Below, one piece after another: positions 1-64,000 of a DNA stretch of 64,000 nt (positions within the stretch are counted from its first letter, which is position 1; every line of letters starts with the position of its first letter). Location of the stretch: contig VCMS01000250.1 of NCBI GenBank assembly GCA_022539475.1, positions 82,233-146,232 of the forward strand, read 5' to 3'. The notes beneath the pieces were generated by a model. It had not been told where the DNA came from and did not search any database. It saw only the letters and a program-made list of their open reading frames with translations. Source of the DNA: Gracilaria domingensis. Lineage: Eukaryota > Rhodophyta > Florideophyceae > Gracilariales > Gracilariaceae. The translations under genes were made by a program, and so were the position numbers.

Positions 1-63
1 TATCGGTAGAACAATACGCACCTCGAGAGCGATGGAGGCGCGAAAGCGCCTCATCCCTCTCCG

Positions 64-113
64 TTCCTCATGTAGGGAACCATGCCCAGATGCATGGTTC
101 CCTACTTGAGGAA
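64..113. repeat. Left-end hairpin h1 (E copy)
   Basis: Inverted repeat with 22-base arms, one mismatch and a 6-base loop. The same hairpin occurs at 24650-24699 in copy B, directly after a short hairpin of different sequence, so it is part of the element's left end. Confidence 0.85.
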
Positions 114-139
114 CCTGCACCTGCAACTCGTGAGCTACG

Positions 140-520
140 TCCGCATCAAAATTCGTTTACCTCTATACGCAAGCAGAAAGTATCCATAAGTTAGTCAAAG
201 ATCCGTTGGATACATTTGAAATGCGATGGAACGTACCATTGATAAACAAAACAGAAACGTTGCGCTAGAAAAGTCGAGGGACCTAGTAACTCGCAAAAGG
301 AAGAAGAAGAAGGAAAGGGATCGGTTAGATTACCAGCCCACCATCATCGTAAAGCGCGAAAGGTGTCGAAGCGAGAACTCACAAGCAAGGACACCAAGAA
401 TGCCCATGCAGCAAACATACCGCAAGATGCGATAAACGAAAGAGCAGCCTATGTCCCAACCAAGTACCAGAATCGTCTATCCCGAACAGTCAGAGATCCA
501 AGATCGCCAAGAAACCAACT
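140..520. repeat. Subterminal repeat R1 (E copy)
   Basis: A roughly 370-bp sequence seen five times, whole or in part: here, 24720-25080, 25150-25520, 37651-37890 and 37915-38070. One frame is open over much of it and encodes a Lys/Arg-rich peptide, best at 25150-25548, but the frame is broken in the other copies. It could be a subterminal binding region or a captured exon; the sequence does not decide. Confidence 0.8.
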
Positions 521-526
521 TGGTTT

Positions 527-611
527 GTTGCGCTATAGGCTCTAGCTTCTCGCGTCTTGCGCTACTTTTGAAAAGTAGCGCAAGAGGCGAAACTAGAGCC
601 TATGGCGCAAC
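527..611. repeat. Left-end hairpin h2 (E copy)
   Basis: Inverted repeat with arms of about 41 bases, a few mismatches and almost no loop. Copy B has the same structure at 25530-25614 with a different set of base changes. Confidence 0.85.
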
Positions 612-862
612 GAATGAACATTGGTCGCGTACTTACAGTCGTCGCTTTGGGTTACCAGGTTCCCGTTTTCACCCTTCAACTCGTTCTATATCTTGAGCAA
701 ATAGAAGAAGTTGGGGGTGATTAGCTTATTTCCTGCCGTTTGCATGTCGCAGAGCGCGAAGAAACGTGGTGAGGATTGGTTAGTTTAGAGCAAAGATACG
801 TGGAAGGATATGGAAGAACGTACGAATAGACTGCACGGAATACATCCGTGAGATACGGATGA

Positions 863-936
863 CTCCGTCCTACTTTTTTCCGCCCTCTACTTTAAGGAGC
901 CTCCATAAAGTAGAGGGAGGAAAAAGAAGGACGGAG
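863..936. repeat. Left-end hairpin h3 (E copy)
   Basis: Inverted repeat with arms of about 36 bases ahead of the transposase promoter. It is matched at 25868-25942 (B) and 38331-38396 (C). The C version has a different inner stem and loop but still pairs. Confidence 0.8.
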
Positions 937-1304
937 CGGAGTATAACGCGAGGATGTGGATGGCACGGATCACGACGGTAACGAAAGGTCGGACGTCGGA
1001 GGCGCGGCGGCGGCGGCGGAGGGAAGAGATTTATTTTTCTGTGCGAGATTGGACAGGTGTACAGCTTACAACGTTGGAAACCACAGGTTTATAACCAGTG
1101 GTAGATAATACGAGAAGTACACCCTTGTGTTGAGGTCGACGTGTACCTACGTTCCTTTTTGAACGAAAGCACGTGATTTAAACTCAAAATATATTCTCCG
1201 TTCCCAGCATGACGTCGATCTTGACTGTCGCTCGACCTCCTTCTCCCTTCGGACGACCTTCCCTTGAAGTCTTTGTCGTCGTTTCTCGTTCATTTCTTCT
1301 TCCC

Positions 1305-3460
1305 ATGGTCTACTACTGTACACATAAGAAGCGTGGGTGCCCTTCGTTACTCGCCGAGGAGTCTTATCTCTTCAACAGCATGTCAACCATTGCCCGTTTC
1401 GTCTGAAAGCAGCGCTGGAAGACGACAATAGGCGGCCCATTCGGAGAAGCAAGCGTCTCAAGCTTTCCGCGCACGCGGCCGCATCTTCCGAAACGGTCAC
1501 TGCCCCTTGTCGCCTTCCAGAGCCTCCGGTGTCCGAGGACATTGTCACCCCACTCCGTGCGCCCCTCCCATTCCGGACACTTCGCATTGTGTTTCTCCTT
1601 CCCCGGGTCCCGCGTCATTAGAGAGAGAACACGGAAGCAGTTCCCGCCCAGTGCCTTCTGAAGAGGCCCTCGGTGATTTGCATATGGATTATCTCACGGT
1701 TTGTCTGGCTTCAGTAGCTTCCAACCTTGGTCATCGTGAGGCAGACGAGCTAATTGGGCTACTTCGGGACCCGCGATTCTCGCAAAAGCGATTCAACGAT
1801 ACCATAACAAGTTCCAAGCGCTGTATAGAACTGAAGAACGCCATTTTCGAACGAAAAACCTCAAAGGACGGTTTCAATCGAAGAACTGTCTCGCCAGAAG
1901 GATGTAAGTTCAGCGCCACCCTCTACACGAGAGACCCCGTTCAGACACTTTTGAAACAGCTCCAGTTGGCTAACAACGAAAACACATTCTTCCACCCTAT
2001 ACCTCAGACCCACTCCACGAAAATATCTCACCCCATGTCCGGCTCTCTCGCAAGAGACGCCACCTCAAAACTTAAGGAAATGGTCATGAGCTCGTTGGAT
2101 AGTGAGATAGTGTGGTACTCCCAAGAAATAAGTTACAGTGAATCTTTCGTAGGTCTTCTGCAGGTATACACCGATAAGTCTTCAACAACTCTAAAGCAAA
2201 CATCAGTTACCGCCTATCCTCTTCACCTCATACTTCTCAACTTCTCCCACGAGCTACGTCGTAAGTGCATCCGTGATGACCTCACAGTAGTGGCATACTT
2301 CCCTACCACACTGATCGAGGTTTCCGCATCTGAAGCAGACGCAATGCCTTTCGTTTCTAGCAAGTCTCTACGCGAGTCCAGGATGCAAATCCTTCAAGAA
2401 TCTCTTCGTCAAGTTCTGGTGCCCATTCTAAATCTCACGCAGAAAGTTTTCAGTTCATCGGCGAAGACAAACTAAGTCGAGTGTGCCATCCTCTGCAAGT
2501 TTTCGTGCGGATACTTTTGAGGCTAAAGACATTCTGTTAACTCTTCACGGGACCAAAACGGGGAGCTCCTGTCATAGATTCGAGGCCCCTCCCTCATCTT
2601 TATGCAGTAGTATTCTTATTTCATTCACTGGACCCTCTCAAGACCAAACCAAAAGCGTTAGAGATACATACTCAGTTATTCTAGAATATGCAAAGAAAGA
2701 CGAGGCAGGAAGAAGTATATGTCTTGCGAGGGAGAGTATATCTCAGGCGGTACTCTCAAGCGTTCTGATTACATATCTCTTATTCCGTCGTTCATCGAAA
2801 CCCCCTTGACGGTAGGATTGATCCAGATGTTGTTTCTATGCAGTCTGTTGGGAACAAGGAGAGCTCTCTTCGAACAGTTACGCAACTTGCATCCAGAGAA
2901 ATTGAAGCTGATTACTACTCCAGAAATCGAAAACCTCTAGTCAGAGACGCTACTCACTGCAATAGAATCATCCACGTCACGTTTATTTCGAACGATACGT
3001 ACTCAAATCAGCAACTTTACAAACGCAAATCTATCCCCAATGCAATGCAACTTTTTTGCCAAAGGTTTACATATAGATTTGTCCACGTCGAAGAAAGGCA
3101 GGTCACTGAATGGAACCTTCACAAAGGCAGATCTCCTTTGAATGATGGAGGCCAAAGCATACAAAAACCTTGACATGGTTTTCCTTTCGTAAAGGAATTC
3201 TTTGAAATCTGATAGGGAGCGCAGGACAGGGCTTCAATCAAAACAGTTTTCTCTCAGTACTCGGGCGTCGCTTGGACTAGTTATAGGTGCAATCGCGGCG
3301 CATGATGTAATGAAAGCTCTATTTCGTCCCTTCGGTGGCAGATTGAAGCCTTTAACGCTCCTCGACAAAGTCGTGGGCAGGAATTCATAGCTCTAGAACT
3401 GGGAGTCTGAGGTTCTATCTCGACTCTCAACAGAAGAAAAACTAACACCATTGGCAGCCT
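1305..3460 (+). pseudogene. Decayed Plavaka-like transposase (E copy)
   Basis: Homologous to the transposases at 26312 and 38761. The start context is the same Met-Val-Tyr-Tyr-Cys zinc-finger region, and the segment containing YTDKS followed by ELRRKCIRDDL is still readable up to 2475. After that the frame breaks several times (2483, 2719, 2838, 3202) and recognisable homology fades near 3460, short of the 3180 bp of copy C. Frameshifts begin close to the start, at about 1340. This is the most diverged of the three transposase copies and cannot encode a working enzyme. Family assignment rests on the pattern seen in the better copies. Confidence 0.8.
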
Positions 3461-4450
3461 TTTACGGCATCTCCGCAACACGTCGATTAATGTCTTCTCT
3501 TGTATTGTTGGTGACAGGCTTTGTTAACGGAAGGTGAAGCGATACGATTTCAAAATTGGAACGATAATCATGTGCTACCAGCTCAAGCACACAGGGCTGA
3601 ACGGTTTTCATGCCTACCATCTGTTTTGCTTTCCGCGACGACTCTCGTCGCCATTCTGTTTCATAGAGTTTTATACTGAATGAATTTAGCATATAAGAGC
3701 TGCTACAAACCCCGTTCTCTAAACCTCTGAAAATCATGTAGTAGTTAGCCTATCAGGACTCCATTTAGTTATTTATGGTGTTTCGCAGAGAGCTCGCTCT
3801 ATTACCCCTATAAATCCGGTATTATATGGTCGTCGGAGGCCTTCATCGCTGTTTGTCAGACCGTCACAACGAACAAATTAGATTCAGATATATACATTGA
3901 ACGCTAGAGCGGAAGCGCTCATGCTATTAGATAATACCTTATCTTCATCATCGGTAGAATTTGTATCTTCACCGGAAAAAGTGGTGGCGAGTATTTAAGT
4001 AGCTACATACTGTCGTCACTCTGTTTTTTTATGCATCTCATCCCTGCGCATTACCACTTTTGTGCGTGAGGGTGTTGGCGCGCTTCGGTGGTACGTCTCT
4101 TCGCCACTTTGATCAGTTTAAATAGTGTAGTGTGTCAGAAACTACACAAATTGTAACAAGGTCGCGTATTATGTTACTGGTTGAGCATCAATTGGATGAA
4201 AAAACTAGTTGATTTATCTTTAAAAGATCTGTACTGAGCTCGCAACAAAATAGTTGCAAGGAATGCAACCGATTGTGTTTTGGGAGGTATCAAAACGCTA
4301 CAGAATGGCCTCAAAAAGTTCCTTCTAGCAAAGGGTTTTAGTGGACGTAGATTTATGCGAACAATGGTAGCGCTCTCCATTCATGCGTTTTGAAGCGCTC
4401 CTAATACTCAAGATATACTCTAATTAATGTACAGCTTTTTGCCATCCCGC
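3461..4450. other. No gene recognised
   Basis: No long frame with coding character on either strand. AT-richer than its surroundings. It lies between the transposase remnant and the palindrome array; the last 50 bases begin to resemble the shoulder of the palindrome region of copies A-C. Confidence 0.6.
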
Positions 4451-4514
4451 CAATCCACGTAGACAGCGGTGCCAACGTGTTCGCGGGCGGGTGCATGGTA
4501 ATGAGTGCAACAAG

Positions 4515-5000
4515 TGTTGAGGAAGGGGTTTTGGGAGGTCTCGGCATGGTGCCAAAATGTGACCAGAACGTGCGCGCCGGCATGGGGGGGATCGGTTGTG
4601 TTAGGGTGGCTACCCTAACACAACCGCACCCCCCCGTCCGCGGGCACGTTTTGGCCGGTTTTTTAAAAAATGTGCTTTTTTATGCCCGCGGGCGGGGGGG
4701 TCCGTTCGTGTTAGGGTAGCTACCCTAACACGAACGGACCCCCCCGCCCGCGGGCACGTTTTGGCCGATTTTTTCAAAAATGTGCGATTTCATGCCCGCG
4801 GGCGGGGTGGTCCGGTCGTGTTAGGGTACCTACCCTAACACGACCGACCCCCCCCGCCCGCGGGCTCGTTTTCGCCTCATTCTGGTAGCGTCCACAGGCC
4901 TTCCAAAACACACACCGCACGCATATCCAGCCAAAACGTAACGTGCCCGCGGGCAGGGTGGTCGAGTTGTGTTAGGGTAGCGACCGTAACACAACTTGAT
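4515..5000. repeat. Palindrome array (E copy, four units)
   Basis: Four perfect or near-perfect palindromes built on GTGTTAGGGTA/TACCCTAACAC, each embedded in complementary G- and C-tracts and GCCCGCGGGC, separated by AT-rich spacers of about 40 bases. The left shoulder (from about 4450) matches the ParB-gene side of the arrays in A, B and C, so this array is reversed relative to the E transposase. Short open frames inside it are by-products of the repeats. Confidence 0.85.
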
Positions 5001-5619
5001 CTCGCGCGCTGCCAATACGACAGAATGACATTACGACATGTCTGATGACACCCGCCTGCGACAACCCATCGCCAGCAAACCTCCGCGCCGCCCATGAAGC
5101 GCGCGGCGCCATTCCTGCAGGCGGTGCGTCGTTCAACGACGTTTGCGTGCCAGCTCATCCTGGATGGCCCATGCGTGCGAGACTTGGCTGCCGTGAGCCC
5201 GTCATCATGCTACGTGAATCAGCACCAGTTTATGTGCACCGCGCGTGACCAAGCGCCCTTCGCTATCATGGAGTGGAGACCATGTACCTTGCAGCGGTTT
5301 GTGGCGGTTGAGTCGTGCATACGCCCAAGGTTATATGCTCCACGCTTCCAGCGTTCCATATGGAAGCAGCTATTCATAAAACTCAAGGAACGTATCCAAC
5401 TCATCAACGTACGTTCGTGCCGCTCGGCTCATCATCACCCGCGAGAAACATATCTCCCCTTCGTCGCATCTCAGGAGATTTGGTGTCAACAGAAAGCGCC
5501 CCTCTCGTTACCCATGCGCCGACGTACAACTCTTATCTGTACGGACAACTTCTTAACTCGGAGGGGAGCAAACACTTGGCAACGCCTCCATGTTCACACT
5601 TTCTGCCGTTACCTTCCAG
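5001..5619. other. Unassigned sequence
   Basis: Frames are open on the plus strand (5094-5684) but the translation has no recognisable motif and no second copy in the window supports it. I see no RNA gene or clear repeat. Confidence 0.4.
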
Positions 5620-6666
5620 CTAAACATCACTATCCCGCAGTAAACATGCCCGAGAGCTCAGAGCTGTTCCAGCAACCCTATTAAGTTGTTCTCGCCAATC
5701 ACCTTTGTCAATCATCGCAGTATGAAGACGTGTACTCATATCAGCATCTATGATGATTTTGCTAATGTACGTTGACGTCTCATCTCCGAGCATGGCATAA
5801 TGTTGCAATACAATTCTTTCGACCACGAGCTGTCCATACCAGTTACGCGGTAACCGTTGCAGGATCCGATGAGTGAGGATCCTTCCAAAGCACAGAGACA
5901 TTATGTCAAGATGGCCCGAACAACACAGATCCGCTGTAGAACGGCGTTGCTGCTGAATGATAGCCTTTCTAGACTCCGATCTCAACAGTGGTCAAGAAGG
6001 AATCAAGCTCTCAGACTCTCCAATTCCGTTGAACACTGCAGTAGCAATGTCTTTCTAGTCCTTCGTGTAGCTCACCAAGCGCCCCCATTCCTTCCTCTGA
6101 TCTTCGACAAAGTCTGCAATCTTACTCACTATCTCATCATATGAATCGTCAAGCTCCCAATCCCCAGTTTCTCTGCACAGCAATCTTGAAACCGCACGTT
6201 CTCGCTCTGCTACTGTATGCAGCGTGTCGTGAATTGTACACCCTCGCTCATGCCACCATGCATCACCTAGTTTATTCCACTCAGCTGCTTTCGTTGGCGT
6301 TGAATGCGAGTCCGGATCAACGAGATTCTGTGCTCTCTTGATGCTCGCGTTCACGAGCGGCAGCGTCTCGCGAAGCGACTTCAGAAGCTTTTCGCATCGA
6401 AGCATTCGCATAGCCGACAAGCCGGTTTCGCCATCTTCTTCAAAGATCTTGGCTGAACTCGACGCCTGTCTTGCAGCAGATGCCGCCGTCACCAGTATTT
6501 CTACAATTTCAGAAGAAGAGGCGAGAGTCTTTGACACGGCGATCACTGAACCATCCATACCCTTATACTTGCATCTGTTCCATTTCTTGCACTCCTCACA
6601 GAAGAACGGTGAACAAATTGCAAAAATCCCGCCCAGATAAGACCTGTTGCTGCCCCCCTGGTACAA
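5620..6666 (-). pseudogene. Unidentified gene, probably frameshifted
   Basis: Two minus-strand frames follow one another: 6666-6055 (about 200 residues) and 5985-5620 (about 120 residues). The first has an N-terminal Cys-x2-Cys-x5-Cys stretch (CEECKKWNRC), then Ala/Ser-rich and amphipathic helices and a charged C-terminus. The second is also helical and charged. Both look like protein rather than chance reading, and the frame change suggests one broken gene. I do not recognise the family. It occurs only in element E, so it may be captured host sequence. Confidence 0.4.
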
Positions 6667-7100
6667 GGTAGGCTAGTACAAGGTGGGTTAGTACAAGGAT
6701 ACATCCTATCCACATGACGCGCTTAGGCATCCTCTAAAAATCCAAGACAGCCCTTTGCACTCTCCTAGCTAACTAGGAAATTGGATACAAACGTAAGTAT
6801 GAAGTGAAAATCGATCGTGACAGGCGGCTTTCATTGAACAAAGTAATGGGTAAGACAAGTGTGCAAACATGCTTATGAGCTACGGTGCGAATGAAAGCGT
6901 TATGGTGGTGGGGGTCTGTAGGAAACCTCACGATTCGGGCGGCGCGCACAGTGCGAGGAGTAGCGAGGCGGCGACCGCGCTTGTGTGCAGCGCGCGCGTC
7001 ATGGCGACGAGCTCATTCCGCGCGGCGGCGATGCGTTATATTACCGCACTCAAAGGCGCGATAGCGGAGCTGGTTCGCTTTGGAGGCGCGAAGTAGTGAC
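6667..7100. other. Intergenic, short direct repeats
   Basis: At 6658-6697 the motif GTACAAGG is repeated three times about 16-17 bases apart. Otherwise no gene is seen; base composition becomes GC-rich toward 7000. Confidence 0.5.
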
Positions 7101-8890
7101 GAAGGCGCGCCTTTTGATGACGAGGCTGAGCCACCGCGCGCCTCGTGGCGGCTGAGAGAGAGGCGCGCGCAGAAATTTGTGGCTCGTAGTAGAAGGTGAC
7201 CAAGTGAGATCAGACTCAAGCAACAACTGCGGCGAAAACGCCGAAGCTCGTTTACGCGCTCAATATGGTGTATTAACTCATGCAACAGCTGCACGCGCAT
7301 CGCTCGCCCTTGGCGCACGCACGCCCGGCTGCGAAGTGCGCGCTCCTCGCCGCGATACGCATCAGGCAGCGCTGCGCGTTGCGCCGCCGCTGTTTTGCGC
7401 TCGTCAGCGCATGGCGCCAAACTCGGCGAGCACGCCGCCGGCCACGAACGCGAGCGCGACGGCAGACGGCGGCGATGAGAAACGAGCGCTGCGGCTCGCA
7501 CATCGCCACAAGCATCACGGCGGCCTTGTCGGCGCGCGCAGTGCGGGTGTGCACGTCGGCGCCGATGACGCGCGTGATGGCGGCCTACGAAGGCTGCGCG
7601 CCCACCAGCAGCACCTCGAAGCCCTTGATCAGAAGCGTCACGGCAGAGAGCATGTCAGTGAGCAGCTTGTACAGCAACATGCTTAGCGTGTCAACGTCTG
7701 CGATGAGTTCCACCGGCATGAGGTTGAACAGCAACGGCAGCGTGAAGATGGCCACGCTGCTCACTGTGGGCGCGTCGTTGTCGCGCTGCAGCGCGCGCGC
7801 GCACAGCAGCAGGGTCAGCCGCATTGGCGTATAATCGCGCGCCGACGGCGACAGCAGCTCACTGCCGAGCGCCGCACTGCCTGGCAGTGCCACGAACGTG
7901 CGCGCTTGAACGAAGCTGGGTGCTGTCCAGTTGCGGCGCTCCGCCACCGTCGGCGCCACCAGCGTCGCAGTATCATAGGCGGCGCGCGCAGCCACGGGTC
8001 CAGTTAGGCGCTCACGAACGTGCGCACGCGTGGCGGCATGCCGAGGCCCGGGTTGGCATTGGTGGCGGCAGTCGCCACGTACCACGCGCCGCCGCGCTTG
8101 GCGAACAACGCCGAGTCACGCACGCAGCGCTGCCCGCCCAGCGCGGCCGCCGCAAGAAAGGGACGCCCGGCTCTGTGGCGTGGCAATGCCGACAGCACGG
8201 CCAGCGGCGGCGGCAACGTCGCCGCGCTTGGCCTGACGAAGCGCGGCACGGCGCGAGCCAGCGCGGCAGAGAAGTCGGCGACGCAGCCACACAACGCGCC
8301 CGCGTGCAGCTGGCGCGCGGCGGAAGCCGCTAGCGCGTCGGAGACTAAACTACGGTCGGGCACAGCCCAGACGTGCACAGTAACGTAGCGCCGCTGCATG
8401 CCGTTCCAAGGCCAGGTGGTTGGCGGCGCTCTGATCACACGTGGGCATGGCAGCGCGCTCGTCTATCAGCAGCGCCGATCGCAGCTGCGCCTCCAGAAGC
8501 GGCAGCTGGGCCAGCAACGCCACTACAGAGCGCGCCAGCGCGCGTGCAGCCAAAACCGGCCCCTCTGGCAGCCCCAGCAGCGTGGCGTTTACCGGCACCA
8601 CCGCCGGCCACGGACGGCGCCGCCGAGGCTTCTGGCAGCGAGTCGGGCGTGGCCGGCTGGGCTCACGCGCGTTTGCAGTACAGCAGCAGCGCTACAGGGA
8701 GGGCAAGGGCCCGGAGAGGGAACGCGGTACGGCGCGCTCATGGCACGTGAGTTGGCCATGGCGGCGGCAGCAGCAGAGTGAGACGCATAGCATGCCCGTT
8801 GGCGGTGCGCGCCGGGCGGCGCCGCGCGCGCGCACGGTGCCCCGTTTGAGCGCTCTGCGGCGGCACGGGGCTTTTCTGCCGGCGTCGCGT
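7101..8890 (-). pseudogene. GC-rich fragment of a membrane protein, unidentified
   Basis: On the minus strand the frames at about 8601-8350, 8438-8004 and 8085-7585 read as Ala/Leu/Arg-rich protein with different frames abutting. The last contains a run of hydrophobic segments (for example the region SSVAIFTLPLLFNLMPV and a following KLLTDMLSAVTLLI), consistent with membrane helices near the C-terminus. GC content is far above that of the transposon genes. The pieces do not form one open frame, so this is a decayed or intron-bearing gene fragment. No family recognised. It may belong with 9691-10562 as one host gene split by the desaturase fragment. Confidence 0.35.
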
Positions 8891-8894
8891 CACG

Positions 8895-9674
<780 letters not shown>

Positions 9675-9690
9675 TCAAATGCGATCAGCT

Positions 9691-10562
9691 CTACGAGGCA
9701 AAGCCGCCGTCTCCCATTAAAAGCACCAACGGCGCAACGGCCACGTTGTCATCGTTTCCGATCTCGCCCGCCACCAGCTCTGCCCCCGCGCTCAGCAACG
9801 CAATAAGCGCGAACAAGGTGAAGGTACCCGTGCCAGGCAGAACGGCAATTTCGAAGCACGAAAACCAGCGCAGCAATGCGATGAAGCTCGTCGATGCGCC
9901 CAGCACAAACGCGATGCTGCTGTCCACACTCTGGCCGCTTCTGGGCCACTTTATAGACTAGACTCTGCGTCCCACCACCTCGAAGCCGGTCGCCAACGCA
10001 CATGTTCGCCACGGCAACCGCTGCAGCCTGCATGCCGAACAAAAGTACCGTGAGCAACAGCAGCGTCACACTGTAGATCAGCGGTCCGTGAAGAGCCTCA
10101 CACGCGCTTCCCTCCCTTGACAACGCGCGCGCAAACTCGCTTCGCGCGGAGGCGGCCGACGACAAGCCCGACACTACAAACACAGCGAATAACAGCAGCG
10201 GCACGCAGAAGGTCACACAGATGCGCGTGGGGTATAGCGCTATACAGCGGCCACAATGCAAGGGTTGCCGGCCGGCAACTGATGAGGATAATCTTTCTCG
10301 TCGTCCGCGAAGAAACAAGCCCAAGCGCTGCTACCGGTTGGCCGACGCTCAAGCACAGCGTGACGGCGCCGACGATCGCCAGCGTGAGCTGCGTGTCGCG
10401 CAACCCGTCGGTGAGCGCCGGCAGCATGAGCGCGCGCATCGCGCGCGCTCCAGGCAGGCATGTCGTGCGGGGCTGCTGGAAATGAGCGCGATGCGACGTA
10501 GAGCGTGCGTGGAGGCGTGAGATCGGCAGCTCAGAAGCGACGGAAGCGGCGGGAGGAAGCAC
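9691..10562 (-). pseudogene. GC-rich membrane-protein fragments, unidentified
   Basis: Minus-strand frames at 10562-10098, 10324-9749 and 9927-9691 encode successive hydrophobic segments (for example FCVPLLLFAVFVVSG, YSVTLLLLTVLLFGM and TFTLFALIALLSAGAEL) separated by short charged loops. They change frame, so the gene is broken or contains introns. The compositional bias matches 7101-8890. The product would be a multi-pass membrane protein of unknown function. Confidence 0.4.
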
Positions 10563-10724
10563 GTCGCCTTCATGGCGGAAGGCCGCGCGATAAATGTGAG
10601 GGTGTAACGCGGCGAGCGAAAGCGGCTTGGCGTCAGCAGATGATGGTCAACTGCGGAAGTCGGCACCTGAGTCGTCAGCTGCGATCATCGCCAATAGTCA
10701 GCTGGAGGAAGCCTCGCGAGACGC

Positions 10725-11205
10725 CTCCGCGGCATGCGGCCGTTTTGGGGCGAGGCGGGTGCACGAGATTGGGGACGGTTCTCACACGTACCTCTACAGA
10801 ATAACTTCCCGGGAGACGGAGAGGGAGGATCCGAACGCGTGATGGGCGAGATATAGGTGAAGAGTGGGGACGGTGCAGAATGGGAAGGAATGGTGGGATA
10901 ATTGAGCTGAGATGCGTTGCGATTTGCATCGCAACTCGGGGGAAAATGGAAACGCAAACTAGCACAAGCGTAGATTAGAGAGAGGGTCGCGGAAAATAGT
11001 GGATGGGGCGGTGCGGCGAAATAGAACCTTTACAAAAACTAGGAGACCCAAGAATTAAACTGCACGAGATGGAATTTAGTATTCCAAAATTTCTTAGTTT
11101 TTTGAGTGCCAGCCACTGCCACCCCCTCGCGCGCCCCAAAAAGCCCAAAAACTAGCTTAGTTTCCAAAGCGAACAGACTATATTCCACTTTGCAGAACAC
11201 AGACG
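10725..11205. mobile_element. Right end of element E
   Basis: Matches 37214-37650 (B), 56406-56872 (C) and, inverted, 11764-12230 (A). The last 180 bp (from about 11030) are nearly identical in all four and end in CACAGACG. The next bases differ in every copy. Confidence 0.85.
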
Positions 11206-11763
11206 GTATTGTACAAATTCAAGGTAGGTCATCTTTCTATTATCCTCCCGATATCGGGCTACCAGTGCCCGTATTTGGGGATCCAACCCATCCCCGAACA
11301 TGGAACATCTCTCTCCAGACGGATGAACATTACCACAGCGGTGGAAAGCCTTATTCAGGCCCGTCGAATAAGCCGTTTCCGTTTCTCCCGAACGTTGTTT
11401 CGTATCCCTCAGGGCTGACGTAGCCTTTTGAATGGCGTGACCAGTAGAGTTTGACCGTAAGAGGTAGTGTACCGATTCAGGCCGACACGTAACTCCTCCT
11501 TCAGAGGCTCTCGACGATCTGCGTACGGAATTGAATTGATCTTCTGCCAGACCTTTTGCGGTAATACGGGAGGGATACATACGCCTGTCCCTCACTCATT
11601 CCGAGTATATCGGCTTCTTGCACGAACTTTGCGAGGATATCCAGAACCAGAATGGGGTCTCCTCCTGTAAACTCCCTCTTTTTTAGAGTAACGCCGAGTC
11701 TTCGGATAAAATCCCTAACTTTTCCAGTTCCTCTCGAGGTCCGAACTTCGGAGGTATTCTGAA
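11206..11763 (-). pseudogene. Retrotransposon gag-like fragment
   Basis: Minus-strand translation gives a gag-like capsid region: FTGGDPILVLDILAKFVQEA, then ALRDTKQRSGETETAY, LNKAFHRCGNVHPS, DGLDPQIRALVARYRE and YLEFVQY, with a frameshift near 11520. The pattern of multi-helical gag with a downstream 'deglD-P-IR' segment resembles LTR-retrotransposon gag, from general knowledge. Both ends stop exactly at transposon termini (A on one side, E on the other), so it is target DNA trapped between two insertions. Confidence 0.6.
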
Positions 11764-12231
11764 CGTCTGTGTTCTGCAAAGTGGAATATAGTCTGTTCGC
11801 TTTGGAAACTAAGCTAGTTTTGGGGCTATTTGGGGCGCGCGAGGGGATGCCAGAGGCTGGCACTCAAAAAATTAAGAAATTTTGGAATATTAAATTCCAT
11901 TTCGCGCAGTTTAGTTCTTGGGTCCCCTAGTTTTTGTAGAGGTTCTACTTCGCCGCACCACCCTATTCACTCTTTTCCGCGACCCTCTCTCAAAACTGCG
12001 CTCGTGCTAGTTAACGTTTCCATTTTCTACCATGTTGCAATCCCAATCGCAACCCATCCCACCTCAATCATCCCATCACTTCTTCCCAGTCCACACCACC
12101 CCCGCTATTTACCCATTTCTCACCGATCACGCGTTCGCATCCTCTCTCTCCGCCTCCGCAAACGTCATTTTGTAGAAGTCAGGGGGACAACTCTCCCCCT
12201 TCTCGTATACCCGCCTCGCCCCAAAAAGGCT

Positions 12232-13161
12232 TCAAATCCCTCCCATCCTTCTCTCCTCCTGTCCCCTCAGAATTTCCTTCGCAGTCCGCGCTACCTCCGC
12301 CGCACTCCTAAACCCAGTCACTACCGGAGCTCTGACTCCCTCCAGCGGCACCTCCTCCACCACCTTCTTCATCTCCTTACGCCTCTTCTTCAGACGGCTC
12401 TTCCCATCCCCAACCCCACCACCCTTTGTCTTCGGTGTCACAGGGGACCCCTTCTGCACCGCCACCCTTCCCACACTTCCCTTTTCCGTCTTTCCCTCCA
12501 CACCTCCTTTCACCGTCTCCTCTTCGACCAATCTTTGCCTCTTGCCCAGCTCCTTCACCTCCTTCTCCAGCACGTCCAACTTCTCGTTAAGAACCCTATT
12601 CTCCTCCCGCAACTTTCCAACCTCCCTTCCCGCACACTTCACTATCCCATACACATGATTTCTCATCTCCACTCCCAATACTGACAACGAATTCAGCAGG
12701 CTCGAAATCGCCTCAACCGAAACACCACTACCACCCCCACTCAGCACCACACCGCCCATTTCCGTTACAATCTCCACGATTCAATCTTCCAGTTGCTTCT
12801 TCATCACCAACCCCAACATCCCCAACCTCGCCTTCACCTCCCCCACAAACCGCATCTCCCTGTCACCCTCTCCGCCCCCACTCTCTATCTGGTCTCCAAC
12901 CTCTAACTGACTCAGATGCACTGCACCACTTCTCTCCATTGCGACCCCCTCCACCTCCAATTCTACACCCTTCTCCACCTCATCACCATCCCCTCTCCTC
13001 GCCTCACACTTCTTTCCTTCATCGGCCACTTTCTTCTTATGCGACATCCGACCAGCCACCGTAATTACGTCCTCTTCCCTCTTAGGTGACGGCGTCGGCG
13101 GTACCTCCTTCCCCTCCAACAGCGCCAACAGCTCCTCATCCTTCACGTATTCGTTCGACAC
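12232..13161 (-). pseudogene. CC2 coiled-coil protein (A copy, nonsense and start lost)
   Basis: Aligns codon for codon (310 codons) with the intact copy at 55476-56405. Here the start codon ATG has become GTG and one codon in the middle (12781-12783) is TGA where copy C has GGA. The rest of the frame is open. See 55476-56405 for the protein. Confidence 0.85.
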
Positions 13162-13379
13162 CTTCAGAAGAAGAAGTAGTAGTTGGATCGAAGTTTCCGC
13201 TGCGATACAGTGCAATCGAGCTAAACTGTGCTGTCCAACCCCATTGTCCAACCACACGGGCTATATCCAGCACCATGATTGTCCTATTTCCCTCATCCCC
13301 TGTCCCGCCAAAACATCTACTGTAAACCTCCGCAACTTCCAGTATTTAAGCGCCACCCCTCTGTCCCCTCTTTCGCGCT

Positions 13380-13665
13380 CACATAGTCCCCACCCACCTC
13401 GCCTCGACCGGCAATATTTTTCTCTTCCACCATAACCTCACTCGATGGTTATAGCAAAACAGGAAGATATTGCCAGTGGAGGCAAGCTAGGGACTAGTGA
13501 TTGTACTTAGAGTAGCTCACCCTCTGTCTCGACTGGGGGCATCTTCTTCTTCCGTCACATTCTGTGTGGGTTGTGACAAAAAAAGAATATGTCACCACTC
13601 GACAGCGAATGGGTAACAATGATAGCACGTAGAGTAGTTCATCCTCCCTCTCATCGTCCACTAGG
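13380..13665. repeat. Serial hairpins between RPE and CC2 (A copy)
   Basis: Inverse-orientation counterpart of the hairpin series at 36090-36432 and 54890-55240. Two hairpins are complete. The third is cut by the deletion that also removed the 3' half of the epimerase gene. Confidence 0.7.
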
Positions 13666-13674
13666 GATATATTG

Positions 13675-13894
13675 GATCTGATACCATCAGATGACAGTCC
13701 AAAAACAATTTCGTATGCCTCCGCAACGCTTTCACAACAGGCGGTCCAACAGTAAGGTTCGCCACAAAATGACCATCCATTACATCTGTATGCAGCCACT
13801 CCGCTCCAGCCTCTTCCATTGCACTCGCTTCATCTGAAAGGCGAGCAAAGTCTGAAGCCAAAATTGATGGCGCTATAATTGAATGAGAATCCAT
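13675..13894 (-). pseudogene. Ribulose-phosphate 3-epimerase, N-terminal half only
   Basis: Translation from the Met at 13894 gives signature segments of ribulose-5-phosphate 3-epimerase, a TIM-barrel enzyme of the Calvin and pentose-phosphate pathways: [28 protein letters not shown] (with the metal/catalytic Asp) and [10 protein letters not shown]. Homology ends after about 73 residues; the sequence then jumps to 3'-flanking hairpin DNA. The usual protein is about 220-230 residues. Copies B and C keep only the complementary C-terminal half, so the ancestral element carried a whole gene. Confidence 0.85.
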
Positions 13895-14357
13895 ACTGAA
13901 CATCGATAACTTCAGTAACGCTAAACCCGTCCTTCCCAGACACACCCCCCTTTTATACCTCAATAAAAAAGAAGAATATGGCAATCCGAGTGAAGCTATA
14001 GAACCAGTTCAAGTCATTTATGAAGCCAAAATGGTTCCTTTCATCCTGTATTCAAGCTCCCCGTAACTGGTACTTTACAACTCAGGTTCGAAATCAGTTT
14101 CATTCATTGTATATTTTCTACTCTTCCACCTACTTTTCATAAAACATCATCACACTTTGTGGCTTGTAGTCTCATACAAGCCTTATCATTCATTCAGTAC
14201 AATCACATATCATACATTTCGCTCACTTTCACAAAGTGAATCATGTTCCCGTTCTGCGCTTCCCAACCGTTTGTACTTAAGTATCACTTTTTACCCCAGC
14301 AGTTCTCCGCCCCATCTTCCATTTTTATCGTCACACAAAAACAATCGAACACTTCCA

Positions 14358-15251
14358 ATGAACTCCCAGTCCGACATGCCTCCGACTCCGCCTCCGAGTC
14401 CCAGATACTTTGACGTCCCTCAGGCCTCATCTCCCACCCGAAGGACTCGGGACGTTATTGTTGGAAGGGGGCGTATAGGTACCATGCTGGCGAACGAAGA
14501 AGATATGGTCATTTCTGCACACGAATTCTGCAGCATGGCTGCTACCTTTCATCTTTCTGATGTACCGATACTAGTTTGTGGAAGAACGAACACCCTGGAG
14601 ACCGTAATTCAGGCTTGCCCTTATTCGCTCAGAGAGAGTATCGTTTTCTTCCAGAATGGAGACATCATACCATTGGTTTCGAAGCTCGGTGTGGACAAAT
14701 GTTCAAAAGTTGTCCTTTACGTTAGTGTCCCCTCAAGAAACGCAGCTCGGCAGGATGGTGTCACTCCACAAAGTCCAGATGGTCTCACTGTCGCAACAGG
14801 AAAGTGGGCCTCCAACGTTGCAGACAGGTTTAGGTCTATGGGTCTCACTTGCGGGGTTGTCGACGAAGTAACATTTCTCGTAAGCTATTATGAGAAGCTC
14901 GTGTGGCTATCAGCGTTCAACATCGTCGGGGCCTCAAGAGGTTTCATTCCTATGAACGTAGTCGCTACGGAGTGCAGTACGGGTGTGCTCACAATAATGA
15001 AAGAGCTGTTGAAGATAGTTTCGCTTAAGACAGGTACTACTTTCAACCTAGAAGAGACGGTTCTTGCATATGGGAAAACTCTCGTTGGCTTCCCTACATC
15101 TTTCTCCGACTTTCAGTTTAGGAACGCGTACTTCTACGACTTTTTCCGCCAAGAAAGAAACATCGTAGGCGGTGACCCCGCTCCTTTTCATACAAACTAC
15201 GTCAACGTTGTTAAGGAAAAGTTATCCCCCTCCCCATTCCCCCAGCTCTGA
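14358..15251 (+). CDS. Ketopantoate reductase-like dehydrogenase (A copy)
   Basis: 297 residues, the usual size for 2-dehydropantoate 2-reductase (PanE/ApbA family), which reduces ketopantoate with NADPH. After a Pro-rich leader of about 28 residues comes the dinucleotide-binding loop VIVGRGRIGTMLA (GxGxxG), then a beta-alpha segment ILVCGRTNTLETVI and VFFQNGD. Around two-thirds along, EKLVWLSAFNIVGA lines up with the catalytic Lys and the second active-site Asn of the family, but the first Asn position is Leu, so substrate use may differ. No stop interrupts the frame. I chose the Met at 14358 because upstream in-frame sequence looks non-coding. The gene is convergent in the reference direction with RPE and follows HAD-B. 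It lies inside the transposon in three copies. Confidence 0.65.
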   Translation: MNSQSDMPPTPPPSPRYFDVPQASSPTRRTRDVIVGRGRIGTMLANEEDMVISAHEFCSMAATFHLSDVPILVCGRTNTLETVIQACPYSLRESIVFFQNGDIIPLVSKLGVDKCSKVVLYVSVPSRNAARQDGVTPQSPDGLTVATGKWASNVADRFRSMGLTCGVVDEVTFLVSYYEKLVWLSAFNIVGASRGFIPMNVVATECSTGVLTIMKELLKIVSLKTGTTFNLEETVLAYGKTLVGFPTSFSDFQFRNAYFYDFFRQERNIVGGDPAPFHTNYVNVVKEKLSPSPFPQL

Positions 15252-15877
15252 GGTTAGAACACATGACTTTTCGGTGTTCTAAACCTTTTAGAGATAGTTA
15301 GATATAAAGTTTACTTTATCGAAATGACCTGTTCCTATTACATTACTTATCTTGTTTGTCCTTCTGTGGTTCAAATATGCCCTTTTAAATCATACATTCC
15401 TTATCACTAATACCTGGCTAAGTTTTTGCTAGATGGAAAAGGGTCATTCCACATCATTAAATTGCACGATACTAGTAACGAAACAAGTACAAAATTGCGA
15501 TGTTTCTGAAGAACTAAGCCTTTGCAATACTTGGGGCACCCGTATAAAGTAAGGTACACCTTTTATGGGTTTCAACCTTTAATGGATGTTGTTTTACTGA
15601 TCTTGATTTCTAAGCTCATGTTGAAGATATTCATAGTTTTCTTTACCCACTTGAACCCGTACATATAATTTATGACTAAATCATCCTTTCTTTACTGCAA
15701 ATCGATGCAAAAGCTTCTCGTCGTGGTAACGTTTTAAAACAGTACTACAATACCCGTATATGGTCGTTCTTACACTCGTTTTATACTAAGAAACACCTTG
15801 TGAACATCAATCACATCCTTCTCATTCGTATACTCACACCCATTTGCGAAACGAACCCTTTCGAAAGCTTTCAAAAC
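15252..15877. other. KPR/HAD-B intergenic region (A copy)
   Basis: AT-rich, about 625 bp, no coding frame. It is conserved with 33781-34407 in copy B, so it probably holds the HAD-B promoter and the KPR 3' region. No other structure was seen. Confidence 0.6.
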
Positions 15878-16750
15878 ATGTATAACTCAGAGGTTAGAGC
15901 CCAAGAAGTAACTCCTCAGCAGCTGGCTAACGAAATATTCGAAAATGGCTACGCCGTGATTAGTGATATTGACGGTACTCTAAAAAGAGCTGGGGAGAAC
16001 ATTCCTGCCGAAGCAGTCAAATGCATGAAGTACATCAATGCACGCGTTGGTTTCTGAATTGCTACTAGGCGAGATATAGAGGATGCCGAGAATTTCATGG
16101 AGCACCTCGGTGGCTACACTTTTGGCATCTCTGGAAACCAAGGCGCACGGGTGAGATTATCCAATGGCACCGAAATTGATCAGGACCTTGACAGGGAGGG
16201 CTACGAAAGATGTGCAGCCGAATTTGAGAGACTTGCTCTCTCCTTAAATGAATCGCACGGACTTCACGAAGAGCGTCAACAAGCAGTGATGAGCACTAGA
16301 AAAGACAGTGGACTCCCTAACTTCACGTACAATGGACTGTCGAAGTGGAAAACAGAAGTTAACTCCGATATTTCAAAAGTGTTGACATCCTTTCCGAACC
16401 TGGTTGCGTACCCTCAAGATGAAAACTGTGACATAGGGGACATTCGTTTCACGAAAAATAGTGGGGCGCTAGCCTTGGTTGAAAACGACCCGCAGTTCGA
16501 CACACATTTAATCGTTGCTTTCGGGAATGCTTCCAATGATGGCCCTCTATATGAAATGGCAACCCTGACAGTTCATGTGAAGGGAGACGACCATCCAGCA
16601 GCGGTAACATATCTTGTTGATGGGGTGGAGGACGTGCATGAGACCATCAGAAGGGTGGCAGAACTGTACGGGTACAGAAAATGCAAGTGTCAATGGTGTA
16701 GAAATGCTCTTGGAATTTGTTTCAAGTGCTACGATGCCTGTAATACTTAG
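15878..16750 (+). pseudogene. HAD-B phosphatase-like protein (A copy, one nonsense codon)
   Basis: Same 291-codon frame as the intact copy at 33780-32908, with the motif-I sequence SDIDGTL intact, but the codon at 16055-16057 is TGA where copy B has GGA. The remaining frame is open to the stop at 16750. See 32908-33780. Confidence 0.85.
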
Positions 16751-16802
16751 CTAGGATATGAGATCTCAGTAATAAAAGTGTCGTATATATCTCAATACCC
16801 TT

Positions 16803-17714
16803 TTATGAATCATGGTGGTTTTTATCGTGCTGATTTTCCTCGTAGCCGTACAACAGAGCCACCAACATAATTGTCGAATGTACATCCTCCACGCTTTTGA
16901 ACAGGTTGTGTACTCCACCCGGGATACAATCTTCTTTGACGTGAACGCCGTACACGCCTAACTCATGCAAAGGCCCGTCGCTCAAAGCACTTCCGAACGT
17001 CACGACGTCATCCGTATCAATAAATCTCGGTTCATTATCCACAAGATTTTCTCCTCCGCTTCCTTTTGTGTATCGCTTGTCCACAATTTCGCAACTTTTA
17101 TCGCCGGGATAGATAAAAAACGCATCCATCTTCTGCAACAGGTCCCCAATAGCAGAATCCACTTCTTCTTTCCACTGCCACAGTTTGTTGTACACGAAAT
17201 TGGGAAGGCCACTATCACTTCTGGTCTCCACGAACCCCTTGTCATCATCATTCACAATACCATGCCTCCTATTCAAATCCCTTGCCAGGAACAGTAGTCC
17301 GTCAACAGTGTGGTCAAGGGTGTGATCATTGAATGCACCCTTAATTTCCCTCTCGTCAGAGAAACGCAGGAAAGCTCCATGATTCGCCGAGACACCAAAC
17401 TTATAGTCTCCGAGTCCTTCCATTTTCCCCTCCACGTCGCCCACATCACCCCCTGTGACAAGTCCGAAACCAACACGTTCGTCAATGAACTTCATACACT
17501 TCACAACTTCTTCTGGAATTGACTCTCCTTCTCTTCTCAACGTTCCATCAACGGAACTTAATATACCGTAACCATTGGCATATATGAACTTAGACAAGGT
17601 ATTTGGTGAAATTTCCGCCAAGTCTCTCTGTTCCTCTGCCATTTTTCCTGATAGAGTCACCATACTGCCACAAGTACCGCATAGACAGGAACTGCATAGA
17701 CTTCTCAGTTTCAT
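16803..17714 (-). CDS. HAD-A, HAD-fold protein lacking the nucleophile (A copy)
   Basis: 303 residues. It resembles HAD-B (trehalose-phosphatase-like HAD) throughout: GYGILSSVDGTL, FGLVTGGD, GVSANHGAF, SGLPNFVYNKLW, VTFGSALSDGPLHE and a final VEDVHSTIMLVALLYGYEE. In HAD enzymes motif I is DxDGT, the first Asp being the nucleophile. Here it is SxDGT in all three copies, so hydrolysis by the usual mechanism is not expected. The N-terminus is Cys-rich (CSSCLCGTC), possibly metal-binding. Its stop is 52 bp from the HAD-B stop and the two genes converge. It could be a pseudoenzyme partner of HAD-B (inference). Confidence 0.7.
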   Translation of the reverse strand: MKLRSLCSSCLCGTCGSMVTLSGKMAEEQRDLAEISPNTLSKFIYANGYGILSSVDGTLRREGESIPEEVVKCMKFIDERVGFGLVTGGDVGDVEGKMEGLGDYKFGVSANHGAFLRFSDEREIKGAFNDHTLDHTVDGLLFLARDLNRRHGIVNDDDKGFVETRSDSGLPNFVYNKLWQWKEEVDSAIGDLLQKMDAFFIYPGDKSCEIVDKRYTKGSGGENLVDNEPRFIDTDDVVTFGSALSDGPLHELGVYGVHVKEDCIPGGVHNLFKSVEDVHSTIMLVALLYGYEENQHDKNHHDS

Positions 17715-17978
17715 ACGTCTCTTAAAAGCAACCTTAAGTGCAGTTTCAGAAGTGTTAGGACGCTACATGTCCAAATGCGAATTGAATGGTGCCATCGATG
17801 ATGTTAACGATACCGAGCAAGTGGCATGTTGCAATTAGACGCAACTGAACCAAAGACGTATGACATTGGTTCAATTACCAGCCTGCCGCACCTTTTATAT
17901 GTTCATATGTATAGCCTTGCAATAGTATACTACTCTTAATACTCGCAAGACACTCATAATTTACTAAACATCTCATTC

Positions 17979-19286
17979 TCATCCACTTCGAGGCGCTCGC
18001 AGCCTCATTATTGGCAAATCGTCATCACTACTACTCTCGAGCACTTCAGTTCTACCGGTCTCCGCTTCCACACCAATCTCCACGACCACTTGGTCTTCTT
18101 CCATGTCAACCGCCCCACCCTCCTTATCGGACAACAGTTCATCCTCCGCCTCCTCCTCCTCGTCACCATTGACAAACGTGGGTCGGAAATCCCGCACCCG
18201 ATGAACAGCATCAGGTAGTGCGTAGCCCTCTGGTACCATGTACATGTGGTATCTAACCAGCAAATCCATAGACTCGGGCCTATCCACCTTGTCCTTCCCA
18301 CTTGCTCCAGCATGTGTCACATCAGCACGGCCCACGAATACAGAGTACGGTGGGATTATTATCTTCTTCGCTGGATACACCTCCGACATCACTCGTAACT
18401 GTTGGTTGTTCATCCCCACCAGTTGATGGCTTCCAGCGCTCACCCAGAGAGGAAAGCCCTCTTTCCCAGAGGCTAATGCAAAATATCCGGGGTTACCAGT
18501 ATTCATTGTTTCCTTCATAACCAGAGCACTGAAGTCGGTGTGCAGCGTCTGGCGCTTGCACTTTCTCGTCGTCCCCATAAATCGACCACCAGTTTTCGGA
18601 GTGTACATCTTCACAGCTTCCCTTTCATTGTCCCATAGTCCCAAAGCCGCAGCAATTGTACCCATTCGAACATCAAGTAAAGCACGCGACCTTACAACCC
18701 ACCTGAGCTCCTCATTATCCTCCGGCTTCTCCAACGTACCCCAACGTGTCGACATCACTCTCCCCTCAAATGATCTATCGCTACCGTCCTTCCATCCTTC
18801 ATCATCGTTGATTATCTGAACAAACGACTTCTGTTCCTCCCCTTTCCGTATATCCGGCATCGCTCCATACTCATTCTCGAAGAAGTCCACCAACTTCCCC
18901 GACACATCTCCGAACTCCCGAAAGTCTTCCAACTCCTCCCATTTAGGGACATCGTTATCCGTCGCAAATCTATCAAGCACGCAATATCCATTCTGCCTTA
19001 GCTCAGCTTGCATTGGGGCGAAGAACATTTGCCCAAATTCGTCATGCTCCTTCGCAGCAACCCACAGCACCTCTTCTTCATCCATACCTGTCGGCCGAGT
19101 ACGAGGATACTGCATACCAAATGTATCCGTCCGTAGGCGGTGTTCAGCCCTTGCAACGTGCCAAAAGACAGGATGGTGTACATCTTCGAGATTCGAGACA
19201 CTTAGCAGCTCCGACCTATGTCCCTTCGGCAAGTGAATGACTCTGAGCCAGGGGTCCTTGTGCTCAATTACGTTCTTACCTTGTCA
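17979..19286 (-). CDS. 2OG-Fe(II) oxygenase-like region, ancestrally fused to ParB-like (A copy)
   Basis: Open from just after the ParB-like stop to 17979. No ATG lies near the start: the frame begins with non-Met codons continuous with the ParB-like frame. Numbering from Leu-Pro-Lys-Gly-His at 19232, the jelly-roll metal site is His231-Thr-Asp233 and His307 (in VTHAGA), followed by an Arg327 (VRYHMY) suited to bind the 2-oxoglutarate carboxylate. That is the HxD...H...R pattern of Fe(II)/2-oxoglutarate oxygenases. The C-terminus is acidic (runs of Glu and Asp). The substrate is unknown. Oxygenases of the TET/JBP group occur in some fungal and algal transposons, but I cannot place this one there by eye. 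Confidence 0.6.
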
Positions 19287-21896
19287 TTACTGCGGTCTCA
19301 GTCTGACATACCCGCACCATGATGGGGTCGGTGGGCCATCATATGGGTCTCCTCGAACAATTCCGTGCTCCTCAGATTCCGGAAGAGCTGTAGGTAACTC
19401 GTCATCAAATGACCCCCCACCTGTCTCTTGCGGATCGTCTGGCGCAGCCTCTTGCTCGAAAGTGACAACCCGTAGAACTGTCACACCAAGAAGCTCTTCG
19501 TCATCCACAAATGCAGAACTGCCTGCGTTCTCTGCATTCCCTCTCTCTTCCAATGCCACGAACTGAACCTTCATCGACCTTCCTCTCAGCACATGTTCAT
19601 TTAGTTGAGACATCAGGTCATCCGGTGTCATGCTGTTCAGAGTAGATCTCATCTGTTGTGTGAAAGTCTTTCTCCGTTTCTTCCTCGGCGGAGCCCGCTG
19701 TTCTTCTTCAGAGCTATCCAGAACTTCTATTGCACCTCGATTTCGGCCGTGTTCAATTTCCCTATAACTCACCTGCGCCCGTTCTCGTGCACTTCTTCGC
19801 GGCTCCCCTTCTTCACTGGCAGATGTTGCAGCAGCAGGAGCGGGAGTCCTCCTTTTCGTCACGGACTGCTTCACTGGTGCGGGGGGCGGAATTACCTTGA
19901 GCATCGTCCGCAATCGATTCTGAACGGAAGTAGCGGCAGTTCTCATTGAGTTCATCCTGCTCCGAACACGCGGCAATGTGTTGAAGTTCACAACTTGTCC
20001 CAAAACGAACTGATTCACAGCTGCGTTGTTGTCTGGGTCTTCAACGTCAACTTCATTCGATGGAGCAGACAGACTGACTTCGCGTTTGAGGAACACTTCC
20101 ATCGACTCTTCCTCGTTCAGTTCATTCTTCACTGCTCGAGCAGCGCGGAACAGAGACACTGCTCTATCATAAAAGAAACCTCGAACCTCCTCAAAGCTTT
20201 TCCATGGCTTTGTCTTCGTCGACTTGCCCTTCAATAGAAACATCTGAAGACAATCAAGAATGAAGGAAACCTCCTCGGCATCCAAGACATATGGCGGAGT
20301 ATGGGACACATGTGTGAGACCTATGTCACTCAGACTCTCACATATATCCTCGAAATGGGCCAGCATTCCCTCACAAGACATGAGTTGCAGGGCGACATTG
20401 GCATATCTCAGATACTGACGCTCTTGCACAGTCCCATTCAGTTGGCTCTTCTTCAACACTTCTGTAACTTCTGCAGGATCCATGTCTGCTGGCGTAACCC
20501 CCTCAACATCTTCAGTTAGAATGGCGACCACACTAACTATAGAGTTTATCTTGTCTGCAAACATCATCCTTCGCATGGTACTCGTCGACTCATTGAGGTA
20601 CGAAGCAACGCACAACAATTCCTTCATCCCAATGGGCCTCCCATCTCTTCGTAACAGCAGATTGCAACGCCAAAACTTGGCTAATCTCTTCCACTTCGGT
20701 GCACCAGTCGCTGCCAAATATTGTATAGCTTTCAGACCATGCAAATCATCTACAATGAAGCACTTCTTCGTTAGGCGTCCCTTGTCAGTATCCCTCTCTC
20801 CCGTAGTAGCATCTTGTAAGGCCACCACTGGAGAACCCATCGACTTCACTATCCACCGCTCCTCCATACTCTTCACAAGGGCTTCAACGTGGCGTTTACT
20901 TGCCACACGGAGTAAATTGGGCGGAGTATCCACAAGAGTGATGTCAACAGTAACAACAACCATCCGGTAGTGATTGAGGTTCACCTTTGGTACCTTCTGA
21001 CGAATTCGTCTGTACGTCTTGCTCCGAGTAGGTGTCCCTTGTGTTCCAGACCGCTCGCCAGAAACACTTGAACGTGCCATTCTTGCGGACAGAAGCACAA
21101 CGTCATCGTCCTGCTGCTTCGCAGTTTGTCCTGCAGTTTGGGGTACAGATGGACCAGCCCCTTGTGCGGATTGCGCATCCGCGTCTGGAAGGGGACCTTT
21201 CATGATCTCATCTTCCTCTTCTTGCACAGCAGTCCCGTGCTGAACCGTCTGTTTCGACGCAGAAGTTCCCCTTGTGTCGACGGTCTGATTCATCGCAGGA
21301 GATGCCCTTTTCGACGCAGTGGGCTCCGTAGCGGAGGTAGACCTTGTTTGACCTGTCCGCTTCGTAGCTGGGGATGATTTCGTCTCTTCAGTCCGCTTCG
21401 TAGCAGACGATGGACCGGCCCGCGGAGGTCCTACTGATGCGCTACCTCTCGGTGTTGATGAACTTCGAATTGGCTCCGTGCGGCTTGTCGGCGTCATCAC
21501 CTCACTCATAGCGCTCACCGTTTCACGCTTGGACGCCGGAATGCTGGCTGCCACCGGTTCCATCATTTTCTCATCCCAAGGAGAGGCCGTCCGGAGATCC
21601 TGGATGTATGGTGGAAGATCCCGGCCCTCCCCCCGGTAAGGGTAGAACGTCTGACCGCTTCGACTGATGAGAATATTATGAACCACCACAAGACCTGGGT
21701 CCAATTGCTTCCCGTTCAACTCGCGGCGTAGAACACTCCCAATTCCATGCAACAACGCTTCCCCGACTATCACCTTTCCTTCATTCTCAATATCCATCTG
21801 CAGAGAAACCCGCATTCCACCTTGCAATGATCGAGTGCTCCGCCGAGTGCGAGGAGTCACGCTTTGCGTACGCTTTCGAACACGAGTTGGCTTCAT
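19287..21896 (-). CDS. ParB-like domain protein (A copy, key motif altered)
   Basis: 869 residues from the Met at 21896. A basic N-terminus (MKPTRVRKRTQ) and a long Ser/Thr/Ala/Pro/Lys-rich stretch lead to a ParB/sulfiredoxin-like region (about residues 275-420): a ribosomal-like start KVNLNHYRMVVV, RHVEALVKSMEER, and the signature segment, here FIVDDLHGLKA where copies B and C have FIVDGLHRLKA. The change of Gly-to-Asp and Arg-to-Gly in this motif suggests loss of nucleotide or DNA contacts. The C-terminal third is charged with a Lys/Arg patch near APPRKKRRKTFTQQ. Two stop codons (TAA TGA) end it here, but copy C reads through at these codons, so the downstream oxygenase was once part of the same protein. 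Confidence 0.65.
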   Translation of the reverse strand: MKPTRVRKRTQSVTPRTRRSTRSLQGGMRVSLQMDIENEGKVIVGEALLHGIGSVLRRELNGKQLDPGLVVVHNILISRSGQTFYPYRGEGRDLPPYIQDLRTASPWDEKMMEPVAASIPASKRETVSAMSEVMTPTSRTEPIRSSSTPRGSASVGPPRAGPSSATKRTEETKSSPATKRTGQTRSTSATEPTASKRASPAMNQTVDTRGTSASKQTVQHGTAVQEEEDEIMKGPLPDADAQSAQGAGPSVPQTAGQTAKQQDDDVVLLSARMARSSVSGERSGTQGTPTRSKTYRRIRQKVPKVNLNHYRMVVVTVDITLVDTPPNLLRVASKRHVEALVKSMEERWIVKSMGSPVVALQDATTGERDTDKGRLTKKCFIVDDLHGLKAIQYLAATGAPKWKRLAKFWRCNLLLRRDGRPIGMKELLCVASYLNESTSTMRRMMFADKINSIVSVVAILTEDVEGVTPADMDPAEVTEVLKKSQLNGTVQERQYLRYANVALQLMSCEGMLAHFEDICESLSDIGLTHVSHTPPYVLDAEEVSFILDCLQMFLLKGKSTKTKPWKSFEEVRGFFYDRAVSLFRAARAVKNELNEEESMEVFLKREVSLSAPSNEVDVEDPDNNAAVNQFVLGQVVNFNTLPRVRSRMNSMRTAATSVQNRLRTMLKVIPPPAPVKQSVTKRRTPAPAAATSASEEGEPRRSARERAQVSYREIEHGRNRGAIEVLDSSEEEQRAPPRKKRRKTFTQQMRSTLNSMTPDDLMSQLNEHVLRGRSMKVQFVALEERGNAENAGSSAFVDDEELLGVTVLRVVTFEQEAAPDDPQETGGGSFDDELPTALPESEEHGIVRGDPYDGPPTPSWCGYVRLRPQ

Positions 21897-22289
21897 GTTG
21901 AACAGCTCTTGCAGTGAGAGGTGTATATCAACAATACGCTCGCTCTGGACGATACAAGAACGGAGGCGAGACTTTAAATGGCGACTTACGCTGGGCACCC
22001 CCGCTTTCGGCAGCTCCTCCCAGCGCACTGGCAGTCTCGTCCGTGTCCGTGGCCGCTCGCACGCTGATTGTACGCTTTAGAGTCGTGGAGTTCGCGCAAT
22101 GATGACTCACGCGAGCAATGGAGGCGCTCTCTAATCTTGCTCTTCAAATGCTTTGCATAGTAGTCAAGAGTACACTCATTCACCTTCATTTACAGCCTAC
22201 TCCCGCCAATACACGTGGACGGCGGCGCCAACGTATCGGCGGCCGGGTGTAGTGAAATCACTGCGGGGCGGCGTGTTTTGGGAGGTCCC

Positions 22290-22540
22290 GGGAAGGGGCC
22301 GGAATGTGGCCAGAACGTGCCCGCGGGTGGGGAGGGGGGGGGGGAGTCGGTCGTGTTAGGGTAGGTACCCTAACACGACCGGAACCCCCCGCCCGCCGGC
22401 ATAAAATCGCACATTTTTCAAAAATTCGCCCAAAACGTGCCCACGGGCGGTGGGGTTCGGTCGTGTTAGGGTACCTACCCTAACCCGACCGACCCACCCC
22501 CCGCCCGCGGGCACGTTCTGGCCACATTCTGGCACCCTCT
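22290..22540. repeat. Palindrome pair 1 (A copy)
   Basis: Two units with the core TTAGGGTA/TACCCTAA flanked by G- and C-tracts and GCCCGCGGGC, 105 bp apart, spacer containing TTTTTCAAAAA-like sequence. Confidence 0.85.
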
Positions 22541-22574
22541 TGAAACCTCCCAAAACACTTCCTCCAGCAATTCC

Positions 22575-23215
22575 GGCACCCACCGCGTCACCTCAATGCA
22601 CCAAGGCGTCTTTTCCATCCCTCAAACGCTCCCTCATTCCCACGCGCACCACATCTACCTTCTCTGCGATCACGATCTCCCTGGAAAGGCGCCGTTCCAA
22701 AGATATTCGTACGTAAACAAAGCTTTCTCTACACTCTCATATTATGTTTGAGATTAGCGTAGAGTTAAAATACAATGTAGAACATAACGAGAGCTGCCAG
22801 ATCTACGTTGTATTGCTATTGCGAGTGCGATTGCACAAAGACTCCCAATTGCAATCGTGATTGCGAAGGAGAGAGATGATTGCAATCGCGAATGCAAACG
22901 GTGATGGAGATTGCAATTGCGATTGCAGAGGGGAAGGGTGATTGCAATTTCTCGCAATCGGATTGGACCAACCCCTGCAAATGCCATGTTGCACAATTGC
23001 AACAGCCTGGTGCATATACTGCTGCAGCGTGTAGAACAGGTGGGAACCACTCAATAGTACAGATTCGGTCACTGATTCAGTGAATTGTAGCACCTCGGAA
23101 GGGAGATGGTGATCGCAGAGAAGGTACGTGTGGTGCGCGTGGGAATTGGAGAGAGTTTGAGGGATGGAGAAGACGCGTTGGTGCATTGAGGTGACGCGGT
23201 GGGTGCCGAAAGTGC
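22575..23215. repeat. Inverted repeat enclosing GATTGC-rich sequence
   Basis: Arms of about 115 bp (22575-22690 and 23090-23215) face each other. The 400-bp interior holds many scattered GATTGC/GCAATC words, several forming GATTGCAATCG. Not present in copies B and C. Confidence 0.7.
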
Positions 23216-23259
23216 CGGGAGGAGTGTTTTGGGAGGTCTCCGGAGGGTACCAGAATGTG

Positions 23260-23500
23260 GCCAGAACGTGCCCACGGGCGGGGGGGGGGGGGGTCGGTCG
23301 TGTTAGGGTAGGTACCCTAACACGACCGGACCCCCCCCCCGCCCGCGGGCACGTTTTGGGCGATTTTTTGAAAAATGTGCGATTTTATGCCCGCGGGCGG
23401 GGGGGTTCGGTCGTGTTAGGGTACCTACCCTAACACGACGAACCCCCCTCCCCGCCCGTGGGCACGTTCTGGCCACATTCCGGCGCCTTCCAGAGACCTC
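23260..23500. repeat. Palindrome pair 2 (A copy)
   Basis: Two further units of the same palindrome with long G- and C-tracts, at about 23300 and 23420. Confidence 0.85.
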
Positions 23501-23825
23501 CCAAAACACTCCTTCCGGCACTTCCGGCAGTGATTTCGCTGCACACGCCGTGCACATATATCAAACTAGAGAGAACTAGCGCTTCACACCCACTTGGTCC
23601 GCGACTATTAGCACAATACGCGACCTTTGCAATAGCTCCGAATCGCGACGTGGCCGACACGCGACGCTATCGCACCCGCTCGAAGCGGCACGGACACCGA
23701 CCTCAAAAGGGAGCGGACACGAACACGGACGAGACTGGCAGTGCGCTGAGAGGAGCTGCCGAAAGCGGAGGTGCCCAGCGTAGGTCGCAATTTAAAGGCT
23801 CGCCTCCGTTGTTTGCGCTGAAGCG

Positions 23826-24125
23826 ATGGATTCCACCGATGATGGAGAGGAGATAAATCCTATCGACATGAGTGCTCCGCCTCCGGCGTTCCATGCATAT
23901 GTCAGAGTTTTGTTGGTTCTTCGCGATGCTTTGGCAAACAGCGATGGAGGCCCTGATCGGCCACGGGACGTGGGGTTTAGAGGGCTAATAGAGTTCTGCG
24001 CCGAGAACTATAAGGATATTCCGGAGGCAAGGAAGATGTTTGAGGAGGCCACTAACTCCAAGAACCTGCAGAACTTGACACTGCAACAGCTGCGAAAGAG
24101 TGTTGTGAATAACAAACGTCTGTCT
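23826..24125 (+). pseudogene. Start of the methyltransferase-SET gene (A copy, truncated)
   Basis: Begins MDSTDDGEE and continues through GLIEFCAENYKDIPEA to SVVNNK, matching the N-terminus at 63473 (D) and 47082 (C). It stops near 24125, where element A ends. Unlike D, the codon after PEA is AGG here, not TAG. Confidence 0.8.
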
Positions 24126-24534
24126 CTTGCAGATGCTAGTTTTTGGCGAGGGTCGTCCAGAAATTGGCAAGGGTCGTCCAGTAAATTTTTTGAAAAAATA
24201 TCGAGATCAATTATTTCAAAATTTGCAGATAATTGCTTGGGTCGTCCAGAATCTCTGTGCAGTAAATACTGGGGGGTTTTCCACTCGTGCTAGTTCTTTA
24301 GTCGAGGGCTACCTGAACTGTATTTCGCGAAGTCTAGGTTCAGTTTCCATTAAGGTGCACATTACACGATACCTTCTGCGGAATGATACCCTGCAACGCA
24401 TGGAATACTAGTGCTAGTACAGATGATGCCCATTATGAAATCATACCGTTTTATTCGTATCTATTCTTCTATCGACCGCTTTTGCTAACCACTACTTCGC
24501 TATATTACATGTACCATTTCCCCATAATGGATCG
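24126..24534. other. Junction sequence between elements A and B
   Basis: No coding frame supported. GGGTCGTCCAG occurs three times within about 120 bp (near 24147, 24171 and 24239), each followed by AT-rich sequence. It may be unrelated target DNA or the true left extremity of an element. Confidence 0.45.
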
Positions 24535-24577
24535 GGTGTAGGCGCAATCTGCGGCAGATGCCGCAGACTGCACCTCC
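24535..24577. repeat. Short imperfect hairpin
   Basis: Arms with CTGCGG/CCGCAG at the core and partially matching outer bases. It lies just before the region shared with the start of the window. Confidence 0.55.
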
Positions 24578-24649
24578 ACCATAGTGCTGGATCGGTAGAA
24601 CACATACGCACTCCGAGAAGATGAGGCGCGAAGCGTCTCATCCTCTCCG

Positions 24650-24699
24650 TTCCTCATGTAGGGAACCATGCCCAGATGCATGGTTCCCTACTTGAGGAA
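24650..24699. repeat. Left-end hairpin h1 (B copy)
   Basis: Same 22-base arms as 64-113. Confidence 0.85.
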
Positions 24700-24719
24700 C
24701 CTGCACCTGCAACTCGTGA

Positions 24720-25080
24720 GCTACGTCCGCATCAAAAGTCATTTACCTGTATACGCAAGCAGAAAGTATCCATAAGTTAGTCAATGATCCGTTAGATACA
24801 TTTGAAATGCGATGGAACGTACCATTGATAAAACAAAACAGAAACGTTGCGCTAGAAAAGTCGAGGGACCTGGTAACTCGCAAATGGAAGAAGAAGCAGG
24901 AAAGGGATCGGTTAGATTACCAGCCCACCATATCATCGTAAACCGCGAAAGGTGTCGAAGCGAGAACTCACAAGCAAGGACACCGAGAATGCCCATGCAG
25001 CAAACATACCGCAAGACGCGATAAACGAGAATCTAGCCTATATCCCAAACAAGTACCAGAATCGCCTATCCCGAACAGTC
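24720..25080. repeat. Subterminal repeat R1 (B copy 1)
   Basis: First of two tandem R1 copies in element B, separated by the hairpin at 25083-25165. Confidence 0.8.
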
Positions 25081-25082
25081 AG

Positions 25083-25165
25083 ACAGGTAAACGACCAATT
25101 TCATTTTGTCTCTCAAGATCGATGATGGATCTGGAGAGATGAAATAAAATTGGTCGTTTACCTGT
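25083..25165. repeat. Long hairpin between R1 copies
   Basis: Inverted repeat with arms of about 38 bases and a few mismatches. The right arm runs into the start of the second R1 copy. A half of it is also seen at 37890-37930. Confidence 0.8.
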
Positions 25166-25548
25166 ATACGCAAGCAGAAAGTATCCATAAGTTAGTCAAT
25201 GCTCCGTTGGAAACATTTGAATTGCGATGGAACGTACCATTGATAAAGCAAAACAGAAACGTTGCGCTAGAAAAGTCGAGGGACCTAGTAACTCGCAAAA
25301 GGAAGAAGAAAAAGGAAAGTGATCGGTTAGATTACCAGCAATCCATTCATCGTAAAACGCGAAAGGTCTCGAAGCAAGAACTCACAAGCAACGACACCGA
25401 GAATGCCCATGCTGCAAACATACCGCAAGATGCGATAAACGAGACAGAAACCTATGTCTCAACCAAGTACCAGAGTCGCCTATCCCGAACAGGCAGAGAT
25501 CCAAGATCGCCGAGAAACCAACTTGGTTTGTTGCGCCATAGGCTTTAG
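25150..25548 (+). other. Subterminal repeat R1 (B copy 2) with a 132-codon open frame
   Basis: This copy keeps an uninterrupted frame of 132 codons rich in Lys, Arg and Gln (RKRKKKKESDRLDYQ). In the other R1 copies the same frame is broken or lacks the start. Either a captured coding fragment or chance; I recognise no family. Confidence 0.35.
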
Positions 25549-25614
25549 CTTCTCGAGTCTTGCGCTACTTTTGAAAAGCAGCGCAAGACGCGAAGCTAGA
25601 GCCTATGGCGCAAC
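25530..25614. repeat. Left-end hairpin h2 (B copy)
   Basis: Counterpart of 527-611 with arms of about 41 bases. Confidence 0.85.
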
Positions 25615-25867
25615 GAAATGAACTATTGGTCGCGTACTTACAGTCGTCGGTTTGGGTTACCGGGTTCCCGTTTTCACCCTTCAACTCGTTCTATATCTTG
25701 AACAAATAGAAGAAGTTGAGGGTGATTAGCTTATTTCCTGCCGTTTCCATGTCGCAGAGCGCGAAGAAACGCGGTGAGGATTGGTTAGTTTAGAGCAAAG
25801 ATACGTGGAAGGATATGGGAGAACGTACGAAAAGACTGCACGGAAAACATCCCTGAGATACGGATGA

Positions 25868-25942
25868 CTCCGTCCTACTTTCTTCCGCCCTCTACTTTAT
25901 GGAGCATCCATAAAGTGGAGGGCGGGAAAAAGTACGACGGAG
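25868..25942. repeat. Left-end hairpin h3 (B copy)
   Basis: Counterpart of 863-936. Confidence 0.8.
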
Positions 25943-26311
25943 CGGAGTATAACGCGATGATATCGATGGCATGGCTCACGACGGTAACGGAAGTTCGGAC
26001 GTCGGAGGCGCGGCGGCGGCGGCGAAGGGAAGAGATTTATTTTTCTGTGCGAGATTGGACAAGTGTACAGCGTACAACGTTGGGAAACCACAGGTTTATA
26101 ACCAGTGGTAGATAATACGAGAAGTACACCCTTGTGTTGAGGTCGACGTGTACCTACGTTGCTTTTTGAACGAAAGCACGTGATTTAAACTCAAAATATA
26201 TTCTCCGTTCTGAGCAAGACGTCGATATTGACTGTCGCTCGACCTCCTTCTCCCTTCGGACGCCCTTCCCTTGCAGTCTTTGTCGTCGTTTCTCGTTCAG
26301 TTCTTCTTCCC

Positions 26312-29105
26312 ATGGTCTACTACTGTACACATAAGAAGCGTGGGTGCCCCTTCGTTACTCGCCGAGGAGTCTTATCCATTCAACAGCATGTCAACCATTG
26401 CCCGTTTCGTCTGAAAGCAGCGCTGGAAGACGACAATAGCCGGCCCATTCGGAGAAGCAAGCGTCTCAAGCTTTCCGCGCCCGCGCCCGCATCTTCCGAA
26501 ACGGTCACTGCCCCTTGTCGCCTTCCCGAGCCTCCAGTGTCCGAGGACATCGTCGACCCCACTCCGTGCGCCCCTCCCATTCCGGACACTTCGCATTGTG
26601 TTTCTCCTTCCCCGGCTCCCGCGTCATTAGAGCGAGAACACGGAAGCAGTTCCCGCCCAGTGCCTTCTGAGGAGGCCCTCGGTGATTTGCATATGGATTA
26701 TCTCACGGTTTGTCTGGCTTCAGTAGCTTCCAACCTTGGTCATCGTGAGGCGGACGAGCTAATTGGGCTACTTCGGGACCCGCGATTCTCGCAAAAGCGA
26801 TTCAACGAGACCATAACAAGTTCCAAGCGCTGTACAGAACTGAAGAACGCCATTTTCGAACGATACGCCTCAAAGGACGGTTTCAATCGCAGAACTGTCT
26901 CGCCAGAAGGATGTAGTTCAGCGCCACCCTCTACACGAGAGACCCCGTTCAGACACTTGTGAAACAGCTCCAGTTGGCTAACAACGAAAACTCATTCTTC
27001 CACCCTATACCTCAGACCCACTCCACGAAAATATCTCACCCCATGTCCGGCTCTCTCGCAAGAGACGCCACCTCAAAACTTAAGGAAATGGTCATGGGCT
27101 CTTTGGATAGTAGAATAGTGTGGTACTCCCAAGAAATAAGTTACAGTGAATCTTTCGTAGGTCTTCTGCAGGTATACACCGATAAGTCTTCAACAACTCT
27201 AAAGCAAACATCGGTTACCGCCTATCCTCTTCACCTCATATTTCTCAACTTCTCCGACGAGCTTCGCCGTAAGTGTATCCGTGACGACCTCACAGTAGTG
27301 GCATACTTCCCTACCACACTGATCGAGGTTTCCGCATCTGAAGCAGACGCAATGCCATTTGTTTCTAGCAAGTCTCTACGCGAGTCCAGGATGCAAATCC
27401 TTCAAGAATCTCTTCGTCAAGTCCTGGAGCCCATTCTAAATCTCACGCAGAAAGGTTTTCAGTTCATCGGCGAAGACAAACTAAGTCGAGTGTGCCATCC
27501 TCTGCTTGCAAGTTATTGTGCGGACATTCCTGAGGCTAAGGACATTCTGTCCATTCTTCATGGGACCAAAACGGAAAGCCCGTGTCATAGATGCAAAGCC
27601 CCTCGCTCATCTTTATGCAGTCCTATTCCCACCTCATTCAACGGACGTTCTCAGAAGCACACGAAAAGCATCCGAAAGACATACACAGCTATCTTGCAAC
27701 ATGCACAAAAAGACGAGGCGGAAAGACGTCCACGTCGTGCGAGGGAGAGGAGATCTCAAGCGGATACTCTGATGCGTTCAAATTCCATATCTCTCATTCC
27801 TTCGTTCCTCGAAACTTCCGTAAGCCTTGGAATGATCTCGGGATTGTCTCCATACAGTCTGTTCTCATTCGAACCATTACACAACTTGCATCTCGGCATC
27901 TCAAAGTTGATAAAAACGGCCACAATCGAGAGACTGCAGTCAGACACCCTGTGCACCACAATAGGAACATCTGCATCGCGTTCATTTCGAACGATACGCA
28001 CCCAACTCCTCAACCATGCAAACGCAATTCTAGCTGCCATAGAACGCGATTCTCCTGCCAAAGGTTTACATATCGATTTCTCCACGCAGGAGAAAGGCAA
28101 ATCTTTGAATGGTATCTTCACGAAAGACGGTCTCCGTGGAATGCTGGAGGCAAAAACTACAAAGCACTTGACATGGTCTTTCCCTTCATAGGAGCATTCT
28201 TTGACATATGCTGTGGAGAACAGGACGTTGCCCCAATCACAACCGTTTTCTCTCAGTACTCGGACTTGCTCTCGACCTTATTCAGATACAATCGTGACCC
28301 GTATTGGACTGAAAGCTCTCTCCTGTGTCTTAGTTCGGAGATTGAAGCCTTCAAGCGTTCCGCAACAAAGACTCTGGCGGATTTTCATCCCTCCAGACTG
28401 GGAACTCTGAAGTTTCATCTTCTCGATCATCTCGTGGACGATATTCGCCGTCTGGGAAGTATCAAGTACTACGACGCAGGCATATACGAACATGCACACC
28501 TGCTATTTAAAAGACACTACAAAAAGACGTCCAGAAGAACAGCAACGGCTGTGGAGGAGACTATTCGCTCCATTGAGCACGGACATGTTAGAAAGCAATG
28601 GAATGGCAATACTCCTTACCAGCGTAATCCAGGTTTACCAGGAACTTCCACACAGCTTCCTCGATTTGCAATGAGAGGGCGTTCTTTCACTTTACGAGCT
28701 CTTCAACATTGTGTTTCAAGTATGTCCAGTTCAAAAACATGGACTGCTGTTAGAGAGATGTTCTCAAGTAGGGACACAAGGTCGATTCTTGATCAAATTG
28801 GTGAACAGGCCCTTCCTTCTTTCCTCAGTCTCGTGAAAGAAACACTGGATGAGCACTCTATTACATACTTCCCAGAAAAGACAAGGATAACTCTGGTGAA
28901 TTCGGCCCTCGTGAAAGGCGGTTTCGTTCCGACTCTTGAACACTTCGATTCGTCTTCTAAGGCACTTAAGCTGGGACGACCCAAATACCCCATCATCCAA
29001 CATGTCTTCGCTTCTCCAGCATTTGGTCCCAGTAGAAAGCCAAGGTTTTCCACTGTATTGGTAAGCGGAGAAGATTCAGAGACTTGGGTTGCCCAGGTAG
29101 TCGCT
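26312..29105 (+). pseudogene. Plavaka-like transposase (B copy, frameshifted and 3'-truncated)
   Basis: Starts at the ATG of MVYYCTHKKRGCPFV. Compared with copy C it has two single-base deletions, one after EGC near 26920 and one near 28152, so it reads in three frames. It keeps the aspartate in VYTDKSS that copy C has lost. At 29105 the gene is cut and joined to the flank of the palindrome region. Any open reading beyond that point is fusion sequence. See 38761-41940 for family evidence. Confidence 0.85.
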
Positions 29106-29299
29106 CTGATGTCGGCCACGTCGCGATTCGGAGCTATTGCAAAGGTCGCGTATTGTGCCAAAAGTCGCGGATCAAGTGGGTGTGAAGCGCTAGTTTTCTC
29201 TAGTTTGATATATGTGCACGGCGTGTGCAGCGAAATCACTGCCGGAAGAGCCGGGAGGAGTGCTTTCGAAGGTCTCCGGAGGGTGCCAGAATGTGGCCA

Positions 29300-29985
29300 G
29301 AACGTGCCCGCGGGCGGGGGGGGGGGGGGGGGGGTCGGTCGTGTTAGGGTAGCTACCCTAACACGACCGGACCCCCCCGCCCGCCGGCACGTTTTGGACG
29401 ATTTTTTGAAAAAGGTGCGATTTTATGCCCGCGGGCGGGGGGGGTCGGTCGTGTTAGGGTAGCTACCCTAACACGACCGACCCCCTCCGCCCGCGGGCAC
29501 GTTCTGGACGTTTTTTTGAAAAATTTGCGATTTTAAAATGTGCGATTTTATGCCCGCGGGCGGGGGGGGGGTCGGTCGTGTTAGGGTAGCTACCCTAACA
29601 CGACCGGACCCCCCCGCCCACGGGCACGTTTTGGACGATTTTTTGAAAAATGTGCGATTTTATGCCCGCGGGCGGGGGGGGTCGGTCGTGTTAGGGTAGG
29701 TACCCTAACACGACCGGACCCCCCCGCCCGCGGGCACGTTTTGGACGATTTTTTGAAAAATTTGCGATTTTAAAATGTGCGATTTTATGCCCGCGGGCGG
29801 GGGGGGTCGGTCGTGTTAGGGTAGCTACCCTAACACGACCGGACCCCCCCGCCCGCGGGCACGTTTTGGACGATTTTTTTGAAAAATGTGCGATTTTATG
29901 CCCCGCGGGGCGGGGGGGGGTCCGGTCGTGTTAGGGTAGGTACCCTAACACGACCGACCCCTCCCGCCCGCGGGCACGTTCTGGC
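29300..29985. repeat. Palindrome array, six units (B copy)
   Basis: Six hairpins with about 35-base arms (GCCCGCGGGC, G-tract, TCGGTCGTGTTAGGGTA and its complement) at roughly 110-125-bp spacing, near 29350, 29465, 29590, 29700, 29825 and 29940. Central bases are AGCT or GGTACC. Spacers are almost identical (CGATTTTTTGAAAAA plus GCGATTTTA). Confidence 0.9.
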
Positions 29986-30104
29986 CACATTCCAGTGCCT
30001 TCCCGGGATCTCCCAAAACACGCCGCCCCGCAGTGATTTCGGTACACCCGGCCGCCGGTACGTTGGCGCCGCTGTCCACGTGTATTTGCGGGAGTAGGCT
30101 CTAC

Positions 30105-30370
30105 ATGGAAGTGAATGAGTGTACTCTTGACTACTATGCAAAGCATTTGAAGATCACGATTAGACAGCGCGACCATTGCTCACGTGAGTCATCATTGCGT
30201 GAACTCCACCACTCTAAAGCGTACAATCAGCGTGCGAGCGGCCACGGACAGGACACGGACGAGACTGGCAGTGCGCTGGGAGGAGCTGCCGAAAGCGGGG
30301 GTGCCCAGCGTAAGTCGCCATTTAAAAGGCTCGCATCCGTTCTTGTATCGTCCAGAGCGAGCGTATTGTT
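30105..30370 (+). other. Conserved small open frame upstream of the ParB-like gene
   Basis: Begins MEVNECTLDYYAKHLK and is kept, with few amino-acid changes in its first 45 codons, in copy C (48217-48483) and partly in copy A (minus, from 22189). It overlaps the 80-bp leader. It could be an upstream ORF or a 5' exon. Splicing GTAAGT to the pyrimidine-rich acceptor before the ParB start does not join the frames. Confidence 0.35.
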
Positions 30371-30403
30371 GATATACACCTTTCACTGCAATAGCTGTTC
30401 AAC

Positions 30404-31903
30404 ATGAAGCCAACTCGTGTTCGAAAGCGTACGCAAAGCGTGACTCCTCGCACTCAGCGGAGCACTCGATTATTGCAAGGTGGAATGCGGGTTTCGCTGC
30501 AGATGGATATTGAGAATGAAGGAAAGGTGATAGTCGGGGAAGCGTTGTTGCATGGAATTGGAAGTGTTCTACGCCGCGAGTTGCACGGGAAGCAATTGGA
30601 CCCAGGTCTTGTGGTGGTTCATAATATTCTCATCAGTCGAAGCAGTCAGACGTTCTACCCTTACCGGGCGGAGGGCCTGGATCTTCCACAATATATCCAG
30701 GATCTCCGGACGGCCGCTCCTTGGGATGAGAAAATGATGGAACCGGTGGCAGCCAGCATTCCGGCCTCCAAGCGACGAACGGTGAGCGCTATGAGTGAAG
30801 CGATGACGCCGACAAGCCGCACGGAGCCAATTCGAAGTTCATCAACACCGAGAGGTAGCGCATCAGTAGCACCTCCGCGGGCCGGTCCATCGTCTGTTGC
30901 GAAGCGGACTAAGGAGACAATATCATCCCCAGCTACGAAGCGGACAGGTCAAACAAAGTCTATCTCCGCTACGGAGCCCACTGCGTCGAAAAGGGCATCT
31001 GCTGCAATGAATCAGACCGTCGACACAAGGGGATCTTCTGCGTCGAAACAGACGGTTCAGCAGGGGACGGCTGTGCAAGAGGAGGAAGATGAGATCATGA
31101 AAGGTCCCCTTCCAGACGCGGATGCGCAATCCGCACAAGGAGCTGGTCCATCTGTACCCCAAACTGCACCAGAAACTGCGGAGCAGCAGGACGATGACGT
31201 TTTGTTTCTGTCCGCAAGAATGGCACGTTCAAGTGTTTCTGGCGAGCGGTCTGGAACACAAGGGACACCTACTCGGAGCAAGACGTACAGACGAATTCGT
31301 CAGAAGGTACCAAAGGTGAACCTCAATCACTACCGGATGGTTGTTGTTACTGTTAACATCACTCTGGTGGACACTCCCTCCAATTTACTCCGTGGAGTAA
31401 GTAAACGCCACGTTGAAGCCCTTGTGAAGAGTATGGAGGAGCGGGGGATATTGCAGTCGATGGGTTCTCCAGTGGTGGCCTTACAAGATGCTACTACGGG
31501 AGAGAGGGATGCTGACAAGGGACGCCTAAGGAAGAAGTGCTTCATTGTAGATGGTTTGCATCGTCTGAAAGCTATACAATATTTGGCAGCGACTGGTGCA
31601 CAGAAGTGGAAGCGATTAGCCAGGTTTTGGCGTTGCAATCTGCTGATACGAAGAGATGGGAGTCCCATTGGGATGAAAGAATTGTTATGTGTTGCTTCGT
31701 ACCTCAATGAGTCGACGAGTACCATGCGAAGGATGATGCTTGCAGACAAGATACACTCTATAGTTAGTGTGGTCGCCATTCTAATTGAAGATGTTGAGGG
31801 GGTGACGCCGGCAGACGTGGATCCTGCAGAAGTGACAGAAGTGTTGAAGGAGAGCCAACTGATTGGGACTGTGCAATTCGCAATTGAACATGTAGCGTCC
31901 TAA
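30404..31903 (+). pseudogene. ParB-like protein, 3'-truncated (B copy)
   Basis: Reads 490 codons of the ParB-like protein with the intact signature FIVDGLHRLKA, then at about 31876 jumps to the upstream flank of HAD-A and stops. The deletion removed the ParB 3' end, the oxygenase and part of the HAD-A promoter. See 48515-51130. Confidence 0.85.
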
Positions 31904-31943
31904 CATTTCTGAAACTGCACTTAAGGTTGCTTTTAAGAGAAGT

Positions 31944-32855
31944 ATGAAACTGAGAAGTCTATGCAGTTCCTGTCTATGCTGTACTTGTGGCAGTATGGTG
32001 ACTGTATCAGGAAAAATGGCAGAGGAACAGAGAGACTTGGCGGAAATTTCACCAAATACCTTGTCTAAGTTCATATATGCCAATGGTTACGGTATATTAA
32101 GTTCCGTTGATGGAACGTTGAGAAGAGAAGGAGAGTCAATTCCAGAAGAAGTTGTGAAGTGTATGAAGTTCATTGACGAACGTGTTGGTTTCGGACTTGT
32201 CACAGGGGGTGATGTGGGCGACGTGGAGGGGAAAATGGAAGGACTCGGAGACTATAAGTTTGGTGTCTCGGCGAATCATGGAGCTTTCATGCGTTTCTCT
32301 GACGAGAGGGAAATTAAGGGTGCATTCAATGATCACACCCTTGACCACACTGTTGACGGACTACTGTTCCTGGCAAGGGATTTGAATAGGAGGCATGGTA
32401 TTGTGAATGATGATGAGAAGGGGTTCGTGGAGACCAGAAGTGATAGTGGCCTTCCCAATTTCGTGTACAACAAACTGTGGCAGTGGAAAGAAGAAGTGGA
32501 TTCTGCTATTGGGGACCTGACGCAGAAGATGGATGCGTTTGTTATCTATCCCGGCGATAAAAGTTGCGAAATTGTGGACAAGCGATACACAAAAGGAAGC
32601 GGAGGAGCAAATCTTGTGGATAATGAACCGAGATTTATTGATACGGATGACGTCGTGACGTTCGCAAGTGCTTTGAGCGACGGGCCTTTGCATGAGGTAG
32701 GCGTGTACGGCGTTCGCGTCAAAGAAGATTGTATCCCCGGTGGAGTACACAACCTGTTCGAAAGAGTGGAGGATGTGCATTCGACAATTATGCTGGTGGC
32801 TTTGTTGTACGGCTACGAGGAAAAGCAGCACGATAAAAACCACCATGATTCATAA
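31944..32855 (+). CDS. HAD-A, HAD-fold protein lacking the nucleophile (B copy)
   Basis: 303 residues, open throughout and closely similar to 17714-16803 and 52695-53606. Motif I is Ser54-Val-Asp56-Gly-Thr, so the nucleophilic Asp is replaced by Ser while the acid/base Asp remains. FGLVTGGD is the motif-II equivalent. FASALSDGPLHE replaces the metal-binding GDxxxD loop of motif IV, keeping one Asp. Cysteine cluster CSSCLCCTC at residues 7-15. It converges on HAD-B with 52 bp between stops. Either a regulatory partner or a protein with a non-hydrolytic role (inference). Confidence 0.7.
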   Translation: MKLRSLCSSCLCCTCGSMVTVSGKMAEEQRDLAEISPNTLSKFIYANGYGILSSVDGTLRREGESIPEEVVKCMKFIDERVGFGLVTGGDVGDVEGKMEGLGDYKFGVSANHGAFMRFSDEREIKGAFNDHTLDHTVDGLLFLARDLNRRHGIVNDDEKGFVETRSDSGLPNFVYNKLWQWKEEVDSAIGDLTQKMDAFVIYPGDKSCEIVDKRYTKGSGGANLVDNEPRFIDTDDVVTFASALSDGPLHEVGVYGVRVKEDCIPGGVHNLFERVEDVHSTIMLVALLYGYEEKQHDKNHHDS

Positions 32856-32907
32856 AAGGGTATTGAGATATATACGACACTTTTATTACTGAGATCTCAT
32901 ATCATAG

Positions 32908-33780
32908 CTAAGTATTAAAGGCATCGTAGCACTTGAAACAAATTCCAAGAGCATTTCTAAACCATTGACATTTGCATTTTCTGTACCCGTACAGTTCTGC
33001 TACCCTTCTGATGGTCTCATGCACGTCCTCCACCCCATCAACAAGATATGTTACCGCTGCTGGATGGTCTTCTCCCTTCACATGAACTGCCAGGGTTGCC
33101 ATTTCATATAGAGGGCCATCATTGGAAGCATTCCCGAAAGCAACGATTAAATGTGTGTCGAACTGGGGGTCGTTTTCAACCAAGGCTAGCGCCCCACTAT
33201 TTTTCGTGAAACGAATGTCCCCTATGTCACAGTTTTCATCTTGAGGGTACGCAACCAGGTTCGGAAAGGATGTCAACACTTTTGAAATACCGGAGTTAAC
33301 TTCTGTTTTCCACTTCGAGAGTCCACTGTACGTGAAGTTAGGGAGTCCACTGTCTTTTCTAGTGCTCACCACTGCTTGTTGACGCTCTTCGTGAAGTCCG
33401 TGCGATTCATTTAAGGAGAGTGCAAGTCTCTCAAGTTCGGCTGCACATCTTTCGTAACCTTCCCTGTCAAGGTCCTGATCAATTTCGGTACCATTGGATA
33501 ATCTCACCCGTGCGCCTTGGTTTCCAGAGATGCCAAAAGTGTAGCCACCCAGGTGCTCCATGAAACTCTCGGCATCCTCTATATCTCGCCCAGTAGCAAT
33601 TCCGAAACCAACGCGTGCGTTGATGTACTTCATGCATTTGACTGTTTCGGCAGGAATGTTGTCCCCAGCTCTTTTCAGAGTACCGTCAACATCACTAATC
33701 ACGGCGTAGCCATTTTCGAATATTTCGTTAGCCAGCTGCTGAGGAGTTACTTCTTGGGCTCTAACTTCCGAGTTATACAT
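32908..33780 (-). CDS. HAD-B, trehalose-phosphatase-like HAD hydrolase (B copy)
   Basis: 290 residues, uninterrupted; start at Met of MYNSEVRAQ. Asp30-Val-Asp32-Gly-Thr is a complete HAD motif I, GIATGRD a motif II with its Thr, and VAFGNASNDGPLYEMA a motif IV-like loop. The closing segment LVDGVEDVHETIRRVAELYGY resembles the end of trehalose-6-phosphate phosphatase and Cof-type HADs. A phosphatase acting on a sugar phosphate or similar small molecule is likely; the substrate cannot be told. The C-terminus carries CKCQW(F)RNALGICFKC, a Cys cluster that could bind metal. Clear paralogue of HAD-A, so one arose by duplication inside the element or its source. Confidence 0.7.
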   Translation of the reverse strand: MYNSEVRAQEVTPQQLANEIFENGYAVISDVDGTLKRAGDNIPAETVKCMKYINARVGFGIATGRDIEDAESFMEHLGGYTFGISGNQGARVRLSNGTEIDQDLDREGYERCAAELERLALSLNESHGLHEERQQAVVSTRKDSGLPNFTYSGLSKWKTEVNSGISKVLTSFPNLVAYPQDENCDIGDIRFTKNSGALALVENDPQFDTHLIVAFGNASNDGPLYEMATLAVHVKGEDHPAAVTYLVDGVEDVHETIRRVAELYGYRKCKCQWFRNALGICFKCYDAFNT

Positions 33781-34407
33781 GTTTTGAAAGCTTTCGAAAG
33801 GGTTCGTTTTGCAAATGGGTGTGGGTATAGGAATGAGAAGGATGTGATTGATGTTCACAAGGTGTTTCGTAGTATAAAAAGAGTCTAAGAACGACCATAT
33901 ACGGGTATTGTAGTACTGTTTTAAAACGTTACTAGGAGGAGAAGTTTTTGCATCGATTTGAAGTAAAGAAAGGATGATTTAGTCATAAATTATATGTACG
34001 GGTTCAAGTGGGTAAAGAAAACTGTAAATATCTTTAACATGAGCTTAGAAATCAAGAAGAGTAAAACAACCTCCATTATGGGTTGAAACCCATAAAAGGT
34101 TTACCTTACTTTATACGGGTGCCCCAAGTAATGCAAACGCTTAGTTCTTCAGAAATATCACAATTTTTGTACTTGTTTCGTTACTAGTATCGTGCACTTT
34201 AATGATATGGAATGACCATTTTCTATCTAGCAAAATCTTAGCGAAATATTAGTGATAAGGGATGCAGGATTTAAAGGGGCATATTTGAACCACAGAAGGA
34301 CGAACAATATAAGTAATGTAATAGGAACAGGTCATTTCGATAAAGTAACTTTTATGTTTAACTATCTCTAAAAGGTTTACAACACCGAAAAGTCATGTGT
34401 TCGAACC
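33781..34407. other. HAD-B/KPR intergenic region (B copy)
   Basis: AT-rich, no coding frame, alignable with 15252-15877. One short inverted repeat (GGGTTGAAACCC) near 34080. Confidence 0.6.
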
Positions 34408-35310
34408 TCAAAGCTGGGGGAATGGGGAGGGGGATAACTTTTCCTTAACAACGTTGACGTAGTTTGTATGAAAAGGAGCGGGGTCACCGCCTACAATGTT
34501 TCTTTCTTGGCGGGAAAAGTCGTAGAAGTACGCGTTCCTAAACTGAAAGTCGGAGAAAGAAGTAGGGAAGCCAACGAGAGTTTTCCCATATGCAAGAAGT
34601 CGCCCAACGGTCTCTTCCAGGTGGAAAGTAGTACCTGTCTTAAGCGAAACTATCTTCAACAGCTCTTTCATTATTGTGAGCACAACCGTACTGCACTCCG
34701 TAGCGACTACGTCCATAGGAATGAAACCTCTTGAGGCCCCGACGATGTTGAACGCTGATAGCCACACGAGCTTCTCATAATAGCTTACGAGAAATGTGTC
34801 TTCGTCGACAACCCCGCAAGTGAGACCCATAGACCTAAACCTGTCTGCAACGTTGGAGGCCCACTTTCCTGTTGCGACAGTGAGACCATCCGGACTTTGA
34901 GGAGTGACACCATCCTGCGGAGCTGCGTTTCTTGAGGGGACACCAACGTATAGGACAACTTTTGAACATTTGTCCACACCGAGCTTCGAAACCAATGGTA
35001 TGATGTCTCCATTCTGGAAGAAAACGAGATTCTCTCTGAGCGAATAAGGGCAAGCCTGAATTACGGTCTCCAGGGTGTTCGTTCTTCCACAAACTAGTAT
35101 CGGTACATCAGAAAGATGAGAGGTAGCAGCCATGCTGCAGAATTCGTGTGCGGAAATGACCGTATCTTCTTCGTTCGCCAGCATGGTACCTATACGCCCC
35201 CTTCCAACAATAACGGCCCGAGTCCTTCGGGCGGGAGATGAGGCCTGAGGGACGTCAGAGTATCTGGGACTCGGAGGCGGAGTCGGAGGCATGTCGCACT
35301 GGGAGTTCAT
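34408..35310 (-). CDS. Ketopantoate reductase-like dehydrogenase (B copy)
   Basis: 300 residues with an open frame. It differs from copy A by scattered substitutions and a 3-residue insertion in the segment HLEETVGRLLAYGK. GRGRIGTMLA, FFQNGDIIPL and EKLVWLSAFNIVGA are all preserved. Two independent full-length frames argue that the protein was under constraint until recently. Annotation as in 14358-15251. Confidence 0.65.
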   Translation of the reverse strand: MNSQCDMPPTPPPSPRYSDVPQASSPARRTRAVIVGRGRIGTMLANEEDTVISAHEFCSMAATSHLSDVPILVCGRTNTLETVIQACPYSLRENLVFFQNGDIIPLVSKLGVDKCSKVVLYVGVPSRNAAPQDGVTPQSPDGLTVATGKWASNVADRFRSMGLTCGVVDEDTFLVSYYEKLVWLSAFNIVGASRGFIPMDVVATECSTVVLTIMKELLKIVSLKTGTTFHLEETVGRLLAYGKTLVGFPTSFSDFQFRNAYFYDFSRQERNIVGGDPAPFHTNYVNVVKEKLSPSPFPQL

Positions 35311-35707
35311 TGCAAGTGTTCGAATGTTTTTGTGTGACGATAGAAATGGAAGATGGGGCGGAGAACTGCTGGGGTAAAGAGTGATACGTAAGTACAAACG
35401 GTTGGGAAGCGCAGAACGGGAACATGGTTCACTTTGTGAAAGTGAGCGAAATGTATGATATGTGATTGTACTGAATGAATGATAGGCCTTGTATGAGACG
35501 ACAAGCCACAAAGTGTGATGATGTTTTATGAAAGGTAGGTGGAAGAGTAGAAAGTGTGCAATGAATGAAACTGATTTCGAACCTGAGTTGTAAAGTAGTT
35601 GTAAAGTACGAGTTACGGGGAGCTTGAATACAGGATGAAAGGAGCCATTTTGGCTTCATAAATGAGGTGAACGGGTTTTATAGCTTCAATCGGATTGCCA
35701 TAATTAA

Positions 35708-36028
35708 AAGGATGGAGTTGGATTGCGCCCGAATATGTCTATAAAGGTCGTAGAAGCACTTATGAAGGAAGGAGTTGTAGACATGTTATTGTTGATGACG
35801 GTGGAGCCAGGGTTTGGAGGACAGGCGTTTATGGAGGGTGTTCTTGATAAGGTGCGACATGCAAGGGAGTTGTACCCAAGAATAGGGATACAGGTGGATG
35901 GAGGTATTGGACTGAGTACTGTGAAAGCAGTAGTGAAGGCCGGTGCAAACATTTCAGTTGCAGGATCTGCCATCTTTGGCTCGAGTAACCCAGCTCATGT
36001 CATAGCTGGTTTTCGAAAGGTTGGTTAG
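35708..36028 (+). pseudogene. Ribulose-phosphate 3-epimerase, C-terminal half only (B copy)
   Basis: Open from DGVGLRPN through LLMTVEPGFGGQAFM, YPRIGIQVDGGIG, AGANISVAGSAIFG to the stop. These are the second-half signatures of the epimerase, including the second catalytic Asp (VDGG). The 5' half is missing: upstream sequence is the promoter-side flank also seen before the 5' half in copy A. The fragment has no native start. Confidence 0.9.
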
Positions 36029-36089
36029 AGATAGTAGCATAAATTTATTGTTTATTACATTGTTACCTTTACGTGTTATCACAACTAAA

Positions 36090-36432
36090 TTCTCCGTCTC
36101 CATTGGAGATGTATTTCTCTTGTATCACAACCGGGAAAGGATGTGAGAGAACATAAATATATCCCCAGTGGACGCTGAGAGGGAGGATGAACTACTCTAC
36201 GTGCTATCATTGTTACCCATCCGGTGTCGAGTGGTGACATATTCTTTTTTTGTCACAACCCACAAAGGATGTGACGGAAGAAGAACATGCCCCCAGTCGA
36301 CAGAGGGTGAGCAACTCTAAGTACAATCACTAGTCCCTAGCTTGCCTCCACTGGCAATATCTTCCTGTTTTGCTATAACCATCGAGTGGGGTTATGGTGG
36401 AAGAGAAAAATATCGCCGGTCGAGGCGAGGTG
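36090..36432. repeat. Three related hairpins in series (B copy)
   Basis: Inverted repeats at about 36095-36183, 36222-36306 and 36344-36431, each with arms of 35-40 bases with mismatches. The three share a pattern (pyrimidine-rich arm ending in ACAACC or ATAACC, then a purine-rich return arm), as if derived from one hairpin. They lie between the RPE stop and the CC2 promoter. Confidence 0.7.
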
Positions 36433-36659
36433 GGTGGGGACTATGTGAAGAGGGGACAGAGAGATGGCGCTTAAATAGTGGAAGGTGCGGAGGTGTACAG
36501 TGGATGTTTTGGCGGGAAATGGGATGAGGGAAACAGGGACAATCATGGTGCTGGATATAGTCCGTGTGGTTGGACAGTGGGGGTGGACAGCACAGTTTAG
36601 CTCGATTGCACTGTATCGCAGCGGAAACTTCGATCCAACTACTACTTCTTTTTCTGAAG

Positions 36660-37213
36660 ATGTCGAACGGATACGTGAAGGATGAGGAGCTGTGGGTGCT
36701 GTTGGAGGGGGTGGTAGTGGTGTTTCGGTTGAGGCGATTTCGAGCCTGCGGAATTCGTTGTCGGTATTGGGAGTGGAGATGAGAAATCATGTGTATGGGA
36801 TAGTGGAGTGTGCGGGAAGGGAGGTTGGAGAGTTGCGGGAGGAGAATAGGGTTCTGAACGAGAGGTTGGACGTGCTGGAGAAGGAGGTGAAGGAGCTGTG
36901 CAAGAGGCAAAGATTGGTGGAAGAGGAGACGGTGAAAGGAGGTGTGGAGGGAAAGACGGAGAAGGGAAGTGTGGGAAGGGTGGCGGTGCAGAAGGGGTCT
37001 CCTGTGACACCGAAGACAAAGGGTGGTGGGGTTGGGGATGGGAAGAGCCGTCTGAAGAAGAGGCGTAAGGAGATGAAGAAGGTGGTGGAGGAGGTGCCGC
37101 GGGAGGGAGTGGGAGCTCCGGTGGTGACTGGGTTTAGGAGTGCGGCGGAGGTAGCGCGGACTGCGAAGGGGATTCTGAGGGGACAGGAGGAGAGAAGGAT
37201 GGGAGGGATTTGA
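36660..37213 (+). pseudogene. CC2 coiled-coil protein with internal deletion (B copy)
   Basis: Begins MSNGYVKDEEL like copy C, but about 375 bp are missing after the 16th codon and the frame shifts at the junction; the downstream part is open in another frame to 37213. See 55476-56405. Confidence 0.85.
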
Positions 37214-37650
37214 AGCCGTTTTGGGGCGAGGCGGGTATACGAGAAGGGGGAGAGTTGTGCACCTGACTTCTACAAAATGAACGCGTGATGGGCGAGAAAT
37301 GGGTAAATAGCGGGGTGGTGTGGACTGGGAAGAAGTGATGGGATGATTGAGGTGGGATGAGTTGCGATTGGCATTGCAACATGGGAGAAAATGGAAACGC
37401 AAACTAGCACGAGTGCAGTTTTGAGAGAGGGTCGCGGAAAAGAGTGAATGGGGTGGTGCGGCGAAGTAGAACCTCTACAAAAACTAGGGGACCCAAGCAC
37501 TAAACTGCGCGAAATGGAATTTAATATTCCAAAATTTCTTAATTTTTTGAGTGCCAGCCTCTGCTACCCCCTCGCGCGCCCCAAATAGCCCCAAAACTAG
37601 CTTAGTTTCCAAAGCGAACAGACTATATTCCACTTTGCAGAACACAGACG
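37214..37650. mobile_element. Right end of element B
   Basis: Same sequence as 56406-56872 and ends CACAGACG. The next base begins an R1 copy at an internal position of R1, so B is joined directly to C. Confidence 0.85.
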
Positions 37651-38070
37651 AAACGTTGCGCTAGAAAAGTCGAGGGACCTAGTAACTCGCAAACAGAAGA
37701 AGAAGCAGGAAAGGGATCGGTTTGATTACCAGCCCACCATCATCGTAAAGCACGAAAAGGTGTCGAAGCGAGAACTCACAAGCAAGGACACCAAGAATGC
37801 CCATGCAGCAAACATACCGGAAGATGCGATAAACGAGAGAGCAGCCTATGTCCCAACCAAGTACCAGAATCGCCTATCCCGAACAGCCAGAGATCGATCT
37901 TGAGAGACGAAATGAAATTGGTCGTTTTCCTGTATACGCAAGCAGAAAGTATCCATAAGTTAGTCAATGCTCCGTTGGATACAGTTGAAATGCGATAGAA
38001 CGTACCATTGATAAGAGCAAAACAGAAACGTTGCGCTAGAAAAGTCGAGGGACCTAGTAACTCGCAAAAG
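37651..38070. repeat. Two partial R1 copies
   Basis: 37651-37890 starts inside R1 and 37915-38070 is a second partial copy, ending where R1 meets unrelated sequence. Confidence 0.75.
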
Positions 38071-38330
38071 TAACCCAAAGCCTTTTTCCTGCCGTTTACA
38101 TGTCGCAGAGCGCGAAGAGACGTGGTGAGGATTGGTTAGTTTAGAACAAAGATACGTAGAAGGAAATGGAAGCACGTACGAAAAGACTGCACGGAAAGAC
38201 TGCACGGAATACATCCGTGAAATACGGATTCTGTCCGCTTTATGGAGGCGTCCGACGAGGGCGGAGAAAGAGAATGAGGTACGCTTCATGTCCGCTTAAT
38301 GGAATCCATTCTCAGCACGCTACTTCGTAA

Positions 38331-38396
38331 TCCGTCGTACTTTTTTCCGCCCTCGCACTTCGTAGCGAGTGCGAGGGCGGAAAAACGCACGACGGA
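38331..38396. repeat. Left-end hairpin h3 (C copy)
   Basis: Arms of about 29 bases. The inner stem (CCGCCCTCGCACT and its complement) differs from E and B yet pairs well. Confidence 0.8.
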
Positions 38397-38760
38397 GCGG
38401 AGTAGAACGCGAGGATGGCACGGATCACGACGGTAACAAAAGGTCGGGCGTCGGACGGGCGGGGGCGGCGGCGGAGGGAAGAGATTTATTTTTCTGTGCG
38501 AGATTGGACAAGTGTACAGCGTACAACGTTGGGAAACCACAGGTTTATAACCAGTGGTAGATAATACGAGAAGTACACCCTTGTGTTGAGGTTGACGTGT
38601 ACCTACGTTCCTTTTTGAACGAAAGCACGTGATTTAAACTCAAAATATATTCTCCGTTCTGAGCAAGACGTCGATATTGACTGTCGCTCGACCTCCTTCT
38701 CCCTTCGGACGCCCTTCTCTTGCAGTCTTTGTCGTCGTTTCTCGTTCATTTCTTCTTCCC

Positions 38761-41700
38761 ATGGTCTACTACTGTACACATAAGAAGCGTGGGTGCCCCT
38801 TCGTTACTCGCCAAGGAGTCTTATCCCTTCAACAGCATGTCAACCATTGCCCGTTTCGTCTGAAAGCAGCGCTGGAAGACGACAATAGCCGGCCCATTCG
38901 GATAAGCAAGCGTCTCAAGCTATCCGCGCCCGCGCCCGCATCTTCCGAAACGGTCAGTGCCCCTTGTCGCCTTCCCGAGCCTCCAGTGTCCGAGGACATC
39001 GTCGACCCCACTCCGTGCGCCCCTCCCATTCCGGACACTTCGCATTGTGTTTCTCCTTCCCCGTGTCCCGCGTCATTAGAGCGAAAACACGGAAGCAGTT
39101 CCCGCCCAGTGCCTTCTGAGGAGGCCCTTGGTGATTTGCATATGGATTATCTCACGGTTTGTCTGGCTTCAGTAGCTTCCAACCTTGGTCATCGTGAGGC
39201 GGAAGAGCTAATTGGGCTACTTCGGGACCCGCGATTCTCGCAAAAGCGATTCAACGAGACCATAGCAAGTTCCAAGCGCTGTACAGAACTGAAGAACGCC
39301 ATTTTCGAACGATACGCCTCAAAGGACGGTTTCAATCGCAGAACTGTCTCGCCAGAAGGATGTAAGTTCAGCGCCACCCTCTACACGAGAGACCCCGTTC
39401 AGACACTTGTGAAACAGCTCCAGTTTGCTAACAACGAAAACACATTCTTCCACCCTATACCTCAGACCCACTCCACGAAAATATCTCACCCCATGTCCGG
39501 CTCTCTCGCAAGAGACGCCACCTCAAAACTTAAGGAAATGGTCATGGGCTCTTTGGATAGTAGAATAGCGTGGTACGTTCAAGAAATAAGTTACAGTGAA
39601 TCTTTCGTAGGTCTTCTGCAGGTATACACCGTTAAGTCTTCAACAACTCTAAAGCAAACATCGATTACCGCCTATCCTCTTCACCTCATATTTCTCAACT
39701 TCTCCGACGAGCTTCGCCGTAAGTGTATCCGTGATGACCTCACAGTAGTGGCATACTTCCCTACCACACTGATCGAGGTTTACGCATCTGAAGCAGACGC
39801 AATGCCATTTGTTTCTAGCAAGTCTCTACGCGAGTCCAGGATGCAAATCCTTCAAGAATCTCTTCGTCAAGTCCTGGAGCCCATTCTAAATCTCACGCAG
39901 AAAGGTTTTCAGTTCATCGGCGAAGACAAACTAAGTCGAGTGTGCCATCCTCTGCTTGCAAGTTATTGTGCGGATATTCCTGAGGCTAAGGACATTCTGT
40001 CCATTCTTCATGGGACCAAAACGGAAAGCCCGTGTCATAGATGCAAAGCCCCTCGCTCATCTTTATGCAGTCCTATTCCCACCTCATTCAACGGACGTTC
40101 TCAAAAGCACACGAAAAGCATCCGAAAGACATACACAGCTATCTTGCAACATGCACAAAAAGACGAGGCGGAAAGACGTCCACGTCGTGCAAGGGAGAGG
40201 AGATCTCAAGCGCATACTCTGATGCGTTCAAATTCCATATCTCTCATTCCTTCGTTCCTCGAAACTTCCGTAAGCCTTGGAATCATCCCGGGATTGTCTC
40301 CATACAGTCTGTTCTCATTCGAACCATTACACAACTTGCATCTCGGCATCTCAAAGTTGATAAAAACGGCCACAATCGAGAGACTGCAGTCAGACACCCT
40401 GTGCACCACAATAGGAACATCTGCATCGCGTTCATTTCGAACGATACGCACCCAACTCCTCAACCATGCAAACGCAATTCTAGCTGCCATAGAACGCGAT
40501 TCTCCTGCCAAAGGTTTACATATCGATTTCTCCACGCAGGAGAAAGGCAAATCTTTGAATGGTATCTTCACGAAAGACGGTCTCAGTGGAATGCTGGAGG
40601 CCAAAAACTACAAGGCACTTGACATGGTCTTTCCCTTCATAGGAGCATTCTTTGACATATGATGTGGAGAACAGGACGTTGCCCCAATCACAACCGTTTT
40701 CTCTCAGTACTCGGACTTGCTTTCGACCTTATTCAGATACAATCGTGACCCGTATTGGACTGAAAGCTCTCTCCTGTGTCTTAGTTCGGAGATTGAAGCC
40801 TTCAAGCGTTCCGCAACAAAGACTCTGGCAGATTTTCATCCCTCCAGACTGGGAACTCTGAAGTTTCATCTTCTCGATCATCTCGTGGACGATATTCGCC
40901 GTCTGGGAAGTATCAAGTACTACGACGCAGGCATATACGAACATACACACCTGCTTTTTAAAAGACACTACAAAAAGACGTCCAGAAGAATAGCAACGGC
41001 TGTGGAGGAGACTATTCGCTCCATTGAGCACGGACATGTTAGAAAGCAATGGAATGGCAATACTCCTTACCAGCGTACTCCAGGTTTACCAGGAACTTCC
41101 ACACAGCTTCCTCGATTTGCAATGAGAGGGCGTTCTTTCACTTTACGAGCTCTTCAACATTGTGTTTCAAGTATGTCCAGTTCAAAAACATGGATTGCTG
41201 TTAGAGAGATGTTCTCAAGTACGGACACAAGGTCGATTCTTGATCAAATTGGTGAACAGGCCCTTCCTCCCTTCCTAAGTCTCGTGAAAGAAACACTGGA
41301 TGAGCACTCTATTACATACTTTCCAGAAAAGACAAGGATAACTCTGGTGAATTCGGCCCTCGTGAAAGGCGGTTTCGTTCCGACTCTTGAACACTTCGAT
41401 TCGTCTTCTAAGGCACTTAAGCTGAGACGACCCAAATACCCCATCATCCAACGTGTCTTCGCTTCTCCAGCATTTGGTCCCAGTAGAAAGCCAAAGTTTT
41501 CCACTGTATTGGTAAGCGGAGAAGATTCAGAGACTTGGGTTGCCCAGGTAGTCGCTCTGATTCGAATATCTCTCCTTGATTATGCACTTACCGCACCAGA
41601 GGTGGCATTCGTCCGGTATTTCGAGGTTTTACCCCCCGCAACAAACATCGACCACATATTGAAATGCATATCTTTACGGTGGGCTACAAACGATGAAAAG

Positions 41701-41940
41701 AACCACACTCTTCCGTTCCCTCGTCATTCCAAAGCGGAGACTATCGTAGAGTTAACTCCTTGGTACGGGATGGTTCCGGCTTCTGCACTACAGGGAACTG
41801 TCCATGTTGTTCGATCAAACTACCCTGCTCCACCTTTTTGTCCTCCACTTCAATCTTTTCAGCACCGATTCTACATCAATCGATTCTATCATGATTCAGA
41901 TGAAGGACCAACTGAGCACGTTGATCTTGTACAGCCTTAA
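38761..41940 (+). pseudogene. Plavaka-like transposase (C copy, one in-frame stop)
   Basis: One frame of 1060 codons broken only by TGA at 40660-40662, where copy B has TGC. The N-terminus (MVYYCTHKKRGCPFV ... HVNHCP) is a zinc-finger-like Cys/His set. The middle holds the Plavaka-type block: VYTxKSS, AYPLHLIFLNFSDELRRK, VVAYFPT, CHPLLASYCADIPEAKDI and SPCHRCKAP. This arrangement (Asp-Lys-Thr/Ser, nI..eiRrk, then CHP...D.PE and C.rC) is what I know from Plavaka/CACTA-related transposases. The Asp of YTDKS, probably a catalytic residue, is Val here (YTVKS). The ATG at 38761 is preceded by no usable upstream Met. The stop overlaps that of CC1 on the other strand. Confidence 0.8.
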
Positions 41941-44210
41941 ACATTAAGGGCTCCATCCTCTACATGTTCACCTTGCGGTGCCTTTTCTTGTGATCCTGTG
42001 TTACTTCCGGAATCGTTCATGTCCATTTCCTTGAACTCCATATCCCCTTCCTCGCATTCACCAACGAAGCAATCGCTAATAGACCCCAATCTTCGGCTCA
42101 CACTGTCAATAAAAAATTGTTCTTTCACAGTGAGGTAAAGTCTTTCGTTCGACGGCATTCGATATCCAAATGTAGCCTCTCTCATGTCATTACCAAGAAC
42201 CTTAGTCCAATCTTCCGTTGTCGTTCCAAAATTATGAAACTCGCTGGAATTCGTCCTCAAGACACGTTGCCTAACATCTCCCAGAACATTCTTTAAACAC
42301 AGAGGTAGCAGTTCGGCAAACTTCTTTCTAAACAGTTTCTGTCTCTGGCCACCCCTTGACACATCCGTACTTAGAAGGCTCACAACCGTCAACACCCAAG
42401 CGTCCAAACGTGCGAGCAACAGTATTGTGCCATCTAAAAAGGTGCCCGTATCCTTGTCTTCCACATCATACCCAATAAACTCCTTCAGCACTTGTACCCC
42501 GACACGGTTTCGGAAGAACAAGTCTTGATCTTCTGTCGGCATATCCTCGACATTGTCCGCATTGGAGTACTTTAGACGAACAAATGGGGCTTTTCTCCAC
42601 CATGAAGTGTTCGGTACACCATTTTCGTCAAGACGCAGTATGTTCTCCTGCGCTTCCTTCAACTGCATTGTGAGTTCGTCAGCATTCTCTTCTACCAGCT
42701 TTGTTCTTCTCCAAATCAGATCGTACCCCAGGAGCAGAAATAGTTTATCCCTCGTATTTCTCTTACGAACGCCCACGACGTCACTCATGGTCTGCCGCAT
42801 TCTCTGCCTAAGGCACATATCTACACAAAGTTCCAGTATACACCTGTCGGTAAGAGATCCTTTTCTAATACCTTCCCAGCTCAACTCCTTCAACTCGCTT
42901 TCAACCATTTTCTTCAGCAAAGCATCTGGCCCCCCTTCTACCGACGGTTTGAACATGCCAAAACTGCCCAAGAGCTCCACGGGGTTTTTAGGAACCATGT
43001 ATGAACCACCTTCCTCCGGCTCAATAAGCCCTTCCCCACTCTCAGTTGCGTCTTCCACCTTCTCGGCACGGTTACCCCAATTTCGGGTGAGCGACTCACC
43101 TTCGAGCCATAGCTCACTTGTTTCTCTCCTTGCCCACGTCAGCATGTTGTGATACACTGCTCGAGCAACCCCTCGAAACTCGTCGCACACCTCAATTTTA
43201 TGCTTCTTTCGACCTGTCTGCCCAGGTTCACCAGTACGTGTACTCCTATCTCCCTCCTGTTTCAGTGCCCCTCTTAGCCCTTCAATGACTAGATCCTTCT
43301 CTTCAAGCCTCTTTTTCAAAGCCGTACTCTGCTCTTGGGCGACCTTCACTAGAATTCTCCGAACCATCAAGTCCTCTTGTAGCGTCTTAACCTTTTCTTT
43401 CAAGCAATTCAGTTCATTTAAAAGATCAGGTCTGTTCATAGAGCTTGAATTCACACCAGTTTGGATATCTTCCGTTATTTCCCTAGCTTCTTCGGCGACA
43501 GGCCCCGGTAATGCCGCAGGATTCGGTGTTATTTCGTTATCGGAACTATCCTCATGTGCCATAGCCTTAGACACGAGAGGCTGCAGGCGTTCTGTGTCCA
43601 CCCTTGGCACGGCTCCGAGCTCCAACTCCCGTGTCTGTCCTCCTTCATGGCATGGTATATCAGATGAATTGGGCCTCGTACGAGCTGCAACGGCCCCCGT
43701 TCTGGAAAGAGGGGAAGGTCGAGGAATAACTCGTCTATCAGTTGTCTCTCGATTTCTTATTGTCTTTCTCCCTTGTCCGGACCCATTGCGAGGCATGATA
43801 CGAATCATAGCGGCCCCAGTTCTAGAAGACAGGGATGGACGTGACGATCTTAATATACTAGGGCTCTCACGACTTGTCGTCATTGTCCCTTGTTGTCCAG
43901 ATCCACTGGGCGGCGTAACCCGCGCCCCAGTAGCTCCGGTCTTCGATATCGGCCGGGGACATGAAGGTTTTGGTGTCATACGAACCTCTTCGGTTCCAGT
44001 TGTCATGCCCTCCTGTCCTGACCCGCTGGGCCGAGTTACCTCATCTTCTTGAGGAGCAGAGACAGATGCACGATTTGCATTATCGGCAGTTGACGGCACG
44101 ACATCGTTCGCTGATCCACGAATTCTTGACGCAATCCCGGAAGACGCTCCGCTGCGAGATGGGCGAGAGAGTCCTGTAGAAGGACGCCCACTGACTCTCT
44201 CCCGGGACAA
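41937..44210 (-). CDS. CC1: Ser/Arg-rich coiled-coil protein (C copy, N-terminus altered)
   Basis: 757 codons open. The first 260 residues are Ser/Thr/Arg/Pro-rich, of low complexity, and hold imperfect repeats around SRTGAxxxRxxP and GSGQ. A coiled coil follows (LLNELNCLKEKVKTLQEDL ... STALKKRLEEKDLVIEGL), then a basic GRKKHKIEVCDEF and a globular C-terminal domain of about 400 residues that I do not recognise. Copy D shows the native start (MGITPRKRNS at 60092). In C a deletion fused the CC1 codon region to the SET gene, so the Met used here is not the original start. Its stop overlaps the transposase stop by 3 bp, tail to tail. A DNA-binding accessory protein is plausible (inference). Confidence 0.55.
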   Translation of the reverse strand: MSRERVSGRPSTGLSRPSRSGASSGIASRIRGSANDVVPSTADNANRASVSAPQEDEVTRPSGSGQEGMTTGTEEVRMTPKPSCPRPISKTGATGARVTPPSGSGQQGTMTTSRESPSILRSSRPSLSSRTGAAMIRIMPRNGSGQGRKTIRNRETTDRRVIPRPSPLSRTGAVAARTRPNSSDIPCHEGGQTRELELGAVPRVDTERLQPLVSKAMAHEDSSDNEITPNPAALPGPVAEEAREITEDIQTGVNSSSMNRPDLLNELNCLKEKVKTLQEDLMVRRILVKVAQEQSTALKKRLEEKDLVIEGLRGALKQEGDRSTRTGEPGQTGRKKHKIEVCDEFRGVARAVYHNMLTWARRETSELWLEGESLTRNWGNRAEKVEDATESGEGLIEPEEGGSYMVPKNPVELLGSFGMFKPSVEGGPDALLKKMVESELKELSWEGIRKGSLTDRCILELCVDMCLRQRMRQTMSDVVGVRKRNTRDKLFLLLGYDLIWRRTKLVEENADELTMQLKEAQENILRLDENGVPNTSWWRKAPFVRLKYSNADNVEDMPTEDQDLFFRNRVGVQVLKEFIGYDVEDKDTGTFLDGTILLLARLDAWVLTVVSLLSTDVSRGGQRQKLFRKKFAELLPLCLKNVLGDVRQRVLRTNSSEFHNFGTTTEDWTKVLGNDMREATFGYRMPSNERLYLTVKEQFFIDSVSRRLGSISDCFVGECEEGDMEFKEMDMNDSGSNTGSQEKAPQGEHVEDGALNV

Positions 44211-47082
44211 TGTAGACTTCGCTCTCCTTTCTATCCTGAGCCTGTCCTGGTCTGTTCCTCAGGTGCAGAAACTCCGTACCAGTCACAGTGACCATCATAG
44301 AAAACAACTTGTACCGCACTGGAGTTGCTCCGAGACAGCCACTTCCATACGTTAAGTGTCTTTCCTTCCGGTTCGTCAGATCCGTGTACACCAAAGTTCC
44401 ATAGAAATGACAGATAGTTTCCCCAGCCAATATCTTATGTTCCGTGAACACCCCCATACCAGCACGGGGATGTCGAATCTTAGAAGATGATATATGTAGG
44501 CGATAGCGATTGGCTTCAACAGTCAACAGCATATGCATATCCATAAGATTCAGAGCTCCTCGGTACTTCCCCTCCCAAAGATCTACAGTACGCTGTCCAC
44601 ACTTCTCGACAAAGTCCCAGTCCTTCCAGTATCTTCCTAGGAACTGCGTAATATGTCCAGGCATCACTTGGTACTGGGGGTAACCAAATGGAGCCTCCCA
44701 TTCAAGCCGACCTCGGTCCCGATGTGGAACCCGTTCATAGGTCGTTGAAGCCGCATCCACCACCTCCTGTTCAACCAGGATGTCATTCTTCCCCCCGCGA
44801 ATAACTTCGGCCATAAGAGTCGTTAGATGGTGCTTCGCATGGCTGAAACATGGCCTATGCTTCTCGCACCCCAAGAACTTCCTATGCTTTGTCAGCGATA
44901 GGCACGCCATACCCCTAGAAAAAGTTCCCGCGAACATGTCCATGACAAGATCACCCGGTCTTGTGAACCGACATATCAACTCCTTCATCAACTCCCTCGA
45001 CTTCTGCTCCGGCCTTATGTACTGCCCACCTGGTACTGAGCTACCTGGCTCATGTACCTTGCATGTCAACCACTCCCCGCCCTCGGTTTGGGCACCCGGT
45101 CAATTACATTCCTGTTAGCCGGGAAAGTGGAAGGAATGAAATTGTTCTCCTCAAATGGAGTAAGACTGGCTTCCTCCGATGGTCGCAATCCACGCTTCAC
45201 CCCATGAACGGCGTACTCCGTTACGGGCTGTATCCCAAACTTCCGTGGATTTCCTCCAACATTACTGCGATCCCGGATGAACACCAGTGGATTCGCATCC
45301 ACTTTAAAGGAAGGCATGAGTTCTGGTTTACCTTCGCTTCCAGCTTCATCTTTCGTACTCGCCGTTTCCGAAAGTATCCTGTGCCACACATGAAACTGTG
45401 CCATCGCACAGAATATAATGAAGTGCCCACCTGACCGAAGCGCGGAACTTATTATGTCAGCCGTACGGATCATGTCTTCCTCACTGAAGACATCGTGACC
45501 ACTATTCCGTTTGTTCCTCTTCCTTCGAGTGTTAAAGGGAGGGTCTGTTAGGACAAGCTGTGCCTCACCCCATAAAATCTCACTCTGATTCACAAACGTT
45601 TCGTGTGTGTGCCTCAGGTCCTTCATGTCACAGTTGTACGCTACAAAGTGTGACTTTCTCATCCCCTTCCACACCTTGTCCATATTCATTCGAAGGAGAC
45701 TGGATATCCCCTTCATGGGCGGCTCAATACCAGTCTTTTGGATGTTGTAACCAGCAACCCGAGATTCATGCTCCGCAAGATTCACCGGCTTCTCGAACTC
45801 GTCGCTATCGGAGCTCACGAGGTTCATATACTCTCGACGAGGTGGGGGTGGGGCAGACTTGGTCGAAGAAGGTTCGGCATTACCGGAAGTTTTAGGGGTT
45901 TTCGTCAGTTCAATATCAGGTTAGGCGTGAATGCCGACATGGAACCTGCCGCATGACGCATATCCTGTATCGGTTCCATAGCAACTCCAAAAACTTCTGA
46001 AATCGAGCAGGCAACTCACCGGAGTCAGAGCTAGATACGGTATCCATCCGTATCTCCGAAAACTCTATCCAGTTCCTCATCTGATCAACCCGTAAGCTAT
46101 AGAGGCTATCGTGGGTGCATATGGTTTCGAGGTCTGTCAAAAACTCCTTAGCCAGTATTCGCAGGTTTGTATCGCATTCATCACTCAAGGTCTCCACCGA
46201 TCCACTAGTACTGCTCTGTGGCACATCCTTTGTGTTGAATCGAGTACTCTGGCTCGGCGGGGCATAACGAGACTCCCGTGTCTCTAGCGCTGTATACTTC
46301 AACGTCTGCATACTCATGTAAATGTATGGTTTCACCATGTGCTAGACGTTCATGTATCCAAGATGAGCGACAGAAGAACTCCATGCCCATACGACCTCAC
46401 TGATAGCAAATCCCAGTCGATCACAGTTTTCTTTAGAGAAAGACGTAAAAGTGGGTATGTAACAGATGGTGCATGGTTCACTTTTCGTTTCTTTTTCGCT
46501 TGTTTCTTCTTCATCCTTTCATGTTTCGTTCTCTCCCATTATGTAGCCGACGTATGATAATATATAGCGACTTCAATGGGTTCACAGCTGTTTGTGGGAT
46601 AAACACTGTCGTCTTCAGAACCTTCTTTTCCTGGTCATGAAATAACCAACCAGGCATCGCACCGGTAGGTATATACCATATCCATAGAGAGAAGGAAAAA
46701 ATCGCGCAGTCTCTGGTCCTCATCCCCGTCCTTCTTGTCAAGAAGCTTCGTTACAAGATATCGCTGTTCCACAGGTTTGTTATTCACAACACTCTTTTCG
46801 CAGCTGTTGAACAACGTGTCGAGTTCTGCAGNTTTCTGCAGGTTCTTGAGTAGTCTCCTGCAAACATCTTCCTTGCCTCCGGAATATCCTTATAGTTCTC
46901 GGCGCAGAACTCTGATTAACCCTCTAAACCCCAACGTCCCGTGCGATCACGGCCTCCATCGCTGTTGTGCCAAAGCATCGCGAAGGAACCAAGAAAAAGT
47001 CTGGACATAATGCATGGAACGCCGGAGGCGGAGCACTCATGTCGATAGGATGTATCTCCTCTCCAACACCGGTGTAATCCAT
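44205..47082 (-). pseudogene. DNA methyltransferase-SET fusion (C copy, frameshifted)
   Basis: Same gene as 60338-63473. The N-terminal part is broken by several frameshifts between 47082 and 45900. The methyltransferase part is open from 45827 to 45066 with motif IV (TDPPF near 45537-45547), then a frameshift, then one continuous frame from 45069 through motif I (DMFAGTFSRG) into the SET N-terminal part (GMGVFTEHKILAGETICHFYG). That unbroken frame shows the two domains are one protein. The SET core and C-terminus are removed by the deletion that runs into CC1 at about 44205. An ambiguous base (n) is at 46832. Confidence 0.8.
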
Positions 47083-47394
47083 CGCTTCAGCGCAAACAAC
47101 GGGAGGCGAGCCTTTAAATGGCGACTTACGCTGGGCACCCCCGCTTTCGGCAGCTCCTCCCAGCGCAGTCTCGTCTGTGTCCGTGTCCGCTCGGTGCGAT
47201 AGCGTCGCGTGTCGGCCACGTCGCGATTCGGAGCTATTGCAACGGTCCCGTATTGTGCTAAAAGTCGCGGATCAAGTGGGTGTGAGGCGGTAGTTTTCTC
47301 TAGTTTGATATATGTGCACGGCGTGTGCAGCGAAATCACTGCCGGAAGTGCCAGGAGGAGTGTTTTGGGAGGTCTCCGGAAGGCGCCGGAATGT

Positions 47395-47620
47395 GGCCTA
47401 AACGTGCCCGCGGACGGGGGGGGGGGGGGGGTCGGTCGTGTTAGGGTAGGTACCCTAACACGACCGGACCCCCCGCCCGCGGGCATAAAATCGCACATTT
47501 TTCAAAAAATCGTCCAAAACGTGCCCGCGGGCGGGGGCGTCCAGTCGTGTTAGTGTAGGTACCCAACACGACCGACCCCCCCCCCCCCGCCCGCGGGCAC
47601 ATTTTGGACGAATTTTTGAC
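47395..47620. repeat. Palindrome pair 1 (C copy)
   Basis: Two units; the second is degraded (GTGTTAGTGTAGGTACCCAACAC without one base). Confidence 0.85.
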
Positions 47621-47673
47621 ACCCTCCGGAGACCTCCCAAAACACTCCTCCCGGCACTTCCTGTACCCACTGC

Positions 47674-47795
47674 GTCACCTCAGTGCACCATCCCGGAAAT
47701 TAGGGAGTGTCTGGAGGGTGGAGAAGACGGGATGGTCACCTCAGTGCACTATCCCGGAAATTAGGGAGTGTCTGGAGGGTGAAGATGACGGGATG
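47674..47795. repeat. Tandem duplication of about 61 bp
   Basis: Two adjacent copies differing at a few positions, both containing GGAAATTAGGGAGTG, between the two palindrome pairs. Confidence 0.85.
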
Positions 47796-47879
47796 GTGCA
47801 CTAAGGTGACGCAGTGGGTACAGGAAGTGCCGGGAGGAGTGTTTTGGGAGGTCTCCGGAGGGTGCCAGAATGTGGCCAG

Positions 47880-48095
47880 AACGTACCCGCGGGCGGGGGT
47901 GGGGGTCGGTCGTGTTAGGGTAGGTACCCTAACACGACCGACCCCCCCCCCCCCCCCCCCGCCGCGGGCACGTTTTGGGCGATTTTTTGAAAAATGTGCG
48001 ATTTTATGCCCGCGGGCGGGGGGGTCCGGTCGTGTTAGGGTACCTACCCTAACACGACCGACCCCCCCCCCCCCCCGCCCGCGGGCACGTTCTGG
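47880..48095. repeat. Palindrome pair 2 (C copy)
   Basis: Two units at about 47920 and 48035 with long C-tracts (up to about 20). Confidence 0.85.
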
Positions 48096-48216
48096 CCACT
48101 TTCCGGCGCCTTCCCGGGACCTCCCAAAACACGCCGCCCCGCAGTGATTTCGCTACACCCGGCTGCCGGTACGTTGGCGCCGCTGTCCACGTGTATTTTG
48201 CGGGAGTAGGCTGTAC

Positions 48217-48483
48217 ATGGAAATGAATGAGTGTACTCTTGACTACTATGCAAAGCATTTGAAGAGCATGATTAGAGAACGCGACCATTGCTCGCGTGAG
48301 TCATCATTGCGCGAACTCCACGACTCTAAAGCGTACAATCAGTGTGCGAGCGGCCACGGACAGGACACGGACGAGACTGGCAGTGCGCTGGGAGGAGCTG
48401 CCGAAAGCGGGGGTGCCCAGCGTAAGTCGCCATTTAAAGGCTCGCATCCGTTCTTGTATCGTCCAGAGCGAGCGTATTGTTGA
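48217..48483 (+). other. Conserved small open frame upstream of the ParB-like gene (C copy)
   Basis: 88 codons starting MEMNECTLDYYAKHLK, matching the one at 30105. It overlaps the leader with its GTAAGT. Coding status uncertain. Confidence 0.35.
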
Positions 48484-48514
48484 TATACACCTTTCACTGC
48501 AATAGCTGTTCAAC

Positions 48515-51130
48515 ATGAAGCCAACTCGTGTTCGAAAGCTTACCCAAAGCGTGACTCCTCGCACTCGGCGGAGCACTCGATTATTGCAAGGTGGAATGCG
48601 GGTTTCTCTGCAGATGGATATTGAGGATGAAGGAAAGGTGATAGTCGGGAAAGCGTTGTTGCATGGAATTGGAAGTGTTCTACGCCGCGAGTTGCACGGG
48701 AAGCAATTGGAGCCAGGTCTTGTGGTGGTTCATAATATTCTCATCAGTCGAAGCGGTCAGACTTTCTACCCTTACCGGGCGGAGGGCCTGGATCTTCCCC
48801 AATATATCCAAGATCTCCGGACGGCCGCTCCTTGGGATGAGAAAATGATGGAACCGGTGGCAACCAGCATTCCGGCGTCCAAGCGAGGAACGGTGAGCGC
48901 TACGAGTGAGGTGATGACGCCGACAAGCCGCACGGAGCCAATTCGAAGTTCATCAACACCGAGAGGTAGCGCATCAGTAGCACCTCCGCGGGCAGGTCCG
49001 TCGTCTGTTACGAAGCGGTCTATGGAGACGAGAGCATCCCCAGCTACGAAGCGGACAGGTCAAAAAAAGTCTACCTCCGCTACGAAGCCCACTGCGTCGA
49101 AAAGGGCTTCTCCTGCGATGAATCAGACCGTCGACACAAGGGGATCTTCTGCGTCGAAACAGACGGTTCAGCAGGGGACGGCTGTGCAAGAGGAGGAAGA
49201 TGAGATCATGAAAGGTCCCCTTCCAGACGCGGATGCGCAATCCGCACAAGGAGCTGGTCTATCTGTACCCGAAACTGCACCAGAAACTGCGGAGCAGCAG
49301 GACGATGACGTTGTGCTTCTGTCCGCAAGAATGGCACGTTCAAGTGTTTCTGGCGAGCGGTCTGGAACACAAGGGACACCTACTCGGAGCAAGACGTACA
49401 GACGAATTCGTCAGAAGGTACCAAAGGTGAACCTCAATCACTACCGGATGGTTGCTGTTACTGTTGACATCACTCTGGTGGACACTCCGCCCAATTTACT
49501 CCGTGGAGTAAGTAAACGCCACGTTGAAGCCCTTGTGAAGAGTATGGAGAAGCGGGGGATATTGCAGTCGATGGGTTCTCCAGTGGTGGCCTTACAAGAT
49601 GCTACTACGGGAGATAGGGATACTGACAAGGGACGCCTAACGAAGAAGTGCTTCATTGTAGATGGTTTGCATCGTCTGAAAGCTATACAATATTTGGCAG
49701 CGACTGGTGCACCGAAGTGGAAGCGATTAGCCAAGTTTTGGCGTTGCAATCTGCTGATACGAAGAGATGGGAGGCCCATTGGAATGAAGGAATTGTTATG
49801 TGTTGCTTCGTACCTCAATGAGTCGACGAGTACCATGCGAAGGATGATGTTTGCAGACAAGATACACTCTATAGTTAGTGTGGTCGCCATTCTAATTGAA
49901 GATGTTGAGGGGGTGACGCCGGCAGACGTAGATCCTGCAGAAGTGACAGAAGTGTTGAAGGAGAGCCAACTGATTGGGACTGTGCAAGAGCGTCAGTATC
50001 TGAGATATGCCAATGTCGCCCTGCAAATCATGTCTCGTGAGGGAATGCTGGCCCATTTTGAGGATATATGTGAGACTGTGAGTGACATAGGTCTCACTTA
50101 TCTCTCCCATACTCCGTTATATGTTTTGGATGCCGAGGAGTTTTCCTTCATTCTTGATTGTCTTCGGATCTTTCTATTGAAGGGCAAGTCGACGAAGACA
50201 AAGCAATGGAAAAGATTTGAGCAGGTTCGAGGTTTCTTTTATGATAGAGCAGTGTCTCTGTTCCGCGCGGCTCGAGCAGTGAGGAATGAACTGAACGAGG
50301 AAGAGTCCATGGAAGTGTTCCTGAAACGCGAAGTCAGTCTTTCTGCTCCATCGAATGAAGATGACGTTGAAGACCCAGACAACAACGCAGCTGTGTATCA
50401 GTTCCTTTTGGGACAAGTTGTGAACTTCAACACATTGCCGCGTGTTCGGAGCAGGACGAACTCAATTAGAACTGCCACGACTTCCGTTCAGAATCGATTG
50501 CGGACGATGCTCAAGGTAATTCCGCCCCCCGCACCAGTGAAGCAGTCCGTGACGAAGAGGAGGACTCCCGCTGCTGCTGCTGCAACATCTGCCAGTGAAG
50601 AAGGGGAGCCGCGAAGAAGTGCACGAGAACGGGCGCAGGTGAGTTATAGGGAAATTGAGCACGGCCGAAATCGAGGTGCCATAGAAGTTCTGGATAGCTC
50701 TGAAGAAGAACAGCGGGCTCCGCCGAGGAAGAAACAGAGAAAGACTTTCACACAACAGATGAGATCTACTCTGAACAGCATGACACCGGATGACCTGATG
50801 TCTCAAGTAAATGAACATGTGCTGAGAGGAAGGTCGATGAAGGTTCAGTTCGTGGCATTGGGAGAGGGAGCGAATGCAGAGAACGCAGGCATTTCTGCAT
50901 TTGTGGATGACGAAGAGCTTCTTCCTGTGACGGTTCCACGGGTTGTCACCCTCGAGAAAGATGCTGCGCCAGACGATCAGCAAGAGATAGGTGGGGGGTC
51001 ATTTGATCACGAGTTACCTACAGCTCTTCCGGAATCTGAGGAGCACGGACTTGTTCGAGGAGACCCATATGATGGCCCACCGAACCCATCATGGTGCGGG
51101 TATGTCAGGCTGAGACCGCAGGAATGGTAA
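48515..51130 (+). CDS. ParB-like domain protein (C copy, motif intact)
   Basis: 871 residues starting MKPTRVRKLTQ. Residues 1-100 are basic then mixed; 100-270 are a low-complexity Ser/Thr/Ala/Lys linker with repeats around TKRTGQ and SATKPTASKR; about 275-420 form a ParB/sulfiredoxin-like N-terminal domain: NLNHYRMVAV, VSKRHVEALVKSM, GSPVVALQDA and the signature FIVDGLHRLKA (380-390), the counterpart of the GERR box of ParB that contacts nucleotide. The C-terminal part is helical then charged (PRKKQRKTFTQQMRS). In bacteria such domains bind centromere-like palindromes and hydrolyse CTP, or act as nucleases; which applies here is unknown. The gene begins right beside the palindrome array. The TAA stop is private to this copy: copy A has CAA, and the frame continues into the oxygenase. 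Confidence 0.7.
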   Translation: MKPTRVRKLTQSVTPRTRRSTRLLQGGMRVSLQMDIEDEGKVIVGKALLHGIGSVLRRELHGKQLEPGLVVVHNILISRSGQTFYPYRAEGLDLPQYIQDLRTAAPWDEKMMEPVATSIPASKRGTVSATSEVMTPTSRTEPIRSSSTPRGSASVAPPRAGPSSVTKRSMETRASPATKRTGQKKSTSATKPTASKRASPAMNQTVDTRGSSASKQTVQQGTAVQEEEDEIMKGPLPDADAQSAQGAGLSVPETAPETAEQQDDDVVLLSARMARSSVSGERSGTQGTPTRSKTYRRIRQKVPKVNLNHYRMVAVTVDITLVDTPPNLLRGVSKRHVEALVKSMEKRGILQSMGSPVVALQDATTGDRDTDKGRLTKKCFIVDGLHRLKAIQYLAATGAPKWKRLAKFWRCNLLIRRDGRPIGMKELLCVASYLNESTSTMRRMMFADKIHSIVSVVAILIEDVEGVTPADVDPAEVTEVLKESQLIGTVQERQYLRYANVALQIMSREGMLAHFEDICETVSDIGLTYLSHTPLYVLDAEEFSFILDCLRIFLLKGKSTKTKQWKRFEQVRGFFYDRAVSLFRAARAVRNELNEEESMEVFLKREVSLSAPSNEDDVEDPDNNAAVYQFLLGQVVNFNTLPRVRSRTNSIRTATTSVQNRLRTMLKVIPPPAPVKQSVTKRRTPAAAAATSASEEGEPRRSARERAQVSYREIEHGRNRGAIEVLDSSEEEQRAPPRKKQRKTFTQQMRSTLNSMTPDDLMSQVNEHVLRGRSMKVQFVALGEGANAENAGISAFVDDEELLPVTVPRVVTLEKDAAPDDQQEIGGGSFDHELPTALPESEEHGLVRGDPYDGPPNPSWCGYVRLRPQEW

Positions 51131-52473
51131 GGGAAGAACGTAATTGAGCACAAGGACCCCTGGCTCAGAGTCATTCACTTGCCGAAGGGACATAGGTCGG
51201 AGCTGCTAAGTGTCTCGAATCTCAGAGATGTACACCATCTAGTCTTTGGGCACGCTGCAAGGGCTGAACATCGCCTACGGGCGGAGACATTTGGTATGCA
51301 GTATCCTCGTACTCGACCGACAGGTATGGATGATGAAGAGGTGCTGTGGGTTGCTGCGAAGGAGCATGACGAATTTGGGCAAATGTTCTCCGCCCGAATG
51401 CAAGCTGAGCTAAGGCAGAATGGATATTGCGTGCTTGATGGCTTTGCGACGGATAATGGTGTCCCTAAATGGGAGGAGTTGGAAGAAGTTCGGGAGTTCG
51501 GAGATGTGTCGGGGAAGTTGGTGGACTTCTTCGAGAATGAGTATGGAGCGATGCCGGATATACGGAAAGGGGAGGAACAGAACTTGTTTGTTCAAATAAT
51601 CAACGATGATGAAGGATGGAAGGACGGGAGCGATGGACCATTTGAGGGGAGAGTGATGTCGACACGTTGGGGTACGGTGGAGAAGCCGGAGGATAATGAG
51701 GAGCTCAGGTGGGTTGTAAGGTCGCGTGCTTTACTTGATGTTCGAATGGGTACAATTGCTGCGGCTTTGGGACTATGGGACAATGAAAGGGAAGCTGTGA
51801 AGATGTACACTCCGAAAACTGGTGGTCGATTTCTTGGGACGACGAGAAAGTGCAAGCGCCAGACGCTGCACACCGACTTCAGTGGTCTGGTTACGAAGAA
51901 ACAATGAGTACTGGTAACCCCGGATACTTTGTAATGGCCTCTGGGAAAGAGGGCTTTCCTCTCTGGGTGAGCGCTGGAAGCCATCAACTGGTGGGGATGA
52001 ACAACCAGCAGTTGCGAGTGATGTCGGAGGTGTATCCAGCGAAGAAGATAATCATCCCACCGTACTCTGTATTCGTGGGCCGTGGTGATGTGACACATTC
52101 TGGAGCAAGTGGGAAGGACAACGTGGATAGGCCCGAGTCTATGGATTTGCTGGTTGGATACCACATGTACATGGTACCAGAGGGCTACGCACTACCTGAT
52201 GCTGTTCATCGGGTGGGGGATTTCGGACCCACGTTTGTCAATGGTGACGAGGAGGAGGAGGCGGAGGATGAACTGTTGTCCGATAAGGATGGTGGGGCGG
52301 TTGACATGGACGAAGACCAAGTGGTCCTGGAGATTGGTGTGGAAGCGGACGCCGGTAGAAGCGAAGTGCTCGAGAGTAGTAGTGATGACGAATTGCCAAT
52401 AAGAGGCTGCGAGCGCCTCGAAATGGATGAGAATGAGATGATTAGTAAATTATGTGTGTCTTGCGAGTATTAA
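51131..52473 (+). pseudogene. 2OG-Fe(II) oxygenase-like region (C copy, frameshifted)
   Basis: In the same frame as the ParB-like gene until about 51900, where one base is missing relative to copy A, close to the HTDFS motif; reading resumes in another frame to 52473. The distal VTHSGA keeps its His, but the Arg of VRYHMY is Gly (VGYHMY), removing the likely 2-oxoglutarate ligand. Thus two separate lesions. Confidence 0.7.
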
Positions 52474-52694
52474 GAGTAGTATACTATTACAAGTCTATAC
52501 ATATGAACATAGAAAAGGTGCGGCAGGCTGGTAATTAAACAAATGTCAAACGTCTTTGGTCCAGTTGCGTCTAATTGCAACATGCCAAATGCTCGGTATC
52601 GTTAACATCATTGGTGGCACCAGTCAATTCGCAATTGAACATGTAGCGTCCTACCACTTCTGAAACTGCACTTAAGGTTGCTTTGAAGAGAAGT

Positions 52695-53606
52695 ATGAAG
52701 ATGAGAAGTCTATGCAGTTCCTGTCTATGCGGTACTTGTGGCAGTATGGTGACTGTATCAGAAAAAATGGCAGAGGAACAGAGAGACTTGGCGGAAATTT
52801 CACCCAATAACTTGTCTAAGTTCATATATGCCAATGGTTACGGTATATTAAGTTCCGTTGATGGAACGTTGAGAAGAGAAGGAGAGTCAATTCCAGAAGA
52901 AGTTGTGAAGCGTATGAAGTTCATTGACGAACGTGTTGGTTTCGGACTTGTCACAGGGGGTGATGTGGGCGACGTGGAGGGGAAAATGGAAGGACTCGGA
53001 GACTATAAGTTTGGTGTCTCGGCGAATCATGGAGCTTTCCTGCGTTTCTCTGACGAGAGGGAAATTAAGGGTGCATTCAATGATCACACCCTTGACCACA
53101 CTGTTGACGGACTACTGTTCCTGGCAAGGGATTTGAATAGGAGGCATGGTATTGTGAATGATGATGACAAGGGGTTCGTGGAGACCAGAAGTGATAGTGG
53201 CCTTCCCAATTTCGTGTACAACAAACTGTGGCAGTGGAGAGAAGAAGTGGGTTCTGCTATTGGGGACCTATTGCAGAAGGTGGATGCGTTTGTTATCTAT
53301 CCCGGCGATAATAGTTGCGAAATTGTGGACAAGCGATACACAAAAGAAAGCGGAGGAGAAAATTTCGTGGATAATGAACCGAGATTTATTGATACGGATG
53401 ACGTCGTGACGTTCGGAAGTGCTTTGAGCGACGGGCCTTTGCATGAGGTAGGCGTGTACGACGTTCACGTCAAAGAAGATTGTATCCCGCGTGGAGTACA
53501 CAACCTGTTCGAAAGCGTGGAGGATGTACATTCGACAATTATGTTGGTGGCTCTGTTGTACGGCTACGAGGAAAAGCAGCACGATAAAAACCACCATGAA
53601 TCATAA
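52695..53606 (+). CDS. HAD-A, HAD-fold protein lacking the nucleophile (C copy)
   Basis: Starts MKMRSLCSSCLCGTC; an in-frame Met lies 12 bp upstream. SSVDGTL again shows Ser at the nucleophile position. The frame is open for 303 codons to 53606. About 220 bp upstream separate it from the oxygenase stop, containing the same promoter-proximal sequence as in B and A. Confidence 0.7.
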   Translation: MKMRSLCSSCLCGTCGSMVTVSEKMAEEQRDLAEISPNNLSKFIYANGYGILSSVDGTLRREGESIPEEVVKRMKFIDERVGFGLVTGGDVGDVEGKMEGLGDYKFGVSANHGAFLRFSDEREIKGAFNDHTLDHTVDGLLFLARDLNRRHGIVNDDDKGFVETRSDSGLPNFVYNKLWQWREEVGSAIGDLLQKVDAFVIYPGDNSCEIVDKRYTKESGGENFVDNEPRFIDTDDVVTFGSALSDGPLHEVGVYDVHVKEDCIPRGVHNLFESVEDVHSTIMLVALLYGYEEKQHDKNHHES

Positions 53607-53658
53607 AAGGGTATTGAGATATATACGACACTTTTATTACTGAGATCTCATATCATAG

Positions 53659-54117
53659 CTAAGTATTACAGGCATCGTAGCACTTGAAACAAATTCCAAG
53701 AGCATTTCTAAACCATTGACACTTCGGAGCTGCGTTTCTTGAGGGGACACCAACGTATAGGACAACTTTTGAACATTTGTCCACACCGAGCTTCGAAACC
53801 AATGGTATGATGTCTCCATTCTGGAAGAAAACGAGATTCTCTCTGAGCGAATAAGAGCAAGCCTGAATTACGGTCTCCAGGGTGTTCGTTCTTCCACAAA
53901 CTAGTATCGGTACATCAGAAAGATGAGAGGTAGCAGCCATGCTGCAGAATTCGTGTGCGGAAATGACCGTATCTTCTTCGTTCGCCAGCATGGTACCTAT
54001 ACGTCCCCTTCCAACAATAACGGCCCGAGTCTTTCGGGTGGGAGATGAGGCCTGAGGGACGTCAGAGTATCTGGGACTCGGAGGCGGAGCCGGAGGCATG
54101 TCGGACTCGGAGTTCAT
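53659..54117 (-). pseudogene. KPR N-terminus joined to the HAD-B C-terminus
   Basis: From the Met at 54117 the first 130 or so codons are KPR-like (GRGRIGTMLA, FFQNGDIIPL). At about 53727 the frame runs into the last 22 codons of HAD-B (CQWFRNALGICFKC) and its stop. A deletion therefore removed the KPR C-terminal half, the intergenic region and most of HAD-B. The in-frame fusion is fortuitous. Confidence 0.9.
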
Positions 54118-54514
54118 TGCAAGTGTTCGATTGTTTTTGTGTGACGATAAAAATGGAAGATGGGGCGGAGAACTGCTGGGGTAAAGAGTGATACTTAAGT
54201 ACAAACGGTTGGGAAGCGCAGAACGGGAACATGGTTCACTTTGTGAAAGTGAGCGAAATGTATGATATGTGATTGTACTGAATGAATGATAGGGCTTGTA
54301 TGAGACGACAAGCCACAAAGTGTGATGACGTTTTATGAAAAGTAGGTGGAAGAGTAGAAAGTGTACAATGAATGAAACTGATTTCGAACCTGAGTTGTAA
54401 AGTAGTTGTAAAGTACGAGTTACGGGGAGCTTGAATACAGAATGAAAGGAACCATTTTGGCTTCATAAATGACGTGAACGGGTTTTATAGCTTCACTCGG
54501 ATTGCCATAATTAA

Positions 54515-54835
54515 AAGGATGGAGTTGGGTTGCGCCCGAATACGTCTATAAAGGTCGTCGAAGCACTTATGAAGGAAGGAGTTGTAGACATGTTATTGTT
54601 GATGACGGTGGAGCCAGGGTTTGGAGGACAGGCGTTTATGGAGGGTGTTCTTGATAAGGTGCGCCATGCAAGGGAGTTGTACCCAAGAATAGGGATACAG
54701 GTGGATGGGGGTATTGGACTGAGTACTGTGAAAGGAGTAGTGAAGGCCGGTGCAAACATTTCAGTTGCAGGATCTGCCATCTTTGGCTCGAGTAACCCAG
54801 CTCATGTCATAGCTGGTTTTCGAAAGGTTGGTTAG
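54515..54835 (+). pseudogene. Ribulose-phosphate 3-epimerase, C-terminal half only (C copy)
   Basis: Same fragment and same 5' deletion junction as copy B (35708-36028), so the deletion predates the separation of B and C. VEPGFGGQ, VDGGIG and VAGSAIFG are present. Confidence 0.9.
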
Positions 54836-54889
54836 AGATAGTAGCATAAATTTATTGTTTATTACATTGTTACCTTTACGTGTTATCAC

Positions 54890-55240
54890 GACTATATTCT
54901 CCGTCTCCATTGGAGATGTATTTCTCTTGTATCACAACCGGGAAAGGATATGAGAGACCATCAATATATCCCCAGTGGACGCTGAGAGGGAGGATGAACT
55001 ACTCTACGTGCTATCATTGTTACCCATCCGGCGTCGAGTGGTGACATATTCTTTTTTTGTCACAACCCACAAAGGATGTGACGGAAGAAGAACATGCCCC
55101 CAGTCGAGACAGAGGGTGAGCAACTCTAAGTACAATCACTAGTCCCTAGCTTGCCTCCACTGGCAATATCTTCCTGTTTTGCTATAACCCTCGAGTGGGG
55201 TTATGGTGGAAGAGAAAAATATCGCCGGTCGAGGCGAGGT
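54890..55240. repeat. Three related hairpins in series (C copy)
   Basis: Counterpart of 36090-36432, with arms preserved despite scattered base changes. Confidence 0.7.
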
Positions 55241-55475
55241 GGGTGGGGATTATGTGAGCGCGAAAGAGGAGACAGAGAGGTGGCGCTCAAATAGTGGAAG
55301 GTGCGAAGGTGTACAGTAGATGTTTTGGCGGGAAATGGGATGAGGGAAACAGGGACAATCATGGTGCTGGATATAGCCCGTGTGGTTGGACAGTGGGGGT
55401 GGACAGCACAGTTTAGCTCGATTGCACTGTATCGCAGCGGAAACTTCGATCCAACTACTATTTCTTCTTCTGAAG

Positions 55476-56405
55476 ATGTCGAACGGATACGTGAAGGATG
55501 AGGAGCTGTTGGCGCTGTTGGAGGGGAAGGAGGTACCACCGACACCGTCACCAAAGCGGGAAGAGGACGTGATTACGGCGGCTGGTCGGATGTCGCAGAA
55601 GAACAAAGTGGCTGATGAAGGAAAGAAGTGTGAGGCGAGGAGAGGGGATGGTGATGAGGTGGAGAAGGGTGTAGAATTGGAGGTGGAGGGGGTCGCAATG
55701 GAGAGAAGGGGTGCGGTGCATCTGAGTCAGTTAGAGGTTGGAGACCAGATAGAGAGTGGGGGCGGAGAGGTTGACAGGGAGATGCGGTTTGTGGGGGAGA
55801 TGAAGGCGAGAGTGGGGATGTTGGGGTTGGTGATGAAGGAGCAACTGGACGATGGAATTGTGGAGATTGTAACGGAAATGGGCGGTGTGGTGCTGAGTGG
55901 GGGTGGTAGTGGTGTTTCGGTTGAGGCGATTTCTAGCCTGCGGAATTCGTTGTCGGTATTGGGAGTGGAGATGAGAAATCATGTGTATGGGATAGTGGAG
56001 TATGCGGGAAGGGAGGTTGGAGAGTTGCGGGAGGAGAATAGGATTCTGAACGAGAGGTTGGACGTGCTGGAGAAGGAGCTGAAGGAGCTGGGCAAGAGGA
56101 AAAGATTGGTGGAAGAGGAGACGGTGAAAGGAGGTGTGGAGGGAAAGACGGAGAAGGGAAGTGTGGGAAGGGTGGCGGTGCAGAAGGGGTCTCCTGTGAC
56201 ACCGAAGACAAAGGGTGGTGGGGTTGCGGATGGGAAGAGCCGTCTGAAGAAGAGGCGTAAGGAGATGAAGAAGGTGGTGGAGGAGGTGCGGCGGGAGGGA
56301 GTCGGAGCTCCGGTGGTGACTGGGTTTAGGAGTGCGGCGGAGGTAGCGCGGACTGCGAAGGGGATTCTGAGGGGACAGAAGGAGAGAAGGATGGGAGGGA
56401 TGTGA
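55476..56405 (+). CDS. CC2: coiled-coil protein (C copy, intact)
   Basis: 309 residues from MSNGYVKDEELLALLEG. Highly charged (Glu, Lys, Arg, Val, Gly). Residues about 170-225 form a strong coiled coil (VGELREENRILNERLDVLEKELKELGKR in heptads); the C-terminus has a basic patch (GKSRLKKRRKEMKKVVEEV) like a nuclear-localisation or nucleic-acid-binding region, then a short Ala/Arg segment. No catalytic motif. It is the last gene before the right terminus in three copies. The start was chosen at 55476 because ATG is conserved in B, although an open frame extends 96 bases upstream. A structural or DNA-binding accessory protein of the element is likely. Confidence 0.65.
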   Translation: MSNGYVKDEELLALLEGKEVPPTPSPKREEDVITAAGRMSQKNKVADEGKKCEARRGDGDEVEKGVELEVEGVAMERRGAVHLSQLEVGDQIESGGGEVDREMRFVGEMKARVGMLGLVMKEQLDDGIVEIVTEMGGVVLSGGGSGVSVEAISSLRNSLSVLGVEMRNHVYGIVEYAGREVGELREENRILNERLDVLEKELKELGKRKRLVEEETVKGGVEGKTEKGSVGRVAVQKGSPVTPKTKGGGVADGKSRLKKRRKEMKKVVEEVRREGVGAPVVTGFRSAAEVARTAKGILRGQKERRMGGM

Positions 56406-56872
56406 AGCCGGTTTGGGGCGAGGCGGGTATACGAGGAGGGGGAGAGTTGTCCACCTGACTTCTACAAAATGAGGTTTGCGGAGACGGAAGAGAGGATGCG
56501 AACGCGTGATGGGCGAGAAATGGGTAAATAGCGGGGGTGGTGTGGACTGGGAAGAAGTGATGGGATGATTGAGGTGGGATGAGTTGCGATTGGCATTGCA
56601 ACATGGGAGAAAATGGATAGGCAAACTAGCACGAGTGCAGTTTTGAGAGAGGGTCGCGGAAAAGAGTGAATGGGGTGGTGCGGCGAAGTAGAACCTCTAC
56701 AAAAACTAGGAGACCCAAGAACTAAACTGCGCGAAATGGAATTTAATATTCCAAAATTTCTTAATTTTTTGAGTGCCAGCCTCTGCTACCCCCTCGCGCG
56801 CCCCAAATAGCCCCAAAACTAGCTTAGTTTCCAAAGCGAACAGACTATATTCCACTTTGCAGAACACAGACG
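56406..56872. mobile_element. Right end of element C
   Basis: Matches the other three right ends and finishes CACAGACG at 56872. Confidence 0.9.
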
Positions 56873-58011
56873 TGCTTCGACGCGCGGGCGGCGGAGCGGT
56901 TCAAACCTGCACGAGATCCCTCTGAAGGGCCAGCCATATCAACCAGACGTGGTCCGACTGATTACCTCAGTAGAAGTAACAAACCAAAGCCAAACAATTG
57001 CAACGATAGCAACAAAGATATCCAAACTGGACAACAAGAAACCAATCGAAAACGATCAACAACAAATTAACACCAACTGTGGTTAACCCGTTCTTAAGCT
57101 TCTAGGTCGGGAGATCAATTTGTGGAGCAATCCCAGAAAAGGAAAAGCCACCGAGGCAGTTTGAATCCCCACTCTCAAGAGAGGTTCGCACAGCGACAGC
57201 GCACCCCGTATCCTCCAGTGTGGGTGTAAATCCACGAGGACTTCAGGCTATACCACAGGGTTGTGAAAGAACGCCCGAACGGGAAAAAGGCCAGAAAAGG
57301 CGGACACAGTAGTGTAGATCGTAGTTGACCAATGACGGTAGTGGTAGCCAAAATTAGACATCCAAAGGTGGAACAACCAAATAGATATAGGCAGTAATGA
57401 ACCAAACTAATGGTAAAAACAAAAGAAAGAACAGAAACAAACCCAAGTACTTGGGCGGAGAGAAAGTACCAGTCGGTAAACAGATATGTGTGCAATCCAC
57501 GAGTCACAAGAGGAACAAAAGAAAAACAAGACCAATGATGGTATGCACTGCGTGCGCTCTCCTGGCTGGAGCCGGGGGATAACTAGACCGAGGTGCGGTA
57601 ACTCGCTCCGCGAGGAGTTGGAGTCGTCGCGCAGGGGAAATAGTTAAAGCCGCACACCGGGTTACCTTTACTAAGTTGGTGATGGCGGTGAGCCATCACC
57701 TGAGTAGTAAAATTAGCGGCCCTGTAGAGGGTTATCAAAAATATCTAAATAATAGATTAATCTAAGCACCTCATGTGCACCTCCCGTCCCGGGCAGTCCT
57801 GACAATGTCGGACCAAAACCGATGGGGTATTTCTAAAAATTATGGAAAGATTCACTCCATCCAAACAACCAAATAGTGGTACACATGTACACATTCCGGG
57901 TCCGGATCCACGTCATCGTGCTATTCATAACCTCGAGTTACCCATCGATGGGCGTCTCATTGAGTCATGATTACCACTACCGAAACGGTACCCCTGAGGA
58001 GGGTTTGCTCT
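56873..58011. other. Unrelated segment between elements C and D
   Basis: At its left edge a plus-strand frame of about 70 codons is open up to TAA near 57083 (Gln/Asn/Thr/Ile-rich), like the 3' end of some coding region cut by element C. The rest has short inverted repeats (for example GTGATGGCGGTGAGCCATCAC near 57679) but no gene. It ends abruptly where CC1 homology begins. Confidence 0.5.
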
Positions 58012-60092
58012 ACACTCAAGAAATGTTGTCTAACATCCCCCAGAACATTCTTTAAACACAGAGGTAGCAGTTGGGCCAACTTCTTTGTAAACAGTTTCTA
58101 TCTCTGGCCACCCCTTGACACATCCGTACTTAGAAGGCTCACAACCGTCAACACCCAAGCGTCCAAACTTGCGAGCAACAGTATTGCGCCATCTAAAAAG
58201 GTGCCCGTATCCTTGTCTTCCACATCATACCCAATAAATTCCTTCAGTACTTGTACCCCAACACGGTTTCGGAAGAACAAGTCTTGATCTTCCGTCGGCA
58301 TATCCTCGACATTGTCCGCATTGGAGTACTTTAGACGAACAAATGGGGCTTTTCTCCACCATGAAGTGTTCGGTACACCATTTTCGTCAACACTCAGTAT
58401 GTTCTCCTGCGCTTCCTTCAACTGCATTGTGAGTTCTTCAGCATTCTCTTCCACCAGTTTTGTTCTTCTCCAAATCAGATCGTGCCCCAGGAGCAGAAAT
58501 AGTTTATCCCTCGTATTTCTCTTCCAAACGCCTACGACATCACTCATGGTCTGCCGCATTCTCTGCCTAAGGCACATATCTTCACAAAGTTCCAGTATAC
58601 ACCTGTCCGTAAGAGATGCTTTTCTAATACTTCCCAGCTCAACTCCTTCAACTCGCTTTCAACCTTTTTCTTCAGCAAAGCATCTGGCCCCCCCTCTACC
58701 GACGGTGTGATCATGCCAAAACTGCCCAAGAGCTCCACGGGGTTTTTAGGAATCATGTATGAACCACCTTTCTCCGGCTCAATAAGGCCTTCCCCGCTCT
58801 CAGTTGCGTATTCCACCTTCTCGGCACGGTTACCCCAATTTCGGGTGAGCGACTCACCTTCGAGCCATAACTCACTTGTTTCTCTCCTTGACCACGTCAG
58901 CATGTTGTGATACACTGCTCGAGCAACCCCTCGAAACTCGTCGTACACCTCAATTTTATGCTTCTTTCGACCTGTCTGCCCAGGTTCACCAGCACGTGTA
59001 CTCCTATCTCCGTCCTGTTTTAGTGCCCCCCTTAGCCCTTCAATGACTAGATCCTTCTCCTCAAGCCTCCCTTTCAAAGCCGTACTCTGCTCTTGGGCGA
59101 CCTTCACTAGAATACCCCGAACGATCAAGTCCTCTTGTAGCGTCTTAACCTTTTCTTTCAAGCAATTCAGTTCATTTAAAAGATCACGTCTGTTCATAGA
59201 GGTTGAATTCACACCAGTGTGGATATTTTTCGGTATTTCCCTAGCCTCTTCGGCGACAGGCCCCGGTAATGCCGCAGGATTCGGTGTTATTTCGTTATCG
59301 GAACTATCCTCATGTGCCATATCCTTGGACACGAGATGCTGCAGGCGTTCTGTGTCCACCCTTGGCACTGCTCCGAGCTCCAACTCCCGTGTCTGTCCTC
59401 CTCCATGGCATCGTATATCAGATGAATTGGGCCTCGTACGAGCTGCAACGGCCCCCGTTCTGGAAAGAGGGGAAGGTCGAAGAGTAACTCGCCTATCAGT
59501 CGTCTCTCGATTTTTTATTGTCTTTCTCCCTTGTCCGGACCCATTGCGAGGCATAATACGATTCATAGCGGCACCAGTTCTAGAAGAGAAGGAAGGACGT
59601 GACGATCTTAATATATTAGGGTTCTCATAAATTCTCGTCATTGTCCCTTGTGGTCCAGATCCACTGGGGAGCGTAACCAGCGCCCCAGTAGCTCCGGTCT
59701 TCGATATCGGCCGGGTACATGAAGGTTTTGGTGTCATACGAACCTCTTCAGTCCCAGTTGTCATTCTCTCCTGTCCAGACCGGGTGGGCCGAGTTACCTT
59801 ATCTTCTTGGGGAGCAGAGACAGATGCACGATTTGCATTATCGGCAGTTGACGGCACGACATCGCTCGCTGATGCACGAATTCTTGACGCAATCCCGGAA
59901 AACACTCCGCTGCGAGATGGACGAGAGAGTACTGTAGAAGGACGCCGACTGACTCTCTCCTTCGTCGAGGACGACTTCCGTTTAGGAAGTGCGGTGCTTG
60001 TAGCCTGATTCGTATCATCCGATGCCCTTCTCTTCTTCTCTCCACTCTTGTTCCGCTGCGTACTATTTCGCTTTCTCGGCGTTATACCCATG
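58012..60092 (-). pseudogene. CC1 (D copy, frameshifted and C-terminally truncated)
   Basis: Shows the native N-terminus, MGITPRKRNSTQRNKSGEKK, absent from C. A frameshift near 58630 separates this from the following 58577-58098 frame, and homology ends at 58012 before the C-terminus. Otherwise as 41937-44210. Confidence 0.8.
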
Positions 60093-60337
60093 TTGTGGAG
60101 ATAAACAGGGCAATGAAACGAAATTGTTGGGAAGACAGGGGGTGGGGGGGGGGGTGCATGGTTCAGATATTCCGGGAGACTCCGCAGTTTCTGCTTTTTA
60201 GGAATTTGAGATGCCCAATGGGTCGCAAATATCGCCGTTACAGATGAAGAGCTCCAGTGTAAATGTACAAAAACGCGTATTGCAGGCAGCTGCAACATTC
60301 ACAAGCATATTTACTTTCTATTCGGTACTGAACTCAT

Positions 60338-63300
60338 CTATTGCTCCAATGTCACAGCCCAGTCCCAGGCGTACTGCTCTCCGTAGTTGAAATACAACTC
60401 TTCGCCGCTCTCAATATCTCTTACTGCTCTACAACGAAGTAGAGCATAGTTAGAAAGGTCGGACTTAAACTGTATCACGGACTTTGCTTCCATCATCTGC
60501 ACATTGGCAGTTCGAGTCCTGTTCGACCGGGGCTGCGATAAATCGGGATCCCCGGCATGATATCCGGCGTCGTTAATGTAGCCCCCGATACAAAAAGGCG
60601 CCAGGACAATGTAGACTTCGCTCTCCTTTCTATCCTCAGCCTTTCCTGGTCTGTCCCTCAGGTGCAGAAACTCCGAACCAGTCACGGTGACCATCATAGA
60701 AAACAACTTGTACCGCACAGGAGTTGCTCCGAGACAGCCACTTCCATACGTTAATTGTCTTTCCTTCCGGTTCGTCAGATCCGTGTATACCAAAGTTCCA
60801 TAAACCTGACAGACACTTTCCCCAGCCAATATCTTATGTTCCGTGAACACCCCCATACCAGCACGGGGATGTCGAATCTTAGAAGATGCTACATGTAAGC
60901 GATAGCGATTGGCTTCAACAGTCAACAACATATGCATATCCATTAGATTCAGAGCTCCTCGGTACTTCTTATCCCAAAGATCTACAGTATGCTGTTTACA
61001 CTTTTCGACAAACTCCCAGTCCTTTCAGTATCTTCCTAGGAACTCAGTACTATGTGCAGGCATCACTTGGTACTAAGGGTATCCAAATGGAGCCTCCGAT
61101 TCAAGCCGACTTCGGTCCCGATATGGAACCCGTTCATATGTCGTTGAAGCCGCATCCACCACCTCCTGTTCAACCACGATATCATTCTTCCCCCCGCGAA
61201 GAACTTCGGCCATAAGAGTCTTTATATGGTGCTTCGCATGGCTGAAACATGGCCTATTCTTCCCGCACCCCAAAAACGTCCTATGCTTTGTCAGCGAAAG
61301 GCACGCCATACCCGTAGAAAACGTTCCCGCGAACATGTCCATGACAAGATCACCCGGTCTTGTGAACCGACATATCAACTCTTTCATCACCTCCCTGGAC
61401 TTCTGCTCCGGTCTTATGTACTGCCCACTTGGTACTGAACTACCTGGCTCATGTACCTTCCATGTCAACCACTCCCCCGCTCTCGGTTTTGGCACCCGGT
61501 CAATTACATTCCTGTTAGCCGGGAAAGTAGAAGGAATGAAATTGTTCTCCTCAAATGGAGTAAGACTGGCTTCCTCCGATGGTCGCAATCCACGCTTCAC
61601 CCCATGAACGGCGTACTCCGTTACGGGCTGTATCCCAAACTTCCGTGGATTTCCGCCAACATTACTTCGATCCCGGATGAACACCAGTGCATTCCCATCC
61701 ACTTTAAACGAAGGCATGAGTTCTGGCTTACCTTCGCTTCCAGCGCCATCTTTCGTACTCGCCGTTTCCGAGATTATCCTGTGCCAAACATGAAACTGTG
61801 CCATGGCACAGAATATAATGAAGTGCCCACCTGACCGAAGCGCGGAACTTATTAAGTCAGCCGTACGGATCATGTCTTCCTCACTGAAGACATCGTGACC
61901 ACTATTCCGTTTGTTCCTCTTCCTTCGAGTGTTAAAGGGAGGGTCTGTTAGGACAAGCTGTGCCTCACCCCATAAAATCTCACTCTGATTCACAAACGTT
62001 TCGTGTGTGTGCCTCAGGTCCTTCATGTCACAGTTGTACGCTACAAAGTGTGACTTTCTCATCCCCTTCCACACCTTGTCCATATTCATTCGAAGGAGAC
62101 TGGATATCCCCTTCATGGGCGGCTCAATACCAGTCTTTTGGATGTTGTAACCGGCAACCCGAGATTCATGCTCCGCATGATTCACCGGTTTCTCGAAGTA
62201 GTCGATATCGGAGCTCACGAGGTCCATATACTCTCGACGAGGTGGGGATGGGGCAGACTTGGTCGAAGAAGGTTCGGCATTACGGGAAGATTTAGGAGTT
62301 TTCGTCAGTTCGATATCGGGTTTCGCGTGAATGCCCACATTGAACCCTGCCGTATGACGCATATCCTGTATCGGTTTCCATAGTAACTCCGAAAAGTTCT
62401 GAAATCGTGCAGGCCACTCACCGGAGTCAGATCCAGATACGGTATCCATCCGTATCTCCGAAAACTCTATCCAGTTCCTCATCTGATCAACCCGTAAGCT
62501 ATAAAGGCTATCGTGGGTGCATATGGTTTCGAGGTCTGTCAAAAATTCCTTAGCCAGTATTCGGAGGTTTTTATCGCATTCATCACTCAAGGTCTCCACC
62601 GATCCACTAGTACTGCTCTGTGGCACATCCTGTGTGTTGAATCGAGTACTCTGGCTTGGCGGAGCATAACCAGACTCCCGTGTCTCTAGCGCTGTATACT
62701 TCAACGTCTGCATATTCATGTAAATGTATGGTTTCACCATGTGCTGAACGTTCGTGTATCCAAGATAAGCCGCAAAACAACTCCATGCCCATACGACCTC
62801 AATGATAGCGAATCCCAGTCGATCGCAATTGTCTTTGGAGAACGACGTAAAAGTGGGTATGTACACAGATGGTGCATGGTTCACTTTTCCTTTCTTTTTC
62901 GGTTGTTTCTTCTTCATCATTCTGATGTTGTCGTTCTCTCCCATTATGTGGCCGAGGTATGATAAGTATATAACGACTTCAAATGGGTTCACAGCTGTTG
63001 GTGGGATGAACACTGTCGTCTTCAGAACCTGCTTTCTTCTGGTCATGAAATAACGAACCAGGCATCGCACCAGTAGGTATATACCCATATCCATAGAGGG
63101 AAGGAAAAAATCGTAGTCTCTGGTCCTCATCCGCGTCCTTCTTGTCAAGAAGTTTCGTTACAAGATATCGTTGCTCCACAGGTTTGTTATTCACAACACT
63201 CTTTCGCAGCTGTTGCAGTGTCAAGTTCTGCAGGTTCTTGGAGTTAGTGGCCTCCTCAAACATCTTCTATGCCTCCGGAATATCCTTATAGTTCTCGGCG

Positions 63301-63473
63301 CAGAACTCTATTAGCCCTCTAAACCCCACGTCCCGTGGCCGATCAGGGCCTCCATCGTTGTTTGCCAAAGCTTCGCGAAGAACCAAGAAAAGTCTGACAT
63401 ATGCATATACCGCCGGAGGTGGAGCACTCATGTCGATAGGATGTATCTCTTCTCCGTCATCGGTGGAATCCAT
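60338..63473 (-). pseudogene. DNA methyltransferase-SET fusion (D copy)
   Basis: From MDSTDDGEE at 63473; an unrecognised N-terminal region (GLIEFCAENYKDIPEA) is cut by TAG just after it and by frameshifts to about 63148; from there one frame runs to 60338 with two nonsense codons (61073-61075, TAG for CAG; near 61027, TGA for TGG). Motif IV TDPPF (near 61936-61946) precedes motif I DMFAGTFSTG (near 61310), the order of beta-class adenine-N6/cytosine-N4 DNA methyltransferases, a mainly bacterial type. The SET part has GMGVFTEHKILAGE, GGYINDAGYH and RDIESGEELYFNYG (60381-60402), the parts that normally bind AdoMet and the target lysine. Target specificity of either domain is unknown. The SET stop is 245 bp from the CC1 start. 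Confidence 0.8.
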
Positions 63474-64000
63474 CACTTCAGCGCAAACAACGGAGGCGAG
63501 CCTTTAAATGGCGACTTACGCTGGGCACCCGCGCTTTCGGCAGCTCCTCCCAGCGCACTGCCAGTCTCGTCCGTGTCCGTGTCAGCTCGCTTATGAGATC
63601 GGTCTCCGTGCCGCTTTGAGCGGGTGCCATAGCGTCGCGTGTCGGCCAAGTCGGGATTCGGAGCTATTGCAAAGGTCGCGTGTTGTGCTAATAGTTGCGG
63701 ACAAAGTGGTTGTGAAGCGCTAGTTTTCTCTAGTTTGATATATGTGCACGGCATGTGCAGCGACATCATTGCCAGAAGTGCCCGGAGGAGTGTTTTGGGA
63801 GGTCTCCGAAGGGTGCCAGAATGTGACCAGAACAGGCCCGCGGGCGGGGGTCGGTCGTGTTAAGGTAGGTACCCTAACACGACCGGACCCCCCGCGCCCG
63901 CGGGCACGTTTTGGGCGATTTTTTGAAAAATGTGGGATTTTATGCCCGCGGGCGGGGGGGATCCGGTCGTGTTAGGGTACCTATTCTAACACAACCGACC
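63474..64000. promoter_or_regulatory. Control region and palindromes (D copy, cut by the window edge)
   Basis: The 80-bp leader lies at about 63500-63575 in minus orientation, then the shoulder, then two palindromes near 63855 and 63970, the second imperfect (GTACCTATTCTAACAC). Confidence 0.7.

Follow-up and report, generated by a model that had tools for sequence, protein, structure and literature searches.

A giant Plavaka-like transposon carrying epigenetic-type and metabolic genes in the red alga Gracilaria domingensis

Previously, enlarged En/Spm (CACTA) families of 16 to 20 kb with 4 to 5 ORFs have been described in the red alga Chondrus crispus (Kojima et al. 2013, cited in PMC6431247), and Plavaka-flanked giant repeats of up to 50 kb, with genes matching red algae, are reported from Amoebidium (PMC11244446). 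In fungi, Plavaka, KDZ, and other transposons bear TET/JBP, a 2OG-Fe oxygenase for which a role against silencing has been proposed (PMC12730594). Furthermore, DNMT-bearing retrotransposons occur in Symbiodinium and charophytes (PMC5890265), and SET-bearing HarbingerS/MuDR elements in oomycetes (cited in PMC12730594). In the passages cited, each transposon-borne epigenetic gene codes for one enzyme only, be it a TET-type oxygenase, a C5-cytosine methyltransferase, or SET. The present study describes a giant DNA transposon, about 22.7 kb at full size and with a Plavaka-type transposase, in Gracilaria domingensis. Fragments of one such repeat family, with the termini CGTCTGT...ACAGACG, lie in the window, i.e., the whole stretch of 64,000 nucleotides that was analysed (contig VCMS01000250.1, positions 82,233 to 146,232).

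This element resembles the Chondrus families in its red algal host, its related transposase group, and its several extra ORFs. However, it has about ten genes as against 4 to 5; the Chondrus ORFs are unnamed in the passages of PMC6431247, and the overlap in content may be substantial. Like the Amoebidium repeats, it places a Plavaka transposase next to long gene clusters with few introns. Those repeats, in contrast, have many tyrosine recombinases in tandem clusters, and the section of PMC11244446 on repeats does not mention methyltransferase-SET, ParB-2OG, or ribulose-phosphate 3-epimerase (RPE). The fungal TET/JBP-bearing Plavaka elements also combine a Plavaka-type transposase with a 2OG-type oxygenase (motif-based in our case), and PlavakaA makes 2-bp duplications. 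Judged from the relevant parts of PMC12730594, they differ in their ends; moreover, the 2OG part of our element has HxD where the PE type has HxE and, matching nothing in Pfam at E values up to 10, shows no profile similarity to TET/JBP. The DNMT retrotransposons (a C5-cytosine enzyme) and HarbingerS/MuDR (SET) are likewise mobile and carry a DNA or histone methyltransferase, but both activities in one ORF were not found in the passages on them. N4CMT of bdelloid rotifers joins a bacterial-type N6_N4 methyltransferase to a eukaryotic chromatin domain, as methyltransferase-SET does; yet N4CMT is encoded by the host and has a chromodomain and SPPY, whereas methyltransferase-SET lies on a transposon and has SET and DPPF/DPPY (as compared with the parts of PMC8885841 on N4CMT). 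An earlier note on this DNA knew of no described element with this combination. Because the Chondrus families (PMC6431247) and the Amoebidium repeats (PMC11244446) exist, that statement must be qualified: giant elements are known.

Copies A to D and their termini in the window are as follows.

11764..24116, minus strand: copy A, from the right end to the methyltransferase N-terminus, interrupted at the left terminus of copy B
24117..37650, plus strand: copy B, both ends present, 13,534 bp, internal deletion, AA flanks on each side
37651..56872, plus strand: copy C, about 724 bp absent at the left, otherwise almost the entire gene order
58015..64000, plus strand: copy D, a fragment continuing beyond the window end to about 66542
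11764..11783, minus strand: right terminus of copy A
24117..24136, plus strand: left terminus of copy B, CGTCTGTCTCTTGCAGATGC, 478 exact copies genome-wide
37631..37650, plus strand: right terminus of copy B, CACTTTGCAGAACACAGACG, 501 exact copies genome-wide
56853..56872, plus strand: right terminus of copy C

Against a reference copy of 22,644 bp (contig C34), copies A to D aligned in a single order, with aligned pieces 84 to 99% identical and with deletions that differ among them. This bears out the shared gene order, with different parts missing in each copy, that had been read from the window. Copy B is bordered by A-type sequence at one end and by C-type sequence at the other. Runs of N, which may be gaps, occur near the copies. 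The sharp terminus described earlier at 11764 is real and corresponds to the right end of the element; the left end at 24117 was absent from the earlier note.

For both exact 20-base ends, the reversed control gave 0 copies genome-wide. A 2-bp flank was common to both ends in 19 of 30 end pairs, compared with 64 of 870 shuffled pairs (binomial 7e-15, if the pairs are independent). A 3-bp target-site duplication, seen in 1 of 30 pairs, was ruled out. Of the 10 end pairs of at least 19 kb, just 2 had matching flanks, as against 17 of 20 shorter pairs (Fisher p 0.001), and the 8 long pairs without a match include 5 of 5 pairs of 22.3 to 22.9 kb. The latter represent the full-size copies (5 of 45 clean end pairs), one further pair measuring 24.3 kb, and fit the intact length of 22 to 24 kb formerly estimated from summed segments. 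Pairs of 10.1 to 10.8 kb account for 12 of the 45, and many copies carry an internal deletion. The expectation of full-length copies with both termini and duplications across the genome held for the ends, which occur in hundreds, and for the 2-bp flanks, but not for most pairs of at least 19 kb.

The transposase is represented in the window by two copies.

38752..41871, plus strand: transposase of the Plavaka type in copy C (PF18759), interrupted by a single in-frame stop at 40660
26303..29111, plus strand: Plavaka-type transposase of copy B, split over three frames

Its match to Pfam Plavaka PF18759 (E 3e-19; 65 to 70 bits, cut-off 26.3) upholds the earlier assignment to the Plavaka type. Genome-wide, 672 candidate places yielded 123 scored matches, 21 of which are open over exactly 1100 codons and free of stops, while the search of 14 prokaryote control genomes gave 0 of 14. 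Another copy (L011) runs for 973 codons without interruption. An intron or stop common to the copies was ruled out, the stops of the C34 copy and copy C being at different positions. Plavaka transposases have C(2)C and H(3-4)H between the second D and the last E; fungal termini are TGT..ACA in PlavakaA and CATCA..TGATG in PlavakaB, whereas CACTA/EnSpm elements have CAC..GTG termini and 3-bp duplications (PMC12730594). CHRC and HLLDH, candidates for these two motifs, occur in our transposase (P0004). The 2-bp duplications of the 19 pairs agree with the 2 or 3 bp of Plavaka, and both the ends CGTCTGT..ACAGACG and the single 3-bp case depart from CACTA/EnSpm. Because the ends fit neither PlavakaA nor PlavakaB, the assignment goes no further than "Plavaka-like" (PMC12730594). 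The description of a giant Plavaka-like transposon with epigenetic and metabolic genes is sound as to transposase, gene set, two ends, and 2-bp duplications, but the fungal Plavaka ends are not matched.

The first of the putative epigenetic genes is a methyltransferase-SET gene.

44200..47100, minus strand: methyltransferase-SET of copy C, broken, final part of SET deleted
60341..63503, minus strand: methyltransferase-SET of copy D, full length present, 3 stops

In an open copy outside the window (L089), DNA methyltransferase and SET form one 1055-aa ORF with matches to PF01555 (E 3e-15) and, for SET, PF00856 (E 2e-7; 31.6 and 26.4 bits, cut-off 22.4), in agreement with the gene as first proposed. 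This single frame rules out methyltransferase and SET as two genes, which the stops of the C34 copy had suggested. At 8 of 150 scored methyltransferase places, the frame was open for exactly 1055 codons and had no stop. The catalytic motif is DPPF in this family (family 1) and DPPY in a second one (family 2); on account of this motif, the DNA mark that the protein would write is probably adenine N6.

Across an array of palindromes lies the divergent ParB-like/2OG-like gene.

47322..48161, unstranded: palindrome array of copy C, flanked by the divergent genes for methyltransferase-SET and ParB-2OG
29240..30031, unstranded: palindrome array of copy B
22244..23547, unstranded: palindrome array of copy A
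48506..52401, plus strand: ParB-like/2OG-oxygenase-like gene of copy C, frameshifted
17982..21905, minus strand: ParB-like/2OG-oxygenase-like gene of copy A, with 2 stops, aligned along the full 1308 codons of L090, an open copy

The protein is one 1308-aa ORF in that open copy. In families 1 and 2, the 2OG part contains HTD and later the H in HAGAS, candidates for HxD...H metal ligands of a kind common to many 2OG oxygenases, and 66 of 97 scored copies of this part (the best 97 of 699 candidates) are without a stop. A motif with DGxHR in the 1308-aa ORF, which we take to be ParB-like, occurs in family 2 too. A PDB search with a two-family profile of the 2OG part returned nothing relevant, AlphaFold on two sequences of this part gave no usable model (pLDDT 28), and no ParB profile match was obtained in Pfam, NCBIfam, PHROGs, or PDB. 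Thus, the ParB-like/2OG oxygenase gene of the earlier note retains its motifs in one ORF, but the profile searches support neither name.

The remaining genes are listed below.

31896..32855, plus strand (copy B); 16803-17762, minus (A); 52647-53606, plus (C): HAD phosphatase 1
32908..33978, minus strand (B); 15680-16747, plus (A): HAD phosphatase 2, Cof/HAD-IIB type
34408..35655, minus strand (B); 14070-15248, plus (A): Rossmann-type protein with a GRGRIG motif, no family match
35714..36022, plus strand (B); 54521-54829 (C): RPE, C-terminal half
13673..13903, minus strand (A): RPE, N-terminal part
41940..44223, minus strand: CC1 protein, no known family, pieces 29 to 36% identical in the second element family
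55533..56402, plus strand (C); 12235-13104, minus (A): CC2 protein, no known family

The two HAD proteins are confirmed as HAD phosphatases and are about 40 to 45% identical to each other. The label of a ketopantoate reductase-like enzyme falls, as the ApbA/PanE profile had no match in Pfam, NCBIfam, or PDB, and a GxGxxG-type motif was all its support. RPE, also named before, is present, split in the window and complete in other places. Its 151 scored matches genome-wide include full-length ORFs, with halves in many places; the full-length ORFs in other copies rule out RPE as a mere remnant. A second RPE gene of the genome (C17) is 57.6% identical to that of the element. A fungal host, which the name Plavaka had first suggested, was rejected on account of a plastid-type RPE and of an LHC protein with its best PDB match in 7y5e, a Porphyridium complex.

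The family 2 locus (83 to 94 kb in window coordinates) has the core gene order of family 1 and retains the ParB-like motif. The two families are 29 to 36% identical in CC1, 27 to 30% in methyltransferase-SET over about 1000 columns, and 39 to 45% in 2OG. Family 2 palindromes, with 48-nt arms, occupy the same intergenic position but have no likeness to those of family 1 past 11-base matches. As in family 1, an opposite-strand Plavaka hit was found 4.4 to 10.2 kb from 20 of 57 family-2/3 methyltransferase places. A small number of search patterns found no relatives in viral and prokaryote contigs.

From these sequences, we lean towards a transposon that keeps itself expressible through its own methyltransferase-SET and ParB-like/2OG-like module, with metabolic genes as additions. 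In cut-and-paste fashion, the transposase would move the element via the short terminal repeats. Within the chromatin of the element itself, methyltransferase-SET would modify both DNA and a lysine substrate, the latter probably in a histone. Guided to the palindrome array in the common divergent promoter, the ParB-like/2OG-like protein would remove or alter a host silencing mark, and through the joint action of the two proteins the element may remain expressible. The HAD, Rossmann, and epimerase genes would be additions. An anti-silencing or self-marking role is what we infer; DNA and histone marks can silence just as well. A self-addressed chromatin system is also conceivable, though quite improbable: the ParB-like/2OG-like eraser or base-modifier might load on the palindromes, as bacterial ParB does on parS, and spread, and methyltransferase-SET from the same divergent promoter might write a paired DNA and histone mark. 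Fast-changing palindromes and the ParB-like reader would then co-diverge, each family marking only itself, and the HAD, Rossmann, and epimerase proteins may supply a sugar-derived base modification.

Alternatively, only the transposase, and perhaps CC1/CC2, would matter, and the remaining genes would be passively captured, hitchhiking and decaying. Internal deletions in many copies, the halved RPE, and the C17 RPE gene are consistent with such capture. So are the dN/dS values within the family, which are scattered around 1 and up to 3.5 for HAD1 and the Rossmann protein, and 0.61 to 0.91 for ParB-2OG, near its shifted frames (0.84 to 1.01) except in copy A. Against the C34 copy, several cargo values are not below the shifted-frame values; purifying selection across all cargo is not supported by within-family dN/dS. 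In contrast, methyltransferase-SET gave 0.40 to 0.46 in 3 of 3 comparisons, with 0.75 to 1.46 in shifted frames. Furthermore, the order of CC1, methyltransferase-SET, and ParB-2OG is retained in a family only 27 to 45% identical, and long open frames exist in many copies. Capture is thus reasonable for HAD, the Rossmann protein, and RPE, but somewhat unlikely as the whole account.

That the module silences, the element methylating its own DNA and chromatin and thereby limiting copy number or hiding in silent chromatin, appears improbable. Writer enzymes alone leave the sign of the mark undefined. Retrotransposon DNMTs, in the part of PMC5890265 on them, methylate CG de novo and could self-methylate, and the bdelloid rotifer methyltransferase of the same Pfam class sets marks linked to silent chromatin (PMC8885841, relevant part). 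The oxygenase-like, possibly mark-removing protein across the same palindromes speaks weakly against silencing, and so does the high count of ends against tight self-silencing. Very improbable is an assembly artefact in which mis-joined repeats create the gene order: the mismatched flanks of the longest pairs, the position of copy B between A-type and C-type sequence, and the nearby N runs agree with it, but one order is repeated in several copies, that of transposase and methyltransferase also occurs at other loci of families 2 and 3, identical ends are found on short copies whose flanks match, and the gene fusions are single ORFs. Mis-joining, which had been named as grounds for refutation, is therefore indicated in part, by the long-pair flanks and copy B, whereas the order itself recurs; this suggests that the longest copies may carry swapped flanks, but that the interior is not invented.

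In contrast to the single enzymes of the passages cited, our element combines a DNA methyltransferase with SET in one protein, and an oxygenase-like protein is encoded opposite it; the palindromes between the two are conserved between two families in position and not in sequence. RPE, a central-metabolism gene, is spread by a transposon and can mislead gene annotation. To our knowledge, the DNA marks of red algae are little studied. The transposon thus offers a testable natural case of mobile DNA that carries a writer and, possibly, an eraser.

Self-comparison of the window (C250:82233-146232) showed one repeat in three main blocks and one fragment, all collinear, each with different deletions, with a reference copy elsewhere in the same assembly (77.9 Mb, 680 contigs). 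This reference, C34:184904-207547 on another contig, spans 22,644 bp without N. The copies in the window are as follows.

11764-24116, minus strand: copy A
24117-37650, plus strand: copy B, with both ends
37651-56872, plus strand: copy C
from 58015: copy D, a fragment

Positions 1-11205 hold another copy on the plus strand, older and diverged, whose transposase region is 86 to 89% identical to the others and whose right end lies at 11205. The stretch of ~1.1 kb that separates copy C from copy D (56873-58014) had no match to the element reference among the matches listed. The element termini are CGTCTGTCTCTTGCAGATGC (left) and GCAGAACACAGACG (right), and the inward reading of both begins CGTCTGT. 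Exact 20-base ends occur 478 (left) and 501 (right) times in the genome, compared with 0 for a reversed control. Pairing drew on 89 of 100 left and 99 of 100 right ends among the matches listed and gave at least 45 clean pairs shorter than 26 kb. Five of these measure 22.3-22.9 kb, in agreement with the intact length of 22-24 kb estimated in the earlier note. Two size classes recur among the internally deleted copies, 10.1-10.8 kb and 13-14.9 kb (12 of 45 pairs each), as if a few deleted forms had spread as non-autonomous families.

The gene order in the reference is transposase, CC1, methyltransferase-SET, palindrome array, ParB-2OG, two HADs, a Rossmann-type protein, ribulose-phosphate 3-epimerase (RPE), and CC2. 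The transposase matched Pfam Plavaka at 65-70 bits, which bears out its earlier naming as Plavaka-like. With 123 of 672 candidates scored, it was found at 123 or more places, 21 of them with exactly 1100 open codons and zero stops. Family searches assigned no family to CC1 (minus strand) or to CC2. GC skew is strong around the CC2 gene end, and its sign follows gene orientation:

12001-14000: GC skew -0.47
36001-38000: GC skew +0.33
54001-56000: GC skew +0.39

The methyltransferase-SET gene lies on the minus strand and is split by two stops in the reference copy. At another genomic place (L089), it runs for 1055 codons with no stop and carries PF01555 at residues 516-753 (E 3e-15) and SET at 883-1042 (E 2e-7), so the proposed fusion is present in one open frame. 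Its catalytic motif, DPPF in this family (family 1) and DPPY in a diverged sister family (family 2), precedes an FxG-type motif, which we take to point to a predicted adenine-N6 enzyme of the permuted type. The methyltransferase at 61073-63157 matches phrog_67, a long phage DNA-methyltransferase family (E 2e-19), so its origin could perhaps be viral or bacterial. The palindrome array, fourth in the order, measures ~0.8-1.3 kb. Its core (47417-47474 and similar cores), GTGTTAGGGTAGGTACCCTAACAC, contains a TTAGGG/CCCTAA pair similar to telomere repeats.

The ParB-2OG gene is on the plus strand and open across 1308 codons in the L090 copy. Its motifs are a ParB-like HVEAL...VDGLHR and a C-terminal 2OG-like HTD...HAGAS...RYHMY, both labels being putative and based on motifs. 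The ParB-like/2OG oxygenase assignment stands at that level; profiles in Pfam, NCBIfam, PHROGs, and PDB gave the 1308-codon protein no ParB or 2OG support. The two HAD proteins were correctly recognized: they are HAD-IIB-type phosphatases on opposite strands, ~40-45% identical to each other. The ketopantoate reductase-like label did not hold, GRGRIG being the sole supporting motif of the Rossmann-type protein.

RPE, also named previously, was upheld. Genome-wide, at least 151 matches were scored (150 of 444 candidates), many covering the C-terminal half alone; these partial matches probably sit in element copies. Profile positions 2-198 were matched at no fewer than 38 places besides a plastid-type gene on contig C320, and 26 of the 38 are stop-free. 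Two places inspected, L086 and L087, adjoin a Rossmann or CC2 gene. In NCBIfam, the protein from L086 hits the rpe equivalog (E 2e-69). Its identity is 57.6% to the product of an RPE gene on contig C17 and 41.7% to the plastid-type RPE, whose closest PDB entries are 7b1w and 1rpx, presumably of algal and plant origin. A broken copy of the plastid-type gene lies at C187:153973, with ~83% DNA identity. The genome also has eleven LHC matches, one protein being closest to PDB 7y5e, which we take to be from Porphyridium. Together with the plastid-type RPE, these matches suggest that the host is probably a red alga.

After insertion, many copies are free of constraint; therefore, only a low, controlled dN/dS value is informative. 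For methyltransferase-SET, the values were 0.40, 0.46, and 0.42 against three copies, and 0.75-1.46 in two shifted frames. ParB-2OG gave 0.61-0.91 in six comparisons and, for the three of them that were controlled, 0.84-1.01 in shifted frames, so constraint is visible against copy A only, the other values being close to shifted frames. Other values were 0.40-0.64 for HAD2 (three comparisons), 0.41-1.10 for HAD1, 0.57 and 0.76 for CC1, 0.46 and 0.77 for RPE, 0.40-0.82 with a single 1.30 for CC2, and 0.56-3.54 for the Rossmann protein. With C34 as reference, the transposase gave 0.59-0.67, some values exceeded 1 (ParB up to 2.87), and several were not below shifted frames.

Flanks were compared for 29 of the 45 clean pairs and copy B (n = 30). 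Identical 2 bases, of diverse dinucleotides, stood on either side in 19/30 pairs versus 64/870 shuffled partners, and 3-base agreement was seen in 1/30 only. Thus, the element inserts with 2-bp duplications. Flanks matched in 17/20 shorter pairs but in 2/10 of those of 19 kb or more (p 0.001), including 0/5 at 22.3-22.9 kb. Mis-joined copies, the alternative raised in the earlier note, are argued against by the shorter pairs and partly supported by the long ones, where either recombination of long copies or assembly flank swaps across repeats exceeding read length would explain the mismatches. Copy B has AA at both flanks yet joins A-type to C-type sequence; hence, its match may be chance.

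A family 2 element lies shortly beyond the window, at ~80-94 kb in window coordinates, and is broken by frameshifts and one stop. Its methyltransferase-SET is 27-30% identical to that of family 1 over ~1000 columns (E 1e-104), its 2OG part 39-45%, CC1 29-36%, and a transposase remnant 29% (E 5e-5). The order and strands of CC1, methyltransferase-SET, and 2OG are common to both families, and the ParB-like motif is also present. Two near-perfect palindromes with 48-nt arms occupy the corresponding divergent intergenic place, with no likeness to family 1 palindromes beyond 11-base matches (E 0.4 or higher). A genome-wide search yielded 64 methyltransferase matches, some to family 2 (identities mostly 90-99%) and others to a third group (56-63%). 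Among 57 examined, at least 20 were placed as expected relative to a Plavaka hit, which in 14 cases lay 5.6-6.6 kb away. The 20 are a lower bound because only 123 of 672 transposase candidates were scored, and one C140 transposase was entered twice; the other 37 had no such hit among the 123 scored places. Two contigs also had a different geometry. Of all the evidence, these sister families speak most strongly for an epigenetic core that is part of the element rather than a recent capture.

Judging from this anatomy, the transposase would move the element via its short terminal repeats. The methyltransferase-SET protein may write DNA and lysine marks, and the oxygenase-like protein may remove or change one of them. 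The palindromes between two divergent genes would be a natural site for regulation or loading, and marking could act in either direction, as protection or silencing.

Giant elements of this kind have been reported previously: genes of Amoebidium Plavaka giant repeats hit dinoflagellates or red algae (PMC11244446), and Chondrus En/Spm families of 16-20 kb with 4-5 ORFs are cited in PMC6431247. The earlier statement that no described element has this gene combination is qualified accordingly: among the open-licence papers listed, Repbase not included, none was seen to describe a transposon with the present gene set or with a methyltransferase-SET fusion. The element is of the giant CACTA/Plavaka-like kind already known, and its epigenetic core is unusual and conserved.
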